A DNA stretch of 52,688 nt from Alphaproteobacteria bacterium (lineage in GTDB: Bacteria > Pseudomonadota > Alphaproteobacteria > Micropepsales > Micropepsaceae). Positions 1 to 52,688 of the stretch are shown in pieces (position 1 is the first letter of the stretch; each line of letters opens with the position of its first letter). The stretch is taken from positions 1 to 52,688 of the forward strand of contig CANJLC010000014.1 in the NCBI GenBank assembly GCA_947475445.1, read 5' to 3'. The notes under the pieces are model-generated. The model made no database searches, was not told the DNA's origin, and was given only the letters and a program-made list of their open reading frames with translations. The translations under genes and the position numbers were made by a program.

Positions 1-176
1 TCGCTCGGTTATCAGCCGCCGGCCCCCGAAACCGCGTCGTCGCTATGGCCGCCCTCCGGTTCCGCTACGCTCCACCTACGGCCGGCCATAGCGCTGGAGG
101 CTGGAATGCACTAACAATCAAAACGGACCACCCAGTGGGGGCCGATCATGGGTACCCCGGCGGTCACTGTCGGACA
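1..176. mobile_element. Terminal fragment of an IS21-like insertion sequence
   Basis: No coding sequence is visible. The stretch contains an inverted pair (CGCTATGGCCG at 41-51, CGGCCATAGCG at 83-93) and, at about 110-165, a block around CGGACCACCCAGTGGGGG that I associate with the non-coding end downstream of istB in IS21-family elements. It ends in ACTGTCGGACA (166-176), which reads TGTCCGACAGT inward, a plausible TG...CA terminus. The transposase genes would lie left of the window. The family assignment rests on remembered similarity of the end sequence, so it is tentative. Confidence 0.4.
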
Positions 177-188
177 CGCAGGATCAAA

Positions 189-233
189 CTCTTAATCAGC
201 TTGTCGTAGGTTCGATCCCTACATCACCCACCA
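189..233 (+). pseudogene. 3' fragment of tRNA-Lys (CTT), 5' half missing
   Basis: The 3' half of a tRNA is intact: anticodon loop CTCTTAA (189-195, anticodon CTT), 3' anticodon-stem strand TCAGC (196-200), variable region, T arm GTAGG-TTCGATC-CCTAC (206-222), acceptor strand ATCACCC (223-229), discriminator A and encoded CCA (231-233). The bases where the 5' anticodon-stem strand should be (184-188, TCAAA) do not pair with TCAGC, and no D arm or 5' acceptor strand (GGGTGAT) lies upstream, where the IS-like end begins instead. It is therefore a truncated copy, as left by element integration at a tRNA 3' end or by IS insertion. Confidence 0.6.
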
Positions 234-265
234 TTTCTTAGCCTGCTCTGCAGGCTAAGAAATGG
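231..265. repeat. Perfect 16-bp inverted repeat directly after the tRNA fragment
   Basis: CCATTTCTTAGCCTGC (231-246) and GCAGGCTAAGAAATGG (250-265) form a perfect stem with a 3-nt loop (TCT). The left arm begins with the encoded CCA of the tRNA fragment. No T-tract follows, so it is not a typical intrinsic terminator. It could be an integrase or core-site structure, or the product of an inverted duplication. Confidence 0.6.
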
Positions 266-280
266 TGCCGAAGCATCGCG

Positions 281-590
281 CCAGCGACTGGAGCGATGCG
301 AAGGCGCGGCAAGGCTTTTGGGAAACGCTCAGAATCTATGTCCGAGCCGCTCGCCCAAGCTCGCGGCGCTCGCCGGAAAAAACGCTCGTCGCTCGACGCT
401 GCCGCTAGCGACGGACCGTTTTCGCAGACCCGGCTCGCGGTTCGATCCCGCCATCACCCACCACTTCACTCTCCGGCTGGCAGTTAGCGCCATGCTGCCA
501 TCACCCCATTTTCGGACAGGCCGAGGCGCCTTTGAAACGGTGCCAGGCAACGCGCGGGGCCGGCGACTCAAGCGATGCGAAAGGCGCGCC
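281..590. repeat. Imperfect 30-nt direct repeat in the tRNA-remnant region
   Basis: Copies at 281-310 and 560-590 share GCGACT and GCGATGCGAA plus GGCGCG with a few substitutions and one extra A. Each copy follows one of the two tRNA-3'-end-like sequences, which suggests that a module of tRNA end plus downstream DNA was duplicated and then decayed. Confidence 0.45.
436..463 (+). repeat. Second tRNA-3'-end-like sequence
   Basis: CGCGG-TTCGATC-CCGCC (436-452; four of five stem pairs form) followed by ATCACCC, A and CCA (453-463) repeats the T-arm and acceptor layout of the tRNA-Lys fragment about 230 bp upstream, with the same acceptor strand. No anticodon arm is recognisable before it. It looks like a degenerate second copy of a tRNA 3' end rather than a functional tRNA. 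Confidence 0.45.
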
Positions 591-950
591 TGGAGCAACT
601 TGGCAGCCTCGCAGCGTCGTTGGCCTGCGCGACCAACGCCCTGTTGCTGACAGAGACTCATAATATGAAATCCATATGTGTCATCTCGAGCACACCAATG
701 ACATAAGTCATTGTTCCTAATTGATAATCTTCCTATAGGGCGCTGAACTTTGCCCGTCCCAAGGTGTCGCTGCAGGCCCTTTTGCAACAGTGCGGTGAAA
801 CGTTCCTTGCCACCTATTTCGAAAGCTGGAATAAGTTTTTCCGGCTAGGTTCTCTGCTTGCGGGCGCATCTATCGCGTCCGTAAGCTCGTATGGTTTGTA
901 AAGGTCTGATCCGGCACAAGGATCGGCACTAAATATATCAGGGGGTTGCC
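591..950. other. Non-coding leader upstream of the first M28-like gene
   Basis: I see no convincing gene here. The stretch is less GC-rich than its surroundings around 655-740. Just before the next gene, AAATATATCAGGGGG (931-945) supplies the ribosome-binding site. A similar AAATATATAAGAGAGGG precedes the distant paralogue that starts at 50629, so the leaders of these two paralogues may be related. No clear sigma-70 promoter was identified. Confidence 0.3.
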
Positions 951-2558
951 ATGAAGCGTCGCGTGTTTGTTGCAGCAATAACGATCGCCGCCGCCTTCGC
1001 AGCCACCAGTGCAGCGATGGCCCAGATGGCGCTTGGCCCCAACCCGAAGGTTGAACGGACTTATGGTCTTGGCCTTCCGCGCGACATGGACAAGATCATC
1101 CCGCCGGATTCCGATTATCCCGTCTATCCGCTCAAGCCCGGCCAGGAAGCCTATGCGGATGTCGATGGCTATCACCTCAAAGATATCATCAAGCAGATCA
1201 CGGCCATCTCGCTGAAGAGCCTGAATGCCGGTGAGCAGTTCTGGGGCCGCGTCCTGGGCTCCAAGTACCATCTCGAATCCACTGAATTCATGGCCAAGGA
1301 ATGGGAAAAGCTGGGCCTGAAGGTTCAGCGCATCGACTACGTCAATCCCGAGGTCTGGTACCCGCGCAAGTGGGAAGGCAATTACACCTCCGGCGCCCAC
1401 ACGGCGCCGTTGCTGACGCTCTATCCCAACAATGAGACCGTGGGCACCAAGGCTGGCGGCATCACCGCCGACGCCGTGTGGCTGGGCATCGGCACGCCTG
1501 CCGACCTGGTGGGCCGCGACATCAAGGGCAAGATCGCCATCATCTATAGCGTCCTGCTGCCGGGCGGCCGTTCGCAATCCGCTGGCGTCTGGGGCGGCAA
1601 TGCCGCCGCCGTCAAGGCCGGCGCCGCCGCAATCATCAACGTTGTCGGCGTGCCCGGCAACGGCCAGTTCGATCCGGAAGGCGCACCCAGCGGAGCGGAC
1701 GCCATTCCCAACATGACCCTGTCTCAGGATGAAGGCTTCATGCTGCGCGACCGGATCGCGGCAGGCGAGAAGATCCAGATCCATCTGGACCTGACCATCG
1801 ACCACCTCAAGGACTACAAGGCCCAGTACATCATGGCGACGCTGCCGGGCATGTCCGACGAAGAAGTCTGGGTCATGGCCCATAGCGACTCCATGTTCCA
1901 GGGCGCGATGGACAATGCCTCCGGCATGGCCACCGCCATCGACATCGCCCGCCACTATGCGGCGATGCCCAAGGAACAGCGTCCGCGCACCATGACCTTC
2001 TTCGTGGACCCGGACCATCACAATACCGAACTGGCCCGCGACCAGATGAAGGTGAAGTATGACTGGAGCAAGGTCGCATTCATCGTGAACGCCGAACACA
2101 CCTCGCAGGCGCAGCTCTTCATGCTGAACGACGATCTGCAGATCGGCAATGCGATCAACGCGCGTCGCTGGTTCGTCAGCGGCAGCCCGGACTTCCAGCA
2201 GCTGGTGAAGAACGAGCTGAAGGACTTCAACGTCTCGGTCTACACCGTGCCGGAAACCAATGCCGGCGGTTCGCTGGGCGGGCTGACAAAATACGCCCCG
2301 TCAATGCACATCATTGACCACATCATCTACCATACGACTCTGGATACGCCGGAACTGGTTCCCGCGGTGGGCCTCGCCTACACGGAACGCGCGTTCCTCT
2401 CCATCATCGACAAGGGCAACAAGATGACGCTGGCCCAGATCCGCGGCACCGCGCCTCTGCCCAACGCTCTGGGCGGTCCGCCCGATGGCAAGACCTTCGG
2501 CAGCCGTGGCCGGGGCCCGGCCACCGGCGGGCGCGCAGCTGGCGGCAATGGCCCGTAA
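951..2558 (+). CDS. Secreted PA-domain/M28-like protein (copy 1) with His-His active-site variant
   Basis: 535 aa. Signal peptide of about 24 residues ending in AMA-Q, a PA-like segment near 140-270 (GRDIKGKIAIIYS), an M28 fold near 295-490, then a Gly/Arg/Pro-rich tail. Relative to glutamate carboxypeptidase II (PA plus M28), metal positions are H311 and D321 with the family's 10-residue spacing, E382 (NAEH) in place of Asp, and H461 (IYHTTLDTPE). Catalytic and ligand Glu-Glu are replaced by H356-H357 in DPDHH. Family knowledge predicts a dizinc exopeptidase; the missing general base makes catalysis uncertain. The start follows GGGGG 5 nt upstream. Receptor gene downstream on the same strand. 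Closest paralogue here is the gene starting at 50629. Confidence 0.85.
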   Translation: MKRRVFVAAITIAAAFAATSAAMAQMALGPNPKVERTYGLGLPRDMDKIIPPDSDYPVYPLKPGQEAYADVDGYHLKDIIKQITAISLKSLNAGEQFWGRVLGSKYHLESTEFMAKEWEKLGLKVQRIDYVNPEVWYPRKWEGNYTSGAHTAPLLTLYPNNETVGTKAGGITADAVWLGIGTPADLVGRDIKGKIAIIYSVLLPGGRSQSAGVWGGNAAAVKAGAAAIINVVGVPGNGQFDPEGAPSGADAIPNMTLSQDEGFMLRDRIAAGEKIQIHLDLTIDHLKDYKAQYIMATLPGMSDEEVWVMAHSDSMFQGAMDNASGMATAIDIARHYAAMPKEQRPRTMTFFVDPDHHNTELARDQMKVKYDWSKVAFIVNAEHTSQAQLFMLNDDLQIGNAINARRWFVSGSPDFQQLVKNELKDFNVSVYTVPETNAGGSLGGLTKYAPSMHIIDHIIYHTTLDTPELVPAVGLAYTERAFLSIIDKGNKMTLAQIRGTAPLPNALGGPPDGKTFGSRGRGPATGGRAAGGNGP

Positions 2559-2692
2559 GCTGATCTGACATCCAGCCGGTCGGGCAATCAGGCCTGACCG
2601 GTCGGGCTAGGTAACGAATACAAAAAGCGCGGATGGAAATCCGCATAGACAGACAAACGACATAACAAACGACAATAGAAGAGGGACAAGAC

Positions 2693-5623
2693 ATGCAGAC
2701 CAAGTCAGCCAACGGAAATTCCAATCAGCCGAGCGTGAAAAGCCGCGCTCTGGCCAGGACCAGCCTGCTCGCCTTGACGGCGACGCTTTTGACGGGCGCT
2801 GCAAATGCCCAGCCGGCCGGCGACGGCGGACTTGCCGTGGAACAGGTCGTTGTGACCGGCTCGCTGATTGCGCGTAGCGGCTACACCGCTCCCACCCCGG
2901 TGACCACGGTCAGCACCAAGGAACTGTTGGCCGCCGCCCCGGCGAACGTCGCCGACTATGTCAACCAGCTTCCCGCCTTGTCGGGCAGCGCCACGCCCAC
3001 CAGCAGCACCAAGGGCGTCTCGAGCGGCACCGCCGGCCAGAATACCCTGAACCTGCGCAACCTGGGCGCCAACCGCACTCTGGTGCTGTTCGACGGCCAG
3101 CGTTCGGTCGCTTCCAACGTCAACGGCGTGGCCGACGTCAACAACTTCCCGCAGGCCCTGATCGCCCGCGTTGAAGTGGTGACCGGCGGCGCCTCCGCCA
3201 CCTATGGCTCGGACGCCGTGGCCGGCGTCGTGAACTTCATTCTCGACAAGAATTATGTGGGCCTCAAAGGCAGTGCCTCCAAGAGCCAGACCACCTACGG
3301 CGACGACAAGTCCTGGACCGCTGACTTGACCTTTGGAACGGCCTTTTCGGGCGGCCGCGGCCATTTCCTGGTTGCGGGCGATGCTGGCCATACCGATGGC
3401 TTTGTCAGCCTGAAGAACGGAGAGAACAAGGGCGGCCGCGCCTGGGCGAACCAGGGCTGGAAGATCGTCAACAATCCCACCTACACCGCCACCAACGGCC
3501 AGCCGCGTCAGCTGGTTGTGAACAATGTCGGTATTGCATTGGGCACCTATGGCGGCCTGATCGTCTCGGGTCCGCTCAAGGGCACTTCCTTTGGCCCGGG
3601 CGGCACGCCGGTGAAGTTCAACTATGGCACGGTCACCGGCAGCTACATGATTGGCGGCGACTGGAAGTCCACCGATACCGCGCAAAACAATTCGCTGGAT
3701 TCCCAGCTGGAGCGCCAGAGCGCTTTCACCCGCCTCAGCTATGACATCAACGACCACATCAATGTCTATGGCCAGGCGTCGTATGCCTATTCCTACCAGC
3801 TGAGCATCAACTCGTTTGAAACCCAGTTTGGCGGCCTGTTCATCAATCCGGCGACCAACCCCTTTGTGCCGGCCTCCACCAAGGCCCAGGCTGCCGCGCT
3901 GAAGCTGACCCAGATCGAAATGGGCACCATGAACGGCGACCTGCAGCCCTATTCGGCAGGCCCCAATAGCCGCTCGGTTTATCGCTATGTCGCCGGCGCC
4001 AGCGGTGATTTCGGCCTGTTCGACACCACCTGGAACTGGGATTTCTACATGCAGGACGGTACCTCGCATGTGAACAGCACCGCCATCGCCAGCCGCAAGT
4101 CGCGTTATACCCAGGCGATCCAGGCTGTCGTCTCGCCGACCACCGGGCAGGCCATCTGCTCGTCCACGCTGACCAATCCCAATGACGGTTGCGTGCCCTA
4201 CAACATCTTCGGCACCGGGGTGAACAGCCAGGCCGCCATCAATTACGTCGAAGGCGCGGCGCACCAGGACGCGGTCTACTTCCAGGATGTGGCTGCCGTG
4301 AATTTCCGCGGTGATCCCTTCTCCATCTGGGCCGGACCGGTTTCCGTGGCCTTTGGCGTTTCGCATCGTCGCGATGCCGTCAACGGTACATCGACCGCCG
4401 CGGACATGGCGCTGGACTTCTTTGCCGGCAACTATGTTCCCGTTATCGGCAGTGTCACGGTGGACGAAGGGTATTTCGAAACCATCGTTCCGGTGTTGAA
4501 CAACATGCCGCTGGTGCAGGACCTCAGCGTCGATATGGCTTGGCGCGCGACCAACTACAGCGTCTCCGGTTATGTCAACACCTGGAAAGTCAGCGTCAGC
4601 TACACGCCGGTTGATGACATCCGAGTTCGCGCCACCCTGTCGCGTGACATTCGCGCCCCGAACCTGGGCGAGTTCTTCACGGCGGGCAGCACTTCCACCT
4701 CGTCCTACACCGATCCGTTCATGAGCCCGGCGCTGACCTACACGGCGTTTACCCTCAGCACGGGCAATCTCAACCTGGTACCGGAAAAGGCGCAGTCGAC
4801 CAATGTCGGCATCGTCTGGCAGCCGTCCAGCTTCCTGCCCGGGTTCAATGCCTCGATTGACTATTGGCGCGTCGCCATCGGTCAGGCCGTCGGCTCGGCC
4901 TCCAGCGGCACCGGCAAGGGCCAGAACATCATCGACCAGTGCTTCGCCGGCCAGACCCAGTATTGCTCGGCCATCATCCGCGGCGGTCCGGTCCAGAACG
5001 GCCAAAGCAAGATCCTGTTTGTGAATGGCGGCAATTTCAATCTGGCGTCGCAAGTGGCGGATGGCATCGATATCGCCATGAACTACACCACGCCGGTGGA
5101 CAATATCTTTGCGGGCGTCCCCGGCGACGTGTCGCTGCGTGCGCTGGCCACGGGTACGTTCAAGGACAGGACCAACAGCGGCATCCCGGGCACCCCTGCC
5201 CGCAACACGGCTGGCACCAATTCCGGCTCCGGCCCGGCCCATTGGCGCTTCCTGACGAGCATTGACTACACCCTCGACCCCATCACCTTCACCTTGACGG
5301 GACGTGGCCTCAGCGCCGGCAAGTATGACAACTCGTTCATTGAATGCACGACGGGCTGCCCCACTTCCACGGCTACCAATATCACCCAGGACAACAACAG
5401 GATCGATGGCGCCTTCTACCTCGATACCAACTTTGTCTATGACTTCGATGTTGGTAACGCGGGCATGTCGGCCTATTTCAACGTGAAGAATATCTTCAAC
5501 CTGGATCCGCCGCTGGTTGCGGGTGGCCCGAGCGGCACCACCTTCACCACAGCCGGCGAAAATGCGACCCTTTACGATACTTTGGGCCGCGTCTTCCGCA
5601 TCGGTCTGCGGTTCAAGCTGTAA
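2693..5623 (+). CDS. TonB-dependent outer-membrane receptor
   Basis: 976 aa. Positively charged N-terminus and signal peptide cleaved after about residue 39 (AANA-Q). A TonB-box-like EQVVVTG lies near residues 49-56, followed by a plug domain (LRNLGANRTLVLFDG, GGASATYGSDAVAGV) and a long beta-barrel ending in RIGLRFKL with terminal hydrophobic residue. It imports an unknown ligand across the outer membrane using TonB/ExbBD energy. It lies 134 bp after one M28-like gene and just before another, suggesting that ligand and periplasmic enzymes are linked, for example peptide- or amide-containing substrates. The leader contains a direct repeat (CCGGTCGGGC twice near 2576-2608) and a small hairpin but no clear terminator. 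The receptor class is secure; its substrate is unknown. Confidence 0.92.
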   Translation: MQTKSANGNSNQPSVKSRALARTSLLALTATLLTGAANAQPAGDGGLAVEQVVVTGSLIARSGYTAPTPVTTVSTKELLAAAPANVADYVNQLPALSGSATPTSSTKGVSSGTAGQNTLNLRNLGANRTLVLFDGQRSVASNVNGVADVNNFPQALIARVEVVTGGASATYGSDAVAGVVNFILDKNYVGLKGSASKSQTTYGDDKSWTADLTFGTAFSGGRGHFLVAGDAGHTDGFVSLKNGENKGGRAWANQGWKIVNNPTYTATNGQPRQLVVNNVGIALGTYGGLIVSGPLKGTSFGPGGTPVKFNYGTVTGSYMIGGDWKSTDTAQNNSLDSQLERQSAFTRLSYDINDHINVYGQASYAYSYQLSINSFETQFGGLFINPATNPFVPASTKAQAAALKLTQIEMGTMNGDLQPYSAGPNSRSVYRYVAGASGDFGLFDTTWNWDFYMQDGTSHVNSTAIASRKSRYTQAIQAVVSPTTGQAICSSTLTNPNDGCVPYNIFGTGVNSQAAINYVEGAAHQDAVYFQDVAAVNFRGDPFSIWAGPVSVAFGVSHRRDAVNGTSTAADMALDFFAGNYVPVIGSVTVDEGYFETIVPVLNNMPLVQDLSVDMAWRATNYSVSGYVNTWKVSVSYTPVDDIRVRATLSRDIRAPNLGEFFTAGSTSTSSYTDPFMSPALTYTAFTLSTGNLNLVPEKAQSTNVGIVWQPSSFLPGFNASIDYWRVAIGQAVGSASSGTGKGQNIIDQCFAGQTQYCSAIIRGGPVQNGQSKILFVNGGNFNLASQVADGIDIAMNYTTPVDNIFAGVPGDVSLRALATGTFKDRTNSGIPGTPARNTAGTNSGSGPAHWRFLTSIDYTLDPITFTLTGRGLSAGKYDNSFIECTTGCPTSTATNITQDNNRIDGAFYLDTNFVYDFDVGNAGMSAYFNVKNIFNLDPPLVAGGPSGTTFTTAGENATLYDTLGRVFRIGLRFKL

Positions 5624-5672
5624 TGTACTTTGGTTCCGAACCACGCGTTCAGGACCGGTTGACTTGAAAAAG

Positions 5673-5706
5673 ATGCGGGCCGGGTAAAACCGGCCCGCAT
5701 TTTTTT
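5673..5706 (+). terminator. Intrinsic terminator after the TonB receptor
   Basis: ATGCGGGCCGG (5673-5683) pairs with CCGGCCCGCAT (5690-5700), followed by a T-run (5700-5706). It ends only 46 nt before the next start codon, so that gene needs either read-through or a promoter overlapping this hairpin. Confidence 0.9.
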
Positions 5707-5751
5707 GTGCCGACGGAAATGTTGGGAATGACCACGAAAGTGAGGAAAAAA

Positions 5752-7335
5752 ATGACACCGGGAAAATCCAAACTGTCTTATCGCCTGGGCGCCCTGGCGC
5801 TGGCTTTTGCCGCGCCGTTCGCCTTCATGGGCATATCGATCGCGCAGGAAGGCGGCGACGGCCCGGTGCGGGGCCCCAAAGGGACCGTCGCCACCATCAC
5901 CTCCCCCGAACTGGTCTGGCAGCTGCCGGCCAATGTCGACAAATCCTATGACATGATCGACGGGGCGCGGATGATGACCTACGTCAAGGAGCAGGCGGCC
6001 ATTTCCCTCAAGTCCCGCGACCAGGGCAACAAATGGTGGGGCCGCATCGCCGGCCAACCCTCGGGCGACGAGATGCAAGCCTGGGTGACCGCCAAGCTCA
6101 AGGGCGTCGGCCTCGATGTCTCGACCACGATTATTCCCATGCCTACGCAAGAAATTCCCAAGGACTGGGACGTGACCGTTTCCGCGGGCGGCAAGTCTTT
6201 CAAGCTGGAAAGCGCTTTCCCGAGCATCGATTTCACCAGTGCCATGCCTGGCAACAAGGGTGACGAGAATCTGGATGCGGTCTGGGTCGGCCTGGGTCAG
6301 GCGATCGATTTCGACGGCAAGGATGTGCGCGGCAAGGCGGTCTTCATCTATTCCATCCCCACGCCCAGCACCCTGGTGCAATCGGCGGACTGGATGGGCG
6401 CTGTCGCCCGGGCGCAAAAAGCCGGCGCCAAGGCGGTTGTCGTCGGGATCGCGATTCCCGGTAACATGAAATATCTCAGTCACGGGATAACGGGCGACCG
6501 GAAGCTGAACGTGAAGATCCCGATCTACTCCATCGGCAATGATGATGTCATGAAGGTGGCGGACATGGCCCATGAGGGCCTGACCAAGAATGATTTCAAG
6601 GCCCATGTCAGCTGGGACGTTGATGTCAGCGACGGCCACAAGGAAGGCGTCGTTATCGGTAAGCTTGCGGGCATGACCGACGAGAAGATCGTCATGATCG
6701 CCCATACCGACGGCTTTTTCGAAGGCGCCACCGATGACGGTGCTGGCGTCGCGGCCTTCATCGAAACCGCCAATTATTTCGCCAAACTGCCGAAGGAAAA
6801 GCGGCGCAGGACCATGTACTTCCTTGCCTTGCCCGACCATCACGAAGGCAATGCGGGCGGCGCCTGGCTGCACAACAACATGAAATCCCTGTTCCCCAAC
6901 ACGGCCCTGCTCATGAATGCGGAGCATATCGCCGCCAAGGCGCCGGTCTATGATCGTGCCTGGGGCAAGGGCGGGGCGCCCTCGCTGATCGCAACCAACG
7001 GCAACGGGCCGTCCTGGTGGGGCGTCTATGGCAGCGACCGTCTGGCCAATATCGTGCGCGACGGCTATGCCACCTTCGGCGTGCCTACCCAGTTGGCGGA
7101 AGGCGGCTCGCCCGGTGAACTGTCCTCGGTGCAGTTCGATGCTCCCAGCTTCTACCTGCACAACAAGGGCGTCTATTATCACGCCGATGCCGATACGCCG
7201 GATGTGGTGCCGGTGGACGGCATGCGCAACGCCGTGCAGGCCATCGCCAAGATTTTCAACGACGTCAATCAGGTCGATTTGAAGGACCTGCAGGCGCCGA
7301 CAGACCGCTTGGCCAAGACAGCCTCGGCGCAATAA
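5752..7335 (+). CDS. Secreted PA-domain/M28-like protein (copy 2) with His-His active-site variant
   Basis: 527 aa from ATG 5752, chosen because GAGG (5742-5745) sits 6 nt upstream; a GTG at 5707 would overlap the preceding terminator. Signal peptide ends near SIA-Q. A PA-like part (DGKDVRGKAVFIYS) precedes the M28-like domain. Metal positions are H318 (AHTDGFF), D328, E in NAEH, and His in YYHADADTPDVV. The Glu-Glu pair is again His-His (LPDHH, 363-364). Divergent from copy 1, so the family is an old paralogous set and not a recent duplication. Predicted periplasmic, metal-binding; hydrolase activity is not assured because the usual base is absent. Confidence 0.85.
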   Translation: MTPGKSKLSYRLGALALAFAAPFAFMGISIAQEGGDGPVRGPKGTVATITSPELVWQLPANVDKSYDMIDGARMMTYVKEQAAISLKSRDQGNKWWGRIAGQPSGDEMQAWVTAKLKGVGLDVSTTIIPMPTQEIPKDWDVTVSAGGKSFKLESAFPSIDFTSAMPGNKGDENLDAVWVGLGQAIDFDGKDVRGKAVFIYSIPTPSTLVQSADWMGAVARAQKAGAKAVVVGIAIPGNMKYLSHGITGDRKLNVKIPIYSIGNDDVMKVADMAHEGLTKNDFKAHVSWDVDVSDGHKEGVVIGKLAGMTDEKIVMIAHTDGFFEGATDDGAGVAAFIETANYFAKLPKEKRRRTMYFLALPDHHEGNAGGAWLHNNMKSLFPNTALLMNAEHIAAKAPVYDRAWGKGGAPSLIATNGNGPSWWGVYGSDRLANIVRDGYATFGVPTQLAEGGSPGELSSVQFDAPSFYLHNKGVYYHADADTPDVVPVDGMRNAVQAIAKIFNDVNQVDLKDLQAPTDRLAKTASAQ

Positions 7336-7355
7336 TTTTGAGCTTGAGAATTATG

Positions 7356-7385
7356 AGGGCCGGGGGAAACCCCGGCCCTTTTTTT
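7356..7385 (+). terminator. Intrinsic terminator after M28-like copy 2
   Basis: AGGGCCGGGG (7356-7365), loop GAAA, CCCCGGCCCT (7370-7379), then seven T (7379-7385). Confidence 0.92.
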
Positions 7386-7476
7386 GCGCCGAGGCCAATA
7401 GCATTCCGCCACACCGCGCGAAGTTAGCACTGGTTATTTCGACGCCGTCGCCACGCCGCTGAGCGAGGGTGCGTTC

Positions 7477-7514
7477 TTGCACATCAAAGGCGCAAAATTG
7501 CTTATTGCGTGCAA
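7477..7514. promoter_or_regulatory. Putative LysR-type operator, copy A
   Basis: TTGCACATCAAAGGCGCAA (7477-7495) is an inverted repeat TTGC-N11-GCAA. A further GTGCAA at 7509-7514 pairs with TTGCAC at 7477. The same element recurs at 7810 and 13312, and as half-conserved copies at 21068 and 22841. Similarity to the 7810 copy extends over about 60 bp. It stands after a terminator and upstream of a receptor-like remnant. Confidence 0.45.
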
Positions 7515-7584
7515 ACTTCGTGGCGACAACCATCAGCATAGGAAATGTGGGCTGACCTGCCGTGTGGATTATTGCCAGCCCATG

Positions 7585-7632
7585 GGTGACGTAAACGGCC
7601 CGCCGCTCCGCCTGGGCGTGCGCTTCAAGTAT
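7585..7632 (+). pseudogene. Remnant of a TonB-dependent receptor C-terminus
   Basis: The + frame here reads GDVNGPPLRLGVRFKY, resembling the last beta-strand of the receptor upstream (DTLGRVFRIGLRFKL): D, G, R, G, R, F and K align. It is followed about 60 nt later by a full terminator. No upstream barrel sequence is detectable and the expected stop after the final aromatic residue is missing. Interpretation: a receptor gene between M28-like copies 2 and 3 was deleted, leaving promoter, tail and terminator. The match is short, so chance is possible. Confidence 0.35.
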
Positions 7633-7689
7633 CAGACGATGTTTAATGCCCCCCTTCCGCAAGGAAGGGGAGTTCCCCTCGAAGTAACT

Positions 7690-7727
7690 TGGAGCCCGCC
7701 GCGAATGTGCCGGGCTCCATTTTTTTA
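7690..7727 (+). terminator. Orphan intrinsic terminator
   Basis: TGGAGCCCG (7690-7698) pairs with CGGGCTCCA (7711-7719) and is followed by a T-run (7720-7727). The preceding terminator is only about 300 bp upstream and no intact gene lies between, so it terminates either a small RNA or a lost gene. Confidence 0.8.
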
Positions 7728-7809
7728 ATGATTGTAAAGTGTCCGCGCGGCGGCCAGTTTGCTGCGATTGCGTTGCAAGAGCAGCAAGTTCGTGCCGCGC
7801 CAGCCCCAT

Positions 7810-7828
7810 TTGCACATCCAAGGCGCGA
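7810..7828. promoter_or_regulatory. Putative LysR-type operator, copy B
   Basis: TTGCACATCCAAGGCGCGA: TTGC-N11-GCGA, one base from the palindrome of copies A and C. It is 315 bp upstream of M28-like copy 3, the next gene, and within a roughly 60-bp region resembling 7470-7530. The 7829-8142 stretch holds no other recognisable gene. Confidence 0.45.
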
Positions 7829-8142
7829 AAATGTCTATTGCTTGCTTAAGGCCCTGTGGCGACTATTCTTTCTACAAATGACCGGGCCCGTATTAAGGGA
7901 CCGGCCGCTGGGATAGCGTATTTCGAGAAGCATCTGCGCCAGTTTTTTTCTGGTATCGCTCTACGAGAAAGACATCCCCGCGCCTGACGATGCTGTGGGA
8001 GGACGTCAATTTCTTTCCCGGGTTCCAGCCTGTCGTGTTTTTGCGGCATCGCGGATTCGGAAATAGCCGGAATTTTCAAAACGGAAATCTGCCGCTGCCG
8101 CATCCGCGTCACGCGGCCATGGAAAGCCAAGGGAGAATGCGT

Positions 8143-9759
8143 ATGAAGCGGAAATTTGGAGGCCTAATGGCAGCGCTGGCCGGTGCCGCGCTTGTGATGG
8201 GCAGTATGAGCGCGATGAGCGTGGAGTGGGAAGCGGGCAAGGGCCCCATTACCATGCCCACCGTCCCCAGCAGCATTCCTGGCCGCGTCATCCCGCCCGG
8301 CACGCCTCCCGGCGGCAACATCAAGGGCGCCAACCTGCAGTCCTACCAGGACGGCCTGCTCGAATTTCCGGCTCCCACGGGCGCGGACGCCAAGTACGCC
8401 GCCATCAACGGCCACAAGGTCCATGAATACGTCACGGCCTTCACCAACTTCGCCAGGAAGTATCGTGACAATGGCCATCCCCAGTTCTGGGGCCGCCTGA
8501 TCGGCTCGCAGGCCGATACCGATTCCGCCAATTACACGCTTGAAAAGTTCAAGTCCTTTAACCTGACGGACGCGCACATCCAGCCGTTCGACCTGGTGCC
8601 GCAATGGTATCCGCAAGGCTGGACCGTGACCGCCACAGGTTCTGACGGTGCCATCGTCAATCTGGAGACAGCGCAGCCCGCCTATCAGACGCCCGACACC
8701 AAGGGACAGAACCTGACGGCAGAAGCCGCCTGGGTCGGCACTGGCTCCGAAGCCGATTATGTCGGCAGGGACGTCAGGGGCAAGATCGTGTTCATCTACA
8801 GCACGCCATGGCCAGGTTCCTGGCGCCAGCAGGCCACCGCGGAAGACGCGCTGCGCCGCGCGGAAGCCAAGGGTGCCGCCGGCATCGTTTCGGTCATCGC
8901 CCTGCCGGGCAATGTCCGCATGGCGCTCTATCCCACTAGCACCAACGTCCCGACTTTCTCCATGGGCCTGATTGACGGCTATAAGGTGCGTGACCTGATC
9001 GGCGCCGGCAAGGCGCCCAAGGTTACCATCAACATGGCCGTCAAGATGGAAGAAGGCATGAAGACCAGCATGGTCTGGGGCACCCTGCCGGGCGTCACGG
9101 ACGAGAAGGTCATCATCATTGCCCATCGCGACGGCTGGTATGAATCCGGCACCGATAACGCTTCGGGCGCCGGCGCCCTGATCGGCCTGGCGGAGTATTT
9201 CTCCAAGGTTCCCAAGGCCCAGCGCAAGCGCACCATCGTCTTCATCAGCACCACCGGTCATCACAATGGCGGCAATGTCGGCGGCACCTATATCCTGCAG
9301 CATCGTGACAAGCTGTTCGACAAGGGCGCGCTGTTCATCAACCTGGAGCATGTCGCCACGGGCCAGACATATGAATTGGGCGAAGACATCCGCTTCGGCA
9401 ATCGTTCGACCAGCATGCTGTGGTATGCGGGCGGCCCGCGCCGTCCCAAGCTGCAGGACATCGCCGTCAAGGCCTTCCATGAGATGGGCGTCTCCATCTA
9501 TGAATCGCCGGAAAATGCGGCTCCTGGCGGCGAAATGAGCGGCATCTGGCCGTACATCGCCGGCGTCCAGGCGTCCGACTACAACATGTTCTTCCACTCC
9601 GATCATGAAACGGCCGAGACCGTTCCGTGGACCGGTTTGCAGGAAATCTCCCGCGCCTATGCCAAGATCATCGACGAGACGGGCAAGTTGCCCCTATCTG
9701 ATCTGCAGCGTCCCGACGAACCGCCGGGCGGCGTGCCGGCTCCGATTGCCAAGGACTAG
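8143..9759 (+). CDS. Secreted PA-domain/M28-like protein (copy 3) with His-His active-site variant
   Basis: 538 aa from ATG 8143, preceded by GGGAG at 8131-8135 with 7-nt spacing; an in-frame ATG at 8137 is too close to that site. Signal peptide MKRKFGGLMAALAGAAL... ends near SAM-S. A Gly/Pro-rich linker follows, then PA-like sequence (GRDVRGKIVFIYS) and an M28-like domain: H328 (AHRDGWY), D338, His-His 373-374 in TTGHH, Glu in NLEH, His in FFHSDHETAE. The acidic Glu-Glu motif is absent, as in its three paralogues. Operator-like copy B lies upstream, linking it to the mmsA operon. Function as a periplasmic peptidase or amidase is inferred from fold only. Confidence 0.85.
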   Translation: MKRKFGGLMAALAGAALVMGSMSAMSVEWEAGKGPITMPTVPSSIPGRVIPPGTPPGGNIKGANLQSYQDGLLEFPAPTGADAKYAAINGHKVHEYVTAFTNFARKYRDNGHPQFWGRLIGSQADTDSANYTLEKFKSFNLTDAHIQPFDLVPQWYPQGWTVTATGSDGAIVNLETAQPAYQTPDTKGQNLTAEAAWVGTGSEADYVGRDVRGKIVFIYSTPWPGSWRQQATAEDALRRAEAKGAAGIVSVIALPGNVRMALYPTSTNVPTFSMGLIDGYKVRDLIGAGKAPKVTINMAVKMEEGMKTSMVWGTLPGVTDEKVIIIAHRDGWYESGTDNASGAGALIGLAEYFSKVPKAQRKRTIVFISTTGHHNGGNVGGTYILQHRDKLFDKGALFINLEHVATGQTYELGEDIRFGNRSTSMLWYAGGPRRPKLQDIAVKAFHEMGVSIYESPENAAPGGEMSGIWPYIAGVQASDYNMFFHSDHETAETVPWTGLQEISRAYAKIIDETGKLPLSDLQRPDEPPGGVPAPIAKD

Positions 9760-9775
9760 GGCAACGCATAAGGAA

Positions 9776-9807
9776 CCCGCCGGTACATAAGTACCGGCGG
9801 GTTTTTT
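9776..9807 (+). terminator. Intrinsic terminator after M28-like copy 3
   Basis: CCCGCCGGTAC (9776-9786), loop ATAA, GTACCGGCGGG (9791-9801), six T (9802-9807). Confidence 0.92.
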
Positions 9808-9828
9808 CTTGGATAATGGATTTTTGCA

Positions 9829-10245
9829 ATGGATGTCCTGGACCGCGAAGCGCTGCTGTCGTTCCTGAACGAGATGCTGGAAGCCGAGCGCGCCGGCGCG
9901 CGTGTGGCGCTGCAGACCTCCCGGGAACAGATCTCCCCCGATCTTCAGGAACTGACCATCGCCATCCATCATGACGAGGCGCGCTGGTGCGCTTTGCTGA
10001 TCAAGGCGATCCGCCAGCTGGATGGCGTCGCCAGCGAAAAAACCGGCGCGTTTTATGAAAAGGCCATGGCCATTGCCGATATCGGGCAGCGCCTGGCATT
10101 CCTCAACAAGGGCCAAGCCTGGGTGGTGCGCAAGCTGCGCGAAGTCTTGCCGAAAATCGGCGACGAAAAACTCTGTGCCGAACTGAATGTCATGCTCACC
10201 GCGCACCAGGACAATATTGACAAGGTGGCGTCGCTGGGGCTTTAG
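9829..10245 (+). CDS. Small all-helical protein, ferritin-like (possible DUF6306)
   Basis: 138 aa, no signal peptide or membrane segment. The N-terminal helix (LLSFLNEMLEAERAGARV) with Glu residues, the IHHDEARWC segment and further amphipathic helices resemble small ferritin-like four-helix proteins; I think of the DUF6306 group, without certainty. HHDE and the early EAERAG could bind metal, but no full di-iron ExxH pattern is clear. It starts 22 nt after a terminator and ends 8 bp from the convergent lysR gene. The ribosome-binding site is weak. Role unknown, perhaps stress-related as for similar bundles. Confidence 0.6.
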   Translation: MDVLDREALLSFLNEMLEAERAGARVALQTSREQISPDLQELTIAIHHDEARWCALLIKAIRQLDGVASEKTGAFYEKAMAIADIGQRLAFLNKGQAWVVRKLREVLPKIGDEKLCAELNVMLTAHQDNIDKVASLGL

Positions 10246-10253
10246 CGCGCGCT

Positions 10254-11171
10254 CTACGTGGTGGCCTTGGCCTTGCGCCCGCGCGTTTCCAGCACGAAGC
10301 TGGTGCGCTCGGTATTCACCGCTTCGGCAATGTGGCGCCGCACTTCCGCGACGCGGTGCGAGGCATGGGTGTCGGGGTGCGAAATCATCCAGTAGGTGCG
10401 GATGAACTGGATGCGCGGCAGGATGCGGATCAGGTTGGGGAAATGCCGGGCGGCATAGTCATGCAGCAGCGCCACGCCATGGCCGGTGCGTACCGCTTCC
10501 ATCTGGCCCACCACGCTGCCGCACTCAAAGCGCAGGGGCGTTCGCACATGCAGCTTGCGGCCATAATCCAGCGCCGGGGTGTAGACCAGATCGTCGACAT
10601 AAGTGACGAACAGGTGGCTGGCCAGATCTTCCTCCCGGTGGATGGGAGGATGGTTGGCCAGATATTCCGATGAGGCATAGAGGCCGACGCTGTAATCGGT
10701 CAGCTTCTGGATGATGAGGTTTCCCTGCACCGGACGGTCCAGCACGATGGCGATATCGGCCTCGCGCCGCGAAAGGGAAAAGCTGCGGGGCAGGGGAACC
10801 AGCTGGACAATCAGCTCGGGATGGGCGCTGGAGAATTCGGCCAGGCTGGGAGCCAGAAAATAGTTGCCCAACCCGTCTGGCGCGCCCACGCGCACCGTAC
10901 CGCGCGTAGCCCCGCTCAGGCCTGACAAGCCGGCCTCGAACTTCAGCAATTCGGATTCGACTTTTTCGGCCACCACCAGCATGGCTTCGCCGGGTTTGGT
11001 CAGGATGCAGCCATCGGTATGGCGCTCCACCAGCTTGGTCTGGACTTCTTCCTCCAGGGCGGTGAGCTGGCGGCCTACGGTGGCATGATTAAGGCCGAGC
11101 AGCCTGGCAGCCCCCAGGATCTGGCCGCTACGCGCCACGGCAAGGAAAACTCTGACCCGATCCCATTCCAT
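10254..11171 (-). CDS. LysR-family transcriptional regulator
   Basis: 305 aa. N-terminal winged helix-turn-helix (residues about 1-60: RVFLAVARSGQILGAARLLGLNHATVGRQL) followed by a LysR substrate-binding domain. Family members bind TTGC/T-N11-A type palindromes and respond to a pathway metabolite. It lies downstream of the MFS transporter gene and close to the divergent mmsA operon. Its own leader has a TTGCACA element at 11188 and a 9-bp inverted repeat, hinting at autoregulation. In DMSP/acrylate utilisers a LysR protein (DddR) controls the equivalent genes; I infer an analogous role here, possibly extending to the M28-like and CapA-like genes with the same motif. Confidence 0.9.
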   Translation of the reverse strand: MEWDRVRVFLAVARSGQILGAARLLGLNHATVGRQLTALEEEVQTKLVERHTDGCILTKPGEAMLVVAEKVESELLKFEAGLSGLSGATRGTVRVGAPDGLGNYFLAPSLAEFSSAHPELIVQLVPLPRSFSLSRREADIAIVLDRPVQGNLIIQKLTDYSVGLYASSEYLANHPPIHREEDLASHLFVTYVDDLVYTPALDYGRKLHVRTPLRFECGSVVGQMEAVRTGHGVALLHDYAARHFPNLIRILPRIQFIRTYWMISHPDTHASHRVAEVRRHIAEAVNTERTSFVLETRGRKAKATT

Positions 11172-11187
11172 GGGGCCACGTTACTTT

Positions 11188-11242
11188 TTGCACACCCCCA
11201 ATACAAGATTGTCCACCACCCGGTGCGGGGTGATGGACAATC
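11188..11242. promoter_or_regulatory. Operator-like repeats in the lysR leader
   Basis: TTGCACACCCCCAATACAA (11188-11206) resembles the left half of the shared TTGCACATC element. It is followed by GATTGTCCA (11207-11215) and its exact inverse TGGACAATC (11234-11242). The run CAAGATTGT also occurs right after the operator copy at 13312 (GCAAGATTGTGCA). These lie between the MFS stop and the lysR start on the minus strand, where autoregulation would act. Confidence 0.45.
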
Positions 11243-11302
11243 AGAGTTCATTAAATCCAATTAACACAACAACTTAGATCAACGCGGCGGGTTGATGCTT
11301 CA

Positions 11303-12934
11303 TCAATCGATGGAGTTGCCCTTGGTTTCGCGCAGCAACACTATGCCCAAGACAAGGGCAATGGCGGCCACGCCGATCGGGTACCACAGGCCGTAGAACA
11401 TATCGCCGGTCGCAGCCACCATGGCGAAGGATATGGTGGGCAGAAGTCCGCCGAACCAGCCATTGCCGATATGGTAGGGCAGGCTCATCGAGGTGTAGCG
11501 GATCTTAGCCGGGAACATCTCCACCAGCATGGCGGCCAGCGGGCCATAGACCATGCCGCTATAGACCATCATCACGGCCATGATGGCGATCACCATCAGC
11601 TTGTTGACCTTGGCGCTGTCGGCAGCAGCGGGGTAACCCGCATCAGCCAACGCCGCAGCGGTCTTGGTGTCCCAGGCCTTCTTCTGCGCCGCAAAATCCG
11701 CCTTGGACAATTCGCGGCCATGGAAAGTTTCCACGATAGCGGTGCCAATGCGGATCTGCGCTGTCGTGCCGGCTGCGCCCGTCTCATTCTCGTAAGGAAG
11801 TCCCGCCTTCGCCAGATAGGATTTGGCGATATCGCAGGAGCGGTTGAACACGGTGCTGCCCACCGGGTCGAACTGCACGGAACAGTCGGCCGGGTCGGCG
11901 ATCACGGTGATGGGCGCTCGGGCAGTGGCTTCGGCCAGCGCGGGATTGGCGGCCTGGGTCAGGGCATGGAACAGAGGATTGAGCGTCAGGGCCGCCAGCA
12001 GGAAGCCTGCCAGGATAATCGGCTTGCGCCCGATCTTGTCAGACAGCCAGCCGAACAGCACCAGGAAGGGCGTGCCGATCAGCAGGCCGGCAACAACCAG
12101 TTCATTGGTCAGCGCGCCCTCGACCTTGAGCACGCGCTCGATGAAGAACAGGGCGTAGAACTGGCACGTGTACCAAACCACCGCCTGGCCGGCCACGATG
12201 ATCATGGCGACCAGGACGATGCGCAGGTTGGCCTTGTTGGTGAAGGCTTCGGTCAGCGGGCTCTTCGAGGTTTTTCCTTCCGCATGCATTTTCTTGAATA
12301 CCGGGCTTTCGCCCAGTTTCTGGCGGATAAACAGCGAGAGCAGCAGGAGCACCGCCGAGACCAGGAACGGTATGCGCCAGCCCCAGTCGGCGAAATCGTC
12401 CGTGCTCATCTGGGTGCGCGTCACCAAGATGACGACCAGGCTCAGGAACAGGCCCAGCGTCGCGCAGGTCTGGATCCAGCTTGTGTAGAAGCCGAGCCGT
12501 CCCTTTGGCGCATGTTCGGCAACATAGGTCGCTGCGCCGCCATATTGGCCGCCCAGCGCCAGACCCTGGATCAGGCGAAAGGTTACCAGGATAAGCGGCG
12601 CCAAGACGCCGATCTGGGCATAGGACGGTATCAGGCCGACCAGGAAGGTGGATGCGCCCATCAGCAGCATGGTGACAAGGAAAGTGTTCTTGCGGCCCCA
12701 TATGTCGCCAAGCCGGCCAAACACCAGCGCGCCGAAGGGGCGCACCAGGAAGCCGGCGGCAAAAGCGAGCAGCGCGAATATGAAACCGGTGGTCTCGTTC
12801 ACGCCGGAAAAGAAATGCCGGGTGAGGTAGATGGCGAGGGACCCGTAGAGAAAGAAATCATACCATTCGAACACGGTGCCGACAGAAGAGCCGGCGATCA
12901 CCAGAAGGTCATTGCGTTTGACTTGTGTCGACAT
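11303..12934 (-). CDS. MFS transporter, metabolite:H+ symporter (MHS) type
   Basis: 543 aa, about 12 membrane helices. The N-terminus has the MHS hallmark GTVFEWYDFFLYG, then the MFS loop signature GRLGDIWGRKNTF and a repeat in the second half (GWLSDKIGRKPII). An extra-membrane insert of about 100 residues between helices 8 and 9 (near 345-445) contains two Cys and is longer than in typical MHS carriers, as in some alphaproteobacterial relatives. MHS members import carboxylates, betaine or similar metabolites with protons. Position beside lysR and divergent from the mmsA operon suggests uptake of the operon's substrate, such as a short-chain acid. Confidence 0.9.
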   Translation of the reverse strand: MSTQVKRNDLLVIAGSSVGTVFEWYDFFLYGSLAIYLTRHFFSGVNETTGFIFALLAFAAGFLVRPFGALVFGRLGDIWGRKNTFLVTMLLMGASTFLVGLIPSYAQIGVLAPLILVTFRLIQGLALGGQYGGAATYVAEHAPKGRLGFYTSWIQTCATLGLFLSLVVILVTRTQMSTDDFADWGWRIPFLVSAVLLLLSLFIRQKLGESPVFKKMHAEGKTSKSPLTEAFTNKANLRIVLVAMIIVAGQAVVWYTCQFYALFFIERVLKVEGALTNELVVAGLLIGTPFLVLFGWLSDKIGRKPIILAGFLLAALTLNPLFHALTQAANPALAEATARAPITVIADPADCSVQFDPVGSTVFNRSCDIAKSYLAKAGLPYENETGAAGTTAQIRIGTAIVETFHGRELSKADFAAQKKAWDTKTAAALADAGYPAAADSAKVNKLMVIAIMAVMMVYSGMVYGPLAAMLVEMFPAKIRYTSMSLPYHIGNGWFGGLLPTISFAMVAATGDMFYGLWYPIGVAAIALVLGIVLLRETKGNSID

Positions 12935-13745
12935 GGTTGTTTCCCCAAATAGCCCGGTGCAGCCGGCGCAGAATTGTATGGCCCTGCATAATTTGTACGG
13001 ATCAAAGCCAGACGAGTAAATTTAATTATTTGTGGCGGGCCGGCCAAACCGGCTCTCTGTGGAGTGTCGCGGCAAGACATGATGGCCCGCGCCATCACGC
13101 ACATCGCCCTTTCATCTTGCAGCGCAACGGGACTGACAGGACGCTGCGGCCGCGCATGGCGCCCGGGGGCATTTTTCTCAGCCAGGCCGGGCCGGATTTG
13201 CAGGGCCCGTGCCTGGGCGATGGGGTCTGTTCAAAACCAAAAATGCTGCGATTGCGAGCAGGCGCGGGAAACGTGTAGATTCAATGCCATGCCATTGGTC
13301 TGTGTTAGTTTTTGCACATCGAAAGCGCAAGATTGTGCATTGTTCAGGCCGCCGCCGGACGGCTATATCGGCACCCTGACGGGGTTTTCTCGCGAGCTCA
13401 CGGGGCTGCCGCGCTACTCCAAAAAAAGATGCCAGCACGGATGCTAGATGCTGCCGGTTGGCACGGCATTTTACGGGAGTGGAAGGTGGCGTCGGCTCTG
13501 CATGCGGCGTCTTCCTGCCAACATCCTCCGCCGCTGCTTGATTGCGCGATGGACGAATGCAGTGCGACAATCGATGGAACCTTTTGTTTTTTCTCCACGC
13601 GTCGTTGCGGGCGCGCGCAACAGGTGCCTCTCGTGACGTTATCACGGCCTAAAAATGGCGAAAAGCTTCCCGTATGCTGCAATCACACCTATAATCGTTT
13701 TAAATTTTTCTTGCGTTTTCGACACCGACCAACAGGGCTCTCTCA
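12935..13745. promoter_or_regulatory. 811-bp MFS/mmsA intergenic region with operator copy C
   Basis: No convincing gene lies here; the possible ORFs have unnatural composition and overlap one another. The key element is TTGCACATCGAAAGCGCAA at 13312-13330, a perfect TTGC-N11-GCAA palindrome followed by GATTGTGCA (13331-13339). It sits about 415 bp before mmsA. The region just before mmsA (13630-13740) is comparatively AT-rich and probably holds the promoter, but I could not assign -35/-10 boxes. Confidence 0.5.
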
Positions 13746-15266
13746 ATGAACATCATCGACCAATCCAACAAGCAGCGCACGGTCAATAATTTCATTTCTG
13801 GCCGCGTTGTTGCCAGCACGAGCGGACGCTCGCAGGATATCTTCAATCCCGCGACCGGACGTGCGAGCGGCAAGGTCGCCCTGTCGTCGGCTGCCGAAGT
13901 CGGCGCTGCTGTTGCCGCCGCCAAGGCGGCGTTCCCGGCCTGGTCGAGCATGCCCCCCATCCGCCGCGCGCGCCTGATGAACAAGCTGCTGGAGCTGGTG
14001 AACACCCACAAGGATGACCTTGCCCGGGCCATCACCAGCGAGCATGGCAAGGTTTTCTCTGACGCCCGCGGCGAAGTGGATCGCGCCATCGACGTGATCG
14101 AATTTTCCTGCGGCATCCCGCAGCTGCTGAAGGGCGATTACACCGAACAGGTGTCCACCGACATCGACAACTGGACGCTGCGCCAGCCCCTCGGCGTCGT
14201 CGCCGGTATCACGCCGTTCAACTTTCCCGTGATGGTGCCGGCCTGGATGTACCCGGTCGCCATCGCTGCCGGTAACACCTTTGTGCTCAAGCCCAGCCCG
14301 CTGGATCCCAGCCCCTCGATCATGATCGCCGAACTGATGCGCGAAGCCGGCTTCCCGGATGGCGTATTCAACGTGGTGCAGGGCGACAAGGAATCGGTCG
14401 ATGCGCTGCTCGCCCATCCCGATGTCCAGGCTGTCTCCTTCGTCGGCTCGACGCCGATCGCCAATTACGTTTATGAAACCGGCGCGCATCACGGCAAGCG
14501 CGTCCAGGCCCTGGGCGGCGCCAAGAACCACCTGGTGGTGATGCCCGATGCCGATATCGAAAAGGCCGTCGACGCCCTTATCGGCGCCGCTTATGGCTCG
14601 GCCGGCGAACGCTGCATGGCGATTTCCGTCGCCGTGCTGGTTGGCAATGCCGCCGAACCCGTCATCTCGCGCCTGACGGAACGCGCCAAGACCCTCAAGA
14701 TCGGCGACGGCATCGACAATGCCAGCGAAATGGGTCCCATCGTGACCTCGGCCGCCCGCCAGCGCATCACTGGCTGCATCGACAAAGGCGTGGCCGAAGG
14801 CGCCAAGCTGGTCGTGGACGGCCGCAGCCATGTCGTGAAGGGCAATGAAGACGGTTTCTTCCTGGGCGCCACCTTGTTCGACAACGTCAAGCCGAACATG
14901 TCGATCTACAAGGAAGAGGTCTTCGGGCCGGTCCTGGCCTGCGTGCGCGTCGCCACTTTTGAGGAAGCGCTGAAGCTGATCAACGACCATGAATTCGGCA
15001 ATGGCGTCAGCCTCTTTACCGCGGACGGCCATACCGCCCGCGAATTTGGCCGCCGCGTCCAGGTCGGCATGGTCGGCATCAATGTGCCGATCCCGGTTCC
15101 CATGGCCTGGCACGGCTTTGGCGGCTGGAAAAAGAGCCTGTTTGGCGATATGCATGCTTATGGTGAAGAAGGTGTACGCTTCTACACCAAGCAGAAGTCC
15201 ATTATGCAGCGTTGGCCTGAAAGCATTGGCAAGGGCGCCGAGTTCGCCATGCCGGTTGCCCGCTAA
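13746..15266 (+). CDS. mmsA: CoA-acylating methylmalonate-/malonate-semialdehyde dehydrogenase
   Basis: 506 aa, full length for the family. Converts methylmalonate semialdehyde to propionyl-CoA, or malonate semialdehyde to acetyl-CoA, with NAD+ and CoA and loss of CO2. Seen: the ALDH Rossmann region ([12 protein letters not shown]), VSFVGST NAD-loop, LGGAKNH, and the catalytic Cys at about 290 in GSAGERCMA, the Cys-Met context typical of MmsA/IolA. First gene of a tightly spaced operon with a CoA transferase (30 bp), crotonase (30 bp) and Fe-alcohol dehydrogenase (52 bp). In DMSP-degrading bacteria the DddC protein is the same family and makes acetyl-CoA from malonate semialdehyde. Valine catabolism is the alternative role. 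Confidence 0.93.
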
Positions 15267-15296
15267 AAAGCGAGGTCAGGAACACCGGAGGACGTC

Positions 15297-16571
15297 ATGC
15301 AGCCTGAAGAGCCCCTGAAAAAAGGTCCCCTTGAAGGGGTCCTCGTTCTGGACTTTTCGCGCGTCCTGGCCGGTCCCTACTGCACGATGATGCTGGCCGA
15401 CATGGGCGCGCGCGTCATCAAGGTCGAGAAATTCGGCACCGGTGACGATACCCGCGCTTTCGGTCCCTTCGTGGACGGCGAGTCCGCCTATTTCATGTGC
15501 TTCAACCGCGGCAAGGAAAGCATCGTCCTTGATATCAAGTCGCCGCGCGACCGCGAGCTGCTGGAACGGTTGCTCGATGAAGCCGATGTGGTGGTGGAGA
15601 ATTTCCGTCCCGGCGTGATGGATCGCCTTGGCTATGGCGCGGCGCGCCTGGAAAAGACCCATCCCCATATCGTCTATGCCTCCATTTCCGGTTTCGGCCA
15701 TTCCGGTCCCTTCAGCGACCTGCCCGGCTATGACATGGTGGTCCAGGCGATGGGCGGGGTGATGAGCCTAACCGGCTGGCCTGATGGTCCGCCGGCCCGT
15801 GTCGGCACCAGCTTTGGCGATCTGGGCGCGGCCCTGTTCGCCACCATCGGCATCCTGGGCCAGCTCTACAAGCGCAACCAGAACGCCCAGGGCGGCCGCG
15901 TCGATATCGGCATGCTTGATTGCCAGGCCGCGCTGATGGAAACCGCTTTTGCGCGCTATGACGCAGAAGGCAAGGTGCCCACCCGCACAGGTGACAGCCA
16001 TCCCTCGCTGGCGCCGTTCGAAAGCTTCGCGGCCAAGGACGCCCGCATCATCATCGCGGCGGGCAACGACACGCTGTTCACCCTGATGGCGGACGCCATC
16101 GGTGCCCCGGACATGACGCTGGACCCGCTCCTGGCCACCAATGACCTGCGCTGCCGCAACCGGCCGCACATGGTCAAGGTGATCGAGGCGGTCACCAGGA
16201 CCAAGCCTGTGGAACACTGGATCGACAAGCTGAACGCCGCCGGCGTGCCCTGCTCGCCGATCAACACCATCGACAAGCTGTTCGCCCATCCGCAGCTGCT
16301 CGCCCGCGACATGTTCATCAAGGTCAAGGGTGAAGGCCCGCGCACGGTCAAGACAGCGGGCAATCCCATCCGCCTCAGCGGTTATGCCCTGAACGATACC
16401 GTCAACCCCATCGCGGCGCCGGGCCTTAACCAGCATCGCGAGGCGATCCTCCATGAGTTCATGGCGCCGCGTGACTCCTATGTTCCGCACGCCGACGCGG
16501 ATGACGGGAAAATTGCCCTGGATGACCTGCCGGTACAGGACAACATCCCTACCAAATTGAGCGCGGAATAG
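15297..16571 (+). CDS. Class III CoA transferase (CaiB/BaiF family)
   Basis: 424 aa. Strong family signature from residue 13 on: VLVLDFSRVLAGPYCTMMLADMGA with VIKVE, DLKSP-like LDIKSPRDRELL, FRPGVMDRLG, SISGFGHSGP. The catalytic Asp that forms the acyl-anhydride corresponds to about Asp175 in SFGDLGAAL. Transfers CoA between carboxylic acids in the cytoplasm. Ribosome-binding site GGAGG lies 5 nt before the ATG. Together with the downstream crotonase it matches the AcuN-AcuK pair that turns acrylate into 3-hydroxypropionate in Halomonas. This is homology by family and gene order; substrate specificity cannot be read from sequence alone. DddD DMSP lyases have two such domains, this protein only one. 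Confidence 0.92.
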   Translation: MQPEEPLKKGPLEGVLVLDFSRVLAGPYCTMMLADMGARVIKVEKFGTGDDTRAFGPFVDGESAYFMCFNRGKESIVLDIKSPRDRELLERLLDEADVVVENFRPGVMDRLGYGAARLEKTHPHIVYASISGFGHSGPFSDLPGYDMVVQAMGGVMSLTGWPDGPPARVGTSFGDLGAALFATIGILGQLYKRNQNAQGGRVDIGMLDCQAALMETAFARYDAEGKVPTRTGDSHPSLAPFESFAAKDARIIIAAGNDTLFTLMADAIGAPDMTLDPLLATNDLRCRNRPHMVKVIEAVTRTKPVEHWIDKLNAAGVPCSPINTIDKLFAHPQLLARDMFIKVKGEGPRTVKTAGNPIRLSGYALNDTVNPIAAPGLNQHREAILHEFMAPRDSYVPHADADDGKIALDDLPVQDNIPTKLSAE

Positions 16572-16601
16572 TTTTTGTAACAAAGTACGGAGGAATTTGT
16601 C

Positions 16602-17435
16602 GTGAAGGGCAATTTGACATCTATCGCCAAGGACGAGCCGGCGACCGACACGAAGGGCGTCAAGAAACTTGAGACCATTCTGGTTGAGCGCCGCGAGCGC
16701 GTCGGCCTGATCACGCTGAACCGCCCCAAGACCCTCAACGCCCTCAACCGTCAGCTGGCCCAGGAAGTCCTGGCCACGCTGCGCGCCTTCGACGCCGATG
16801 ATCGCGTTGGCGCCATCGTCATCGCCGGCAGCCCGCGCGCTTTCGCCGCCGGTGCCGATATTGCCGAAATGGCGGAAAAGTCCTTCACCGATTTCTACAT
16901 GGACGACTTCCTGTCCTCCTGGGATGACGCGCGCCGTATCTCCAAGCCCATCATCGCCGCCGTGAGCGGCTTTGCCCTGGGCGGCGGCTGCGAGCTGGCT
17001 CTCCTTTGTGATTTCATCATCGCCTCGGAAGATGCCCAGTTCGGCCAGCCGGAGATCAAGCTGGGCGTGCTGCCGGGCATTGGCGGTTCGCAGCGCCTGG
17101 CGCGCTCGGTCGGCAAGTCCCTGGCCATGGACATGGTCCTGACGGGCCGCAGCATCGGCGCCGCCGAAGCCAAGGCTTGTGGCATGGTGGCCCGCGTGGT
17201 TCCCGCCGCGGACCTGCTTCAGACTGCGCTGGAAGCGGCCCACACCATCGCCGGGTACAACATGCCGGCCGTGAAAATGGCCAAGGAAGCTGTCAACGCC
17301 GCTTATGAAAGTGGCCTGACGGACGGCCTGCGTCACGAAAGGCTGCTGTTCCAGGCCGCTTTCGGCACGGAAGGCCAGAAGGAAGGCATGAATGCCTTTG
17401 TGGCCAAGCGGGCGCCGGTTTTCCGTCACCGCTAG
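16602..17435 (+). CDS. Enoyl-CoA hydratase (crotonase family)
   Basis: 277 aa from GTG 16602, chosen for GGAGG at 16589-16593 with 8-nt spacing. Crotonase fold with an N-terminal extension of about 20 residues. Oxyanion-hole segments AGADIAEM and GFALGGG are present, and both catalytic glutamates of true hydratases are present: GGGCELALLCD and FGQPEIKLG, followed by PGIGGSQRL. It should add water to short-chain enoyl-CoA such as crotonyl-, acryloyl- or methacrylyl-CoA. In this operon the likely product is a 3-hydroxyacyl-CoA that the CoA transferase and Fe-alcohol dehydrogenase then handle. Confidence 0.92.
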   Translation: MKGNLTSIAKDEPATDTKGVKKLETILVERRERVGLITLNRPKTLNALNRQLAQEVLATLRAFDADDRVGAIVIAGSPRAFAAGADIAEMAEKSFTDFYMDDFLSSWDDARRISKPIIAAVSGFALGGGCELALLCDFIIASEDAQFGQPEIKLGVLPGIGGSQRLARSVGKSLAMDMVLTGRSIGAAEAKACGMVARVVPAADLLQTALEAAHTIAGYNMPAVKMAKEAVNAAYESGLTDGLRHERLLFQAAFGTEGQKEGMNAFVAKRAPVFRHR

Positions 17436-17487
17436 GCGCGTTGCCGGACTGCACAATCGCTAATTTCATTTTCGAAGAGGTATCATC

Positions 17488-18651
17488 ATGGCTGGCGCAA
17501 TCGCTTTACCCCGTCTCATGCGTGTCGGTGGAGGCGCGTCCCAGGAGCTGGCCGCCGTCCTCGCCCAGCTGGGCCTTTCCAAGCCGCTGATCGTCACCGA
17601 CGCCTATCTGGTGAAAAGCGGCCGCGTTGAAACCCTGGTGGACGGCCTGACCAAGGCCGGCATCACGTCGCGCGTGTTCGCCGACACCGTGCCCGATCCC
17701 ACGGTGGCATCCATTGTCACGGGCCTGGAATTCCTCAAGGGCGGCGACCATGACTGCGTCATCGGTTTTGGCGGCGGCAGCCCGCTGGACAGCGCCAAGG
17801 CCATCGCCGTGATGGGCATGGACAAGGCCAAGAAGATTTCGGACTACAAGGTGCCCCACGTCCAGGATGCGCCGGGCCTGCCCATCATCGCCATTCCCAC
17901 CACCGCCGGCACCGGCTCGGAAGCCACCCGCTTCACCATCATCACTGACGAAGTCAGCGATGAGAAGATGCTGTGCCCCGGCGTGGCCTATCTGCCCATC
18001 GCGGCCCTGGTTGACTATGAACTGACCATGACCAAGCCCAAGCGCCTCACTGCCGACACCGCCATCGACTCGCTGACCCACGCCATCGAGGCCTATGTCT
18101 CCAAGCGCGCCAATGGCTTCTCGGACCAGATGGCGCTGTCCGCCATGCGCCTGATCGCGCCGAACCTGCGCAAGGTCTTTAACGACGGCTCCGACAAGGC
18201 CGGCCGCGAAGCCCTGATGCTGGGCGCCACCATGGCGGGCGTCGCCTTCTCCAACGCCTCTGTGGCGCTGGTGCATGGCATGAGCCGCCCCATTGGCGCG
18301 CATTTCCATGTGCCCCACGGCCTGTCCAATGCCATGCTGCTGCCGGCGGTCACCGCCTATTCCGCCCCCGCCGCGCTGCATCGTTATGCCGACAGCGCCC
18401 GCGCCATGGGCGTGGCCAGCGAGGCCGAGGGCGACCAGAGCGCCGTGGCCCGCCTGCTGGATGAACTCACCGCCATCAACAATGAACTCGAAGTGCCGAC
18501 CCCCAAGGGCTATGGCATTGACGAGGCGAAATGGCGTTCGCTGATGCCGACCATGGCGACGCAGGCGCTGGCCTCCGGCTCGCCAGGCAACAATCCGCGC
18601 GTGCCGACCACGGACGAGATCCTGGAAATCTACAACCAGGTCTGGAACTAG
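17488..18651 (+). CDS. Iron-containing alcohol dehydrogenase
   Basis: 387 aa, family III (FucO/AdhB-type) size. NAD-binding GFGGGSPLDSAKAIA near 90-105, then TTAGTGSEAT. The four metal ligands fall at the FucO-like positions: Asp194 and His198 (DSLTHAIEAY), His263 (HGMSRPIGAH) and His277 (VPHG). Oxidises a short hydroxy compound with NAD+. Last gene of the mmsA operon, ending at a strong terminator. DddB, the 3-hydroxypropionate dehydrogenase in several DMSP degraders, belongs to this family, so 3-hydroxypropionate (or 3-hydroxyisobutyrate) to the semialdehyde used by MmsA is the best inference. Confidence 0.92.
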   Translation: MAGAIALPRLMRVGGGASQELAAVLAQLGLSKPLIVTDAYLVKSGRVETLVDGLTKAGITSRVFADTVPDPTVASIVTGLEFLKGGDHDCVIGFGGGSPLDSAKAIAVMGMDKAKKISDYKVPHVQDAPGLPIIAIPTTAGTGSEATRFTIITDEVSDEKMLCPGVAYLPIAALVDYELTMTKPKRLTADTAIDSLTHAIEAYVSKRANGFSDQMALSAMRLIAPNLRKVFNDGSDKAGREALMLGATMAGVAFSNASVALVHGMSRPIGAHFHVPHGLSNAMLLPAVTAYSAPAALHRYADSARAMGVASEAEGDQSAVARLLDELTAINNELEVPTPKGYGIDEAKWRSLMPTMATQALASGSPGNNPRVPTTDEILEIYNQVWN

Positions 18652-18672
18652 GCTTCCGCCGCCAGGACAAAA

Positions 18673-18703
18673 AAGGCCCCCCGCTCGCGCGGGGGGCCTT
18701 TTT
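18673..18703 (+). terminator. Intrinsic terminator, probably bidirectional
   Basis: AAGGCCCCCCGC (18673-18684), loop TCGC, GCGGGGGGCCTT (18689-18700) with T-run to 18703. The upstream A-run supplies a T-tract on the minus strand, so it can serve both the mmsA operon and the convergent gene ending at 18718. Confidence 0.92.
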
Positions 18704-18717
18704 ACTTTGCGGTTCGC

Positions 18718-19356
18718 TCAGCGGACGCGGCGGACCTTGTAGAGCTTGCCGTCCACGCCCACCGACAGGTTGTAAGTGTTCACGGAGCCTTCCTTGACCG
18801 TCACCCGGTATTTTGATGCCGGGTCGCTCCATTGCGCGCGCGTGGTGCCGACATCGTTGGGGAGCTGTTCCCAAACCTGGCCATCCGCCAGGGTCACGCT
18901 GAAGGCGCCGCTGCCATTGAAACTGTAATTGGACATCGGCATTTTGTTCACCAGCACAGCCCCGCCCATGAGGGTGCCCCAGATGCCGGAGCTGACGCGT
19001 TTGACAGGCATCGGCGGCGGGCCGGCAGGGCGCGCCGGTGCAGCGGTGGCGACCCGCGGGTTGCCGAACAGCGGCTGACCCTGGGCCGGCGGCGTATAAG
19101 CGGGCGGCGTATAGGCGGGCCCGGCGCCAGCACCCGGGACCAGGCGCGTCTGGGAGGCCGGTGCGGGCGACAGGCCCAGCACGGTGCGCATGGGCTGGGC
19201 GGCGCCATAATAGCATTCCAGCCAACTGCGATATTCCACGATGGCATTACACCGGGTGGCCCCCGCCAGGACGTCATCCCTCGGGTCCGCCATGGCCTGG
19301 CCGCTGATCCCCAAAAGGCCGGCGGCCAGCGCCAGCATAAGTTTGATGTTTTTCAT
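18718..19356 (-). CDS. Secreted protein of unknown function with Pro-rich linker
   Basis: 212 aa from ATG 19356, preceded by AAGGAG 4 nt upstream; the reading frame stays open further upstream but has no better start. Signal peptide ends at AMA-D. A short N-terminal part contains a Cys pair (TRCNAIVEYRSWLECYYGA), then a Pro/Ala/Tyr-rich linker with a repeated AYTPP, then a compact C-terminal beta domain (about 125-212) ending in VRRVR. I recognise no family. It may bind cell wall or outer membrane. It is convergent with the mmsA operon and downstream of the CapA-like genes, with its own probable promoter in the 206-bp gap. Confidence 0.7.
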   Translation of the reverse strand: MKNIKLMLALAAGLLGISGQAMADPRDDVLAGATRCNAIVEYRSWLECYYGAAQPMRTVLGLSPAPASQTRLVPGAGAGPAYTPPAYTPPAQGQPLFGNPRVATAAPARPAGPPPMPVKRVSSGIWGTLMGGAVLVNKMPMSNYSFNGSGAFSVTLADGQVWEQLPNDVGTTRAQWSDPASKYRVTVKEGSVNTYNLSVGVDGKLYKVRRVR

Positions 19357-19509
19357 TTGCTCCTTGCCCTCTATCCCCAGGCTCCACGATCTTACGCAAA
19401 GATGGGCCAAGTCCCAAGGCCGGAAAGCGCAAGCCAGGGCGGCTTTTGCGCCCATGGGTACCGGGATGGGGGATTTTGGGGTTGCTTTGGCCAGGGCGTT
19501 AAAACATTT

Positions 19510-19537
19510 CCGGCGCCAGAGAGGTCCCTGGCGCCGG
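19510..19537 (-). terminator. Terminator hairpin after CapA-like copy 1
   Basis: CCGGCGCCAG (19510-19519) and CTGGCGCCGG (19528-19537). On the minus strand it is followed by AAATGTTTT, a weak T-tract. Its stem sequence matches the terminator after CapA-like copy 2, so it was duplicated with the gene. Confidence 0.7.
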
Positions 19538-19562
19538 ATAATGCCGTCAATTGATGTGCCGA

Positions 19563-21017
19563 TCAGCCCTTGATGCGGATATAGCCCACATTCTTCTCGA
19601 TCACGATGTCGGTGCCGAACGGCTTGGACAGCGCCGCCAGGCGGGTCAGGATCTTGTTGGCCTGCTCCGGCGAAGGCGTGCGCGGCATGCCCAGCTGCGA
19701 AATCGGGCCGTTCCAGCCGCCCTCGGTGGGATAGAGTCGCACTTCGACCAGCTTGCCCTTGTCGTAATAGCTCTTGGTCACGACGCTCTCGAAGTTGATG
19801 GCGCGCAGGGCCTGCGAAACCCGCACGTCCACGCCTTCCTTGGGTTCTTCGCGGGGCCAGGAACCGGACAGCAGGGCGGAGTCGAAATGCTGCCACTGGT
19901 AATAATTTTCGCCCAGGCCGTAGAAGATTGGCTTGCCCTTGTAGATTTCGATGCCGCGCAGCACGTGCGGGCCCGAACCCACGAACATGTCTGCGCCGTT
20001 GTCCACCGCGCCATGCGCCAGTTCGATCAGCATGTCAGGCGTCTGGTCTTCGAACAGCCATTGCTGGGATGTGATCGGGCCCACATGGCAATGGCAATTC
20101 ACGATTTCGAAGTCCGACAGGTATTTGCCATTGCGAATGCTGCGCAGGTTTTCCTTCAGGTCGCTGGGGTTCATCACGAAATTGCGCGTGCCCGGGGGCC
20201 CGACTTTGTAATGGGTGTCCATGAAGGTAATGCGGTCGGCCGGTTCGTCGGTCGGCAGGGTGGAAACGTTGGTCGTCCCCGGTGGCGGCGTGAAGATCGC
20301 CGCGCGCATCTTTTTCATGATGTCGATCTGCTCTTGCGTGACATTGTACCAGACGGTGGGGATGATCGGGTTGTGGCCCATGCGGCCATTGGTGTTGCCG
20401 CTGCGATAGGTCGCCGCTGCATTGGTGCCTGTATACATCGAGACCAGCGCAACGCGGCCCTTGGGCCCGTTGAGATAGGCTGGTGCGCGGGCCTCTTCCA
20501 AGTCGCGGCCGGTGCCGGCAAAAATGATGCCGACCCTGTTCAGCTGCTCCTCGGTAGAGATCATGCTTTCGCGATCGGAATCCATGATGTGGTTATTGGC
20601 GCGGCCCATGATATCGAAGCCCATTTCCTTGAGCGCCGGGGCGACGTCCTTGTCACCCATCATGCCGCGCAGCGGACCGTCGAAATGATCCAGGTCGCCC
20701 AGATTGCCTTCCATGTTGCCATGGGTGACGTCTGCGTCCTGCATCAGCTTGACGATGTCATGGAAGGCCGGCAGGTCGAGGTCGCCGATCGGGCGCTTGA
20801 CCATGACGTCGCCCACGGCGACGACGGTGAAAGGCTCCATGATCTTGTCGGCCAGGTTGGTTCCGGCATCGCGCGGCGCCGGCTCCAGCGGCGTAGTCCA
20901 TTGCTGGCCGTTTCCGGAAATCTGGGCCCAGGCGCCGCCGCCGGCCAGGCCAACGATCAGCGCCGCCAAAGCCACTTTGCCCAAAAGCCGTGTCTTGTTG
21001 CGTGCATGGAAATTCAT
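19563..21017 (-). CDS. Secreted CapA-like (PGA_cap) metallophosphatase-fold protein, copy 1
   Basis: 484 aa from ATG 21017 (GGGAGA 7 nt upstream). Signal peptide MNFHARNKTRLLGKVALAAL... ends at AWA-Q. CapA-family motifs: VVAVGDVMVKRP near residue 65, GNMEGNLG, RANNHIMDSD, and GSGPHVLRGIEIYKGKPIFYGLGENYY. The usual His-Trp-Gly motif is replaced by CHCHVGP. Insertions between motifs make it about 120 residues longer than typical CapA domains. CapA proteins act in poly-gamma-glutamate capsule assembly or turnover; the activity of this soluble secreted type is not established. Tandem near-copy of the gene upstream. TTGCACATC lies in the leader. Confidence 0.85.
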   Translation of the reverse strand: MNFHARNKTRLLGKVALAALIVGLAGGGAWAQISGNGQQWTTPLEPAPRDAGTNLADKIMEPFTVVAVGDVMVKRPIGDLDLPAFHDIVKLMQDADVTHGNMEGNLGDLDHFDGPLRGMMGDKDVAPALKEMGFDIMGRANNHIMDSDRESMISTEEQLNRVGIIFAGTGRDLEEARAPAYLNGPKGRVALVSMYTGTNAAATYRSGNTNGRMGHNPIIPTVWYNVTQEQIDIMKKMRAAIFTPPPGTTNVSTLPTDEPADRITFMDTHYKVGPPGTRNFVMNPSDLKENLRSIRNGKYLSDFEIVNCHCHVGPITSQQWLFEDQTPDMLIELAHGAVDNGADMFVGSGPHVLRGIEIYKGKPIFYGLGENYYQWQHFDSALLSGSWPREEPKEGVDVRVSQALRAINFESVVTKSYYDKGKLVEVRLYPTEGGWNGPISQLGMPRTPSPEQANKILTRLAALSKPFGTDIVIEKNVGYIRIKG

Positions 21018-21067
21018 GTCAGCGTCTCCCTTTGATGGCTCTTCAAGAGCCAAGCGATGATTACGAT

Positions 21068-21076
21068 GATGTGCAA
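21068..21076 (-). promoter_or_regulatory. Putative operator half-site, copy D
   Basis: On the minus strand this reads TTGCACATC, preceded by TTT as at 13309-13311. Only the left half of the TTGC-N11-GCAA palindrome is kept (the right half reads ATCA). It lies 51 bp upstream of CapA-like copy 1. Confidence 0.35.
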
Positions 21077-21120
21077 AAATGCTCAACCGGTTCCCATGTC
21101 TCCGCCGGTCCCGGTTTTTG

Positions 21121-21157
21121 AAAAAAATCCGGCGCCAGGGATGTCCCTGGCGCCGGA
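21121..21157 (-). terminator. Intrinsic terminator after CapA-like copy 2
   Basis: TCCGGCGCCAGGGA (21128-21141) and TCCCTGGCGCCGGA (21144-21157) form a 14-bp stem; seven A at 21121-21127 give a T-tract on the minus strand. Confidence 0.92.
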
Positions 21158-21185
21158 GATAAATCCGCTTTCATGCGGGCCATGC

Positions 21186-22655
21186 TTACTTGATTCGAAT
21201 GTAGCCCACGCCCTTTTCGATGACGATGTCCGTACCGAACGGCTTGGACAGCGCCGCTAGGCGGGTCAGGATCTTGTTGGCCTGCTCCGGCGAAGGTGTG
21301 CGCGGCATGCCCAGCTGCGAAATCGGGCCATTCCAGCCGCCTTCGGTGGGATAGAGGCGCACTTCAACCAGCTTGCCCTTGTCGTAATAGCTCTTGGTCA
21401 CGACGCTTTCGAAGTTGATGGCGCGAAGGGCCTGCGAAACCCGCACATCCACGCCTTCCTTGGGTTCTTCACGCGCCCAGGAGCCGGACAGCACGTCGGC
21501 GTCGAAATGCTGCCACTGGTAATAGTTTTCGCCCAGGCCGTAGAAGATCGGCTTGCCCTTGTAGATTTCGATGCCGCGCAGCACATGCGGGCCGGAGCCC
21601 ACGAACATGTCGGCGCCGTTGTCGACCGCGCCATGCGCCAGTTCAATCAGCATGTCGGGCGTCTGGTCTTCGAACAGCCATTGCTGGCTGGTGATCGGGC
21701 CTTGGTGGCAATGGCAATTGACGATTTCGAAATCCGACAGGTATTTGCCGTTGCGGATGCTGCGCAAATTTTCCTTCAAGTCGCTGGGGTTCATCACGAA
21801 ATTGCGCGTACCCGGCGTGCCGATCTTGTAGTGGTTGTTCAGGAATTCCAGGCGGTCGGCCGGCTCGTTCGCGGGCAGGCTGGAGACGTTGGTCGTTCCC
21901 GCCGGCGCCGTATAGAGCGACTGGCGCATCTTCTTGAGCGTGTCCATCTGCTCCTGCGTGACATTGAACCAGATCGTGTAATTGATCGGGTTGAAGCCGA
22001 CGCGGCCGCCGATATTGCCGCTGCGGTAGGTGGCGGCGGACGGCGCGGCATCCGGATTGTTCGGACCATGCATCGAGACCAGCGCCACGCGGCCCTTGGC
22101 CGAGTCGTAATAGGCGGGTGCCCGGGCCTCTTCCAGGTCGCGACCGTCACCGGCATGGATGATGCCGGCCTTGTCGAGCTGTTCCATGGTGGAGAACAGG
22201 CTCTCGCGTTCGGAGTCGAACACATGGTTGTTGGCGCGGCCCATGATGTCGAAGCCCATTTCCTTGAGCGCCGGGGCGACGTCCTTGTCGCCCATCATGC
22301 CGCGCAGCGGGCCCACGAAATGGTCCAGGTCGCCCAGATTGCCTTCCATGTTGCCATGGGTGACGTCTGCGTCCTGCATCAGCTTGGCGATGTCGTGGAA
22401 GGCGGGAATGTCGAGATTGCCGATCGGGCGCTTGACCATGACGTCGCCCACGGCGACGACCGTGAAGGGCTCCATGATCTTGTTCGCCAGGTTGGTGGCG
22501 GCGTCACGCGGCGCCGGCTCCAGCGGGGTGGTCCATTCCTGGCCCGAGCGCGTGTTTTGGGCCCAGGCGACGCTGCCTGCCAGCGCACCGGCGGCCAGCG
22601 CCACCAGCGCCACTTTGCCCAACAGCCGGGCCTTGTTGCGTGCATTGAATTTCAT
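21186..22655 (-). CDS. Secreted CapA-like (PGA_cap) metallophosphatase-fold protein, copy 2
   Basis: 489 aa from ATG 22655 (GGGGAG 8 nt upstream). Same architecture as copy 1: signal peptide ending AWA-Q, VVAVGDVMVKRP, GNMEGNLG, RANNHVFDSE, CHCHQGP, GSGPHVLRGIEIY. From about residue 260 on the two proteins differ at only scattered positions, while the middle part (about 165-255) diverges more, including a short insertion here (HGPNNPDAAPSAAT). The similarity continues into the 5' leader (ATCGCTTGGCTCT) and the terminator, so the duplicated unit was a whole transcription unit. Divergence concentrated in one surface segment suggests different ligands. Confidence 0.85.
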   Translation of the reverse strand: MKFNARNKARLLGKVALVALAAGALAGSVAWAQNTRSGQEWTTPLEPAPRDAATNLANKIMEPFTVVAVGDVMVKRPIGNLDIPAFHDIAKLMQDADVTHGNMEGNLGDLDHFVGPLRGMMGDKDVAPALKEMGFDIMGRANNHVFDSERESLFSTMEQLDKAGIIHAGDGRDLEEARAPAYYDSAKGRVALVSMHGPNNPDAAPSAATYRSGNIGGRVGFNPINYTIWFNVTQEQMDTLKKMRQSLYTAPAGTTNVSSLPANEPADRLEFLNNHYKIGTPGTRNFVMNPSDLKENLRSIRNGKYLSDFEIVNCHCHQGPITSQQWLFEDQTPDMLIELAHGAVDNGADMFVGSGPHVLRGIEIYKGKPIFYGLGENYYQWQHFDADVLSGSWAREEPKEGVDVRVSQALRAINFESVVTKSYYDKGKLVEVRLYPTEGGWNGPISQLGMPRTPSPEQANKILTRLAALSKPFGTDIVIEKGVGYIRIK

Positions 22656-22830
22656 GTCAGCTACTCCCCTAAACGGCCCCTTCGAGAGCCAAGCGATGAA
22701 TGCGATGGGTTGCTTGAGCGAAAGGCTCCCGGCAACGTTTTCCCGACCCTGATAGGCGCCCGCCATTGGCGGCTTCGCTCATTTGTTGGCGCAAGGTTCG
22801 CACAACCCCAAGTCCGGGCAATGACCATCC

Positions 22831-22911
22831 ATGCGCAATCGATGTGCAAATTTGATCATCGGGGGTGCATTGCTGCACCACAATAAACATCAGGTATCTC
22901 AACCTATTATA
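22831..22911 (-). promoter_or_regulatory. Promoter region of CapA-like copy 2 with operator copy E
   Basis: On the minus strand TTGCACATCGATTGCGCAT (22849-22831) is the shared element with one mismatch in the right arm. Next to it is GGTGCA-TTGC-TGCACC (22864-22879), a perfect 6-bp inverted repeat. A consensus TATAAT reads on the minus strand at 22911-22906; no good -35 is found 17 bp upstream. If this is the start site, both repeats lie downstream of it, as for a repressor or roadblock. Confidence 0.4.
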
Positions 22912-22960
22912 GCTGTGCAACTGCAACACGCGGCGCTTCGCCGCCCAGTTCTGGAAAGCG

Positions 22961-24031
22961 CTACAGGGCGAAGGCGCGCTGGATAAACCAGAACGCCCCC
23001 GCCACCATGATCAGACCGGATAGGACCAGCCGCCCCTGGGGCCATTTGCGCAGCAGCACCAGGTTCAGCAGCGGATAGGTCACGGCAATAAAGGCCAGCT
23101 GTCCAAATTCCACCCCGCCATTGAACGACACGAGCGATAGCGCCAGGTTCTGCCGCGGCAGCAGCATCTCCTGCAACACGCTGGAAAAACCAAATCCGTG
23201 GATCAGCCCGAACAGGAAGGTGATGAGATAGCGTTTCATCGTCCGGATCTGCAGGATATTTTCCAGCGCCACATAGACGATGCTGGCCGCGATCGCGCTC
23301 TCGGTGATGCGGCTGGGGATCACGATGATCTGGAAAGCGGCCAGCGCCAGGGTGATGCTGTGGGCCACCGTGAAGGAGGTGGCGATCAGCACGATGGAGC
23401 GGATATTGGCGGTGGCGATGATCAGCAGCAGCAGGAAGGAGAGGTGATCGTAGCCGGTGAGGATATGGGTGATGCCCAGCCGCACGAACTGGCTCACAGT
23501 TTCCCAGACATGCGGCTGGCCGGGGCCGGCAAATACATGTTCGGAAGGACCGGTCTGTCCCAGCGCTGCGTTCTGCACTGCGCCGCCCATCTTTACGCTC
23601 AGAAGGGTGACATGGTCGGGCCGGATGGCGGCGGGCAGGGTGGAAATGATCTTCAGGCTGCTGACGTCGCGGTCGAACGTATAGGTCATGTCCAGCCGGA
23701 TGACTTCGCTGGCCACATTGTCGGTGCTGATATTGTAGCTGGAAATCTCCGTCTTGATGGGCGGGTTTGGCGCCAAGAGCCTCAGATTGGCTTTCAGCAA
23801 CGCGGCCAGCTGGGGCATGGCCGCATCCAGTTCTTCATAGGACAGGCTGCCATTGCCATTGATGTCATAGGCCGGAAAGGCGCTGGCATCGAGGATATGA
23901 AAGCCCGACACGACCGGACCCTTCACCTCCAGCGCGGATTCGCTGCGGGCAATGTCATGCGCCGCCGCCGGCAGGGCGCACAAAGCCAGCATCATCGCAC
24001 ACAGGAACCAGCGCTGGATCATCGCGAGCAT
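22961..24031 (-). CDS. EF-hand plus HupE/UreJ-type membrane protein
   Basis: 356 aa from ATG 24031. Signal peptide ends at AAA-H. A canonical calcium-binding EF-hand loop DINGNGSLSYEE (about residues 52-63) is followed by a periplasmic domain of about 120 residues and then six to seven membrane helices of the HupE/UreJ_2 family with ITHILTGYDHLSFLL and SFTVAHSITLALAA, whose His and Asp residues are the conserved core. HupE members are nickel or cobalt permeases; the second HupE/UreJ group has no proven substrate. The start is 13 nt after the stop of the upstream CapA-like gene, so the two are co-transcribed. Why a CapA-like enzyme should be paired with it is unknown. Confidence 0.82.
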   Translation of the reverse strand: MLAMIQRWFLCAMMLALCALPAAAHDIARSESALEVKGPVVSGFHILDASAFPAYDINGNGSLSYEELDAAMPQLAALLKANLRLLAPNPPIKTEISSYNISTDNVASEVIRLDMTYTFDRDVSSLKIISTLPAAIRPDHVTLLSVKMGGAVQNAALGQTGPSEHVFAGPGQPHVWETVSQFVRLGITHILTGYDHLSFLLLLIIATANIRSIVLIATSFTVAHSITLALAAFQIIVIPSRITESAIAASIVYVALENILQIRTMKRYLITFLFGLIHGFGFSSVLQEMLLPRQNLALSLVSFNGGVEFGQLAFIAVTYPLLNLVLLRKWPQGRLVLSGLIMVAGAFWFIQRAFAL

Positions 24032-24044
24032 GGTTTTTTCCAGG

Positions 24045-25382
24045 TCAGTTTGCGGACAGGGATTGAACAACCCCGTCCGCCGAAAGGGTCGTGCCATATC
24101 CGCGCGACAGCTCCCGGATTGCATCCAGGATAGCCGCGGCTTGCGATACCTTGGCGATCTGCGGTTCCACATCCGGGGCATTGACGCCGCCTGCCAGGCT
24201 CAAGGGCACAAGCTTGGCCGATAGCGGCGCCGCATGATCGAAGGTGATCACCGCCATGGCGCTCTGGCGATATTCGAGGGCGTTGCGTTCCGCCGGCCGC
24301 GCGCCGGTCGGCATGCCCAGATTCGGCGATTGCGGATCGGTGCCGCGGTCAAAGGCGTCATAGGCGCCCTCGGGTACCGATTTGCGCTGATAGAGGAAGT
24401 CGCCAAGGCTGTAGAAGATCAGGCCCTGGTGATATTTCTCCACGCCGCGCAGCCGGTGCGGGCCATGGCCGACCACGATCTGGGCTCCGGCATCCACTGC
24501 ATCGCGGGCGAAGCTCTCCAGGAATTTCGCCGGTGCGGGGCTGGCATTGTCCGGCGTATGGCCGTGCAGGGAGACGATGAGAATGTCGGATTGCTTGCGC
24601 GCCGACCGGATCGTGTTCAGCAATGCGCCAATATCGTCCTGGTTGGCGACGAACTGCGCCTCGATTTTGTCACCCGGCACAATGGTCGTGCCCAGCATCT
24701 GCAGCGCCTTGCCGCCGTTGACCGGCTTGGCAAAACTGGTGCCCGCCATGATGCGAAAACTGTCGGGGTCCAAGGTCACCCGCACGTCGAAGCGCAGCGT
24801 GTTGACACCGCCCTTTCCCGCAATTTCGCCGCGCCGGGCTGTCGCCCGCGTTTCGGGCAGGGCCGAGGCGGTGATGGAAACCAGCCCGACGCGCATGCCG
24901 CCCCCGGTCATGATCGCTGGCGCGCGGGCGCTGCCCAAATCGCCGCCGCAGCCGGAATAGGAAAGGCCCTGCTTTTTCAGCATATCCATGGTCGCCGCCG
25001 CGCCCGAAACGCCATAGTCCAGCGCATGATTGTTGGCGCAGGACACCGCGTTGAAGCCGATTTTCTGCAGCGCCTGGATTTCCGGCGGCCCGCCATAGGG
25101 CCAGCCCGACAGGGTTTGCGTCAGCGGCTGCTGCGTCAGGGTGGCTTCCAGATTGGTGAAGGCGATGTTGCTGTCCTGCACGATGGACATGACCGGCTGC
25201 AGCGCCGTCATGTCCAGCCGCTCCGTCCGGGCCAGCATCGTGTCGCCGGTCAGGACAATCGTGAAGGGTCCATTGGGATGGCGGGGCGGCACAGAGGCCG
25301 GACCCTGGAGACGGGAATAGAAAAACGCCGCGGCGCCCGCCAGCACAAGGGCGATCACGATCAGTCCCAGCCGCAACCTCAT
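24045..25382 (-). CDS. Membrane-anchored CapA-like (PGA_cap) protein
   Basis: 445 aa. An N-terminal uncleaved anchor helix (about residues 5-24) places the enzyme domain in the periplasm. CapA motifs are closer to the classical family than in the two tandem copies: IVLTGDTMLARTERLD, TNLEATL, CANNHALDYG, SLHGHTPDNA in the HWG position, and VGHGPHRLRGVEKYHQGLIFYSLGDFLY. The fold is that of calcineurin-like metallophosphatases; PgsA/CapA act on poly-gamma-glutamate. First gene of a two-gene operon with the EF-hand/HupE protein. It faces the divergent Nudix gene across a 218-bp gap with no further gene. Confidence 0.87.
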   Translation of the reverse strand: MRLRLGLIVIALVLAGAAAFFYSRLQGPASVPPRHPNGPFTIVLTGDTMLARTERLDMTALQPVMSIVQDSNIAFTNLEATLTQQPLTQTLSGWPYGGPPEIQALQKIGFNAVSCANNHALDYGVSGAAATMDMLKKQGLSYSGCGGDLGSARAPAIMTGGGMRVGLVSITASALPETRATARRGEIAGKGGVNTLRFDVRVTLDPDSFRIMAGTSFAKPVNGGKALQMLGTTIVPGDKIEAQFVANQDDIGALLNTIRSARKQSDILIVSLHGHTPDNASPAPAKFLESFARDAVDAGAQIVVGHGPHRLRGVEKYHQGLIFYSLGDFLYQRKSVPEGAYDAFDRGTDPQSPNLGMPTGARPAERNALEYRQSAMAVITFDHAAPLSAKLVPLSLAGGVNAPDVEPQIAKVSQAAAILDAIRELSRGYGTTLSADGVVQSLSAN

Positions 25383-25600
25383 GCGCGAAGCCCCATTCCC
25401 AATCCCGCAACCCGGCCAGTTATAACGGCCCGGGCGCCACCGCCGTCATTAATCTTAGTTTTCCGGCCGCGCATCAAGCCCCCGCGGACAAGGCGTCAGG
25501 CGGGATTTTATTCCGTATACAGATGTCTTTCGCCTTCCGGGCGCCATGATTTGGCATAAGATGAACCATCGAATCGGCATGACGGCCTGGAGCAGTCGAA

Positions 25601-26047
25601 ATGACGGACGGGCCTGTAACGGGGCTGGTACCGCGCCATCGTCAACAGGTGGCGGCCCTGTGCTGGCGCCGCGCCCCGTTGCTGGAAGTCCTGCTTGTCA
25701 CCAGCCTTCGAACCAAACGCTGGATTCTTCCCAAGGGCTGGCCGCAAACCGGCCTGACCCTGGCAGAGGCCGCCGCCCGTGAAGCGCTGGAAGAAGCGGG
25801 CGTGATGGACGAAGTCTCGCCTGACGTCATTGGCCACTATCATTACCTCAAGGAAAAAGGCGGCGAGTGCCTGCCTTGCCGCGTCGAGATTTTCGCCCTT
25901 CATGTGACGGGGCAGTGGCGGGCCTGGCCGGAAAAAGGCGCGCGCGAGATTGCCTGGCTGCCGCTGGACCAGGCAGCCAGGCGTGTCGCCGAAGCGGGGC
26001 TGCGCCACCTGCTGCTGGATTTTCGCAAAAGTCCCCGCGCCGCGTGA
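25601..26047 (+). CDS. Nudix hydrolase
   Basis: 148 aa, a single Nudix domain. The Nudix box is complete: G-x5-E-x7-REALEEAG-V from GWPQTG to EEAGV (about residues 46-68). The preceding LRTKRWILPKGWP and the short C-terminus resemble the diphosphoinositol-polyphosphate/diadenosine-polyphosphate hydrolase branch (DIPP-like) found in alphaproteobacteria. It cleaves a nucleoside diphosphate linked to X with Mg2+ in the cytoplasm; the natural substrate is not predictable. Start supported by GGAG about 8 nt upstream. Convergent with the glycosyltransferase gene, 37 bp apart. Confidence 0.92.
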   Translation: MTDGPVTGLVPRHRQQVAALCWRRAPLLEVLLVTSLRTKRWILPKGWPQTGLTLAEAAAREALEEAGVMDEVSPDVIGHYHYLKEKGGECLPCRVEIFALHVTGQWRAWPEKGAREIAWLPLDQAARRVAEAGLRHLLLDFRKSPRAA

Positions 26048-26084
26048 ATGATCGCTTGCCGTGCGCGTCCGCGTGAAACGCAGA

Positions 26085-28271
26085 CTAGTTTTCCGGCACC
26101 ATGAAACTTTCCGGACTCGCGCTGGCGACCATCTGCCGGTAGGCCGCCTCGATATGACGCGTGGTTTTCGCGGTGTCGAACAGCGGCGTTGTCAGCCGGT
26201 TTTGCGCCAGCTTCTTGCGAAAACCGTCCAGCAGCAAATGTTCACGGGCCAGGCGCAAGGCGAGCATTTCATAATCGCCCAGATTTTCCGTGACCAGTTC
26301 CGGCAACTCCACCGCCCGCAGCAGGCTTGCCGCCACCCGCCCGGCAAAGGCGGATCCCCGGCAGGTGATCAGCGGCAGCCCCGCCCACAAGGCATCGCTG
26401 GCGGTGGTGTGCGCGCCATAGGGCAGTCCGTCGAGGAACAGATCCGCCAACGCCATGCGTGCCAGGTGTTTTTCCAGCGCCACCGTGTCGGCAAATATCA
26501 GCCGCTCCGGCGCGATGCCGTGGCGCGCCGCCTGCTGCCTCAGATTGTCCATGCAGACGGGATGCGGCTTCAGCAGCCAGAGCACCGAACCGGCTATCTG
26601 CGTCAGCAGTCCCATCCACAAAGAGAATATTTCCGGCGTGAATTTGTTGGCGTGATTGAAATTGCAAAAAACGAAGCCATCCTGCGGCAAGCCTTCTTCG
26701 GCGCGGCTGGGGCGCTGCGCGGCAATGACACGCTTGTTGTCGTTGACCTGGTAGCTGTGCGGCAGCCAGGCGATCTTTTCGCTGTAATGAATCTGCTCGG
26801 TCTTGGGGATCACCACCGGGTCCGCGATGATATAGTCCAGGCTGGAACCGCCCAGGGTGCCGGGATAGGCCAGGTATCCCGCCTGCACCGGCGCAGGGCG
26901 ATGGCTGAAAATGCCGGCCCGCTGGTTGCCGGAATAGCCGTTGAGGTCCACCAGCACGTCAATCTCCAGCGCCTTTATTTGCGCCGCCGCTTCCATGTCG
27001 GACAGCGCCCGTATGTCGACGATCTTGTCCACCGCCGCTTCAAAACGCGCGCGCAGCGCGCTGCCGTCGCCGCCGCCATTGTCGAACGCAAAAATCTCGA
27101 ACTGCGCCTTGTCATGCGCTTCGAAAAGCCCGGCCATCAGGTACAGCGTGGCGTGGGTGCGGAATTCGCCGCAGACATAGCCGATGCGGATCTTGCCCGG
27201 CCGCCGCGCGCCGCCGCGCCACAAGGGTTGCTGCGCGGGAAATTTGGCCTGGCCATAAATCCGGGCGCAGCGCAGCAGATCGTCGGACCTGTTCGAAAGC
27301 GCCAGATAAATAAAAGGCTCGATCACCGGCCTGCCCGCCCGCACGCCGTCATCCAGCGCGGCTTTTTGCGCGTCATAGCCGTCCCAGTCGCAGGCGAACA
27401 GCTTCAGGCGCATCAGGCTGCCGGGTGCGAACGCGAAATCCGGCGCCACCTTCACCAGCCGCTCCAGGTCGGCGATGGCGCCGGGCAGGTTGGCTTTATG
27501 CGACCAAAGAAGATTGCCGCGCGCATGCAGCGCCTGCGCAATGTTGGGCTCCACGCCAAGAGCCCGGTCATAATCGGCCAGCGCCTCATCGATGCGCCCC
27601 ATGAAGGTCAGGGCAATGGCGCGGTTGTTGCGCGTGGCCCAGTCATCGGGGTTGATCGACAAAGCCCGGTCAAAACTCGCCAGCGCGTCTTCGTGACGCC
27701 GCATTTCGCGCAATGTGTCGCCGCGATTGTTGTGGATCTCGATACTGGCGGGCGACAAGGCGGCGGCGCGGTCGAAACTGGCGAGCGCCGCTTCATGCTG
27801 CTTCAGTGCGTTCAGCGCCAGGCCGCGATTGTTCCACACCGCCGCCAGGGATGGATCGGCCGCAAGCGCCTTGTCGAACTCCGCGACCGCTTCACGGGCG
27901 CGTTGCTGCGCCATTAATATCTCGCCGCGCTGGGCGAAGGCGATTGCGATCAGCGATTCGCCGGGCCTGGCGGCTTTCGTGGCGCGCTCCAGCATGGCCA
28001 GCGCATCGGCGTCCGACCCCAGCGCCGCCAGCACCAGGCCCAGATGCATCAGCGTCTCGGCGGCGTCCGGCTGCTGGCGCAGCGCCCTTTCCAGGAACGC
28101 ATGCGCTGCAGCGAAATCGCGCTGGTGGTAGCGCAATATGCCTGTCAGATGCATGGCGGGAAAAAAGTCGGGCTGCGCCTTCAGCGCCGCGGCATAGAAG
28201 GGCTCGGCTTCCGCCAGCCGTCCTGCCTGGTGCAGGCGGAATCCCTGTTCGATGGCCTCATGGGGGGTCAT
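26085..28271 (-). CDS. TPR-containing SPINDLY/OGT-type protein O-glycosyltransferase
   Basis: 728 aa. The N-terminal half has about seven TPR units (AAVWNNRGLALNALKQHEAAL, IEIHNNRGDTLREM and others, to about residue 290). The C-terminal half is a GT41 catalytic region: KIRIGYVCGEFRTHATLYLM, DVLVDLNGYSGNQRAGIFSHRPAPVQ, YLAYPGTLGGSSLDYIIAD, PLITCRGSAFAGRVAASLL. GT41 enzymes attach GlcNAc or fucose to Ser/Thr of proteins. No signal peptide, so cytoplasmic. In alphaproteobacteria some modify flagellins, but no flagellar or nucleotide-sugar gene is adjacent. It starts 162 bp from the divergent cupin gene. Confidence 0.92.
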   Translation of the reverse strand: MTPHEAIEQGFRLHQAGRLAEAEPFYAAALKAQPDFFPAMHLTGILRYHQRDFAAAHAFLERALRQQPDAAETLMHLGLVLAALGSDADALAMLERATKAARPGESLIAIAFAQRGEILMAQQRAREAVAEFDKALAADPSLAAVWNNRGLALNALKQHEAALASFDRAAALSPASIEIHNNRGDTLREMRRHEDALASFDRALSINPDDWATRNNRAIALTFMGRIDEALADYDRALGVEPNIAQALHARGNLLWSHKANLPGAIADLERLVKVAPDFAFAPGSLMRLKLFACDWDGYDAQKAALDDGVRAGRPVIEPFIYLALSNRSDDLLRCARIYGQAKFPAQQPLWRGGARRPGKIRIGYVCGEFRTHATLYLMAGLFEAHDKAQFEIFAFDNGGGDGSALRARFEAAVDKIVDIRALSDMEAAAQIKALEIDVLVDLNGYSGNQRAGIFSHRPAPVQAGYLAYPGTLGGSSLDYIIADPVVIPKTEQIHYSEKIAWLPHSYQVNDNKRVIAAQRPSRAEEGLPQDGFVFCNFNHANKFTPEIFSLWMGLLTQIAGSVLWLLKPHPVCMDNLRQQAARHGIAPERLIFADTVALEKHLARMALADLFLDGLPYGAHTTASDALWAGLPLITCRGSAFAGRVAASLLRAVELPELVTENLGDYEMLALRLAREHLLLDGFRKKLAQNRLTTPLFDTAKTTRHIEAAYRQMVASASPESFMVPEN

Positions 28272-28433
28272 GCGGCGGTTCGTCTTTCCGTTCGAAGCGG
28301 GTGCGGCGCCAGATTAGCACGGTTTATCCGCAGAAAAACGGGCATTCCGCCCCCGCCCGGCGGGGCCGCTCGCTTGCCACCGGGGCAGGGGCCAGACAGT
28401 ATGCGGCACGCAAAAAACATCGAAGGGAACGCC

Positions 28434-28811
28434 ATGCGTATTCTGCTTGCTTCTGCCATCCTGCTCGCTACGGCCACCGCCGCCTGTGCGCAGACGCCTG
28501 CGGCTCCTGCCGCGCCGCCGCCGCCCAGCTTCGACGTGCCCAGCACGCCCACCACCGTCTATATCGCCCGCCGCAACCTGAAAGCGGGCGAAAATGTGGG
28601 CCTGCATACCCATGCCGGCGAGGAAATGACCCAGGTCATTTCCGGCGATGTGGAACTGACCGTGGAAGGCAAATCGACCGTATATCATGGCGGACAAAGC
28701 TTCATGGTGGCGCGGGGCGCCAAGCATGACGCCAAAGCCGTGACCGAGGCCGTCCTGGCCGTCACCTATGTCCTGGACAAGGGCGCGCCGCTGCGCACCG
28801 CCGTCCCGTAG
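28434..28811 (+). CDS. Secreted cupin-domain protein
   Basis: 125 aa from ATG 28434, with AAGGGA 6 nt upstream; the open frame upstream has no signal-peptide-bearing start. Signal peptide MRILLASAILLATATAACAQ, then a short Pro/Ala linker and one cupin barrel. Motif 1 is partly kept as LHTHAGEEMTQVISGDVEL (two His and two Glu for metal), motif 2 as KHDAKAV with one His. Single-domain periplasmic cupins of this type are usually sugar- or small-molecule-binding or stress proteins; no specific role can be assigned. Monocistronic, ending in a terminator. Confidence 0.82.
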   Translation: MRILLASAILLATATAACAQTPAAPAAPPPPSFDVPSTPTTVYIARRNLKAGENVGLHTHAGEEMTQVISGDVELTVEGKSTVYHGGQSFMVARGAKHDAKAVTEAVLAVTYVLDKGAPLRTAVP

Positions 28812-28835
28812 GGCGAAATTTTTGAATTGAAATTG

Positions 28836-28868
28836 CGGCGGGTCCGGCAGCGGGCCCGCCGTATTTTT
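28836..28868 (+). terminator. Intrinsic terminator after the cupin gene
   Basis: CGGCGGGTCCG (28836-28846) pairs with CGGGCCCGCCG (28851-28861) with one wobble, followed by TATTTTTT. Confidence 0.85.
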
Positions 28869-28883
28869 TCCGGGCCCGCTTTT

Positions 28884-30317
28884 TTAAAGATAAGGCATCA
28901 ACAGGCGGCAGGCCGCGTCGCGCAGCCGGATCCACACCGGCTGGCCCGTCAGCGCCTTGACGTCGAGTTTTTTTCCCCGCGCGATCCTGGCGTCGATGAT
29001 CGCATCCAGTTTTTTCGCCAGTGCCGGATCATAGCATTCCAGGTCGAATTCAAAATTGAGCCGGAAGCTGCGGGCGTCCCAGTTTGAACTGCCGATCACG
29101 CACCAGCCGTCATCCACGGTGCAAAGCTTGGCATGGTCGAAGGGCTGTGGCGTAACGTAAACCTTGGCGGCGATATAATTGAAGAAGCGCAAATGCGCCC
29201 GCATCGCCCATTCCATGTAGTGATGATCGCTGCGTCCCGGCAAGACGATTTCCACCTCGACGCCCCGCAGCGCGGCCTGGGCGATGGCGAATTGCAGTCG
29301 GGCATCGGGCAGGAAATAAGGCGTCAGGATCCGGATGCGTTTTTTGGCCAGTGTCAGGGCGGCGCCCAGTATCATGTCCAGCTTGTAGAGGTCGGCGTCG
29401 GGGCCCGTGCGCAACCCGCGGGCATAGACCGGCCCCACCGGTGCCAGCTCGGGCCACCAGAAATCCTCATCCAGGTTTTCCCCGGTGGTGAAAATCCAGT
29501 CGCGTGCGAAAGCATCCATCACCAGCCGCACCACCGGTCCCTGGACGCAGAAGTGAACGTCCAGCACGCGCCTGTCTAGGCGCGCATTTTTCAGATTTTC
29601 GCCGCCGATATTGATCCCGCCCGTAAAAGCGGTGGCGCCGTCCACCACCAGCAGCTTCCTGTGATTGCGCATGTTCAGGAAGGGCATGCGCCAGGGCAGC
29701 CAGGTGTGCAGGAAACGCCGGGTGACGACGCCACCTTCGCGCAGGCGGAGGATAATGGGATTGATAAAATACCCGGTGCCGACGCCATCCAGCAGCACCC
29801 GCACCTGAACCCCGCGCTTGTGCGCCGCGATCAGGGCATCGATGAAGTCATGGCCCGTTGCGTCATTGCGGAAAATATAGGAGGCGAAGGCGATGGATTG
29901 CTTGGCGCCGGCGATGGCCGCCAGCATTTGCGGATAGGCGCCGTCGCCATTTTCCAGGATGTCCAGGGCATTGCCCGCGGTGAGCGGATCGCCGGTCACC
30001 CGCCCGCTGATATCCATCAATTCGGCGATATGGGGCGGCAGGCCGGGAATCTCCGCCGACAAGGGCCGGCGGTTCTTGGTGTCCTTGAGCCGCCGCTTGA
30101 GCTTGAGGGCGCGCCGGTTCACGCGGTTGATGCCGAACAGGTAATAAAGCACGCCCCCCAGGATGGGCGAGAACCAGGCGGCGCCGATCCAGCCCAGCGC
30201 GCCACGCACGTCGCTTTTCTTCAGCAGCACGTCCGCCGTCACCGTGGCGGCGACCAGCACATAGAGAATCGCCAGGGCGGTCTGGACCAGGGGGGACGGA
30301 TGGGAAATCCAGAACAT
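28884..30317 (-). CDS. cls: Cardiolipin synthase (phospholipase D superfamily)
   Basis: 477 aa. Two N-terminal membrane helices with the PLDc_N region (WIGAAWFSPILGGVLYYLFGINRVNRRA), then two phospholipase D HKD motifs: HRKLLVVDG at about 219-227 and HAKLCTVDDG at about 395-404, the latter followed by GSSNWDARSF. Makes cardiolipin from two phosphatidylglycerols at the inner membrane. Length and layout are standard for bacterial ClsA-type enzymes. Divergent from the endonuclease/phosphatase gene with 120 bp between. Confidence 0.93.
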   Translation of the reverse strand: MFWISHPSPLVQTALAILYVLVAATVTADVLLKKSDVRGALGWIGAAWFSPILGGVLYYLFGINRVNRRALKLKRRLKDTKNRRPLSAEIPGLPPHIAELMDISGRVTGDPLTAGNALDILENGDGAYPQMLAAIAGAKQSIAFASYIFRNDATGHDFIDALIAAHKRGVQVRVLLDGVGTGYFINPIILRLREGGVVTRRFLHTWLPWRMPFLNMRNHRKLLVVDGATAFTGGINIGGENLKNARLDRRVLDVHFCVQGPVVRLVMDAFARDWIFTTGENLDEDFWWPELAPVGPVYARGLRTGPDADLYKLDMILGAALTLAKKRIRILTPYFLPDARLQFAIAQAALRGVEVEIVLPGRSDHHYMEWAMRAHLRFFNYIAAKVYVTPQPFDHAKLCTVDDGWCVIGSSNWDARSFRLNFEFDLECYDPALAKKLDAIIDARIARGKKLDVKALTGQPVWIRLRDAACRLLMPYL

Positions 30318-30437
30318 CGGGCGGGCACCGCTTTTTTATGCTTATTGCATGGGTTGTGGACGGGCAGGAAACAGATTTGCATGAAACCAGCCCCAAGGTT
30401 ACCTACTTTACCCAAGGCAGCTACGGTCAGGATCATC

Positions 30438-31103
30438 ATGGCTTTCGGGCATTTTCGGGACGGCGGGCAATTGCGGGTGGTCAGCTGGAATCTGCTGCGC
30501 CGGGTCGGCGCCGGCGTTGACGATGTTGCCCGCCTGGTCCGCAGCCATCATCCCGACCTGCTTTTCCTGCAGGAAGCCACCGAGGAAATCGTGGCGTTGC
30601 CATCCCTGGTGGGCGGGCATTTCTTCCGCCATGCCATGGACCGGCGCATTTACGGCCTTGCCGCCTGGAGCCCGCATCCCTTTCCCGCCACCACGGCCTT
30701 GCGCCTGCCGGCCTCGGTATTGCCGGGCCGCGTGCCGCCGCGCCACGCCCAGCTGGTGCAGTTTCGCGGCATCAATTTCGCCAATGTGCATCTTTCCCAC
30801 GGCCAGTTCCTCAATCGCTGGCAATTGCTGCATATCGCCAGCGCGCTGGAGGGCGCGGCCGCCATCATTGGCGATTTCAACGCCGTGGGACCGACAGCAT
30901 TGCCGGGCTTTCGCGACATCGGTCCGCGCCAGCGCACCCACCGTGCCGGCAACATCGCCAATTTGCGGCTCGACCGCTGCCTGGCGCGGGGCCTGCACAT
31001 GAAACAGGGGCAGGTGCTGGAACGGGGCGCATCCGACCATCACCCCATTGTGCTGGACCTGGGCGTGAATGAAGCTGCGCTCGGCTTGATGGCGGTGCTC
31101 TGA
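30438..31103 (+). CDS. Endonuclease/exonuclease/phosphatase family protein
   Basis: 221 aa from ATG 30438, favoured because AGGA lies 6 nt upstream; ATG 30381 would add 19 residues. EEP-fold motifs in order: VVSWNLLRR (Asn), LLFLQEATEE (metal Glu), ANVHLSHGQ, GDFNAVG (Asp and Asn) and GASDHHPIVLDL (catalytic Asp-His). Mg2+-dependent phosphodiesterase or phosphatase; no export signal. In cardiolipin synthase operons EEP genes (YbhP-like) often sit next to cls, as here although divergently oriented. Overlaps nothing and is followed 3 bp later by the ROK-type kinase gene, so the two are co-transcribed. Confidence 0.85.
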   Translation: MAFGHFRDGGQLRVVSWNLLRRVGAGVDDVARLVRSHHPDLLFLQEATEEIVALPSLVGGHFFRHAMDRRIYGLAAWSPHPFPATTALRLPASVLPGRVPPRHAQLVQFRGINFANVHLSHGQFLNRWQLLHIASALEGAAAIIGDFNAVGPTALPGFRDIGPRQRTHRAGNIANLRLDRCLARGLHMKQGQVLERGASDHHPIVLDLGVNEAALGLMAVL

Positions 31104-31106
31104 GGA

Positions 31107-31832
31107 ATGGCGCAGGCAACGGCAAAAATCGGAAAAATCCTGGCGATTGATATTGGCGCCACCGGCCTCAAGGCTGCCCTGGTCAGCCCGTCCGGAAAGC
31201 TGCTCATGCAGCGGTTGCGGATTGAAACGCCCCATCCCTGCCCGCCCAGGAAAATGGTGGCAGTGCTGGCGAAGCTGGTGAGGCCGCTCACGGGCTATGA
31301 TTGTATTTCCATCGGCTTTCCGGGTTTTGTGCGCGGCGGCAAGGTTTATACCGCGCCGAACCTGGGCACCGATGACTGGGCCGGGTTCCGGCTGGCGGCA
31401 GCGATGAGCAAAAAACTGGGCAAGCCCGCAAGACTTCTCAACGATGCCGACATGCAGGGACTGGCCGTGGTCAAGGGCAGGGGCCTGGAGTTGGTCTGCA
31501 CCCTGGGCACGGGATTTGGCACGGCCGTGTTTCATGACGGCGAATTGTTGCCGCATATGGACCTGGCGCATCTGGTGGCGCACAAGGGCGATGATTTCGA
31601 CGATTATATCGGGGACGAGACCTGCCGCAGGATCGGCCACAAGGACTGGAACAAGCGGCTAAAGAAGCTCATTGCCATGCTGGGCAATGTCTTCTTTTTT
31701 GACCATCTCTATCTGGGGGGCGGCAATGCGCGGCTGATCCGCTTCAAGCTTCCCCGCAACGTGTCCATTGTTGCCAATGACGCGGGCATGGAAGGCGGCG
31801 CCTTTGTCTGGGCGCCCAGGGCGCGGCGTTAG
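31107..31832 (+). CDS. ROK-family sugar kinase, polyphosphate glucokinase-like
   Basis: 241 aa, close to the length of PPGK-type kinases. N-terminal phosphate loop ILAIDIGATGLKAAL, then SIGFPGFVRGG, NDADMQGLA with the catalytic Asp, and TLGTGFGTAVF. C-terminal YLGGGNARLI completes the actin-like fold. Phosphorylates glucose or a related sugar using ATP or polyphosphate. The zinc-binding Cys cluster of classical ROK regulators is absent, consistent with a kinase of the PPGK group. Start overlaps the previous stop region (TGAGGAATG), indicating translational coupling with the EEP gene. Confidence 0.82.
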   Translation: MAQATAKIGKILAIDIGATGLKAALVSPSGKLLMQRLRIETPHPCPPRKMVAVLAKLVRPLTGYDCISIGFPGFVRGGKVYTAPNLGTDDWAGFRLAAAMSKKLGKPARLLNDADMQGLAVVKGRGLELVCTLGTGFGTAVFHDGELLPHMDLAHLVAHKGDDFDDYIGDETCRRIGHKDWNKRLKKLIAMLGNVFFFDHLYLGGGNARLIRFKLPRNVSIVANDAGMEGGAFVWAPRARR

Positions 31833-31836
31833 GGCC

Positions 31837-32205
31837 TCAGGGTTTTTTCAGCGCCGCCAAGGCCAGCAGCACCCAGCCCGCCACGAATGCCAAGCCGCCC
31901 AGCGGCGTCACTGCGCCAAGCATCTTGATGCCAGTGAAGGCGAGCAGGTAAAGCGAACCACAGAAAAGCGCGGTGCCGATCAGGAACAGCAAGGCGGCGG
32001 CTTGCGCCTGCCGCGACGGCGTCGTGCGCAGCAGCAGCCCCGCCAGTCCCATCGCCAGGGCGTGATACATCTGGTATCGCGCCGCCGTTTCGAAAAGGGC
32101 AAGGGACGCCGCGTCCAGCCTTCCGGAAAGTCCATGCGCGGCGAAGGCGCCGCATAGCACCGAAAGCCCTCCCAGTATCGCCGCCACAAAAAGCCAGTTT
32201 CGCAT
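31837..32205 (-). CDS. DUF423 family inner-membrane protein
   Basis: 122 aa from ATG 32205, four membrane helices. Conserved family residues GAFAAHGL near 19-26 and YQMYHALAMGL in the second helix, followed by GTALFCGSLYLLAFTG and a final PLGGLAFVAGW helix. DUF423 (YgdD/YwdK) is widespread, of unknown function. Convergent with the ROK gene (4 bp apart) and divergent from the alpha/beta hydrolase (48 bp between starts). Longer upstream readings in the same frame overlap that hydrolase and are not protein-like. Confidence 0.9.
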   Translation of the reverse strand: MRNWLFVAAILGGLSVLCGAFAAHGLSGRLDAASLALFETAARYQMYHALAMGLAGLLLRTTPSRQAQAAALLFLIGTALFCGSLYLLAFTGIKMLGAVTPLGGLAFVAGWVLLALAALKKP

Positions 32206-32253
32206 GACGCCATCATAGACAGGTGTTTGCCAATGTGCGATTCCCCATGACGC

Positions 32254-33036
32254 ATGAGCGAATTTGCCACCGCCAGCGACGGCATCCGGCTTGCCTTTGA
32301 ACGGGTCGGCCAGGGCGATCCGGTCGTGCTGGTGCATGGCTTCGGCTCCAGCCGCCAGCAGAACTGGAAATCCACCGGCTGGTACGCCAGCCTGGCCGAG
32401 GCCGGCTTCGGCGTGGTGGCGATGGATTGCCGTGGGCATGGCCTCAGCGACAAGCCCCATGACGAAGCACTCTACGGTCACGACCGGATGGCGGAAGATG
32501 TCGCCGCGGTGATGGATGCCGCCGGGCTGACCACGGCGCCGCTGGTGGGCTATTCGATGGGCGGCTTTATCGGCCTGCGGCTGGCGGCGCGGTTTCCACA
32601 GCGCGTGTCGCGATTGGCGCTGGGCGGCGTGGGCGAGTTTTATTTGCGCGGACCACGCATTGGTGATGCCGATATGCGCCGCAAATTGTCGGACGCGCTG
32701 CTGACAGATGACAAGGCTTCCATCGCAGAGGCGCGCGGCCGCATGTTTCGCGATTTCGCCGATCAACCCGGCAAGGACCGTTTCGCGTTGGCCGCTTGCA
32801 TGCGCGCCATGTCGCCCCACCTGCCGCCAGAGACCCTGGCACAAATAAGGCAGCCGGTGCTGGTGGTGTGCGGTGCCAACGACGAGATCGCCGGTCCTCC
32901 GGGCCCCCTGGCGGCGGCATTCCCTCACGGACAGGCCGTGATCGTGCCCGAACGCGACCACATGTCAGCCGTGGGCGAGCGCAAGACCCGCAACGCCGTG
33001 GTGGACTTTCTCAAGTCCGCCCAACCGCATAGCTGA
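32254..33036 (+). CDS. Alpha/beta hydrolase
   Basis: 260 aa, a single alpha/beta-hydrolase domain without signal peptide. HGFGSS oxyanion loop after strand 3, nucleophile Ser in GYSMGG (about residue 97), acid Asp in CGANDEIAGP and catalytic His in PERDHMSAVG. The size matches esterases, haloperoxidase-like and C-C bond hydrolases of this fold; no substrate can be named. Possible start ATG follows only a poor ribosome-binding site. Shares a 48-bp divergent promoter region with the DUF423 gene. Confidence 0.88.
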   Translation: MSEFATASDGIRLAFERVGQGDPVVLVHGFGSSRQQNWKSTGWYASLAEAGFGVVAMDCRGHGLSDKPHDEALYGHDRMAEDVAAVMDAAGLTTAPLVGYSMGGFIGLRLAARFPQRVSRLALGGVGEFYLRGPRIGDADMRRKLSDALLTDDKASIAEARGRMFRDFADQPGKDRFALAACMRAMSPHLPPETLAQIRQPVLVVCGANDEIAGPPGPLAAAFPHGQAVIVPERDHMSAVGERKTRNAVVDFLKSAQPHS

Positions 33037-33413
33037 CGCCCCGTTCTGCAATATCGTTTCATGCGCGCACTTGCCCTTACGTTCCCCGGTTCGTGTGGAA
33101 CTTTTCCGGCAACGGCCTTTGCGCTGGGGCGTTTTCTCCTTGAGAGCACCCTTGGCGCGTCCCGGGTCATCCGGACTCGGATATTACCGCGTTATATTCA
33201 GTATACGGAGTATTACCCTTGCACCCGGAATTCCCCTTGCAACAAGTACGCTATCGTACTGAAAAAAGACTATTTTTCAGACATTGGGATGCTAAGTTTC
33301 TCGTGGAGACAGCGAGTCAAGACGCTGCGGGCGTCGAACAATGTGACAAATCATGCACAGAGTTTTGCGCCGTCAGCCCTAACGAGTCGTTAGCAGGGGA
33401 CTGCCTTACAGCG
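33037..33413. other. Gene-free 377-bp gap with AT-rich patch and stacked inverted repeats
   Basis: No gene is supported. The segment around 33180-33300 is much more AT-rich than its neighbours and contains AGTACG-CTAT-CGTACT (33245-33260) immediately followed by CTGAAAAA (33259-33266) and TTTTTCAG (33273-33280). These could be an operator and a weak hairpin, or a small remnant of imported DNA. Reading frames across it give no recognisable protein. Confidence 0.35.
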
Positions 33414-34076
33414 TCAGTTTTTTGTGTCGGAGTTCCCGCCCACCGCGCCACGCAGGCGCAAGGGCGGCGTGGCTGTTCCGGTGGGGCTGGCAGCCTCTGC
33501 GGGGCTGGCCAATTGGGTCACGGAGCTGTCCGGCTCGCGATCGCTTTTCAGTCCCATATCGGTGGCAAAAAGCTGGGCGACATAGACCGTATCGCCATTG
33601 ATCGCCGCGCCCACGCCGGTGCGGTCATAGGCGGCAAAGGTAAGATTGTCGCGGTGCGGCTGGCTTTTCATCCATTCCTCGAGGAAGCGCGCCGCGAACG
33701 CGTTCACATCCACGCCGCTCTGCCTGACGTAATGCTGCGCTGCGAGATTTTCCCCCAACAGCCCCTGCCATTTGGCGTTCTGCTTCATCAAAAGGCTGGC
33801 CGAGGTGTCGCCATTGGGCGCGGCATGGGCGAGGTAATCTTTCTGCGCCATGTCGTTGGCCTTCTGGCGCGCGATATCGGCAAGTTCCGAATCGATCGCC
33901 AGCCGCTTGGCATTGGGGTCCAGCTTGATGCGCTGTTCCTCGGTGAGGATCGAGATGCGGGTTTCCAGCGCCGCCATCTGGGTCTTGGGGTCGGGCGGGC
34001 CCGGCGGCGCCTCCGGCAGGGTTTCGCAACCCGCCAACAGGAGAACGGCCAAGGCAAGACATGCGAATCGGTTCAT
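33414..34076 (-). CDS. CAP-domain lipoprotein
   Basis: 220 aa. Lipoprotein signal with lipobox LLAGC (Cys at about 17), a Pro-rich spacer, then a CAP/SCP (PR-1) domain: DSELADIARQKANDMA, AHAAPNGDTSASLL with His, GENLAAQ, and EEWMKSQPHRDNL with His. A disordered C-terminal tail follows. Bacterial CAP proteins are exported and of mostly unknown function. Its ATG overlaps the stop of the upstream thiolase gene by one base (TGATG), so it is translationally coupled to it. Confidence 0.88.
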   Translation of the reverse strand: MNRFACLALAVLLLAGCETLPEAPPGPPDPKTQMAALETRISILTEEQRIKLDPNAKRLAIDSELADIARQKANDMAQKDYLAHAAPNGDTSASLLMKQNAKWQGLLGENLAAQHYVRQSGVDVNAFAARFLEEWMKSQPHRDNLTFAAYDRTGVGAAINGDTVYVAQLFATDMGLKSDREPDSSVTQLASPAEAASPTGTATPPLRLRGAVGGNSDTKN

Positions 34077-35284
34077 CAGCCCGGTAGTATCTCAAACAGG
34101 CCGGCCGCGCCCATGCCGCCACCGATACACATGGTGGCAACGCCATATTTGGCGCCGCGGCGGCGGCCTTCCAGCAGCAGGTGGCCCGCCATGCGCGCGC
34201 CCGACATGCCGTAGGGATGGCCGATGGAAATGGCGCCGCCATTCACATTCAGGCGGTCCTGGGGAATGCCCAGCTTGTCGCGGCAATAGATCACCTGGCA
34301 GGCGAAGGCCTCGTTGAGTTCCCAAAGATCGATGTCCTTCACCGTCAGGCCATGACGCCCCAGCAGCCGCGGCACTGCCACGGTGGGACCGATGCCCATT
34401 TCCTCCGGCTCGACGCCGGCGGCGGCAAAGCCGCGGAAAATCGCCAGGGGCTTCAGGCCCTTTTTGGCGGCGAGGTCTGCGCTCATCACCACGCAGGCGG
34501 AGGCGCCGTCGGAAAATTGCGAGGCATTGCCGGCGGTGACATTCTTGCCTTCCTGCACCTGCTGGCCGCCCATATGCACGGGCTTGAGGGCGGCAAGTCC
34601 TTCCAGCGTGGTATCGGGGCGATTGCATTCGTCATGGTCCACCAGCGCATCAACCATGGTTTCTGTACCGCTGGCCTTGTCGATCTTCTTCATCTTGACG
34701 GTGATGGGAACGATCTCGTCCTTGAATTTTCCCGCTGCCTGCGCCGCAGCGGTGCGCTTCTGGCTTTCCAGCGCATAGGCATCGGAAGCTTCGCGGCTGA
34801 TGCCGTAACGCTGGGCCACGATCTCGGCCGTTTCGATCATGCTCATCCACAGAGCGGGCTTGACCTGCAGGAGGTGTTCCTCGGTGAAGTGGTTGAGGTT
34901 GATCCCGCCCATCTGCACCAGAGAAATGGATTCCACGCCGGCGCCGATGGCGACATCGGTGGCTTCGGTCATGACCTGCTGCGCCGCCAGCGCAATGGCG
35001 TTGAGGCCGGAGGAGCAATAGCGGTTCACCGTGACGCCAGCCGTGGAAACGGGGCAGCCCGCCCAGATCAGCGCTTCGCGCGCGATATTGTTGCCGGTGG
35101 CGCCTTCGGGCATGCCGCAGCCCATGAAGACGTCTTCCACCTCGCCCGGGTCAATCCCGGCGCGGGCGATGGCGTGCTTGATGGCATGGCCGCCCATTAC
35201 CGCGCCGTGCGTCTGGTTGAAGCTTCCCCGTACCGACTTGCCCATGCCGGTACGCGCGGTTGAGACGATCACGGCTTCTTTCAT
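34076..35284 (-). CDS. Acetyl-CoA acyltransferase (thiolase)
   Basis: 402 aa, standard thiolase length. Acylated nucleophile Cys in [10 protein letters not shown] (about residue 88-90), His in [18 protein letters not shown] and second Cys in [14 protein letters not shown] near the C-terminus. Catalyses thiolytic cleavage of 3-ketoacyl-CoA or its reverse condensation. The sequence is of the FadA-like/acetyl-CoA C-acyltransferase group used in fatty-acid oxidation. Upstream, a small membrane protein gene lies on the same strand 57 bp away; downstream it is coupled to the CAP lipoprotein gene, an odd pairing. Confidence 0.93.
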
Positions 35285-35341
35285 GGCAAATCCTTCTGCA
35301 AGGCCGGCAGACTACGCTCGCGCCGCCGCGCCGCAAAGCCC

Positions 35342-35860
35342 TCAGCGCTTCGCCGAGGCCGGATAGCGCAGGGTGAAGACAATGCAGATGGCCAGCGCCA
35401 GGGCGCTGGTGGCGATGCCCGCATAGAGCGGCTGCCCGGCGAAGGTCACGGCGGCATCGGCCAGGGCCATGGCGGCGAAGCCACCGAACCAGACCAGGGA
35501 AATCAGGTAATTGGTGCGCAGAAAAGCGGATTCGCTCCAGCCGCCGCGCGCCGCATATTGCAGCGAGAAAGGCCGGCGCAGCAGCAGCGAAATCAGGATC
35601 GCGGCGGTGAAGCCCAAATCCAGGATGGTGCGCAGCTCCGCCAGGCTGAGGCCGGGATCCAGGAAGCCGCGCCAAAGCGCCAGCACGCCGAACAGGCCGA
35701 GGCTGACGCCGTCCAGCAGGCGCAATTTGGGCTGCTCGACAAAATCCCGGATGGTGACGACAAAGGCGGCGGCGAAGGCGATCCACAAGGCCAGGTCGGC
35801 CGACAGCCGCGAGAGCAGGGCGAAGAGGATGAACGGCCCGAAGCCGAGCACAAGATTCAT
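35342..35860 (-). CDS. Multi-pass inner-membrane protein of unknown function
   Basis: 172 aa with about five to six hydrophobic helices (FGPFILFALLSRLSADLALW, FGVLALWRGFL, AAILISLLL, LISLVWFGGFAAMALADAA, ALALAICIVFTL). A conserved-looking RDFVEQPKLRLLDG loop and the FSLQYA segment resemble intracellular-septation-protein-like (YciB/IspZ-type) membrane proteins, but similarity is weak. Could be co-transcribed with the thiolase gene. Terminator of the TPR gene lies 27 bp upstream. Confidence 0.7.
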   Translation of the reverse strand: MNLVLGFGPFILFALLSRLSADLALWIAFAAAFVVTIRDFVEQPKLRLLDGVSLGLFGVLALWRGFLDPGLSLAELRTILDLGFTAAILISLLLRRPFSLQYAARGGWSESAFLRTNYLISLVWFGGFAAMALADAAVTFAGQPLYAGIATSALALAICIVFTLRYPASAKR

Positions 35861-35886
35861 GGCTTGGCGGTCCGGGACAAAAAAGA

Positions 35887-35919
35887 AAAAGGCGGGGCGC
35901 TTTTGGCGCCCCGCCTTTT
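35887..35919 (-). terminator. Intrinsic terminator after the TPR protein gene
   Basis: AAAAGGCGGGGCGC (35887-35900) and GCGCCCCGCCTTTT (35906-35919); the A-rich stretch at 35879-35890 gives the T-tract on the minus strand. Confidence 0.88.
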
Positions 35920-35926
35920 CGCCAGG

Positions 35927-37174
35927 TTACTTGGCGGCAGCCTGGGCCGGCGCAGCGTCAGCGACCGGAGGAGCCTTCTTGATATTCACATAGTCAACCC
36001 ACAGGCGGGTGATACGCGCCGTGGCGGGGCCACCGCCGGTGACGGTGCCGAAGGTCGCCAAGGCTTCATCATACTTGCCCTGCGCAGCCTGGGCCTGTCC
36101 CAGCACCATCGGGGCTTCCGAAGTGTCGGGATTGCCGCCCTTGCTGATGGCCAGCTTGGCGGTCGCTTCGGCTTCGGCATACATGCCATAGCCATACAGC
36201 GCTTCCGCCAGCTTGGCGTTGTAGGTGCCGGTGCCCTTGGGACCCTGGCCCAGGGCGATCTGGGCCTGGATGTCCTTCTTGTCCGCTTCCATGCGCGGAA
36301 TCGGATCGGGGTCCACCGTGCCGCCCTTCTGCTTGGCGATCGAGGCGTCACCGAAGAAGGACAGATGGCTGGCGGTACCGCCGATCATGGTCGCGTCGTT
36401 CTGGGAAACGGTCGCGCCGCTGAGGAACAGCAGGCGGCCGAGCCAGACGGCGTCCACGTCGCGGATGCCCTTGGTGCCGAAGGCAACGTCAATCATCTGC
36501 TGCCAGTCTTCGGGCTGGTTGTAATAGGCGACCAGCTTTTCCAGCGTGTCTTCGGCGCCGGCTTCATCCTTCAGGCTGACCTGCGCGGAGAGAAGAACCT
36601 GCAGCGTGTTGCGGCCCGGCTTCTTGCCGGCGGCAATGGCGGCAGCGACTGCCTTTTCCGCGTGGGCCTTGGCGGCAGCAAAATCGCCGCCGAGATAATA
36701 GGCGTTGCCGATCGCTTCGATGGTGTTCGGATCGGTCGGGTTGGTGGCTTCCAGCGCCTTGGCGTAGACGACCGCCTTGGGATAGTTCTTGCTGTTCATG
36801 GACAGCAGCAGCGCGGGGTTCAGATTGCCGATCTTTTCGGCTTCGGGCTGGGCGGGCGAGTCCGCAACTTCCTGTGCGGCCACGGCGGCGCCGGCCATGT
36901 CGTTCATCTTGACGTCGACATACATTTCCATCTGCGCGGCCTTGTATTTGTCGAAGTCGGAGCTGGCCGCTTCCTTGGCGGCGGCAACTTCTTCCTTGGC
37001 CTTGGGCAGGTCGTTGGCCTGCGCCGCTTTCTGGGCAGCCTGCAGATGCCTGCCGACGGAGGCGGAGGTGGAGGGCGCACGCTGGGCGAGGGCCGGTGTC
37101 GCGAGGATCGCGGTGGAGGCGCAGGCAGCCAAAAGAATGGCCGCCATCCTGACGCGAGTGGATTGGATCGTCAT
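35927..37174 (-). CDS. Exported TPR-like repeat protein
   Basis: 415 aa. Signal peptide ending ALA-Q near residue 31, then helical repeats rich in Ala with TPR features (IGNAYYLGGDFAAAKAHAEKA, LAEALYGYGMYAEAEATAKLA, LGQAQAAQGKYDEALATF) and an Ala/Pro-rich tail. Likely a periplasmic scaffold or adaptor; no catalytic motif seen. Single-gene unit with its own terminator. The 240-bp upstream gap to the divergent SDR gene holds the promoters of both but no other gene. Confidence 0.82.
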   Translation of the reverse strand: MTIQSTRVRMAAILLAACASTAILATPALAQRAPSTSASVGRHLQAAQKAAQANDLPKAKEEVAAAKEAASSDFDKYKAAQMEMYVDVKMNDMAGAAVAAQEVADSPAQPEAEKIGNLNPALLLSMNSKNYPKAVVYAKALEATNPTDPNTIEAIGNAYYLGGDFAAAKAHAEKAVAAAIAAGKKPGRNTLQVLLSAQVSLKDEAGAEDTLEKLVAYYNQPEDWQQMIDVAFGTKGIRDVDAVWLGRLLFLSGATVSQNDATMIGGTASHLSFFGDASIAKQKGGTVDPDPIPRMEADKKDIQAQIALGQGPKGTGTYNAKLAEALYGYGMYAEAEATAKLAISKGGNPDTSEAPMVLGQAQAAQGKYDEALATFGTVTGGGPATARITRLWVDYVNIKKAPPVADAAPAQAAAK

Positions 37175-37414
37175 TTCTAGAATTCCTTTTGATAAGCCGG
37201 CATGGATTGCCGCGCGGACAACGCCCCTGAGCTTCCTAGTATGGGGTTGTTTGCAACTTTAATGTGGCGAAGGTCTGTTTCCAAGTGGGCAGGCCGTCAG
37301 CGATATTTGCTGCACTGCAGCGTAAACTGCCACCGGAATAGGGGGTAATGTCTTGTTTACCACGCAATGTCAGGTTGAGCCTTCAGTCCAAGGCGGGATG
37401 AGGGCGCCCTAGCC

Positions 37415-38206
37415 ATGACTAGCACCATGAATTCCCAAAGGCTTTTTCGGCTCGACGGCCGCACGGCCTTTATCTCGGCGGCGCGCGGTCATCTGGGCCG
37501 GGCGATGACAAGGGCGCTGGCGCAGGCCGGCGCACACGTCATCGTCAATGGCCGCGACAATGCAGCGCTGGCCCGATTTGTGGCGGAACTGCAGGGCGAA
37601 GGTTTTTCAGCGGAGGGGGCTGCGTTTGACGCCGCTGATTCTGTGGCCATTGCGGGCTTCTTTGGCCGCTGTTCCCGCCTGGATATCCTGGTCAACAACG
37701 CTGTCTCGATGACGGTGAAATCCTTCGCGGACCTCACGCCCCAGGATTTCGCCCAGACCTATGCCAGCAGTGTCACCGCTGGTTTTGAAACCGTGCGCGC
37801 GGCCCTGCCGGCCTTGAAACAGGGCGTGGCGGCGTCGGGCGAGGCCAGTGTCATCAACATTGCCTCCATGTATGGCGTGGTTGCACCCGATGCGCGCCTC
37901 TATGACAGCCCGCAAGGCCAGAGCCCCTTTCATTACGGTCCCGCCAAGGCCGGGCTGCTGCAACTGACCCGCCATCTTGCCGCCGAGCTGGGACCCCACA
38001 AAATTCGCGTCAATGCGCTGGTTCCCGGGCCCTTTCCCAACCAGCCGGAAGCGGGGCTGGGCGCGCGCCTGGCGTCCCGCACCATGCTGGGCCGGCTGGG
38101 TGCCCCATCGGAGATCGCCGGGCCCTTGTTGTTCCTGGCCTCCCCGGCGGCCAGCTTCATCACCGGTTCAGCCCTGACGGTAGATGGTGGTTGGACCGCT
38201 TGGTGA
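37415..38206 (+). CDS. Short-chain dehydrogenase/reductase
   Basis: 263 aa, classical SDR length; ATG 37427 is a possible alternative start. The cofactor motif reads SAARGHLG where TGxxxGxG is usual, so the first Gly is Ala. Other motifs are intact: NNAVSM (NNAG position), NIASMYG with catalytic Ser, YGPAKAG with Tyr-x3-Lys, and PGPFPNQPE. C-terminal FITGSALTVDGGWTAW is the standard SDR ending. Oxidoreductase of unknown substrate. Followed 13 bp later by the patatin gene on the same strand. Confidence 0.88.
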   Translation: MTSTMNSQRLFRLDGRTAFISAARGHLGRAMTRALAQAGAHVIVNGRDNAALARFVAELQGEGFSAEGAAFDAADSVAIAGFFGRCSRLDILVNNAVSMTVKSFADLTPQDFAQTYASSVTAGFETVRAALPALKQGVAASGEASVINIASMYGVVAPDARLYDSPQGQSPFHYGPAKAGLLQLTRHLAAELGPHKIRVNALVPGPFPNQPEAGLGARLASRTMLGRLGAPSEIAGPLLFLASPAASFITGSALTVDGGWTAW

Positions 38207-38219
38207 TAAAAGCGTGACC

Positions 38220-40067
38220 ATGACATTCCTCTCGTCCTTCCGCATCGGCCAGCAGGCGCTGTATCCCGAGGAACTGCGCGAAAGGCTGGAGGGCTTCGCG
38301 CTACTGGAAAATGTCGGCGACGCCGCCCTGCGAAACCTGCTGGGCGAAGCGAACTGGTTCTGCCTTCCCGGCGGCACGCTTCTGGAACGTGATGGCGAGA
38401 ATGCCGCGGCCTTGTTCCTGGTGGTCACAGGCTGCCTGGGAATATTCGTGCCGGATGCCCGCGGCCAGCGCCGCATGGTGGCGCTGGCGCCTGCCGGGGA
38501 AACCGTCGGGGAGATGTCGCTGATTTCCCGGGCGCGCGAACATTCCGCCCAGCTTGTCGCGCTGCGCGATACCGAGTTGCTGCGCATCAGCCCGGAAGGC
38601 TTCGAGCAGCTGGTCGCCCGCCATCCCCGGGTGATGATGAACATGATGCAGCAAATGTCCAAGCGCCTGCGCAACATGACGCGCGGCGGCGGCGACAGTC
38701 CGCGGCCCAAGACATTCGCCATCGTGCCGCTGCAGCCGGGACTGGAAAATACCCCGGTGGCCCATCGCCTGGCCGCAGCCCTCAGCGAAATGGGATCGCG
38801 CGCCGCGGTGCTGGATGTCGGCGCCAGCGACCAGAGCGCGGAATGGTTCAACACGTTTGAAGCGGCGCATGACGTGGTGTTCTATCGCGGCGATTTGCCG
38901 GACAGTTCCTGGACGCATCAATGCCTGCGCCAGGCCGACCGCATCTACCTGCTGGCGCGCGCCGACCAGCCGCTGCCGCAAAGCCCGCTGGGCCTGCCCG
39001 CGTTCAAGGAGCGGGCCAGCGGATTGCCTGAGCTGCTGCTGCTGCACCCCAATGAAGGCGGCGGCGCCAGCCAGAGCCTGCCCGAGCATTTCTCCATGCG
39101 CAGCGGCCTGTTTGAATCGCATCACCATATCCGCGGCGGCAACGGCGATGACGTAAAGCGCCTGGCGCGCTTTATCGCCGGGCGCGCAGTCGGCATTGTC
39201 CTGGCGGGCGGCGGCGCGCGCGGCTTTGCCCATATCGGCATCATCAAGGCGCTGAAAGAAGCGGGCGTGCCGTTTGACCATGTTGGCGGCACCTCCATGG
39301 GCGCCATCATCGCGGCGGGCCTGGCCCTGGAATGGGACGTGCCCGAACTGACCGAGCGCATGCGCCAGGCTTTTGTCGCCAACAATCCGCTGAGTGATTT
39401 CACCCTGCCGCTGATCGGGCTGGTGCGCGGCAAGAAGGCCAGCAAGATGCTGGAAAGGCATTTCGGAAATGTCCGGATCGAGGAACTGGCCAAGCCGTTC
39501 TTCTGTGTTTCCTCCGACTTGACCACGGGACGCATCCATGAACATCGCGCCGGCCTGTTGTGGCGGGCGCTGCGCGCCACCGTGGCCTTGCCCGGCATCC
39601 TGCCGCCCGTCACCCACCACGGACATCTGCTGGTGGACGGCGGCGTCATGAACAATCTGCCGGTCGATGTGATGCGCGAGCATGCCATGGGCGCGGGCCC
39701 CATCATCGCCTGTGACGTCACCGGCGAGCTTGATCTGCAGGCGCGCGACGACCGCTATGGCGAGCGGCCCTGGTGGTGGCTGGTGGGCCAGCGCATGCGC
39801 GGCACGCCCAGCATCATTTCCATCCTGATGCGGTCGGGCACGGTGGGCTCGGAAGCCCAGCGCCGGATCGTGCGTGAACAGGCCGATTATATCATCGAGC
39901 CGCCCATGCCCGAGATTGGCTTGCGGGACTGGAAGAAATTCGACCAGGCGATCCAGGAAGGCTATGACGTGGCGCGGGCATCCATCGAAAAGAACGGCGT
40001 GCCGCTGACCACCATCGGCGCCGAAGGTCCCGCCACGGGACTGAAACGCGCTATCGCGATTCCCTAA
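38220..40067 (+). CDS. Cyclic-nucleotide-binding/patatin-like phospholipase (NTE family)
   Basis: 615 aa from ATG 38220; no good ribosome-binding site, so it may depend on the upstream SDR gene. N-terminal cNMP-binding-like domain (about 20-140: GGTLLERDGENAAALFLVVTGCLGIF, GETVGEMSLIS). A middle domain follows, then a patatin domain from about 330: oxyanion GGGARGFAHIG, nucleophile Ser in GGTSMGAII, and DGGVMNN with catalytic Asp. Related to RssA/NTE lysophospholipases. The layout couples lipid hydrolysis to a second-messenger or effector signal at the membrane. Its stop codon overlaps that of the convergent small gene. Confidence 0.92.
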   Translation: MTFLSSFRIGQQALYPEELRERLEGFALLENVGDAALRNLLGEANWFCLPGGTLLERDGENAAALFLVVTGCLGIFVPDARGQRRMVALAPAGETVGEMSLISRAREHSAQLVALRDTELLRISPEGFEQLVARHPRVMMNMMQQMSKRLRNMTRGGGDSPRPKTFAIVPLQPGLENTPVAHRLAAALSEMGSRAAVLDVGASDQSAEWFNTFEAAHDVVFYRGDLPDSSWTHQCLRQADRIYLLARADQPLPQSPLGLPAFKERASGLPELLLLHPNEGGGASQSLPEHFSMRSGLFESHHHIRGGNGDDVKRLARFIAGRAVGIVLAGGGARGFAHIGIIKALKEAGVPFDHVGGTSMGAIIAAGLALEWDVPELTERMRQAFVANNPLSDFTLPLIGLVRGKKASKMLERHFGNVRIEELAKPFFCVSSDLTTGRIHEHRAGLLWRALRATVALPGILPPVTHHGHLLVDGGVMNNLPVDVMREHAMGAGPIIACDVTGELDLQARDDRYGERPWWWLVGQRMRGTPSIISILMRSGTVGSEAQRRIVREQADYIIEPPMPEIGLRDWKKFDQAIQEGYDVARASIEKNGVPLTTIGAEGPATGLKRAIAIP

Positions 40068-40408
40068 GGGGCATTGGCGGCCGCGATGGCCGCATCCAGC
40101 CGCTGCTTGATACGGCGCATGTCGGCGTTGCCATTGTCGACATAGGTCTTCAGGCAATCATTGAAGACCGCCATCTTTTCATTGACGACGGCGATCTGCT
40201 TGTTGAACGCCTCCAAGTGAAGCATGTAGTTCCTCATTTCCGTTCCCGATGCGAGGGTGCCCGGCGATTTGCCGGGCGGGACTGGTTGCTGCGGCTTGAT
40301 GCAGGTGGGACCCGGATATTCCGTCAGGGCGATATTGGATCCTTCCTGCGCGCCTGCCGGCACAGGCGTGATCAGGGCCAGGACGCAGGGCAGGATAAAT
40401 TTGCGCAT
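40064..40408 (-). CDS. Small secreted protein with Cys pair
   Basis: 114 aa from ATG 40408. Signal peptide ends at AGA-Q. The mature part has two Cys (PTCIKP and FNDCLKTY) and a long amphipathic C-terminal helix. Its layout resembles the small protein at 42405-42773: one Cys near the mature N-terminus, a second about 55-60 residues later within a helix followed by a Tyr. Function unknown; perhaps a disulfide-linked periplasmic helical hairpin. The stop codon overlaps that of the convergent patatin gene. Confidence 0.7.
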   Translation of the reverse strand: MRKFILPCVLALITPVPAGAQEGSNIALTEYPGPTCIKPQQPVPPGKSPGTLASGTEMRNYMLHLEAFNKQIAVVNEKMAVFNDCLKTYVDNGNADMRRIKQRLDAAIAAANAP

Positions 40409-40488
40409 CTTCTGTTCTTTCTCAGCGGGCAGCAGGGCAGACAATCACAGGACTTGGCTTGGTGCAAAGCCGCGGTCACACTCGGGCC

Positions 40489-41553
40489 ATGACGGACGAT
40501 GATCCCATATCCCGGGCGCAGGCGATGATTGCCGATGGCCGCGCCCATGACGCGGCCCGGGACTTGCGCGCCCGCCTGGAAGAAGGCCGGGGCGGCGCGC
40601 TGGCGCGGGTCACGCTGGTGCAGGCGCTGCTGGCCAGCGGCGATGTGCTGGGCGCCGTGGCGGAGGCCCGCGAAGCGGTTTCGCTCAATCCCGGTTTGCC
40701 GGCCGTGCTGGTGGCGCTGGGGGAGGCGTTGCTGGCGGCGGAAAATCTCCCCGCAGCGATCAGCGAATTGCAACGCGCGCTAAGGCTCGATCCTGATCAC
40801 CAGGAGGCGCGTTTCCTGACCGGCCGCGCCTGGGCGCAGGCGGGCGAAGCGGACAAGGCGCTGGAAATCTTCGCCCAGCTCGATCCGCAGGCAACGCAAG
40901 GGCTGGCGGCGTGGCAGGCGCGCGCGCAGGCAATGCGCACCGCATCGCGCAGCGACCCGGGCTATGTGCGGCATCTGTTCGACCAGTTTTCGGCGGATTA
41001 TGACGCGCGCATGCGCGGCCAGCTCGCCTATGCCGCGCCGGAAATCCTGCACGAACTGGCGGGGCTGGTGATGCATGGACGCGAGGGGCTAGCCATTCTG
41101 GATTTGGGATGCGGCACCGGGCTTGCGGGCGCTGTATTCAGGCCGCTGGCGGCGCGGCTGGATGGCATAGATCTGTCGCCGGCCATGATCGAAAAGGCGC
41201 GGGCGCGCGCGATCTATGACCATCTGGCGGTGGGCGATATCGAGAGCGCCTTGGCCGGGCAGTATGACCTGGTGCTGGCGGCGGACACGCTGGTCTATCT
41301 GGGGGACCTGGATCCGGTTCTGCGGGCGGTGCGCGCCTGCCTGCGGCCGGACGGTTACTTCCTCTTTACCGTGGAGGCGGCACAGGAGGGTTTTGAACTG
41401 GGACCCAAGCGGCGCTGGCGGCACAGCGAGGCCTATTTGCGGTCCCGGGCGGCCGCGGCGGGGTACCAGATCGCCGGTTTTGTTGCCGCCGCGCCACGCC
41501 ATGAGGCCAATGTGCCGGTTCGCGGCTTTGCCGTCGCACTTGCCGCAGGCTGA
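40489..41553 (+). CDS. TPR plus SAM-dependent methyltransferase
   Basis: 354 aa from ATG 40489. The first 130 residues are TPR repeats (SLNPGLPAVLVALGEALLAAENLPAAISEL, LRLDPDHQEARFLTGRAWAQ). A class I methyltransferase domain follows: ILDLGCGTGLAG motif I, LDGIDLSPAMIEKARA with the acidic ribose-binding residue, YDLVLAADTLVYLGDL, and LRPDGYFLFTVE. Fused TPR suggests a protein or glycan-associated methylation target. A HLFDQFSADYDARM segment before motif I is typical of this subgroup (TPR_methyltransferase-like). Divergent from the small secreted protein gene, 80 bp apart. Confidence 0.88.
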   Translation: MTDDDPISRAQAMIADGRAHDAARDLRARLEEGRGGALARVTLVQALLASGDVLGAVAEAREAVSLNPGLPAVLVALGEALLAAENLPAAISELQRALRLDPDHQEARFLTGRAWAQAGEADKALEIFAQLDPQATQGLAAWQARAQAMRTASRSDPGYVRHLFDQFSADYDARMRGQLAYAAPEILHELAGLVMHGREGLAILDLGCGTGLAGAVFRPLAARLDGIDLSPAMIEKARARAIYDHLAVGDIESALAGQYDLVLAADTLVYLGDLDPVLRAVRACLRPDGYFLFTVEAAQEGFELGPKRRWRHSEAYLRSRAAAAGYQIAGFVAAAPRHEANVPVRGFAVALAAG

Positions 41554-41564
41554 ACGGCAGCGTT

Positions 41565-42281
41565 TTGGCCCCTGACGCGTTGTTAGCCACGGAACTCCTG
41601 CAGCAGGTTTTTAGCGTGGTTGCCATCGACAGCGGATTGGACTCGGGCCGTCAACCGATCCTGAACATCAAACTCCCCCTGGCCTTTTTTATCGGCGGCG
41701 CCGCCGCCCTTATCGGGCTGGGCGCCATGGTGGTGAATGATTTCAGCGAAAGCGGTTTGCGGCTGGCCAGCGAACTGGACTGGCGTTTCACCTGCCTGGT
41801 TTTTTTCGTGGCTGCGATTGCCGGTCCGGTGGGCCGCCTGCTGCCGTTTGCATTTTCCAAAACACTGGGCGCATTGCGCCGCCAGCTGATCTGGAGCGTC
41901 TGCGCCAGCTACGGGGTCTATCTCGCCACGCTCTTGCTGCCCAACTGGTTCGGCCATACCGGAATTGAAGGTGGCGTGACGGGCGGCATGATGCTGTTTG
42001 CGCTTTTCAGCGGGCTGGTAATACTGGTGATGGCCTATGCCGCCAGCCGCGAAGCGGAAATCCAGTTCGGGGCCGCGACACTGCGCGCGCTGCTCTCCGT
42101 GGCGATGTCCTTCTTCTGGCTGACCTATGCCCTCACGGGCCTGGCCCATCTGTCCGGCCCGCACCGGCCAGATGCGTTCTATGGCGTCAGCCTGGGGCTG
42201 ATGATATTTGCCCTGCTGCTGAGTTTTGCTGATCAATTTATCGCCAAGCTGCGCGGAATTGCTGCAGCACCAAGCCTCTAG
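41565..42281 (+). CDS. Six-helix membrane protein of unknown function
   Basis: 238 aa if TTG 41565 is used; GTG 41616 is an alternative start giving 221 aa, and neither has a strong ribosome-binding site. About six hydrophobic segments (LAFFIGGAAALIGLGAMVV, FTCLVFFVAAIAGPVGRLLPF, LIWSVCASYGVYLATLLL, MMLFALFSGLVILVMAYAA, ALLSVAMSFFWLTYALTGLAHL, YGVSLGLMIFALLLSF). The layout is like ferric-reductase-like membrane proteins, but I cannot identify the paired heme histidines with confidence. Follows the methyltransferase gene by 11 bp on the same strand. Confidence 0.6.
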   Translation: MAPDALLATELLQQVFSVVAIDSGLDSGRQPILNIKLPLAFFIGGAAALIGLGAMVVNDFSESGLRLASELDWRFTCLVFFVAAIAGPVGRLLPFAFSKTLGALRRQLIWSVCASYGVYLATLLLPNWFGHTGIEGGVTGGMMLFALFSGLVILVMAYAASREAEIQFGAATLRALLSVAMSFFWLTYALTGLAHLSGPHRPDAFYGVSLGLMIFALLLSFADQFIAKLRGIAAAPSL

Positions 42282-42404
42282 AGACGCGGTTCCCAAGGGG
42301 AAATAAAACGTTCCTGACCCCTGAATCCGGGCTTGGCACGGGCCGTGCCGTTATGCTTCACTCCCGCCGCAATGAGGGGCGAACCTAAGGGAGTCGAACG
42401 TACA

Positions 42405-42773
42405 ATGTTGAAAAAATTTGGATTGGCCGCCGTCCTGCTCGTGGCGGGCGCCGTGCCGAGCTTCGCGGCAGATACCTGCACCACGCCGGTCGTTCCGGCG
42501 GCGATTGACGGCGCCACAGTTGCCATTGATGTGCTGCGCAAGGCGATCGCTGATACCAAGGCCTATATCGCCGCATCGGACGCTTATCAGCAGTGCATCG
42601 TTGATTATGTCGCCACCGTGAAGGCCGATGCCGACAAGAACAAGACGCCGGTTGACGCCGCCTTGATCCAGGCCGAAGCCGCCAAGGGTGAAGCCAACCA
42701 GGCCAGCAAGCAGAAGGCCGGTGACGACATCAATACCGCGATCGGCGCCTACAAGAAGGCCCATCCGACGTAG
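42405..42773 (+). CDS. Small secreted protein with Cys pair
   Basis: 122 aa from ATG 42405; AAGGGA lies 11 nt upstream. Signal peptide ends at SFA-A. Mature protein has two Cys (ADTCTTP and QQCIVDYV), Ala/Lys-rich helices, and ends at KKAHPT. Resembles the small protein at 40064-40408 in length, Cys spacing and C-x3-Y pattern, so the two may be distant paralogues. Unknown function. Single gene with its own terminator. Confidence 0.75.
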   Translation: MLKKFGLAAVLLVAGAVPSFAADTCTTPVVPAAIDGATVAIDVLRKAIADTKAYIAASDAYQQCIVDYVATVKADADKNKTPVDAALIQAEAAKGEANQASKQKAGDDINTAIGAYKKAHPT

Positions 42774-42796
42774 GACCGGCAAAATTGAACCGGATC

Positions 42797-42828
42797 AGCC
42801 GCGCCAGAATCACCTGGCGCGGCTTTTT
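42797..42828 (+). terminator. Intrinsic terminator after the small secreted protein gene
   Basis: AGCCGCGCCAG (42797-42807) and CTGGCGCGGCT (42814-42824) followed by a T-run to 42828. Confidence 0.9.
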
Positions 42829-42867
42829 CGTGGCCGGATTTGCCGGCGAATCATTTATCATCCCGCG

Positions 42868-43470
42868 ATGGGCGACATTCGAACCTTGCGCAAGCCGCGT
42901 CCCTTGGGGGTTTCCAAGGCGGCTTCGCGTTCCTCGATTCTGGATGCGGCGCGCCGGGTGGCGGCGCGCGATGGCGCCCGCGACCTTTCCCTGCGCGCTG
43001 TCGCCGCAGAAGCCGGTTTCGCCCCCGCCGCCCTGTATGGCTATTTTCGCGGCAAGGATGACTTGCTGCTGGCGCTGGCGGCTGACGATCTTTCCGGCCT
43101 GGCGCGGGCCATGCGCGATGCCGGAGGCGCATCTGTCGCCCCTTCGGGACGGCTGGCCGGCGCGGCCAGCGCCGCCCTGGCCCTGCTGGGCGATACCGAG
43201 ACATTTGCCGCAGCCTCCGCAGTCCTGCCGCGCACCGGCGGCAGCGGCGATGCGGAACGGCTTTTCAACGGCCGCATGATCGCGGCGCTGCGCGCGCTGT
43301 CCGAAGCAGGTGGCCTGCCGTCCGAGAGCCGCGAAAACCAGTGCGATGTGGTGCTGGTGGCTGCCGCGCTTTCCGGGCTGGCGATGCTGGCGCGTTCGGG
43401 CCGACTGGCGGCCCTGGGCTTTTCCCCGGACGAAATTCTCGCCCGGCTCGACAGCCACTTCGCCTCCTGA
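42868..43470 (+). CDS. TetR-family transcriptional regulator
   Basis: 200 aa from ATG 42868. N-terminal HTH: SRSSILDAARRVAARDGARDLSLRAVAAEAGFAPAALYGYFRGKDDLLLAL (about 19-68, shown here in parts as ILDAARRVAARDGA, VAAEAGFAPAALYGYF), followed by a helical ligand domain. Represses target genes until an effector binds. It begins just after a terminator and runs into the MaoC gene with a 13-bp gap, so the two form an operon and MaoC may be its target pathway. No clear ribosome-binding site. Confidence 0.85.
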   Translation: MGDIRTLRKPRPLGVSKAASRSSILDAARRVAARDGARDLSLRAVAAEAGFAPAALYGYFRGKDDLLLALAADDLSGLARAMRDAGGASVAPSGRLAGAASAALALLGDTETFAAASAVLPRTGGSGDAERLFNGRMIAALRALSEAGGLPSESRENQCDVVLVAAALSGLAMLARSGRLAALGFSPDEILARLDSHFAS

Positions 43471-43483
43471 CGGGAGTCTCCCG

Positions 43484-43939
43484 ATGCTGACAGCGACGTT
43501 CGACACTCTGCCCGCGCTTGCCGGCAGTGAAATCGGCGTTTCGGACTGGCTGACCATCGATCAGGCGCGCATCGACCTTTTTGCCGAGGCCACCGGCGAC
43601 CGGCAATGGATTCACCTCGATGCCGAGCGCGCGAAAAGGGAAATGCCCGGCGGCAAGACCATCGCCCATGGTTACCTCACGCTGTCGCTGATCCCGTTCC
43701 TGATCGCGGACCTGCTCAAGATTGAAGGCCTGGCGCGCGGGATCAATTACGGCTCGGACAAGGTGCGCTTTACCAACATGGTGCCGGTGGGAAGCCGGGT
43801 GCGGGCGCGGCAAAAACTGCTCAGCGTCGATCCAAAGGGCGGGGGCCTCAGGCTCGTCAGCGAAATCACCATCGAGATCGAAGGTGAGAGGCGCCCCGCC
43901 TGCGTGGCGGAAACCATCACCATTATCTACGACCGCTAG
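43484..43939 (+). CDS. MaoC-like dehydratase (NodN-type)
   Basis: 151 aa from ATG 43484, with GGGAG 7 nt upstream. Hot-dog fold with hydratase-2 signature: ATGDRQWIHLDAERAKREMP (Asp and His catalytic pair within it) and GKTIAHGYLTLSLIPFL. This is the NodN/MaoC-like (R)-enoyl-CoA hydratase group, which hydrates short enoyl-CoA. Downstream of a TetR gene in the same operon. Its stop codon overlaps that of the convergent GDT1 gene. Confidence 0.9.
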   Translation: MLTATFDTLPALAGSEIGVSDWLTIDQARIDLFAEATGDRQWIHLDAERAKREMPGGKTIAHGYLTLSLIPFLIADLLKIEGLARGINYGSDKVRFTNMVPVGSRVRARQKLLSVDPKGGGLRLVSEITIEIEGERRPACVAETITIIYDR

Positions 43940-44211
43940 CCGCGATAATATTGCAGCAATGTCCAGACCCCGATCAGGATAAAGCCGGCGCCCGCGATGG
44001 GCTTGAGCGGCAAATTGCCCAGATAGGCGCTACCCGCCGTACCAATCCCTACCGCAATGGCGCTGGACAGGACCAGCGCGCCGGCGGAAGCGGTGAACAC
44101 CATCCAGGGCGTCACTTTTCCCTCTGTTGCAAACAGCAGGGTGGCAAGCTGGGTCTTGTCACCCAGCTCCGCCAGGAAAATGGTCACGAAAATCGGGATA
44201 ATTGCGTTCAT
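43936..44211 (-). CDS. Single-repeat GDT1/TMEM165 (UPF0016) cation transporter subunit
   Basis: 91 aa from ATG 44211; its AGGAG ribosome-binding site overlaps the stop of the upstream YcnI-PCuAC gene, so translation is coupled. Three membrane helices and the hallmark ELGDKTQLATLLFA (about residues 15-28). Full-length family members have two such repeats; half-size bacterial forms are thought to pair. GDT1 proteins export Mn2+ or Ca2+ in exchange for H+. Its place at the end of a copper-type operon is notable and may indicate broader metal handling. Confidence 0.87.
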   Translation of the reverse strand: MNAIIPIFVTIFLAELGDKTQLATLLFATEGKVTPWMVFTASAGALVLSSAIAVGIGTAGSAYLGNLPLKPIAGAGFILIGVWTLLQYYRG

Positions 44212-44219
44212 GGGGGCTC

Positions 44220-45083
44220 CTATTTGCCGTTGGCGCCGCGAACGGCAAATTGCGCCGTCAAGGGCGGCATGCCCTGGAACGACAATGTGACGGGAACCGA
44301 GGCGCCGCGCCTCAGAACAGGCCTTGGGTCCATGCACATCAGGTGATAACCGCCCGGTGCGAAACTGAGGCTGCCGCCTGCCGGCACATCAACCTGTTTG
44401 ACATCCTGCATGCTGCTCATGCCGCCCTTGTCATCGGATTTGTGCAGCATCAGGCCGCCACAGGCCGGCGAGTCCGCGCCGGTCAGCGTCACTTTTGTCG
44501 CGCCGTGATTTTGCAGGGTGAAATATCCTCCCGCCGGCGTGCTGCCCGGCAACAAGCGTATCCAGCCGTCGCTGAGCGTGAGCGTGGTGTTTGGCGCCGC
44601 GGCGGGTGCGGCCGGTGTCGCTTGGGTGGCGGAAACCGTCAGCACCGGCGCCGGCTTGTCCAGGTGATGGCCATCGGCGGCGGGCAGCTCCGACCAGTTC
44701 TCGCTGCCTTTCTCGCAGGCCTGGAACACCGGGAAAGCGAGCGTCGCGGCCTTGCGCGGCAGGTTCATGGTCATGACGAATTCGCCCTTGGCATCGGACG
44801 CAAGCTTGCCGCCTTTCCAGGTGATGGCGCTGATGCGCCCGCCCGCCCGCACGGTGGCGATGCTCCAGCCCTCTGCTGCCTTGGCCTGGACGTTGGAAAC
44901 GTCCCGCGGAAGCGCGACGCTGATGGCGGTGGTGGGCGAGCCGCTGCAGCCATGGCCGACATGGAAGTGCGCCACATATTGCGCGCCGGGAAGCGCCGTG
45001 GGTTCGCCAAGCGTGACATGGGCGAAGGCGGCGCCGGATGTCAGTGACATCAGGGTGAAAGCCAAGAGGAATTTATTGCGCAT
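44220..45083 (-). CDS. Fused YcnI (DUF1775) and PCuAC copper-binding periplasmic protein
   Basis: 287 aa from ATG 45083. Signal peptide ends at AFA-H, making His the first mature residue, as in YcnI where the N-terminal His binds Cu(II). The DUF1775 domain runs to about residue 150 (HVGHGCSGSPTTAISVALP). After an Ala/Pro linker, a PCu(A)C domain follows with its metal motif: GLMLHKSDDKGGM, then GGYHLMCMDP (His-x-Met). PCuAC chaperones deliver copper to cytochrome oxidase or Cu enzymes. Overlaps the receptor gene by 11 bp. Both domains are usually separate genes; the fusion is known in some proteobacteria. Confidence 0.9.
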   Translation of the reverse strand: MRNKFLLAFTLMSLTSGAAFAHVTLGEPTALPGAQYVAHFHVGHGCSGSPTTAISVALPRDVSNVQAKAAEGWSIATVRAGGRISAITWKGGKLASDAKGEFVMTMNLPRKAATLAFPVFQACEKGSENWSELPAADGHHLDKPAPVLTVSATQATPAAPAAAPNTTLTLSDGWIRLLPGSTPAGGYFTLQNHGATKVTLTGADSPACGGLMLHKSDDKGGMSSMQDVKQVDVPAGGSLSFAPGGYHLMCMDPRPVLRRGASVPVTLSFQGMPPLTAQFAVRGANGK

Positions 45084-47367
45084 AGTGGATCTCCAGCACG
45101 GCGGTATGTTGCGGAAAGGGGTGGAACAGGAAATATTTGTCATTGTTGAGATTGTCCATCCCCGCCGAGATTCTCCAATTTTCATCGAGCTTGTAGCGGA
45201 TACGTGCGTCCAGCACAAAATATCCGGCAAACCCCTGGTAGGTCTGCGAAACAGGATCGGAATTGTCGATTGTGCCGAAGCTGCGGTCGCTGTAACGCGC
45301 GCCAAGAGTGAAGGACCAGGCGGAATCGGGCCGCCAGGTCGCCACCGCGTTGGCCCGCCATTTGGGAATCTGCGGCGCGAACTTGTTCACCGCCGCAGGG
45401 AAGACCGGGTCCCTGACGATGCGGCCATCGGCATAGGTGATGCTTCCCATCAGTTCCAGGCCCGGTAACATCACGTCATATTGGTCGGCCACCAGCTCGA
45501 CGCCGCGCACCCGCACATGGTCCACATTCTGCACATAGGAGAACAGGGCGGTGGAGCCCGTGACCAGCGGCGCTGATTGCGAGATCAGGGCGTTGAAGAC
45601 GTCCTGCTGGAACAGCGAGGCGCGGAACAAGCTGCCTTCGTTGCGATGCTCCGCCGCCAGTTCGTAATCATTGCTGCGCTCCGGCTTCAGGTTGGGATTT
45701 GGCACGCTGAGCGTCGCGCCGGTGGTGACCGACTGGTAGAGTTCCGTCACCGTCGGCATGCGGTAAGCCTGGCCGAAGGACGCCGTCAGCTTCCAGTCTT
45801 CGCTGGCCTGCCAGGCCGCCGTGGCCTTGGGTGAGAAGGCCTGCGCCGCACTGCGCGGCTGGTTCACGTTCAGCGCCGGAGAGGCGGAGTAATTGTTGCC
45901 GTCATGGGCCCGCCAATCCTCATAGCGTGCGCCCAGCGCCAGTTTCACCGCCGGTGTGATGGTCACGAGATCCTGGGCCCAGATGGCGTTGGTGGCGGTG
46001 CGTCCCCTGGCCGAGTTCACCACCGTGCCCAGCCCGCCCGCGATCCAGTCGGCGAGGTTGTTGCGAACCTGCGAGAAAGTCTCGGCATCGCGATGCAGGC
46101 CGAAAGAGACTTCGTGATCGGCCCAGCCGCGCCACAGGCCAGTGGCGTCATAGGTCATCCAGCCCGTGCCATTGACGCGGTTGACCGTACCCGCGCCACC
46201 TGTAATGGCGGCGGGAAGCGCCGCGGTCGGCACGCGCTGTTTGTCAGTCAAATAGTCGAAACGGCTGACGATCAGTTCCCAGGCAAAATCACTGTCCCCC
46301 GCCGATTTCAGCGACAGGCCCTGCGCCAGCTTGCTCTGCTGGGTATTGTAGAGATTGTTGGAAAAGGTGCTGGCGGCGATGTTGTAGTTGTAGCCGTTGA
46401 TATTGCTGTTGCCGGTGTAGACCTCGACGCCCGCGGCATTGCGCAAGTAAGTTTCGACGCCTGAATCATCATCCTGGTGGAACAGGCTGGCCATGTAGCC
46501 GAGCGTCGCGCCGCCGAAATCATACGCCAGCTTGAGCGAGACTGTATCCTGCACCTGGCTCTCGATGCCGGTGGCGCCGATTTCCACGATGGCTGCGCCG
46601 GTGCGGTTCAGGTCATTGAAGGCTCCGGTCAGTGGGGTGCCCGCCGTGCTGGCCGAAGCGGGCCGCGCCAGGGTGGCGTAGCCCAGCGGCTGGCCGGTGG
46701 AATCAAGGTGATTGGCCGAAAGCCGCCAGGAGAAATTACCGATCCGGTCGCCGATTCCGGCCGCGACCTGCCAGGTGCCTACCGTCATGGCGCTGGCATA
46801 TTGGGAAAAGTCCTGCACCGCGCCGGTGGCATCGGCATAAAGCTCGAAGCTGTCCGGCATGCGGGTGGTGATGTTGATGGTCGCGCCCATGGAATTGCCG
46901 GCGGATCGCGCCGCAAAAGGTCCAAAAAGCACGTCGATCCGGCTTATGTCGTGCGGCGCGGCGACGCCGAAATTGGGCGAAGCCGTGGTGTTGTTGTTGC
47001 CGATGGGCGCGGAAACCATGATGCCATCCACGAAGATGAGGTTGCGGGCCGAAGCGCCGACGCCGGAGGTGCGGGTGGCGACCGGGTCCTGGGTGTCGCC
47101 GAAATGGCGTTTGCGCACCACCAGGGACGGCGCGTATTTCAGCATATCCTCGGTGTTGACGGTGTTGATCTGTTCCTGCGCCTTGGTGGCGCTGACCGCA
47201 ATGTCGGTGGCGGCGGGATCGTCAGAAGCACGGGTGCCGTTGACGATGACATATTCTGGCGCAAGCCCCGCGCCGATATTTTGGGCAAAAGCGGGCGAGG
47301 CGGACAGAAGAATTGCCGAAAGAATCGTGAAGGATGCGCAGGCGCGCAGACGTGAACGCAAGGACAT
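45073..47367 (-). CDS. TonB-dependent receptor in a copper-type operon
   Basis: 764 aa. Signal peptide ends near AFA-Q (about 29). TonB-box-like EYVIVNG is followed by a plug domain (TEDMLKYAPSLVVRKR, ARNLIFVDGIM, ISRIDVLFGPFAARSAGNSMGATINI) and beta-barrel through the C-terminus, which ends at VLEIHYAQ with no C-terminal Phe. Genes of this type sit next to DUF2946 and YcnI/PCuAC proteins and are associated with copper; copper or a Cu-chelate is the best inferred ligand. Start has GGAGAG 4 nt upstream. It lies 59 bp downstream of the DUF2946 gene. Confidence 0.92.
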   Translation of the reverse strand: MSLRSRLRACASFTILSAILLSASPAFAQNIGAGLAPEYVIVNGTRASDDPAATDIAVSATKAQEQINTVNTEDMLKYAPSLVVRKRHFGDTQDPVATRTSGVGASARNLIFVDGIMVSAPIGNNNTTASPNFGVAAPHDISRIDVLFGPFAARSAGNSMGATINITTRMPDSFELYADATGAVQDFSQYASAMTVGTWQVAAGIGDRIGNFSWRLSANHLDSTGQPLGYATLARPASASTAGTPLTGAFNDLNRTGAAIVEIGATGIESQVQDTVSLKLAYDFGGATLGYMASLFHQDDDSGVETYLRNAAGVEVYTGNSNINGYNYNIAASTFSNNLYNTQQSKLAQGLSLKSAGDSDFAWELIVSRFDYLTDKQRVPTAALPAAITGGAGTVNRVNGTGWMTYDATGLWRGWADHEVSFGLHRDAETFSQVRNNLADWIAGGLGTVVNSARGRTATNAIWAQDLVTITPAVKLALGARYEDWRAHDGNNYSASPALNVNQPRSAAQAFSPKATAAWQASEDWKLTASFGQAYRMPTVTELYQSVTTGATLSVPNPNLKPERSNDYELAAEHRNEGSLFRASLFQQDVFNALISQSAPLVTGSTALFSYVQNVDHVRVRGVELVADQYDVMLPGLELMGSITYADGRIVRDPVFPAAVNKFAPQIPKWRANAVATWRPDSAWSFTLGARYSDRSFGTIDNSDPVSQTYQGFAGYFVLDARIRYKLDENWRISAGMDNLNNDKYFLFHPFPQHTAVLEIHYAQ

Positions 47368-47426
47368 GGAACTCTCCGAATGATTGAGCAGGCGCGCGGA
47401 GAAATCCGCACGCGGTTGGCGTCAGA

Positions 47427-47789
47427 TCAGGCGGAGATGGGGGGCGCGCGCGGCGATTGCGGCGCGTAGGACGCCGGTGAAACTGCGTCAACAAAGGCTG
47501 TCCGGGACAATATCGCCGTGCCCGAGGCTTGCGGCGCAGGCAGAGCAATCGCCTCGGGCGCCGCCGCAAGCGGGGCCGCTGCGGCGAAGGGGCAGGACTC
47601 ATGGGCGCGCGGATCATTTGGCGCCTGCTTCTGCGCCTTGCCGCTTTGGTCGGCTGCGTCCATGGAGCAGATGATGAAGGGAGCGCCGGAGGCGGCCTGC
47701 GGATTGGGCATCCAGCCGGCCGGCAGCATGGCGCGCAGGAACAATGCGGCAAGCGCAAGATGGACGGCGATGTGGCGAAGGCCCTTCAT
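47427..47789 (-). CDS. DUF2946 family small protein (copper-responsive uORF type)
   Basis: 120 aa from ATG 47789; AAGGA lies 10 nt upstream. An N-terminal hydrophobic segment (HIAVHLALAALFLRAMLPAGWMP) is followed by FIICSMD and HESCPFA, the conserved Cys positions of DUF2946, then an Ala/Pro-rich tail. DUF2946 genes stand before TonB receptors in proteobacteria; members called CruR/CutF have been described as copper-sensing upstream ORFs that control translation of the downstream genes. Position first in a DUF2946-receptor-YcnI operon fits that role. Function here is inferred. Confidence 0.82.
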   Translation of the reverse strand: MKGLRHIAVHLALAALFLRAMLPAGWMPNPQAASGAPFIICSMDAADQSGKAQKQAPNDPRAHESCPFAAAAPLAAAPEAIALPAPQASGTAILSRTAFVDAVSPASYAPQSPRAPPISA

Positions 47790-47849
47790 GGGGGCAAATT
47801 CCTTGGACCGGGGCAGGGGGTCAAGGCAGCGCATTGTCGCGCCCAAACG

Positions 47850-47873
47850 AAAACCCCGCCGTTTCCGGCGGGG
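47850..47873 (-). terminator. Intrinsic terminator between leader RNA and DUF2946 gene
   Basis: CCCCGCCG (47854-47861) and CGGCGGGG (47866-47873) with TTTC/GAAA loop; AAAA at 47850-47853 gives only a short T-tract on the minus strand, consistent with incomplete or regulated termination. Confidence 0.7.
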
Positions 47874-47933
47874 CCTCGCAAGTCCGGCAAGAGCCGGACA
47901 CTCCGTCACGGGATTTCTCCCGTCTGTCTCAAT

Positions 47934-48023
47934 CTAGCTTTGAGAGTGGCGGCACCGTTTCAAGGCCCCGTTGGCTCTGCGCGAGGCGGAGCCGGGTCTT
48001 ATCGCAGGTGGAGTTTCTTCCAT
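47934..48023 (-). CDS. Candidate 29-aa leader peptide
   Basis: ATG at 48023 is preceded by AAAGGAGG (48040-48033) with 9-nt spacing, the best ribosome-binding site in the region. The peptide begins MEETPPAIRPGSASRRANG and ends KRCRHSQS, with a Cys-Arg-His near the end. It stops about 60 nt before the terminator stem, the geometry of translation-coupled attenuation. Arg-rich; no single-amino-acid run typical of biosynthetic leaders. Could be chance, as the sequence was not compared with homologues. Confidence 0.35.
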   Translation of the reverse strand: MEETPPAIRPGSASRRANGALKRCRHSQS

Positions 48024-48213
48024 TTTCGGAAACCTCCTTTCACGTTAGACACGAGCAGACCTCAAGCCTTCGCGGATGCCAGAGGTTCGTGGCGCCGAGG
48101 CTTCCTGACTCCCCAGGAACTGCCTGTCACGCAGCCCGCATCTGAAAGATGGGGCGCGGGTTGCGGCCTTCGAACTCTCACATCCCGGCGATTGACCGTT
48201 CTGCGACGGTTAA

Positions 48214-48242
48214 ATTAAACGCCTGCTTCGCGGTTCCGTCAA
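48214..48242 (-). promoter_or_regulatory. Sigma-70-like promoter of the leader RNA
   Basis: On the minus strand TTGACG (48242-48237), 17-nt spacer, TTTAAT (48219-48214). Predicted start near 48206. It is among the clearest promoters in the window. Confidence 0.5.
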
Positions 48243-48373
48243 TGCTGTTTTTCACTGGGTTGCATGTGGCTGCTTTACGCTTTTTCCGCCATTTGGCATC
48301 AGCGGCAAGAAATAATAGCCTGAGTGCGTGACCGGCCATGCGGTATCGCTGACCGGGCCAAAAGGTGGGGGCA

Positions 48374-50443
48374 ATGGACGCATCAGAGGAAGAAAGTCCC
48401 GCGCGTGATGCGTGGCGCTTTCTGGCGCCGGCGACGATCTTCCTTGCCGCACTCCTGCTTTTTGAGGTGGAGCCGCTGATTGCCAAGGCCATCCTGCCCT
48501 GGTTCGGCGGTTCGGCGGCGGTTTGGATGGCCTGCCTGTTGTTTTTCCAGGCGGCGCTGCTGGCGGGATATCTCTATGCCCATCTGCTGGCGAGATATTG
48601 CTCCCCTGTCTGGCAGACACGCCTACATATCGGCCTGCTTATTGTCAGCCTGTCGTTTCTTCCCATCCTGCCCTCCGCCGGCTGGAAACCAGCGGGCAGC
48701 GAAGATCCTCTGCTGCTGATCCTGGGGCTGCTTGCAGGCACCGTCGGCCTTCCGTTCCTGCTGTTGTCTTCGGCCACGCCGCTGGTGACGGCTTGGAAAT
48801 TACGCGCACCGCAGTCTGGGCCCTCATATTCCCTCTACCGGCTCTATGCGCTGTCCAACCTGGGTTCGATGCTGGCGCTGCTCAGCTATCCGGTCCTGAT
48901 CGAGCCCTTAATTCCCTTGCGGCTACAAGGCGTTATCTGGTCCAGCCTTTATGCGGGCTTTGCCCTGCTCAGCATCATAACGGCCTGGTATTACCGCCAC
49001 CCGGCTGCGGATTTGCCGGCCGCCCAGGCAGAGCAGGAGGATGCACGGCCTTCCATCGTGGACCGGCTGTTCTGGTTTTTCCTGCCGTTGGCGGCGTCGG
49101 CGCTCCTGCTGGCTGTTACCAATCATATCCTGCGCAATATCGCCGCCATACCGCTGCTCTGGGTGGCGCCGCTGGCGCTTTACCTGCTCAGTTTTGTCAT
49201 CTGCTTCGATTCCCCCCGCTGGTATGTGCGGGCCATCTGGTATCCGCTTTTCGCGCTGATGGCGGGCGCCATGATCTATGTCATGGTGGGCGTGTTCCTG
49301 ATCCAGCATTTCGGAGGCTTGCTGGCGTTTTACGCCGTCGGTTTATATGTGTGCTGCATCGTTTGCCACGGCGAACTGGCGGCCCTGAAACCATCGCCGC
49401 GCTATCTCACTTCCTATTACCTCTGCATCGCGGCGGGCGGCGCCTGCGGCGGCATTTTCGTAGCCGCGATTGCGCCCTCCTTTTTCAATTCCGACATCGA
49501 TCTTGCGCTGATACTTCCTGCCACGGCGCTGCTGGTCCTGCGCGCAGCCTGGCGGCGACTGCCAAGGGCTTCGGATTCGGTCTGGGCCATGCTGGCGCTT
49601 GCCGTTCTCCTGGTCGGCTGGGTGGTCGATACTGGCCGCATGGCGCGTAAGGTCAAAGTTGATATCCAAGATGCGAAATTCCTCGAGCGCAATTTCTATG
49701 GCGCGCTGCGCGTCATCGATGGAGGCCCGATCCGCTTGCTGCGCAACGGCAATATCATCCATGGCCGCGAATTCCTGTCGCCGCAGCGGGCAACAGAGGC
49801 CACCAGCTATTACAGCCCCAAATCGGGGCTGGGGCTGGCGGTGGCGCAGTTGCAGGCCCGCGGCCCCATTCATGTCGGTATTGTGGGCCTGGGCATCGGC
49901 ACCATCGCCGCCTATGGCCGCACCGGCGATGCCTACCGCTTCTATGAAATCAATCCGGCGGTGCCCGACATCGCACGGCATTATTTTCGCTATCTGGAAT
50001 TGTGCAAGGCGGCGTGGCGCATCGTGATGGGAGACGCGCGGCTTTCGCTGGAGCGCGAGCCGCCGCAGAAATTCGACCTGCTGGCGGTGGATGCCTTCAC
50101 CAGCGATTCCATTCCCATGCACCTGCTGACCCGCGAAAGCTTTGCGCTTTACTGGCGGCACCTGAAGCCGGACGGCGTCCTGGCGGTGCATATTTCCAAT
50201 CTTTATATCGACCTGGGCCCGGTGGTGGCGGCCGCCGCGCTGGCGGATGGCAAGATGGCGCGCGCGGTGGAAAATCCCGAGGATCTGAAAAACGGCGTGG
50301 ACATGTCGAACTGGATTCTGATCACCGCCGACAAGCGGTTTTTCGACAGTCCCGCGCTGAAGGGGGCCCGCCCGATTGCGGTGCCCGCATCTTTCCGCGC
50401 CTGGACTGACGATTACAGCAATCTGTGGCTGTCGCTGCGCTGA
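48374..50443 (+). CDS. Membrane-fused spermidine-synthase-like protein
   Basis: 689 aa from ATG 48374 (GGTGGGG just upstream). About 12 hydrophobic helices in the first 430 residues (FLAPATIFLAALLLFEVEPLIAKAILPWFGG and on) are followed by a cytoplasmic or periplasmic spermidine-synthase-type Rossmann domain (about 450-689): GLGLAVAQL, HVGIVGLGIGTIAAYG, FYEINPAVPDIA, FDLLAVDAFTSDSIPMHLLT, LKPDGVLAVHISN. These fused membrane proteins (MFS-like/SpeE-like) have no proven substrate; the SAM-binding-like fold suggests aminopropyl or methyl transfer. Monocistronic between the leader RNA region and the fourth M28-like gene. Confidence 0.85.
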   Translation: MDASEEESPARDAWRFLAPATIFLAALLLFEVEPLIAKAILPWFGGSAAVWMACLLFFQAALLAGYLYAHLLARYCSPVWQTRLHIGLLIVSLSFLPILPSAGWKPAGSEDPLLLILGLLAGTVGLPFLLLSSATPLVTAWKLRAPQSGPSYSLYRLYALSNLGSMLALLSYPVLIEPLIPLRLQGVIWSSLYAGFALLSIITAWYYRHPAADLPAAQAEQEDARPSIVDRLFWFFLPLAASALLLAVTNHILRNIAAIPLLWVAPLALYLLSFVICFDSPRWYVRAIWYPLFALMAGAMIYVMVGVFLIQHFGGLLAFYAVGLYVCCIVCHGELAALKPSPRYLTSYYLCIAAGGACGGIFVAAIAPSFFNSDIDLALILPATALLVLRAAWRRLPRASDSVWAMLALAVLLVGWVVDTGRMARKVKVDIQDAKFLERNFYGALRVIDGGPIRLLRNGNIIHGREFLSPQRATEATSYYSPKSGLGLAVAQLQARGPIHVGIVGLGIGTIAAYGRTGDAYRFYEINPAVPDIARHYFRYLELCKAAWRIVMGDARLSLEREPPQKFDLLAVDAFTSDSIPMHLLTRESFALYWRHLKPDGVLAVHISNLYIDLGPVVAAAALADGKMARAVENPEDLKNGVDMSNWILITADKRFFDSPALKGARPIAVPASFRAWTDDYSNLWLSLR

Positions 50444-50628
50444 ATCCCGGCATTTCAATCCATGGCGTTTGCCCAATGGCGCAAGCGGGCTTTCGTGGCA
50501 CCGGAATGACCAGCCTGTCATTTGCCTGTCATTTTGCCTGTGCGAAGGCGCGGCGAGGGCTTTGCGGCTGGATGCGTCTCGCATATGCTCACGAGCAAAC
50601 ACAAATATATAAGAGAGGGTATTCGACC

Positions 50629-52173
50629 ATGAAATTCAACCGCAAGACGCTGGGCCTTGGCCTGGGCGTCCTGGCAATGTCCGTCACCGCCGCCATGGCG
50701 CAGATGGACAATGGCCCCGCCACCGAAAAGAAATACGGCATCGGGCTGCCGCGCGATCACGCCACCACCATTTTCACCGACGCGCAATATCCCAAATTCG
50801 CGCTTCGCCCCGACCAGCAGCAATATGCCGACATTGACGGCGCGCGCATGAAGAAGGACATCTTCGCCCTTGCCGCTGTCTCGCTGAAATACCGCGCCGA
50901 AGGCCATCCGCAATGGTGGGGACGCTTCCCCGGCACCACGGCGGATGTCGAAGGCGTCAAATATGCCCTGGATGTATTCAAGAGCCTTGGCATGAAGACC
51001 GAGTCCGTGCCCTTCACCCTGCCTGAGGACTGGCGCCCCGTTTCCTGGGATGCCAGCTATCAGTCCGGCGGCAAGACCATCAACCTGACCACTGCCTTCC
51101 CTGTTTCAGGCACCAAGGGCACCGGTCCGGAAGGCGTCACCGCCGAAGCCATCTGGGTGGGCATCGGCTCCAACGCCGATTTCATTGGCCGCGACGTCAA
51201 GGGCAAGGCCGTGGTGATCTATTCCATCTTCGTGCCGGGCGGGCGTTCGCACTCGGCTTCCGACCGCGCCAACCTTTTCAACGCCAACAAGCAGGCCGTT
51301 GAAAAAGGCGCCGCCATGGTCATCAACGTCATGTCGGTGCCCGGCAACGGCCAGTATCAGCCGGAAGGCGGACTGGAAGAAGTCACCCAGCTGACCCTCA
51401 GCCAGGATGAAGGTTTCGCCCTGCGCGACCGCCTTGCCGCCGGCGAGAAGATCAACATCACGGCGCATTTGAATGCGCCGCCGCTGAAGGACGTCAAGAC
51501 CGCCTATCACTGGGCTTACCTGCCCGGTAAGTCGGACGAGCAGATCATGATCCAGATGCACACGGACGGCTATTTCCAGGCGGCGGAAGACAATGCCAGC
51601 GGCATGGCTTCAGGCCTGGAGCTGGCCCGCCATTACGCCAAGCTGCCGATCGATCAGCGCCCGCGCAGCATGGTGTTCCTGATGTTCCCGGACCATCATC
51701 ATGGCGAGTTCGCGCATCGCAAGCTGATCGATCCCACCTATGCCTGGGACAAGGTGGCGCTGAAGATCACGCTGGAGCATCCCTCCGAGACGCAGCTGAT
51801 CATGTACAATGAAGACCTGACGCCCTCCAACCAGCTCAGCGCCACGCGCTGGAACGCCCTGGGCAGCCCGGAATTCGAAACCATGGCGCTGCAGCAGCTG
51901 GCCGACTTCGGCGACAGCGTCTATGGCGTGGAAGACGGACCCAAGAACGGCCCCTATGCGCCGTCCTTCCACATCATCAATCACATCATCTATCACACCA
52001 GCCTGGACACGCCCGATCTGGTGCCGGCCGAAGGCATGGCGCGCTCCACCCGCGCCTATGCCTCGATCATCGACCATGCCAACAAGATGACCATTCCCCA
52101 ACTGAAAGGCCCGGGCTGGCCCTATGACAAGGACCAGGGCTCGATCCACGGCTCGATCATTCCCGCGAAATAA
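50629..52173 (+). CDS. Secreted PA-domain/M28-like protein (copy 4) with His-His active-site variant
   Basis: 514 aa from ATG 50629, with AGAGAGGG about 9 nt upstream. Signal peptide ends AMA-Q. Closest to copy 1 (951-2558): shared KYGIGLPRDH/TYGLGLPRDM start, PA-like GRDVKGKAVVIYS, and PGNGQ-QPEG. Metal positions: H311 (MHTDGYF), D321, His-His 356-357 (FPDHHH), Glu in TLEH, His in IYHTSLDTPDLV. Like its paralogues it lacks the M28 Glu-Glu pair. Separated from the other three by 40 kb and lying next to an IS3-family element. Likely periplasmic and metal-binding; activity unproven. Confidence 0.85.
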   Translation: MKFNRKTLGLGLGVLAMSVTAAMAQMDNGPATEKKYGIGLPRDHATTIFTDAQYPKFALRPDQQQYADIDGARMKKDIFALAAVSLKYRAEGHPQWWGRFPGTTADVEGVKYALDVFKSLGMKTESVPFTLPEDWRPVSWDASYQSGGKTINLTTAFPVSGTKGTGPEGVTAEAIWVGIGSNADFIGRDVKGKAVVIYSIFVPGGRSHSASDRANLFNANKQAVEKGAAMVINVMSVPGNGQYQPEGGLEEVTQLTLSQDEGFALRDRLAAGEKINITAHLNAPPLKDVKTAYHWAYLPGKSDEQIMIQMHTDGYFQAAEDNASGMASGLELARHYAKLPIDQRPRSMVFLMFPDHHHGEFAHRKLIDPTYAWDKVALKITLEHPSETQLIMYNEDLTPSNQLSATRWNALGSPEFETMALQQLADFGDSVYGVEDGPKNGPYAPSFHIINHIIYHTSLDTPDLVPAEGMARSTRAYASIIDHANKMTIPQLKGPGWPYDKDQGSIHGSIIPAK

Positions 52174-52196
52174 TCGCCGCGGACCGCAATGCAAAA

Positions 52197-52229
52197 AGCC
52201 CCGCGGAAACGTTCCGCGGGGCTTTTTTT
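52197..52229 (+). terminator. Intrinsic terminator after M28-like copy 4
   Basis: AGCCCCGCGGAA (52197-52208), loop ACG, TTCCGCGGGGCT (52212-52223), T-run to 52229. The A-run before it makes it usable on both strands. Confidence 0.92.
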
Positions 52230-52372
52230 ATTACAGAGTCAAGGCAACCTTAGGTCCAGCCAGAGGACGAAACTGCCCTAGCGGCTTTTTCTTGCCGGTT
52301 GCGGATAGCCCGCGCGAAACATGCTTGCCGACATGCGGCCGTCCTTCCCGGGATGTACGCCGTCAGAGCCTA

Positions 52373-52688
52373 TGAGACAGAATTGGGGTTTTAGCTAAGG
52401 GAGGAATTTGGTCTCATCGCTCTGAGAAAGGACGACCGATGAGAACGAGATCCCCAAGTCCCAAAGCGCCTGCGGAACGGGTCCTGAAGGACATTCGCCG
52501 CGCCACGCGCCGGCATTTTTCCGCCGAAGACAAGATCCGGATAGTGCTGGAAGGGCTTCGCGGCGAGGACAGCATCGCCGAGCTGTGCCGCAAGGAGAGC
52601 ATTGCCCAGTCCCAGTATTACGGCTGGTCGAAGGAGTTCCTGGAGGCAGGCAAGCGGCGGCTGGCGGGCGATACGGCCCGGGCAGCGA
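52373..52688 (+). mobile_element. Left part of an IS3-family insertion sequence (runs off the window)
   Basis: TGAGACAGAATTGG at 52373 begins the likely left inverted repeat, 66 bp before the transposase OrfA start; GTCTCA at 52411-52416 inverts its first bases. The preceding 52230-52372 stretch shows no gene. The right end is outside the window, so element length and target duplication cannot be checked. Confidence 0.6.
52439..52688 (+). CDS. IS3-family transposase OrfA, 3' end outside window
   Basis: 83 residues are visible from ATG 52439 (GAAAGGA 7 nt upstream). RHFSAEDKIRIVLEGLRGED and SIAELCRKESIAQSQYYGW form the helix-turn-helix of IS3 OrfA, followed by KEFLEAGKRRLAGDTARAA, the start of its leucine-zipper region. 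In IS3 elements OrfA is fused by frameshift to the OrfB integrase, expected just right of the window. Confidence 0.88.
   Translation, partial: MRTRSPSPKAPAERVLKDIRRATRRHFSAEDKIRIVLEGLRGEDSIAELCRKESIAQSQYYGWSKEFLEAGKRRLAGDTARAA

Follow-up and report, generated by a model that had tools for sequence, protein, structure and literature searches.

M28 proteins are the textbook two-zinc hydrolases, and the catalytic Glu is taken as the mark of their activity. The M28 aminopeptidases with a PA-like insert, such as Bacillus subtilis YwaD (6hc6), the Aneurinibacillus aminopeptidase (2ek8) and the Shewanella M28 protein (3iib), possess a Glu-Glu pair and an Asp ligand, whereas the proteins described here, termed the HH family, contain His-His at the former and Glu followed by His at the latter position. 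Glutamate carboxypeptidase II (GCPII/PSMA), which has an extra C-terminal domain, carries a Glu pair formed by E424 and its neighbor. In the transferrin receptor the active site is not kept. For the aminopeptidase of Aeromonas/Vibrio proteolytica a variant, E151H, was made by design, in which the first Glu alone is changed and the ligands E152 and D179 remain Glu and Asp. The HH family, which shares with this mutant the His at the general-base position, has changed more; the PDB title of the mutant structure (2anp) calls it functional.

The DUF4910 protein CA_C2195 has an M28-like fold with an altered site and was proposed to be a non-peptidase; it binds a single Zn through two His and one Asp and has an additional wHTH domain (PMC4000134). 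An M28-like fold with an altered site is thus common to CA_C2195 and the HH family. Copy 4 of the HH proteins matches DUF4910 (PF16254) best, at 20.8 bits, which is below the cut-off of 26.6. An earlier note on this DNA had allowed that the HH form might be a well-characterised M28 subfamily; no described HH M28 subfamily was found in the open-licence literature.

Four M28-like proteins and their altered site

The window, i.e., the whole stretch of 52,688 nucleotides that was analyzed, encodes four of the seven HH paralogues of the genome; these four are real open reading frames (ORFs) on the forward strand. Copy 1 (P0001, 535 amino acids, 951..2558) starts with an N-terminus resembling a Sec signal; its HH pair, H356 and H357 (2016..2021), lies in the shared columns in which HH aligns on Glu-Glu, and it is followed by E382-H383 (2094..2099) and by the final His, H461 (2331..2333), in an invariant alignment column. 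In copy 2 (P0002, 527 amino acids, 5752..7335) the corresponding residues are H363 and H364 (6838..6843), E391-H392 (6922..6927) and H477 (7180..7182). Copy 3 (P0003, 538 amino acids, 8143..9759), which serves as numbering reference for the site residues, contains H373 and H374 (9259..9264), E402-H403 (9346..9351) and H485 (9595..9597). Finally, copy 4 (P0004, 514 amino acids, 50629..52173), which is 48-49% identical to copy 1, carries H356 and H357 (51694..51699), E383-H384 (51775..51780) and H456 (51994..51996). All four proteins are likely secreted. A canonical M28 copy (L008) is encoded elsewhere in the same genome.

The proteins can be assigned to the M28 alpha/beta fold and all score above the curated cut-off of 21.3 bits for Pfam PF04389 (M28), with 37.7, 41.2, 46.3 and 26.3 bits for copies 1-4; NCBIfam gave no match approaching its cut-offs. 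Each of the four contains a His, an Asp at +2, a second Asp at +10 and the HH pair 35 and 36 residues past the second Asp, in the contexts DPDHH, LPDHH, TTGHH and FPDHH (copies 1-4), then Glu-His in the contexts NAEH, NAEH, NLEH and TLEH, and the later His is kept in all four. The pattern that had been claimed from the letters is therefore present in every copy. The equality of its spacing with GCPII holds in part: the distance of ten residues from His to Asp is identical, but the Glu pair of GCPII lies 37 and 38 residues past the Asp, two further along than HH.

The placement of HH on the canonical Glu-Glu pair was confirmed by alignments that do not depend on this spacing, and it was obtained with hhalign, with MAFFT and with hmmsearch against the PDB. 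The Glu of the xEH motif aligns with the canonical Asp ligand and the other metal ligands follow in unchanged order; no Glu-Glu pair was found elsewhere in the proteins in these alignments. Furthermore, a profile of the HH family scored the engineered E151H aminopeptidase 6.8 bits above the wild type, the position of HH on 2anp being deduced from this score. Compared with canonical M28 enzymes, the catalytic Glu and the adjoining metal-1 Glu ligand are both His, and the metal-2 Asp ligand is Glu, in all four copies as well as in every near relative (best 120 of 661); at the last position the canonical proteins have Asp in 51 of 53 rows and Glu in two. The first His, the bridging Asp and the final His are present in all copies and in 120, 119 and 119 of these 120 relatives, respectively.

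Conservation and phylogeny of the HH family

The near relatives were taken as the best 120 of 661 by overall similarity, the motif not being used in their selection. HH together with EH occurs in all 120 and the complete set of eight site residues in 118, the exceptions being one Ala at the second Asp and one Arg in the column of the final His. As these relatives are mutually similar, with 105 invariant columns, conservation of the site among the best 120 of 661 is unremarkable and the distant loci constitute the stronger test. HH is present in 35 of 35 distant family loci that reach the site, out of 37 loci (L017-L053) picked by tblastn and not by motif. Among the 55 tblastn loci, 33 show the full pattern and two more contain HH without the complete pattern (L034, which ends early, and L035, in which it is altered); another two, L048 and L050, stop short of the site, and the remaining 18 are matches of a different kind. 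In 29 loci from other genomes, for which as a rule at most five candidates per genome were scored and of which L123 and L130 were not read by the pattern, no HH was found.

Sorting into the classes HH, HE, EE and HF was based on the residues at positions 373-374 (for HF, on EH as well), which renders counts at these positions within a class uninformative, and the HH class includes 39 locus rows that had been selected by motif pattern; counts free of this choice are those from the lists of protein relatives, including the best 120 of 661, and from L017-L053. The HH relatives span several bacterial phyla and the group is known mostly from metagenomes, although Microbulbifer sp. NKW57 (L025) is a carrier in culture. 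Single losses occur: in L035, H328 is replaced by Pro and E402 by Ala with HH retained, in P0057 the bridging Asp is an Ala, and the HH protein P0193 shows Gln in the column of the final His, suggesting that some members may be inactive or that the link to metal 1 is not strict. The conservation of HH in near and distant relatives suggests that the metal site has been rebuilt and that the proteins probably function as enzymes.

For the unrooted trees 65 of 378 rows were kept, leaving out six rows classed as 'other', rows less than 60% filled and near-copies; the careful tree was built without L008. With the motif columns removed, HH forms a single clade (support 100/99), which rules out four independent changes to HH. 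The earlier note had taken the coordinated change in divergent copies as a sign of selection, an argument that falls away as the copies inherited one ancestral change and cannot be counted as separate events; what does hold as an argument is the conservation over long periods.

The HH clade groups with two further classes, GHE and GHF/xEH (HF), with a support of 98/95. The GHE class (L054:7896-9560, P0196 and relatives) is mainly archaeal and shows only the exchange of the catalytic Glu for His; it keeps the Glu and Asp metal ligands, the Asp being followed by Gly in 85 of 86 cases, and contains neither HH nor EH. The GHF/xEH class (L054:6441-7853, P0125 and relatives; by names from archaea, Myroides, Clostridium and Vicinamibacterales) shares H373 and E402-H403, and in it the second His is Phe, Met or Tyr, the bridging Asp is Glu or Gln and the final His is lost, so that by its residues metal 1 is probably gone. 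That the second His disappears along with the final His and the bridging Asp supports its role as a ligand of metal 1. The pairing of GHE with HF received a support of 84/41, and constraining HH and HF together was not rejected (p-AU 0.48). One GHE protein, L076, which is encoded in another genome of the class, has a long branch and lies outside the group; its placement inside was not rejected either (p-AU 0.40). Probably, the change from catalytic Glu to His came first, at the base of the wider clade, and the changes of the metal site followed.

Predicted mechanism, gene neighborhood and alternative readings

In the preferred reading, to which we assign a probability of roughly 60%, the products of the four genes belong to a family with the M28 fold and are predicted to be secreted hydrolases with two metals; the first His of the pair would likely serve as general base and the second would likely coordinate a metal. 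Based on the alignment and in copy 3 numbering, the ligands of metal 1 would be H374, H485 and the bridging D338, and those of metal 2 H328, D338 and E402. H373 would replace the catalytic Glu, i.e., E424 of GCPII or E151 of the Aeromonas enzyme, and D330 and H403 would be second-shell residues. With one Glu ligand exchanged for His and the carboxylate base for imidazole, the site would have about two fewer negative charges than the canonical one. At the cell surface the enzymes may act on small molecules or peptides by hydrolyzing an amide or ester bond, the substrate class being a guess, and the products might be imported via the TonB receptors encoded nearby.

Two such receptors are encoded in the window, one between copies 1 and 2 (2693..5623, forward strand; Pfam Plug 63.9 and barrel 58.0 bits) and a second one about 3.3 kb from copy 4 (45073..47367, reverse strand; Pfam barrel 189.1 bits). 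In the wider set the TonB receptor link is weak: Pfam analysis of 118 neighbors yielded six TonB barrels, five TonB plugs and at most two of any other family. All-against-all clustering of the neighbors revealed no widely shared partner beyond the HH gene, the next largest cluster being aldehyde-dehydrogenase-like with six sets, three of them from SAR86.

More tentatively, and held to be rather doubtful, the family may belong to a deep M28 branch of Asgard archaea and several bacterial phyla, in which the catalytic Glu was replaced by His once and the metal site was then either rebuilt with His (HH/EH, a 2-His-1-carboxylate metal-1 site with non-zinc metals possible) or stripped to one metal (GHF/EH). 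HH would then be the natural evolved counterpart of E151H and could perform chemistry beyond that of Glu-based M28 enzymes. A point against the preferred reading is that H373 and EH persist in the GHF class, which lacks the metal-1 ligands, so that these residues may serve something other than two-metal hydrolysis. The new chemistry proposed in the earlier note was not borne out: the 2anp title describes as functional an ordinary M28 aminopeptidase in which His replaces the catalytic Glu, and the simpler explanation is hydrolysis of the usual kind in a rebuilt site.

It is unlikely that the HH site binds metal without hydrolysis, as in a binding or transport protein, e.g., a surface metal- or ligand-binding M28-like pseudoenzyme working with the adjoining TonB receptor. 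The site, although replaced, is conserved in near and distant relatives, unlike that of the transferrin receptor, and a His at the base position is unnecessary for binding two metals, yet it is found in the HH, GHE and GHF classes.

Quite unlikely is a different chemistry on the M28 fold, such as elimination or oxidation with Fe or another redox metal at metal 1. The 2-His-1-carboxylate arrangement is the motif of non-haem iron enzymes, and the predicted metal-1 set of two His and one Asp resembles it. A tannase-like and a carboxymuconolactone-decarboxylase-like gene lie beside the C13 copy and an HH gene fragment in L017 adjoins a tannase gene; these neighbors hint at aromatic compounds, in one paralogue group only. 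However, as the E151H mutant is called functional, new chemistry is not required, and the neighborhoods lack a widely conserved partner gene.

That these are decaying M28 peptidases that lost their catalytic pair is rejected as very improbable: the canonical copy in the genome would make a loss tolerable and L035, P0057 and P0193 have lost single site residues, but random loss would not converge on identical residues, HH and EH are kept across phyla in one clade, and dN/dS is 0.19-0.22 (NG86, three pairs), so that this part of the earlier note, that the sites are not decaying, stands on conservation in distant relatives and on purifying selection. An incorrect alignment with the true Glu-Glu pair elsewhere, to which the two-residue offset from GCPII and the 12-20% identity to solved M28 structures might point, is rejected as hardly conceivable given the agreement of the three alignment procedures, the order of the ligands and the score of the E151H mutant.

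Implications for the M28 family

The few HH proteins with source names among the best 120 of 661 relatives are called 'M28 family peptidase', 'Peptidase family M28' or 'hypothetical protein'. These names give no hint of an altered base and two altered ligands, and activity, metal and substrate are not transferable from canonical M28 enzymes to the HH group. With a conserved natural lineage carrying a His as the base, with GHE as a possible intermediate and with GHF as a side branch that probably binds one metal, the stepwise change of base and ligands in a metal-hydrolase site becomes directly testable.

Four HH copies and the position of the His pair

Open reading frames were confirmed on the forward strand for all four M28-like proteins of the window (copy 1, 951-2558; copy 2, 5752-7335; copy 3, 8143-9759; copy 4, 50629-52173), and all four carry the His-His pair (HH) and the xEH motif that the earlier note had reported for them. 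Each matches Pfam M28 above the cut-off and has a predicted fold of the M28 type, and each starts with a hydrophobic stretch that, judged by sequence alone, resembles a secretion signal, suggesting that the proteins are secreted. The site in copy 3, which serves as numbering reference, consists of H328, D330, D338, H373, H374, E402, H403 and H485, with identical order in copies 1, 2 and 4. A 692-residue ORF without Pfam match lies directly upstream of copy 4 (48365-50443).

Alignment of a profile of 69 HH proteins with one of 19 canonical M28 proteins by hhalign (E 1.3e-38) placed HH on the canonical Glu-Glu pair (EE) and the Glu of xEH on the canonical Asp; the columns of a MAFFT alignment of 378 proteins agree with this placement of HH, and in a search of PDB sequences the HH profile matched its His pair to the paired glutamates of 3iib and 6hc6. 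The earlier observation of both substitutions stands and its interpretation holds in part. The claimed exact spacing of glutamate carboxypeptidase II (GCPII) does not hold, as HH lies 35/36 residues past the Asp and the GCPII Glu pair 37/38, counted on the alignment.

The catalytic Glu is E424 in GCPII and E151 in Aeromonas aminopeptidase. With mutant identities taken from PDB entry titles, the HH profile scored the E151H mutant 2anp at 27.1 bits and wild-type 1amp at 20.3 bits over the same stretch, while D118N gained 2.1 bits and M180A and S228A gained nothing. The gain of E151H is consistent with a His column of the profile falling on E151. The entry title of 2anp terms this mutant functional, and GCPII entry titles label E424A an inactive mutant. 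Going by its title as cited in PMC3426542 and PMC4320195, Bzymek 2005 is the paper on E151H.

Site classes and the predicted metal site

Two further classes have His at the catalytic Glu, GHE with His at this residue only and GHF (or HF) with His followed by Phe, Met or Tyr together with xEH. Searches of open-licence papers listed no account of an M28 class with HH, GHE or GHF. GHE was found in L054:7896-9560 and P0196-P0279; those of its rows that carry a name, a minority, are Asgard archaea, and many of the proteins contain PKD-type domains (PF18911/PF00801). GHF, which retains the His without the predicted metal-1 ligands, comprises L054:6441-7853 and P0125-P0192 (66 rows), by record names from archaea, Myroides, Clostridium and Vicinamibacterales; in L054 the genes of both classes adjoin. 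M28-like proteins with further altered sites are encoded in Clostridia and Dehalococcoidia MAGs (L068:7797-9842, L070:8025-9986), where H-x-D is aligned with H-x-S/T and the second Asp with Asn.

As the classes were set by positions 373-374, and HF by EH too, only the remaining positions are informative. GHE differs from the canonical site only at the catalytic Glu, with Asp at 402 and the bridging Asp in all 86 rows and the final His in 85 (one gap). The 167 HH rows have the bridging Asp in 166, the final His in 165 and the first His in 166. All 66 HF rows keep the first His and D330; their bridging column holds Glu (36) or Gln (30), and none of the 65 rows with a letter in the final column has His there. 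A list of 71 relatives not picked by motif contains 66 rows with HF, HM or HY, none of which has the bridging Asp or the final His; its two EE rows have both, and its one HH row has the bridging Asp and Gln in the final column. Residue 374, the bridging Asp and the final His thus change together, as would be expected if they formed metal site 1, and the proposed metal assignment draws chiefly on this co-variation for its support from sequence. H373 and E402-H403 lie in the part common to HH and HF.

The HH protein is predicted to be a secreted two-metal hydrolase, in which an imidazole would serve as the general base, with H374 binding metal 1 and E402 metal 2. Directly after the metal-2 Asp, 21 of 53 canonical rows have Met; in Aeromonas aminopeptidase this position is M180, a second-shell residue, and H403 occupies it in HH proteins.

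Origin, spread and conservation of HH

In an unrooted tree of 64 proteins, calculated without the eight motif columns, HH forms one side of a branch with support of 100/99, as does GHF (100/99). HH, GHF and three GHE rows form one group (98/95) separate from the EE rows, and a quick tree of 65 rows agrees. The change of the catalytic Glu to His therefore probably occurred once, prior to the origin of HH; more than one branching order of the three classes is compatible with the tree. L076, a GHE protein from another genome of the taxonomic class, lies outside the group on a long branch, its inclusion not being rejected (p-AU 0.40).

In the window's genome HH occurs in seven paralogues spread over four contigs, alongside a canonical EE M28 protein (L008). 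Among relatives HH is patchy: 19 of 61 genomes searched have a match at E 1e-3, strong matches being confined to the window's genome, G009, G014 and G025, and the loci taken from the latter three carry HH. Of 190 genomes sampled from the taxonomic class, 2 match at E 1e-30, one of them the genome of the window. By record title, HH loci come from Alpha-, Beta- and Gammaproteobacteria, SAR86, Microbulbifer, Acidobacteria, Gemmatimonadetes and Verrucomicrobia.

HH and EH are present in all 120 near relatives listed of 661 matches, and 118 of the 120 have the full set of eight site residues. As these sequences are much alike (105 invariant columns), a better conservation test comes from the more distant loci L017-L053 (tblastn, 26-82% identity): the site was reached in 35 of 37, all 35 having HH and 33 the entire pattern. 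NG86 dN/dS for three orthologue pairs was 0.218, 0.194 and 0.193. Exceptions are Ala at D338 in P0057, Gln (P0193) or Arg (one of the 120 listed) in the final His column, and L035, with Pro at H328 and Ala at E402, possibly an inactive offshoot; this Acidobacteriales HH protein (L035:7764-9380) retains HH, H403 and the final His.

Genes around the HH copies

TonB receptor genes lie between copies 1 and 2 (2693-5623) and 3.3 kb from copy 4 (45073-47367). The window also contains a catabolic run on the forward strand (13746-18651; aldehyde dehydrogenase, CoA-transferase family III, enoyl-CoA hydratase, iron alcohol dehydrogenase) and, on the reverse strand, a HupE/UreJ gene between two PGA_cap (capsule synthesis-type) genes (21186-25382). 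The C28 HH copy is flanked by a TonB barrel gene and, on its other side, by a gene with a marginal plug match (24.3 bits, cut-off 23.9). The genome has 22 TonB matches, with 8.4% of it within 5 kb of one, and three of five independent HH places lie within this distance (P ~0.005 in a test picked post hoc). In other genomes, a TonB gene adjoins the HH gene in L017, L025, L041 and L052; the one in L017 (8004-11384) appears as two ORFs in the record. The C13 HH copy adjoins genes on the opposite strand for a DUF6351 tannase-like and a carboxymuconolactone decarboxylase domain protein (L133:10232-13646). At the edge of L017, a fragment of an HH gene sits next to a tannase gene. The neighbouring genes may point to import of breakdown products, possibly those of aromatic esters or amides.
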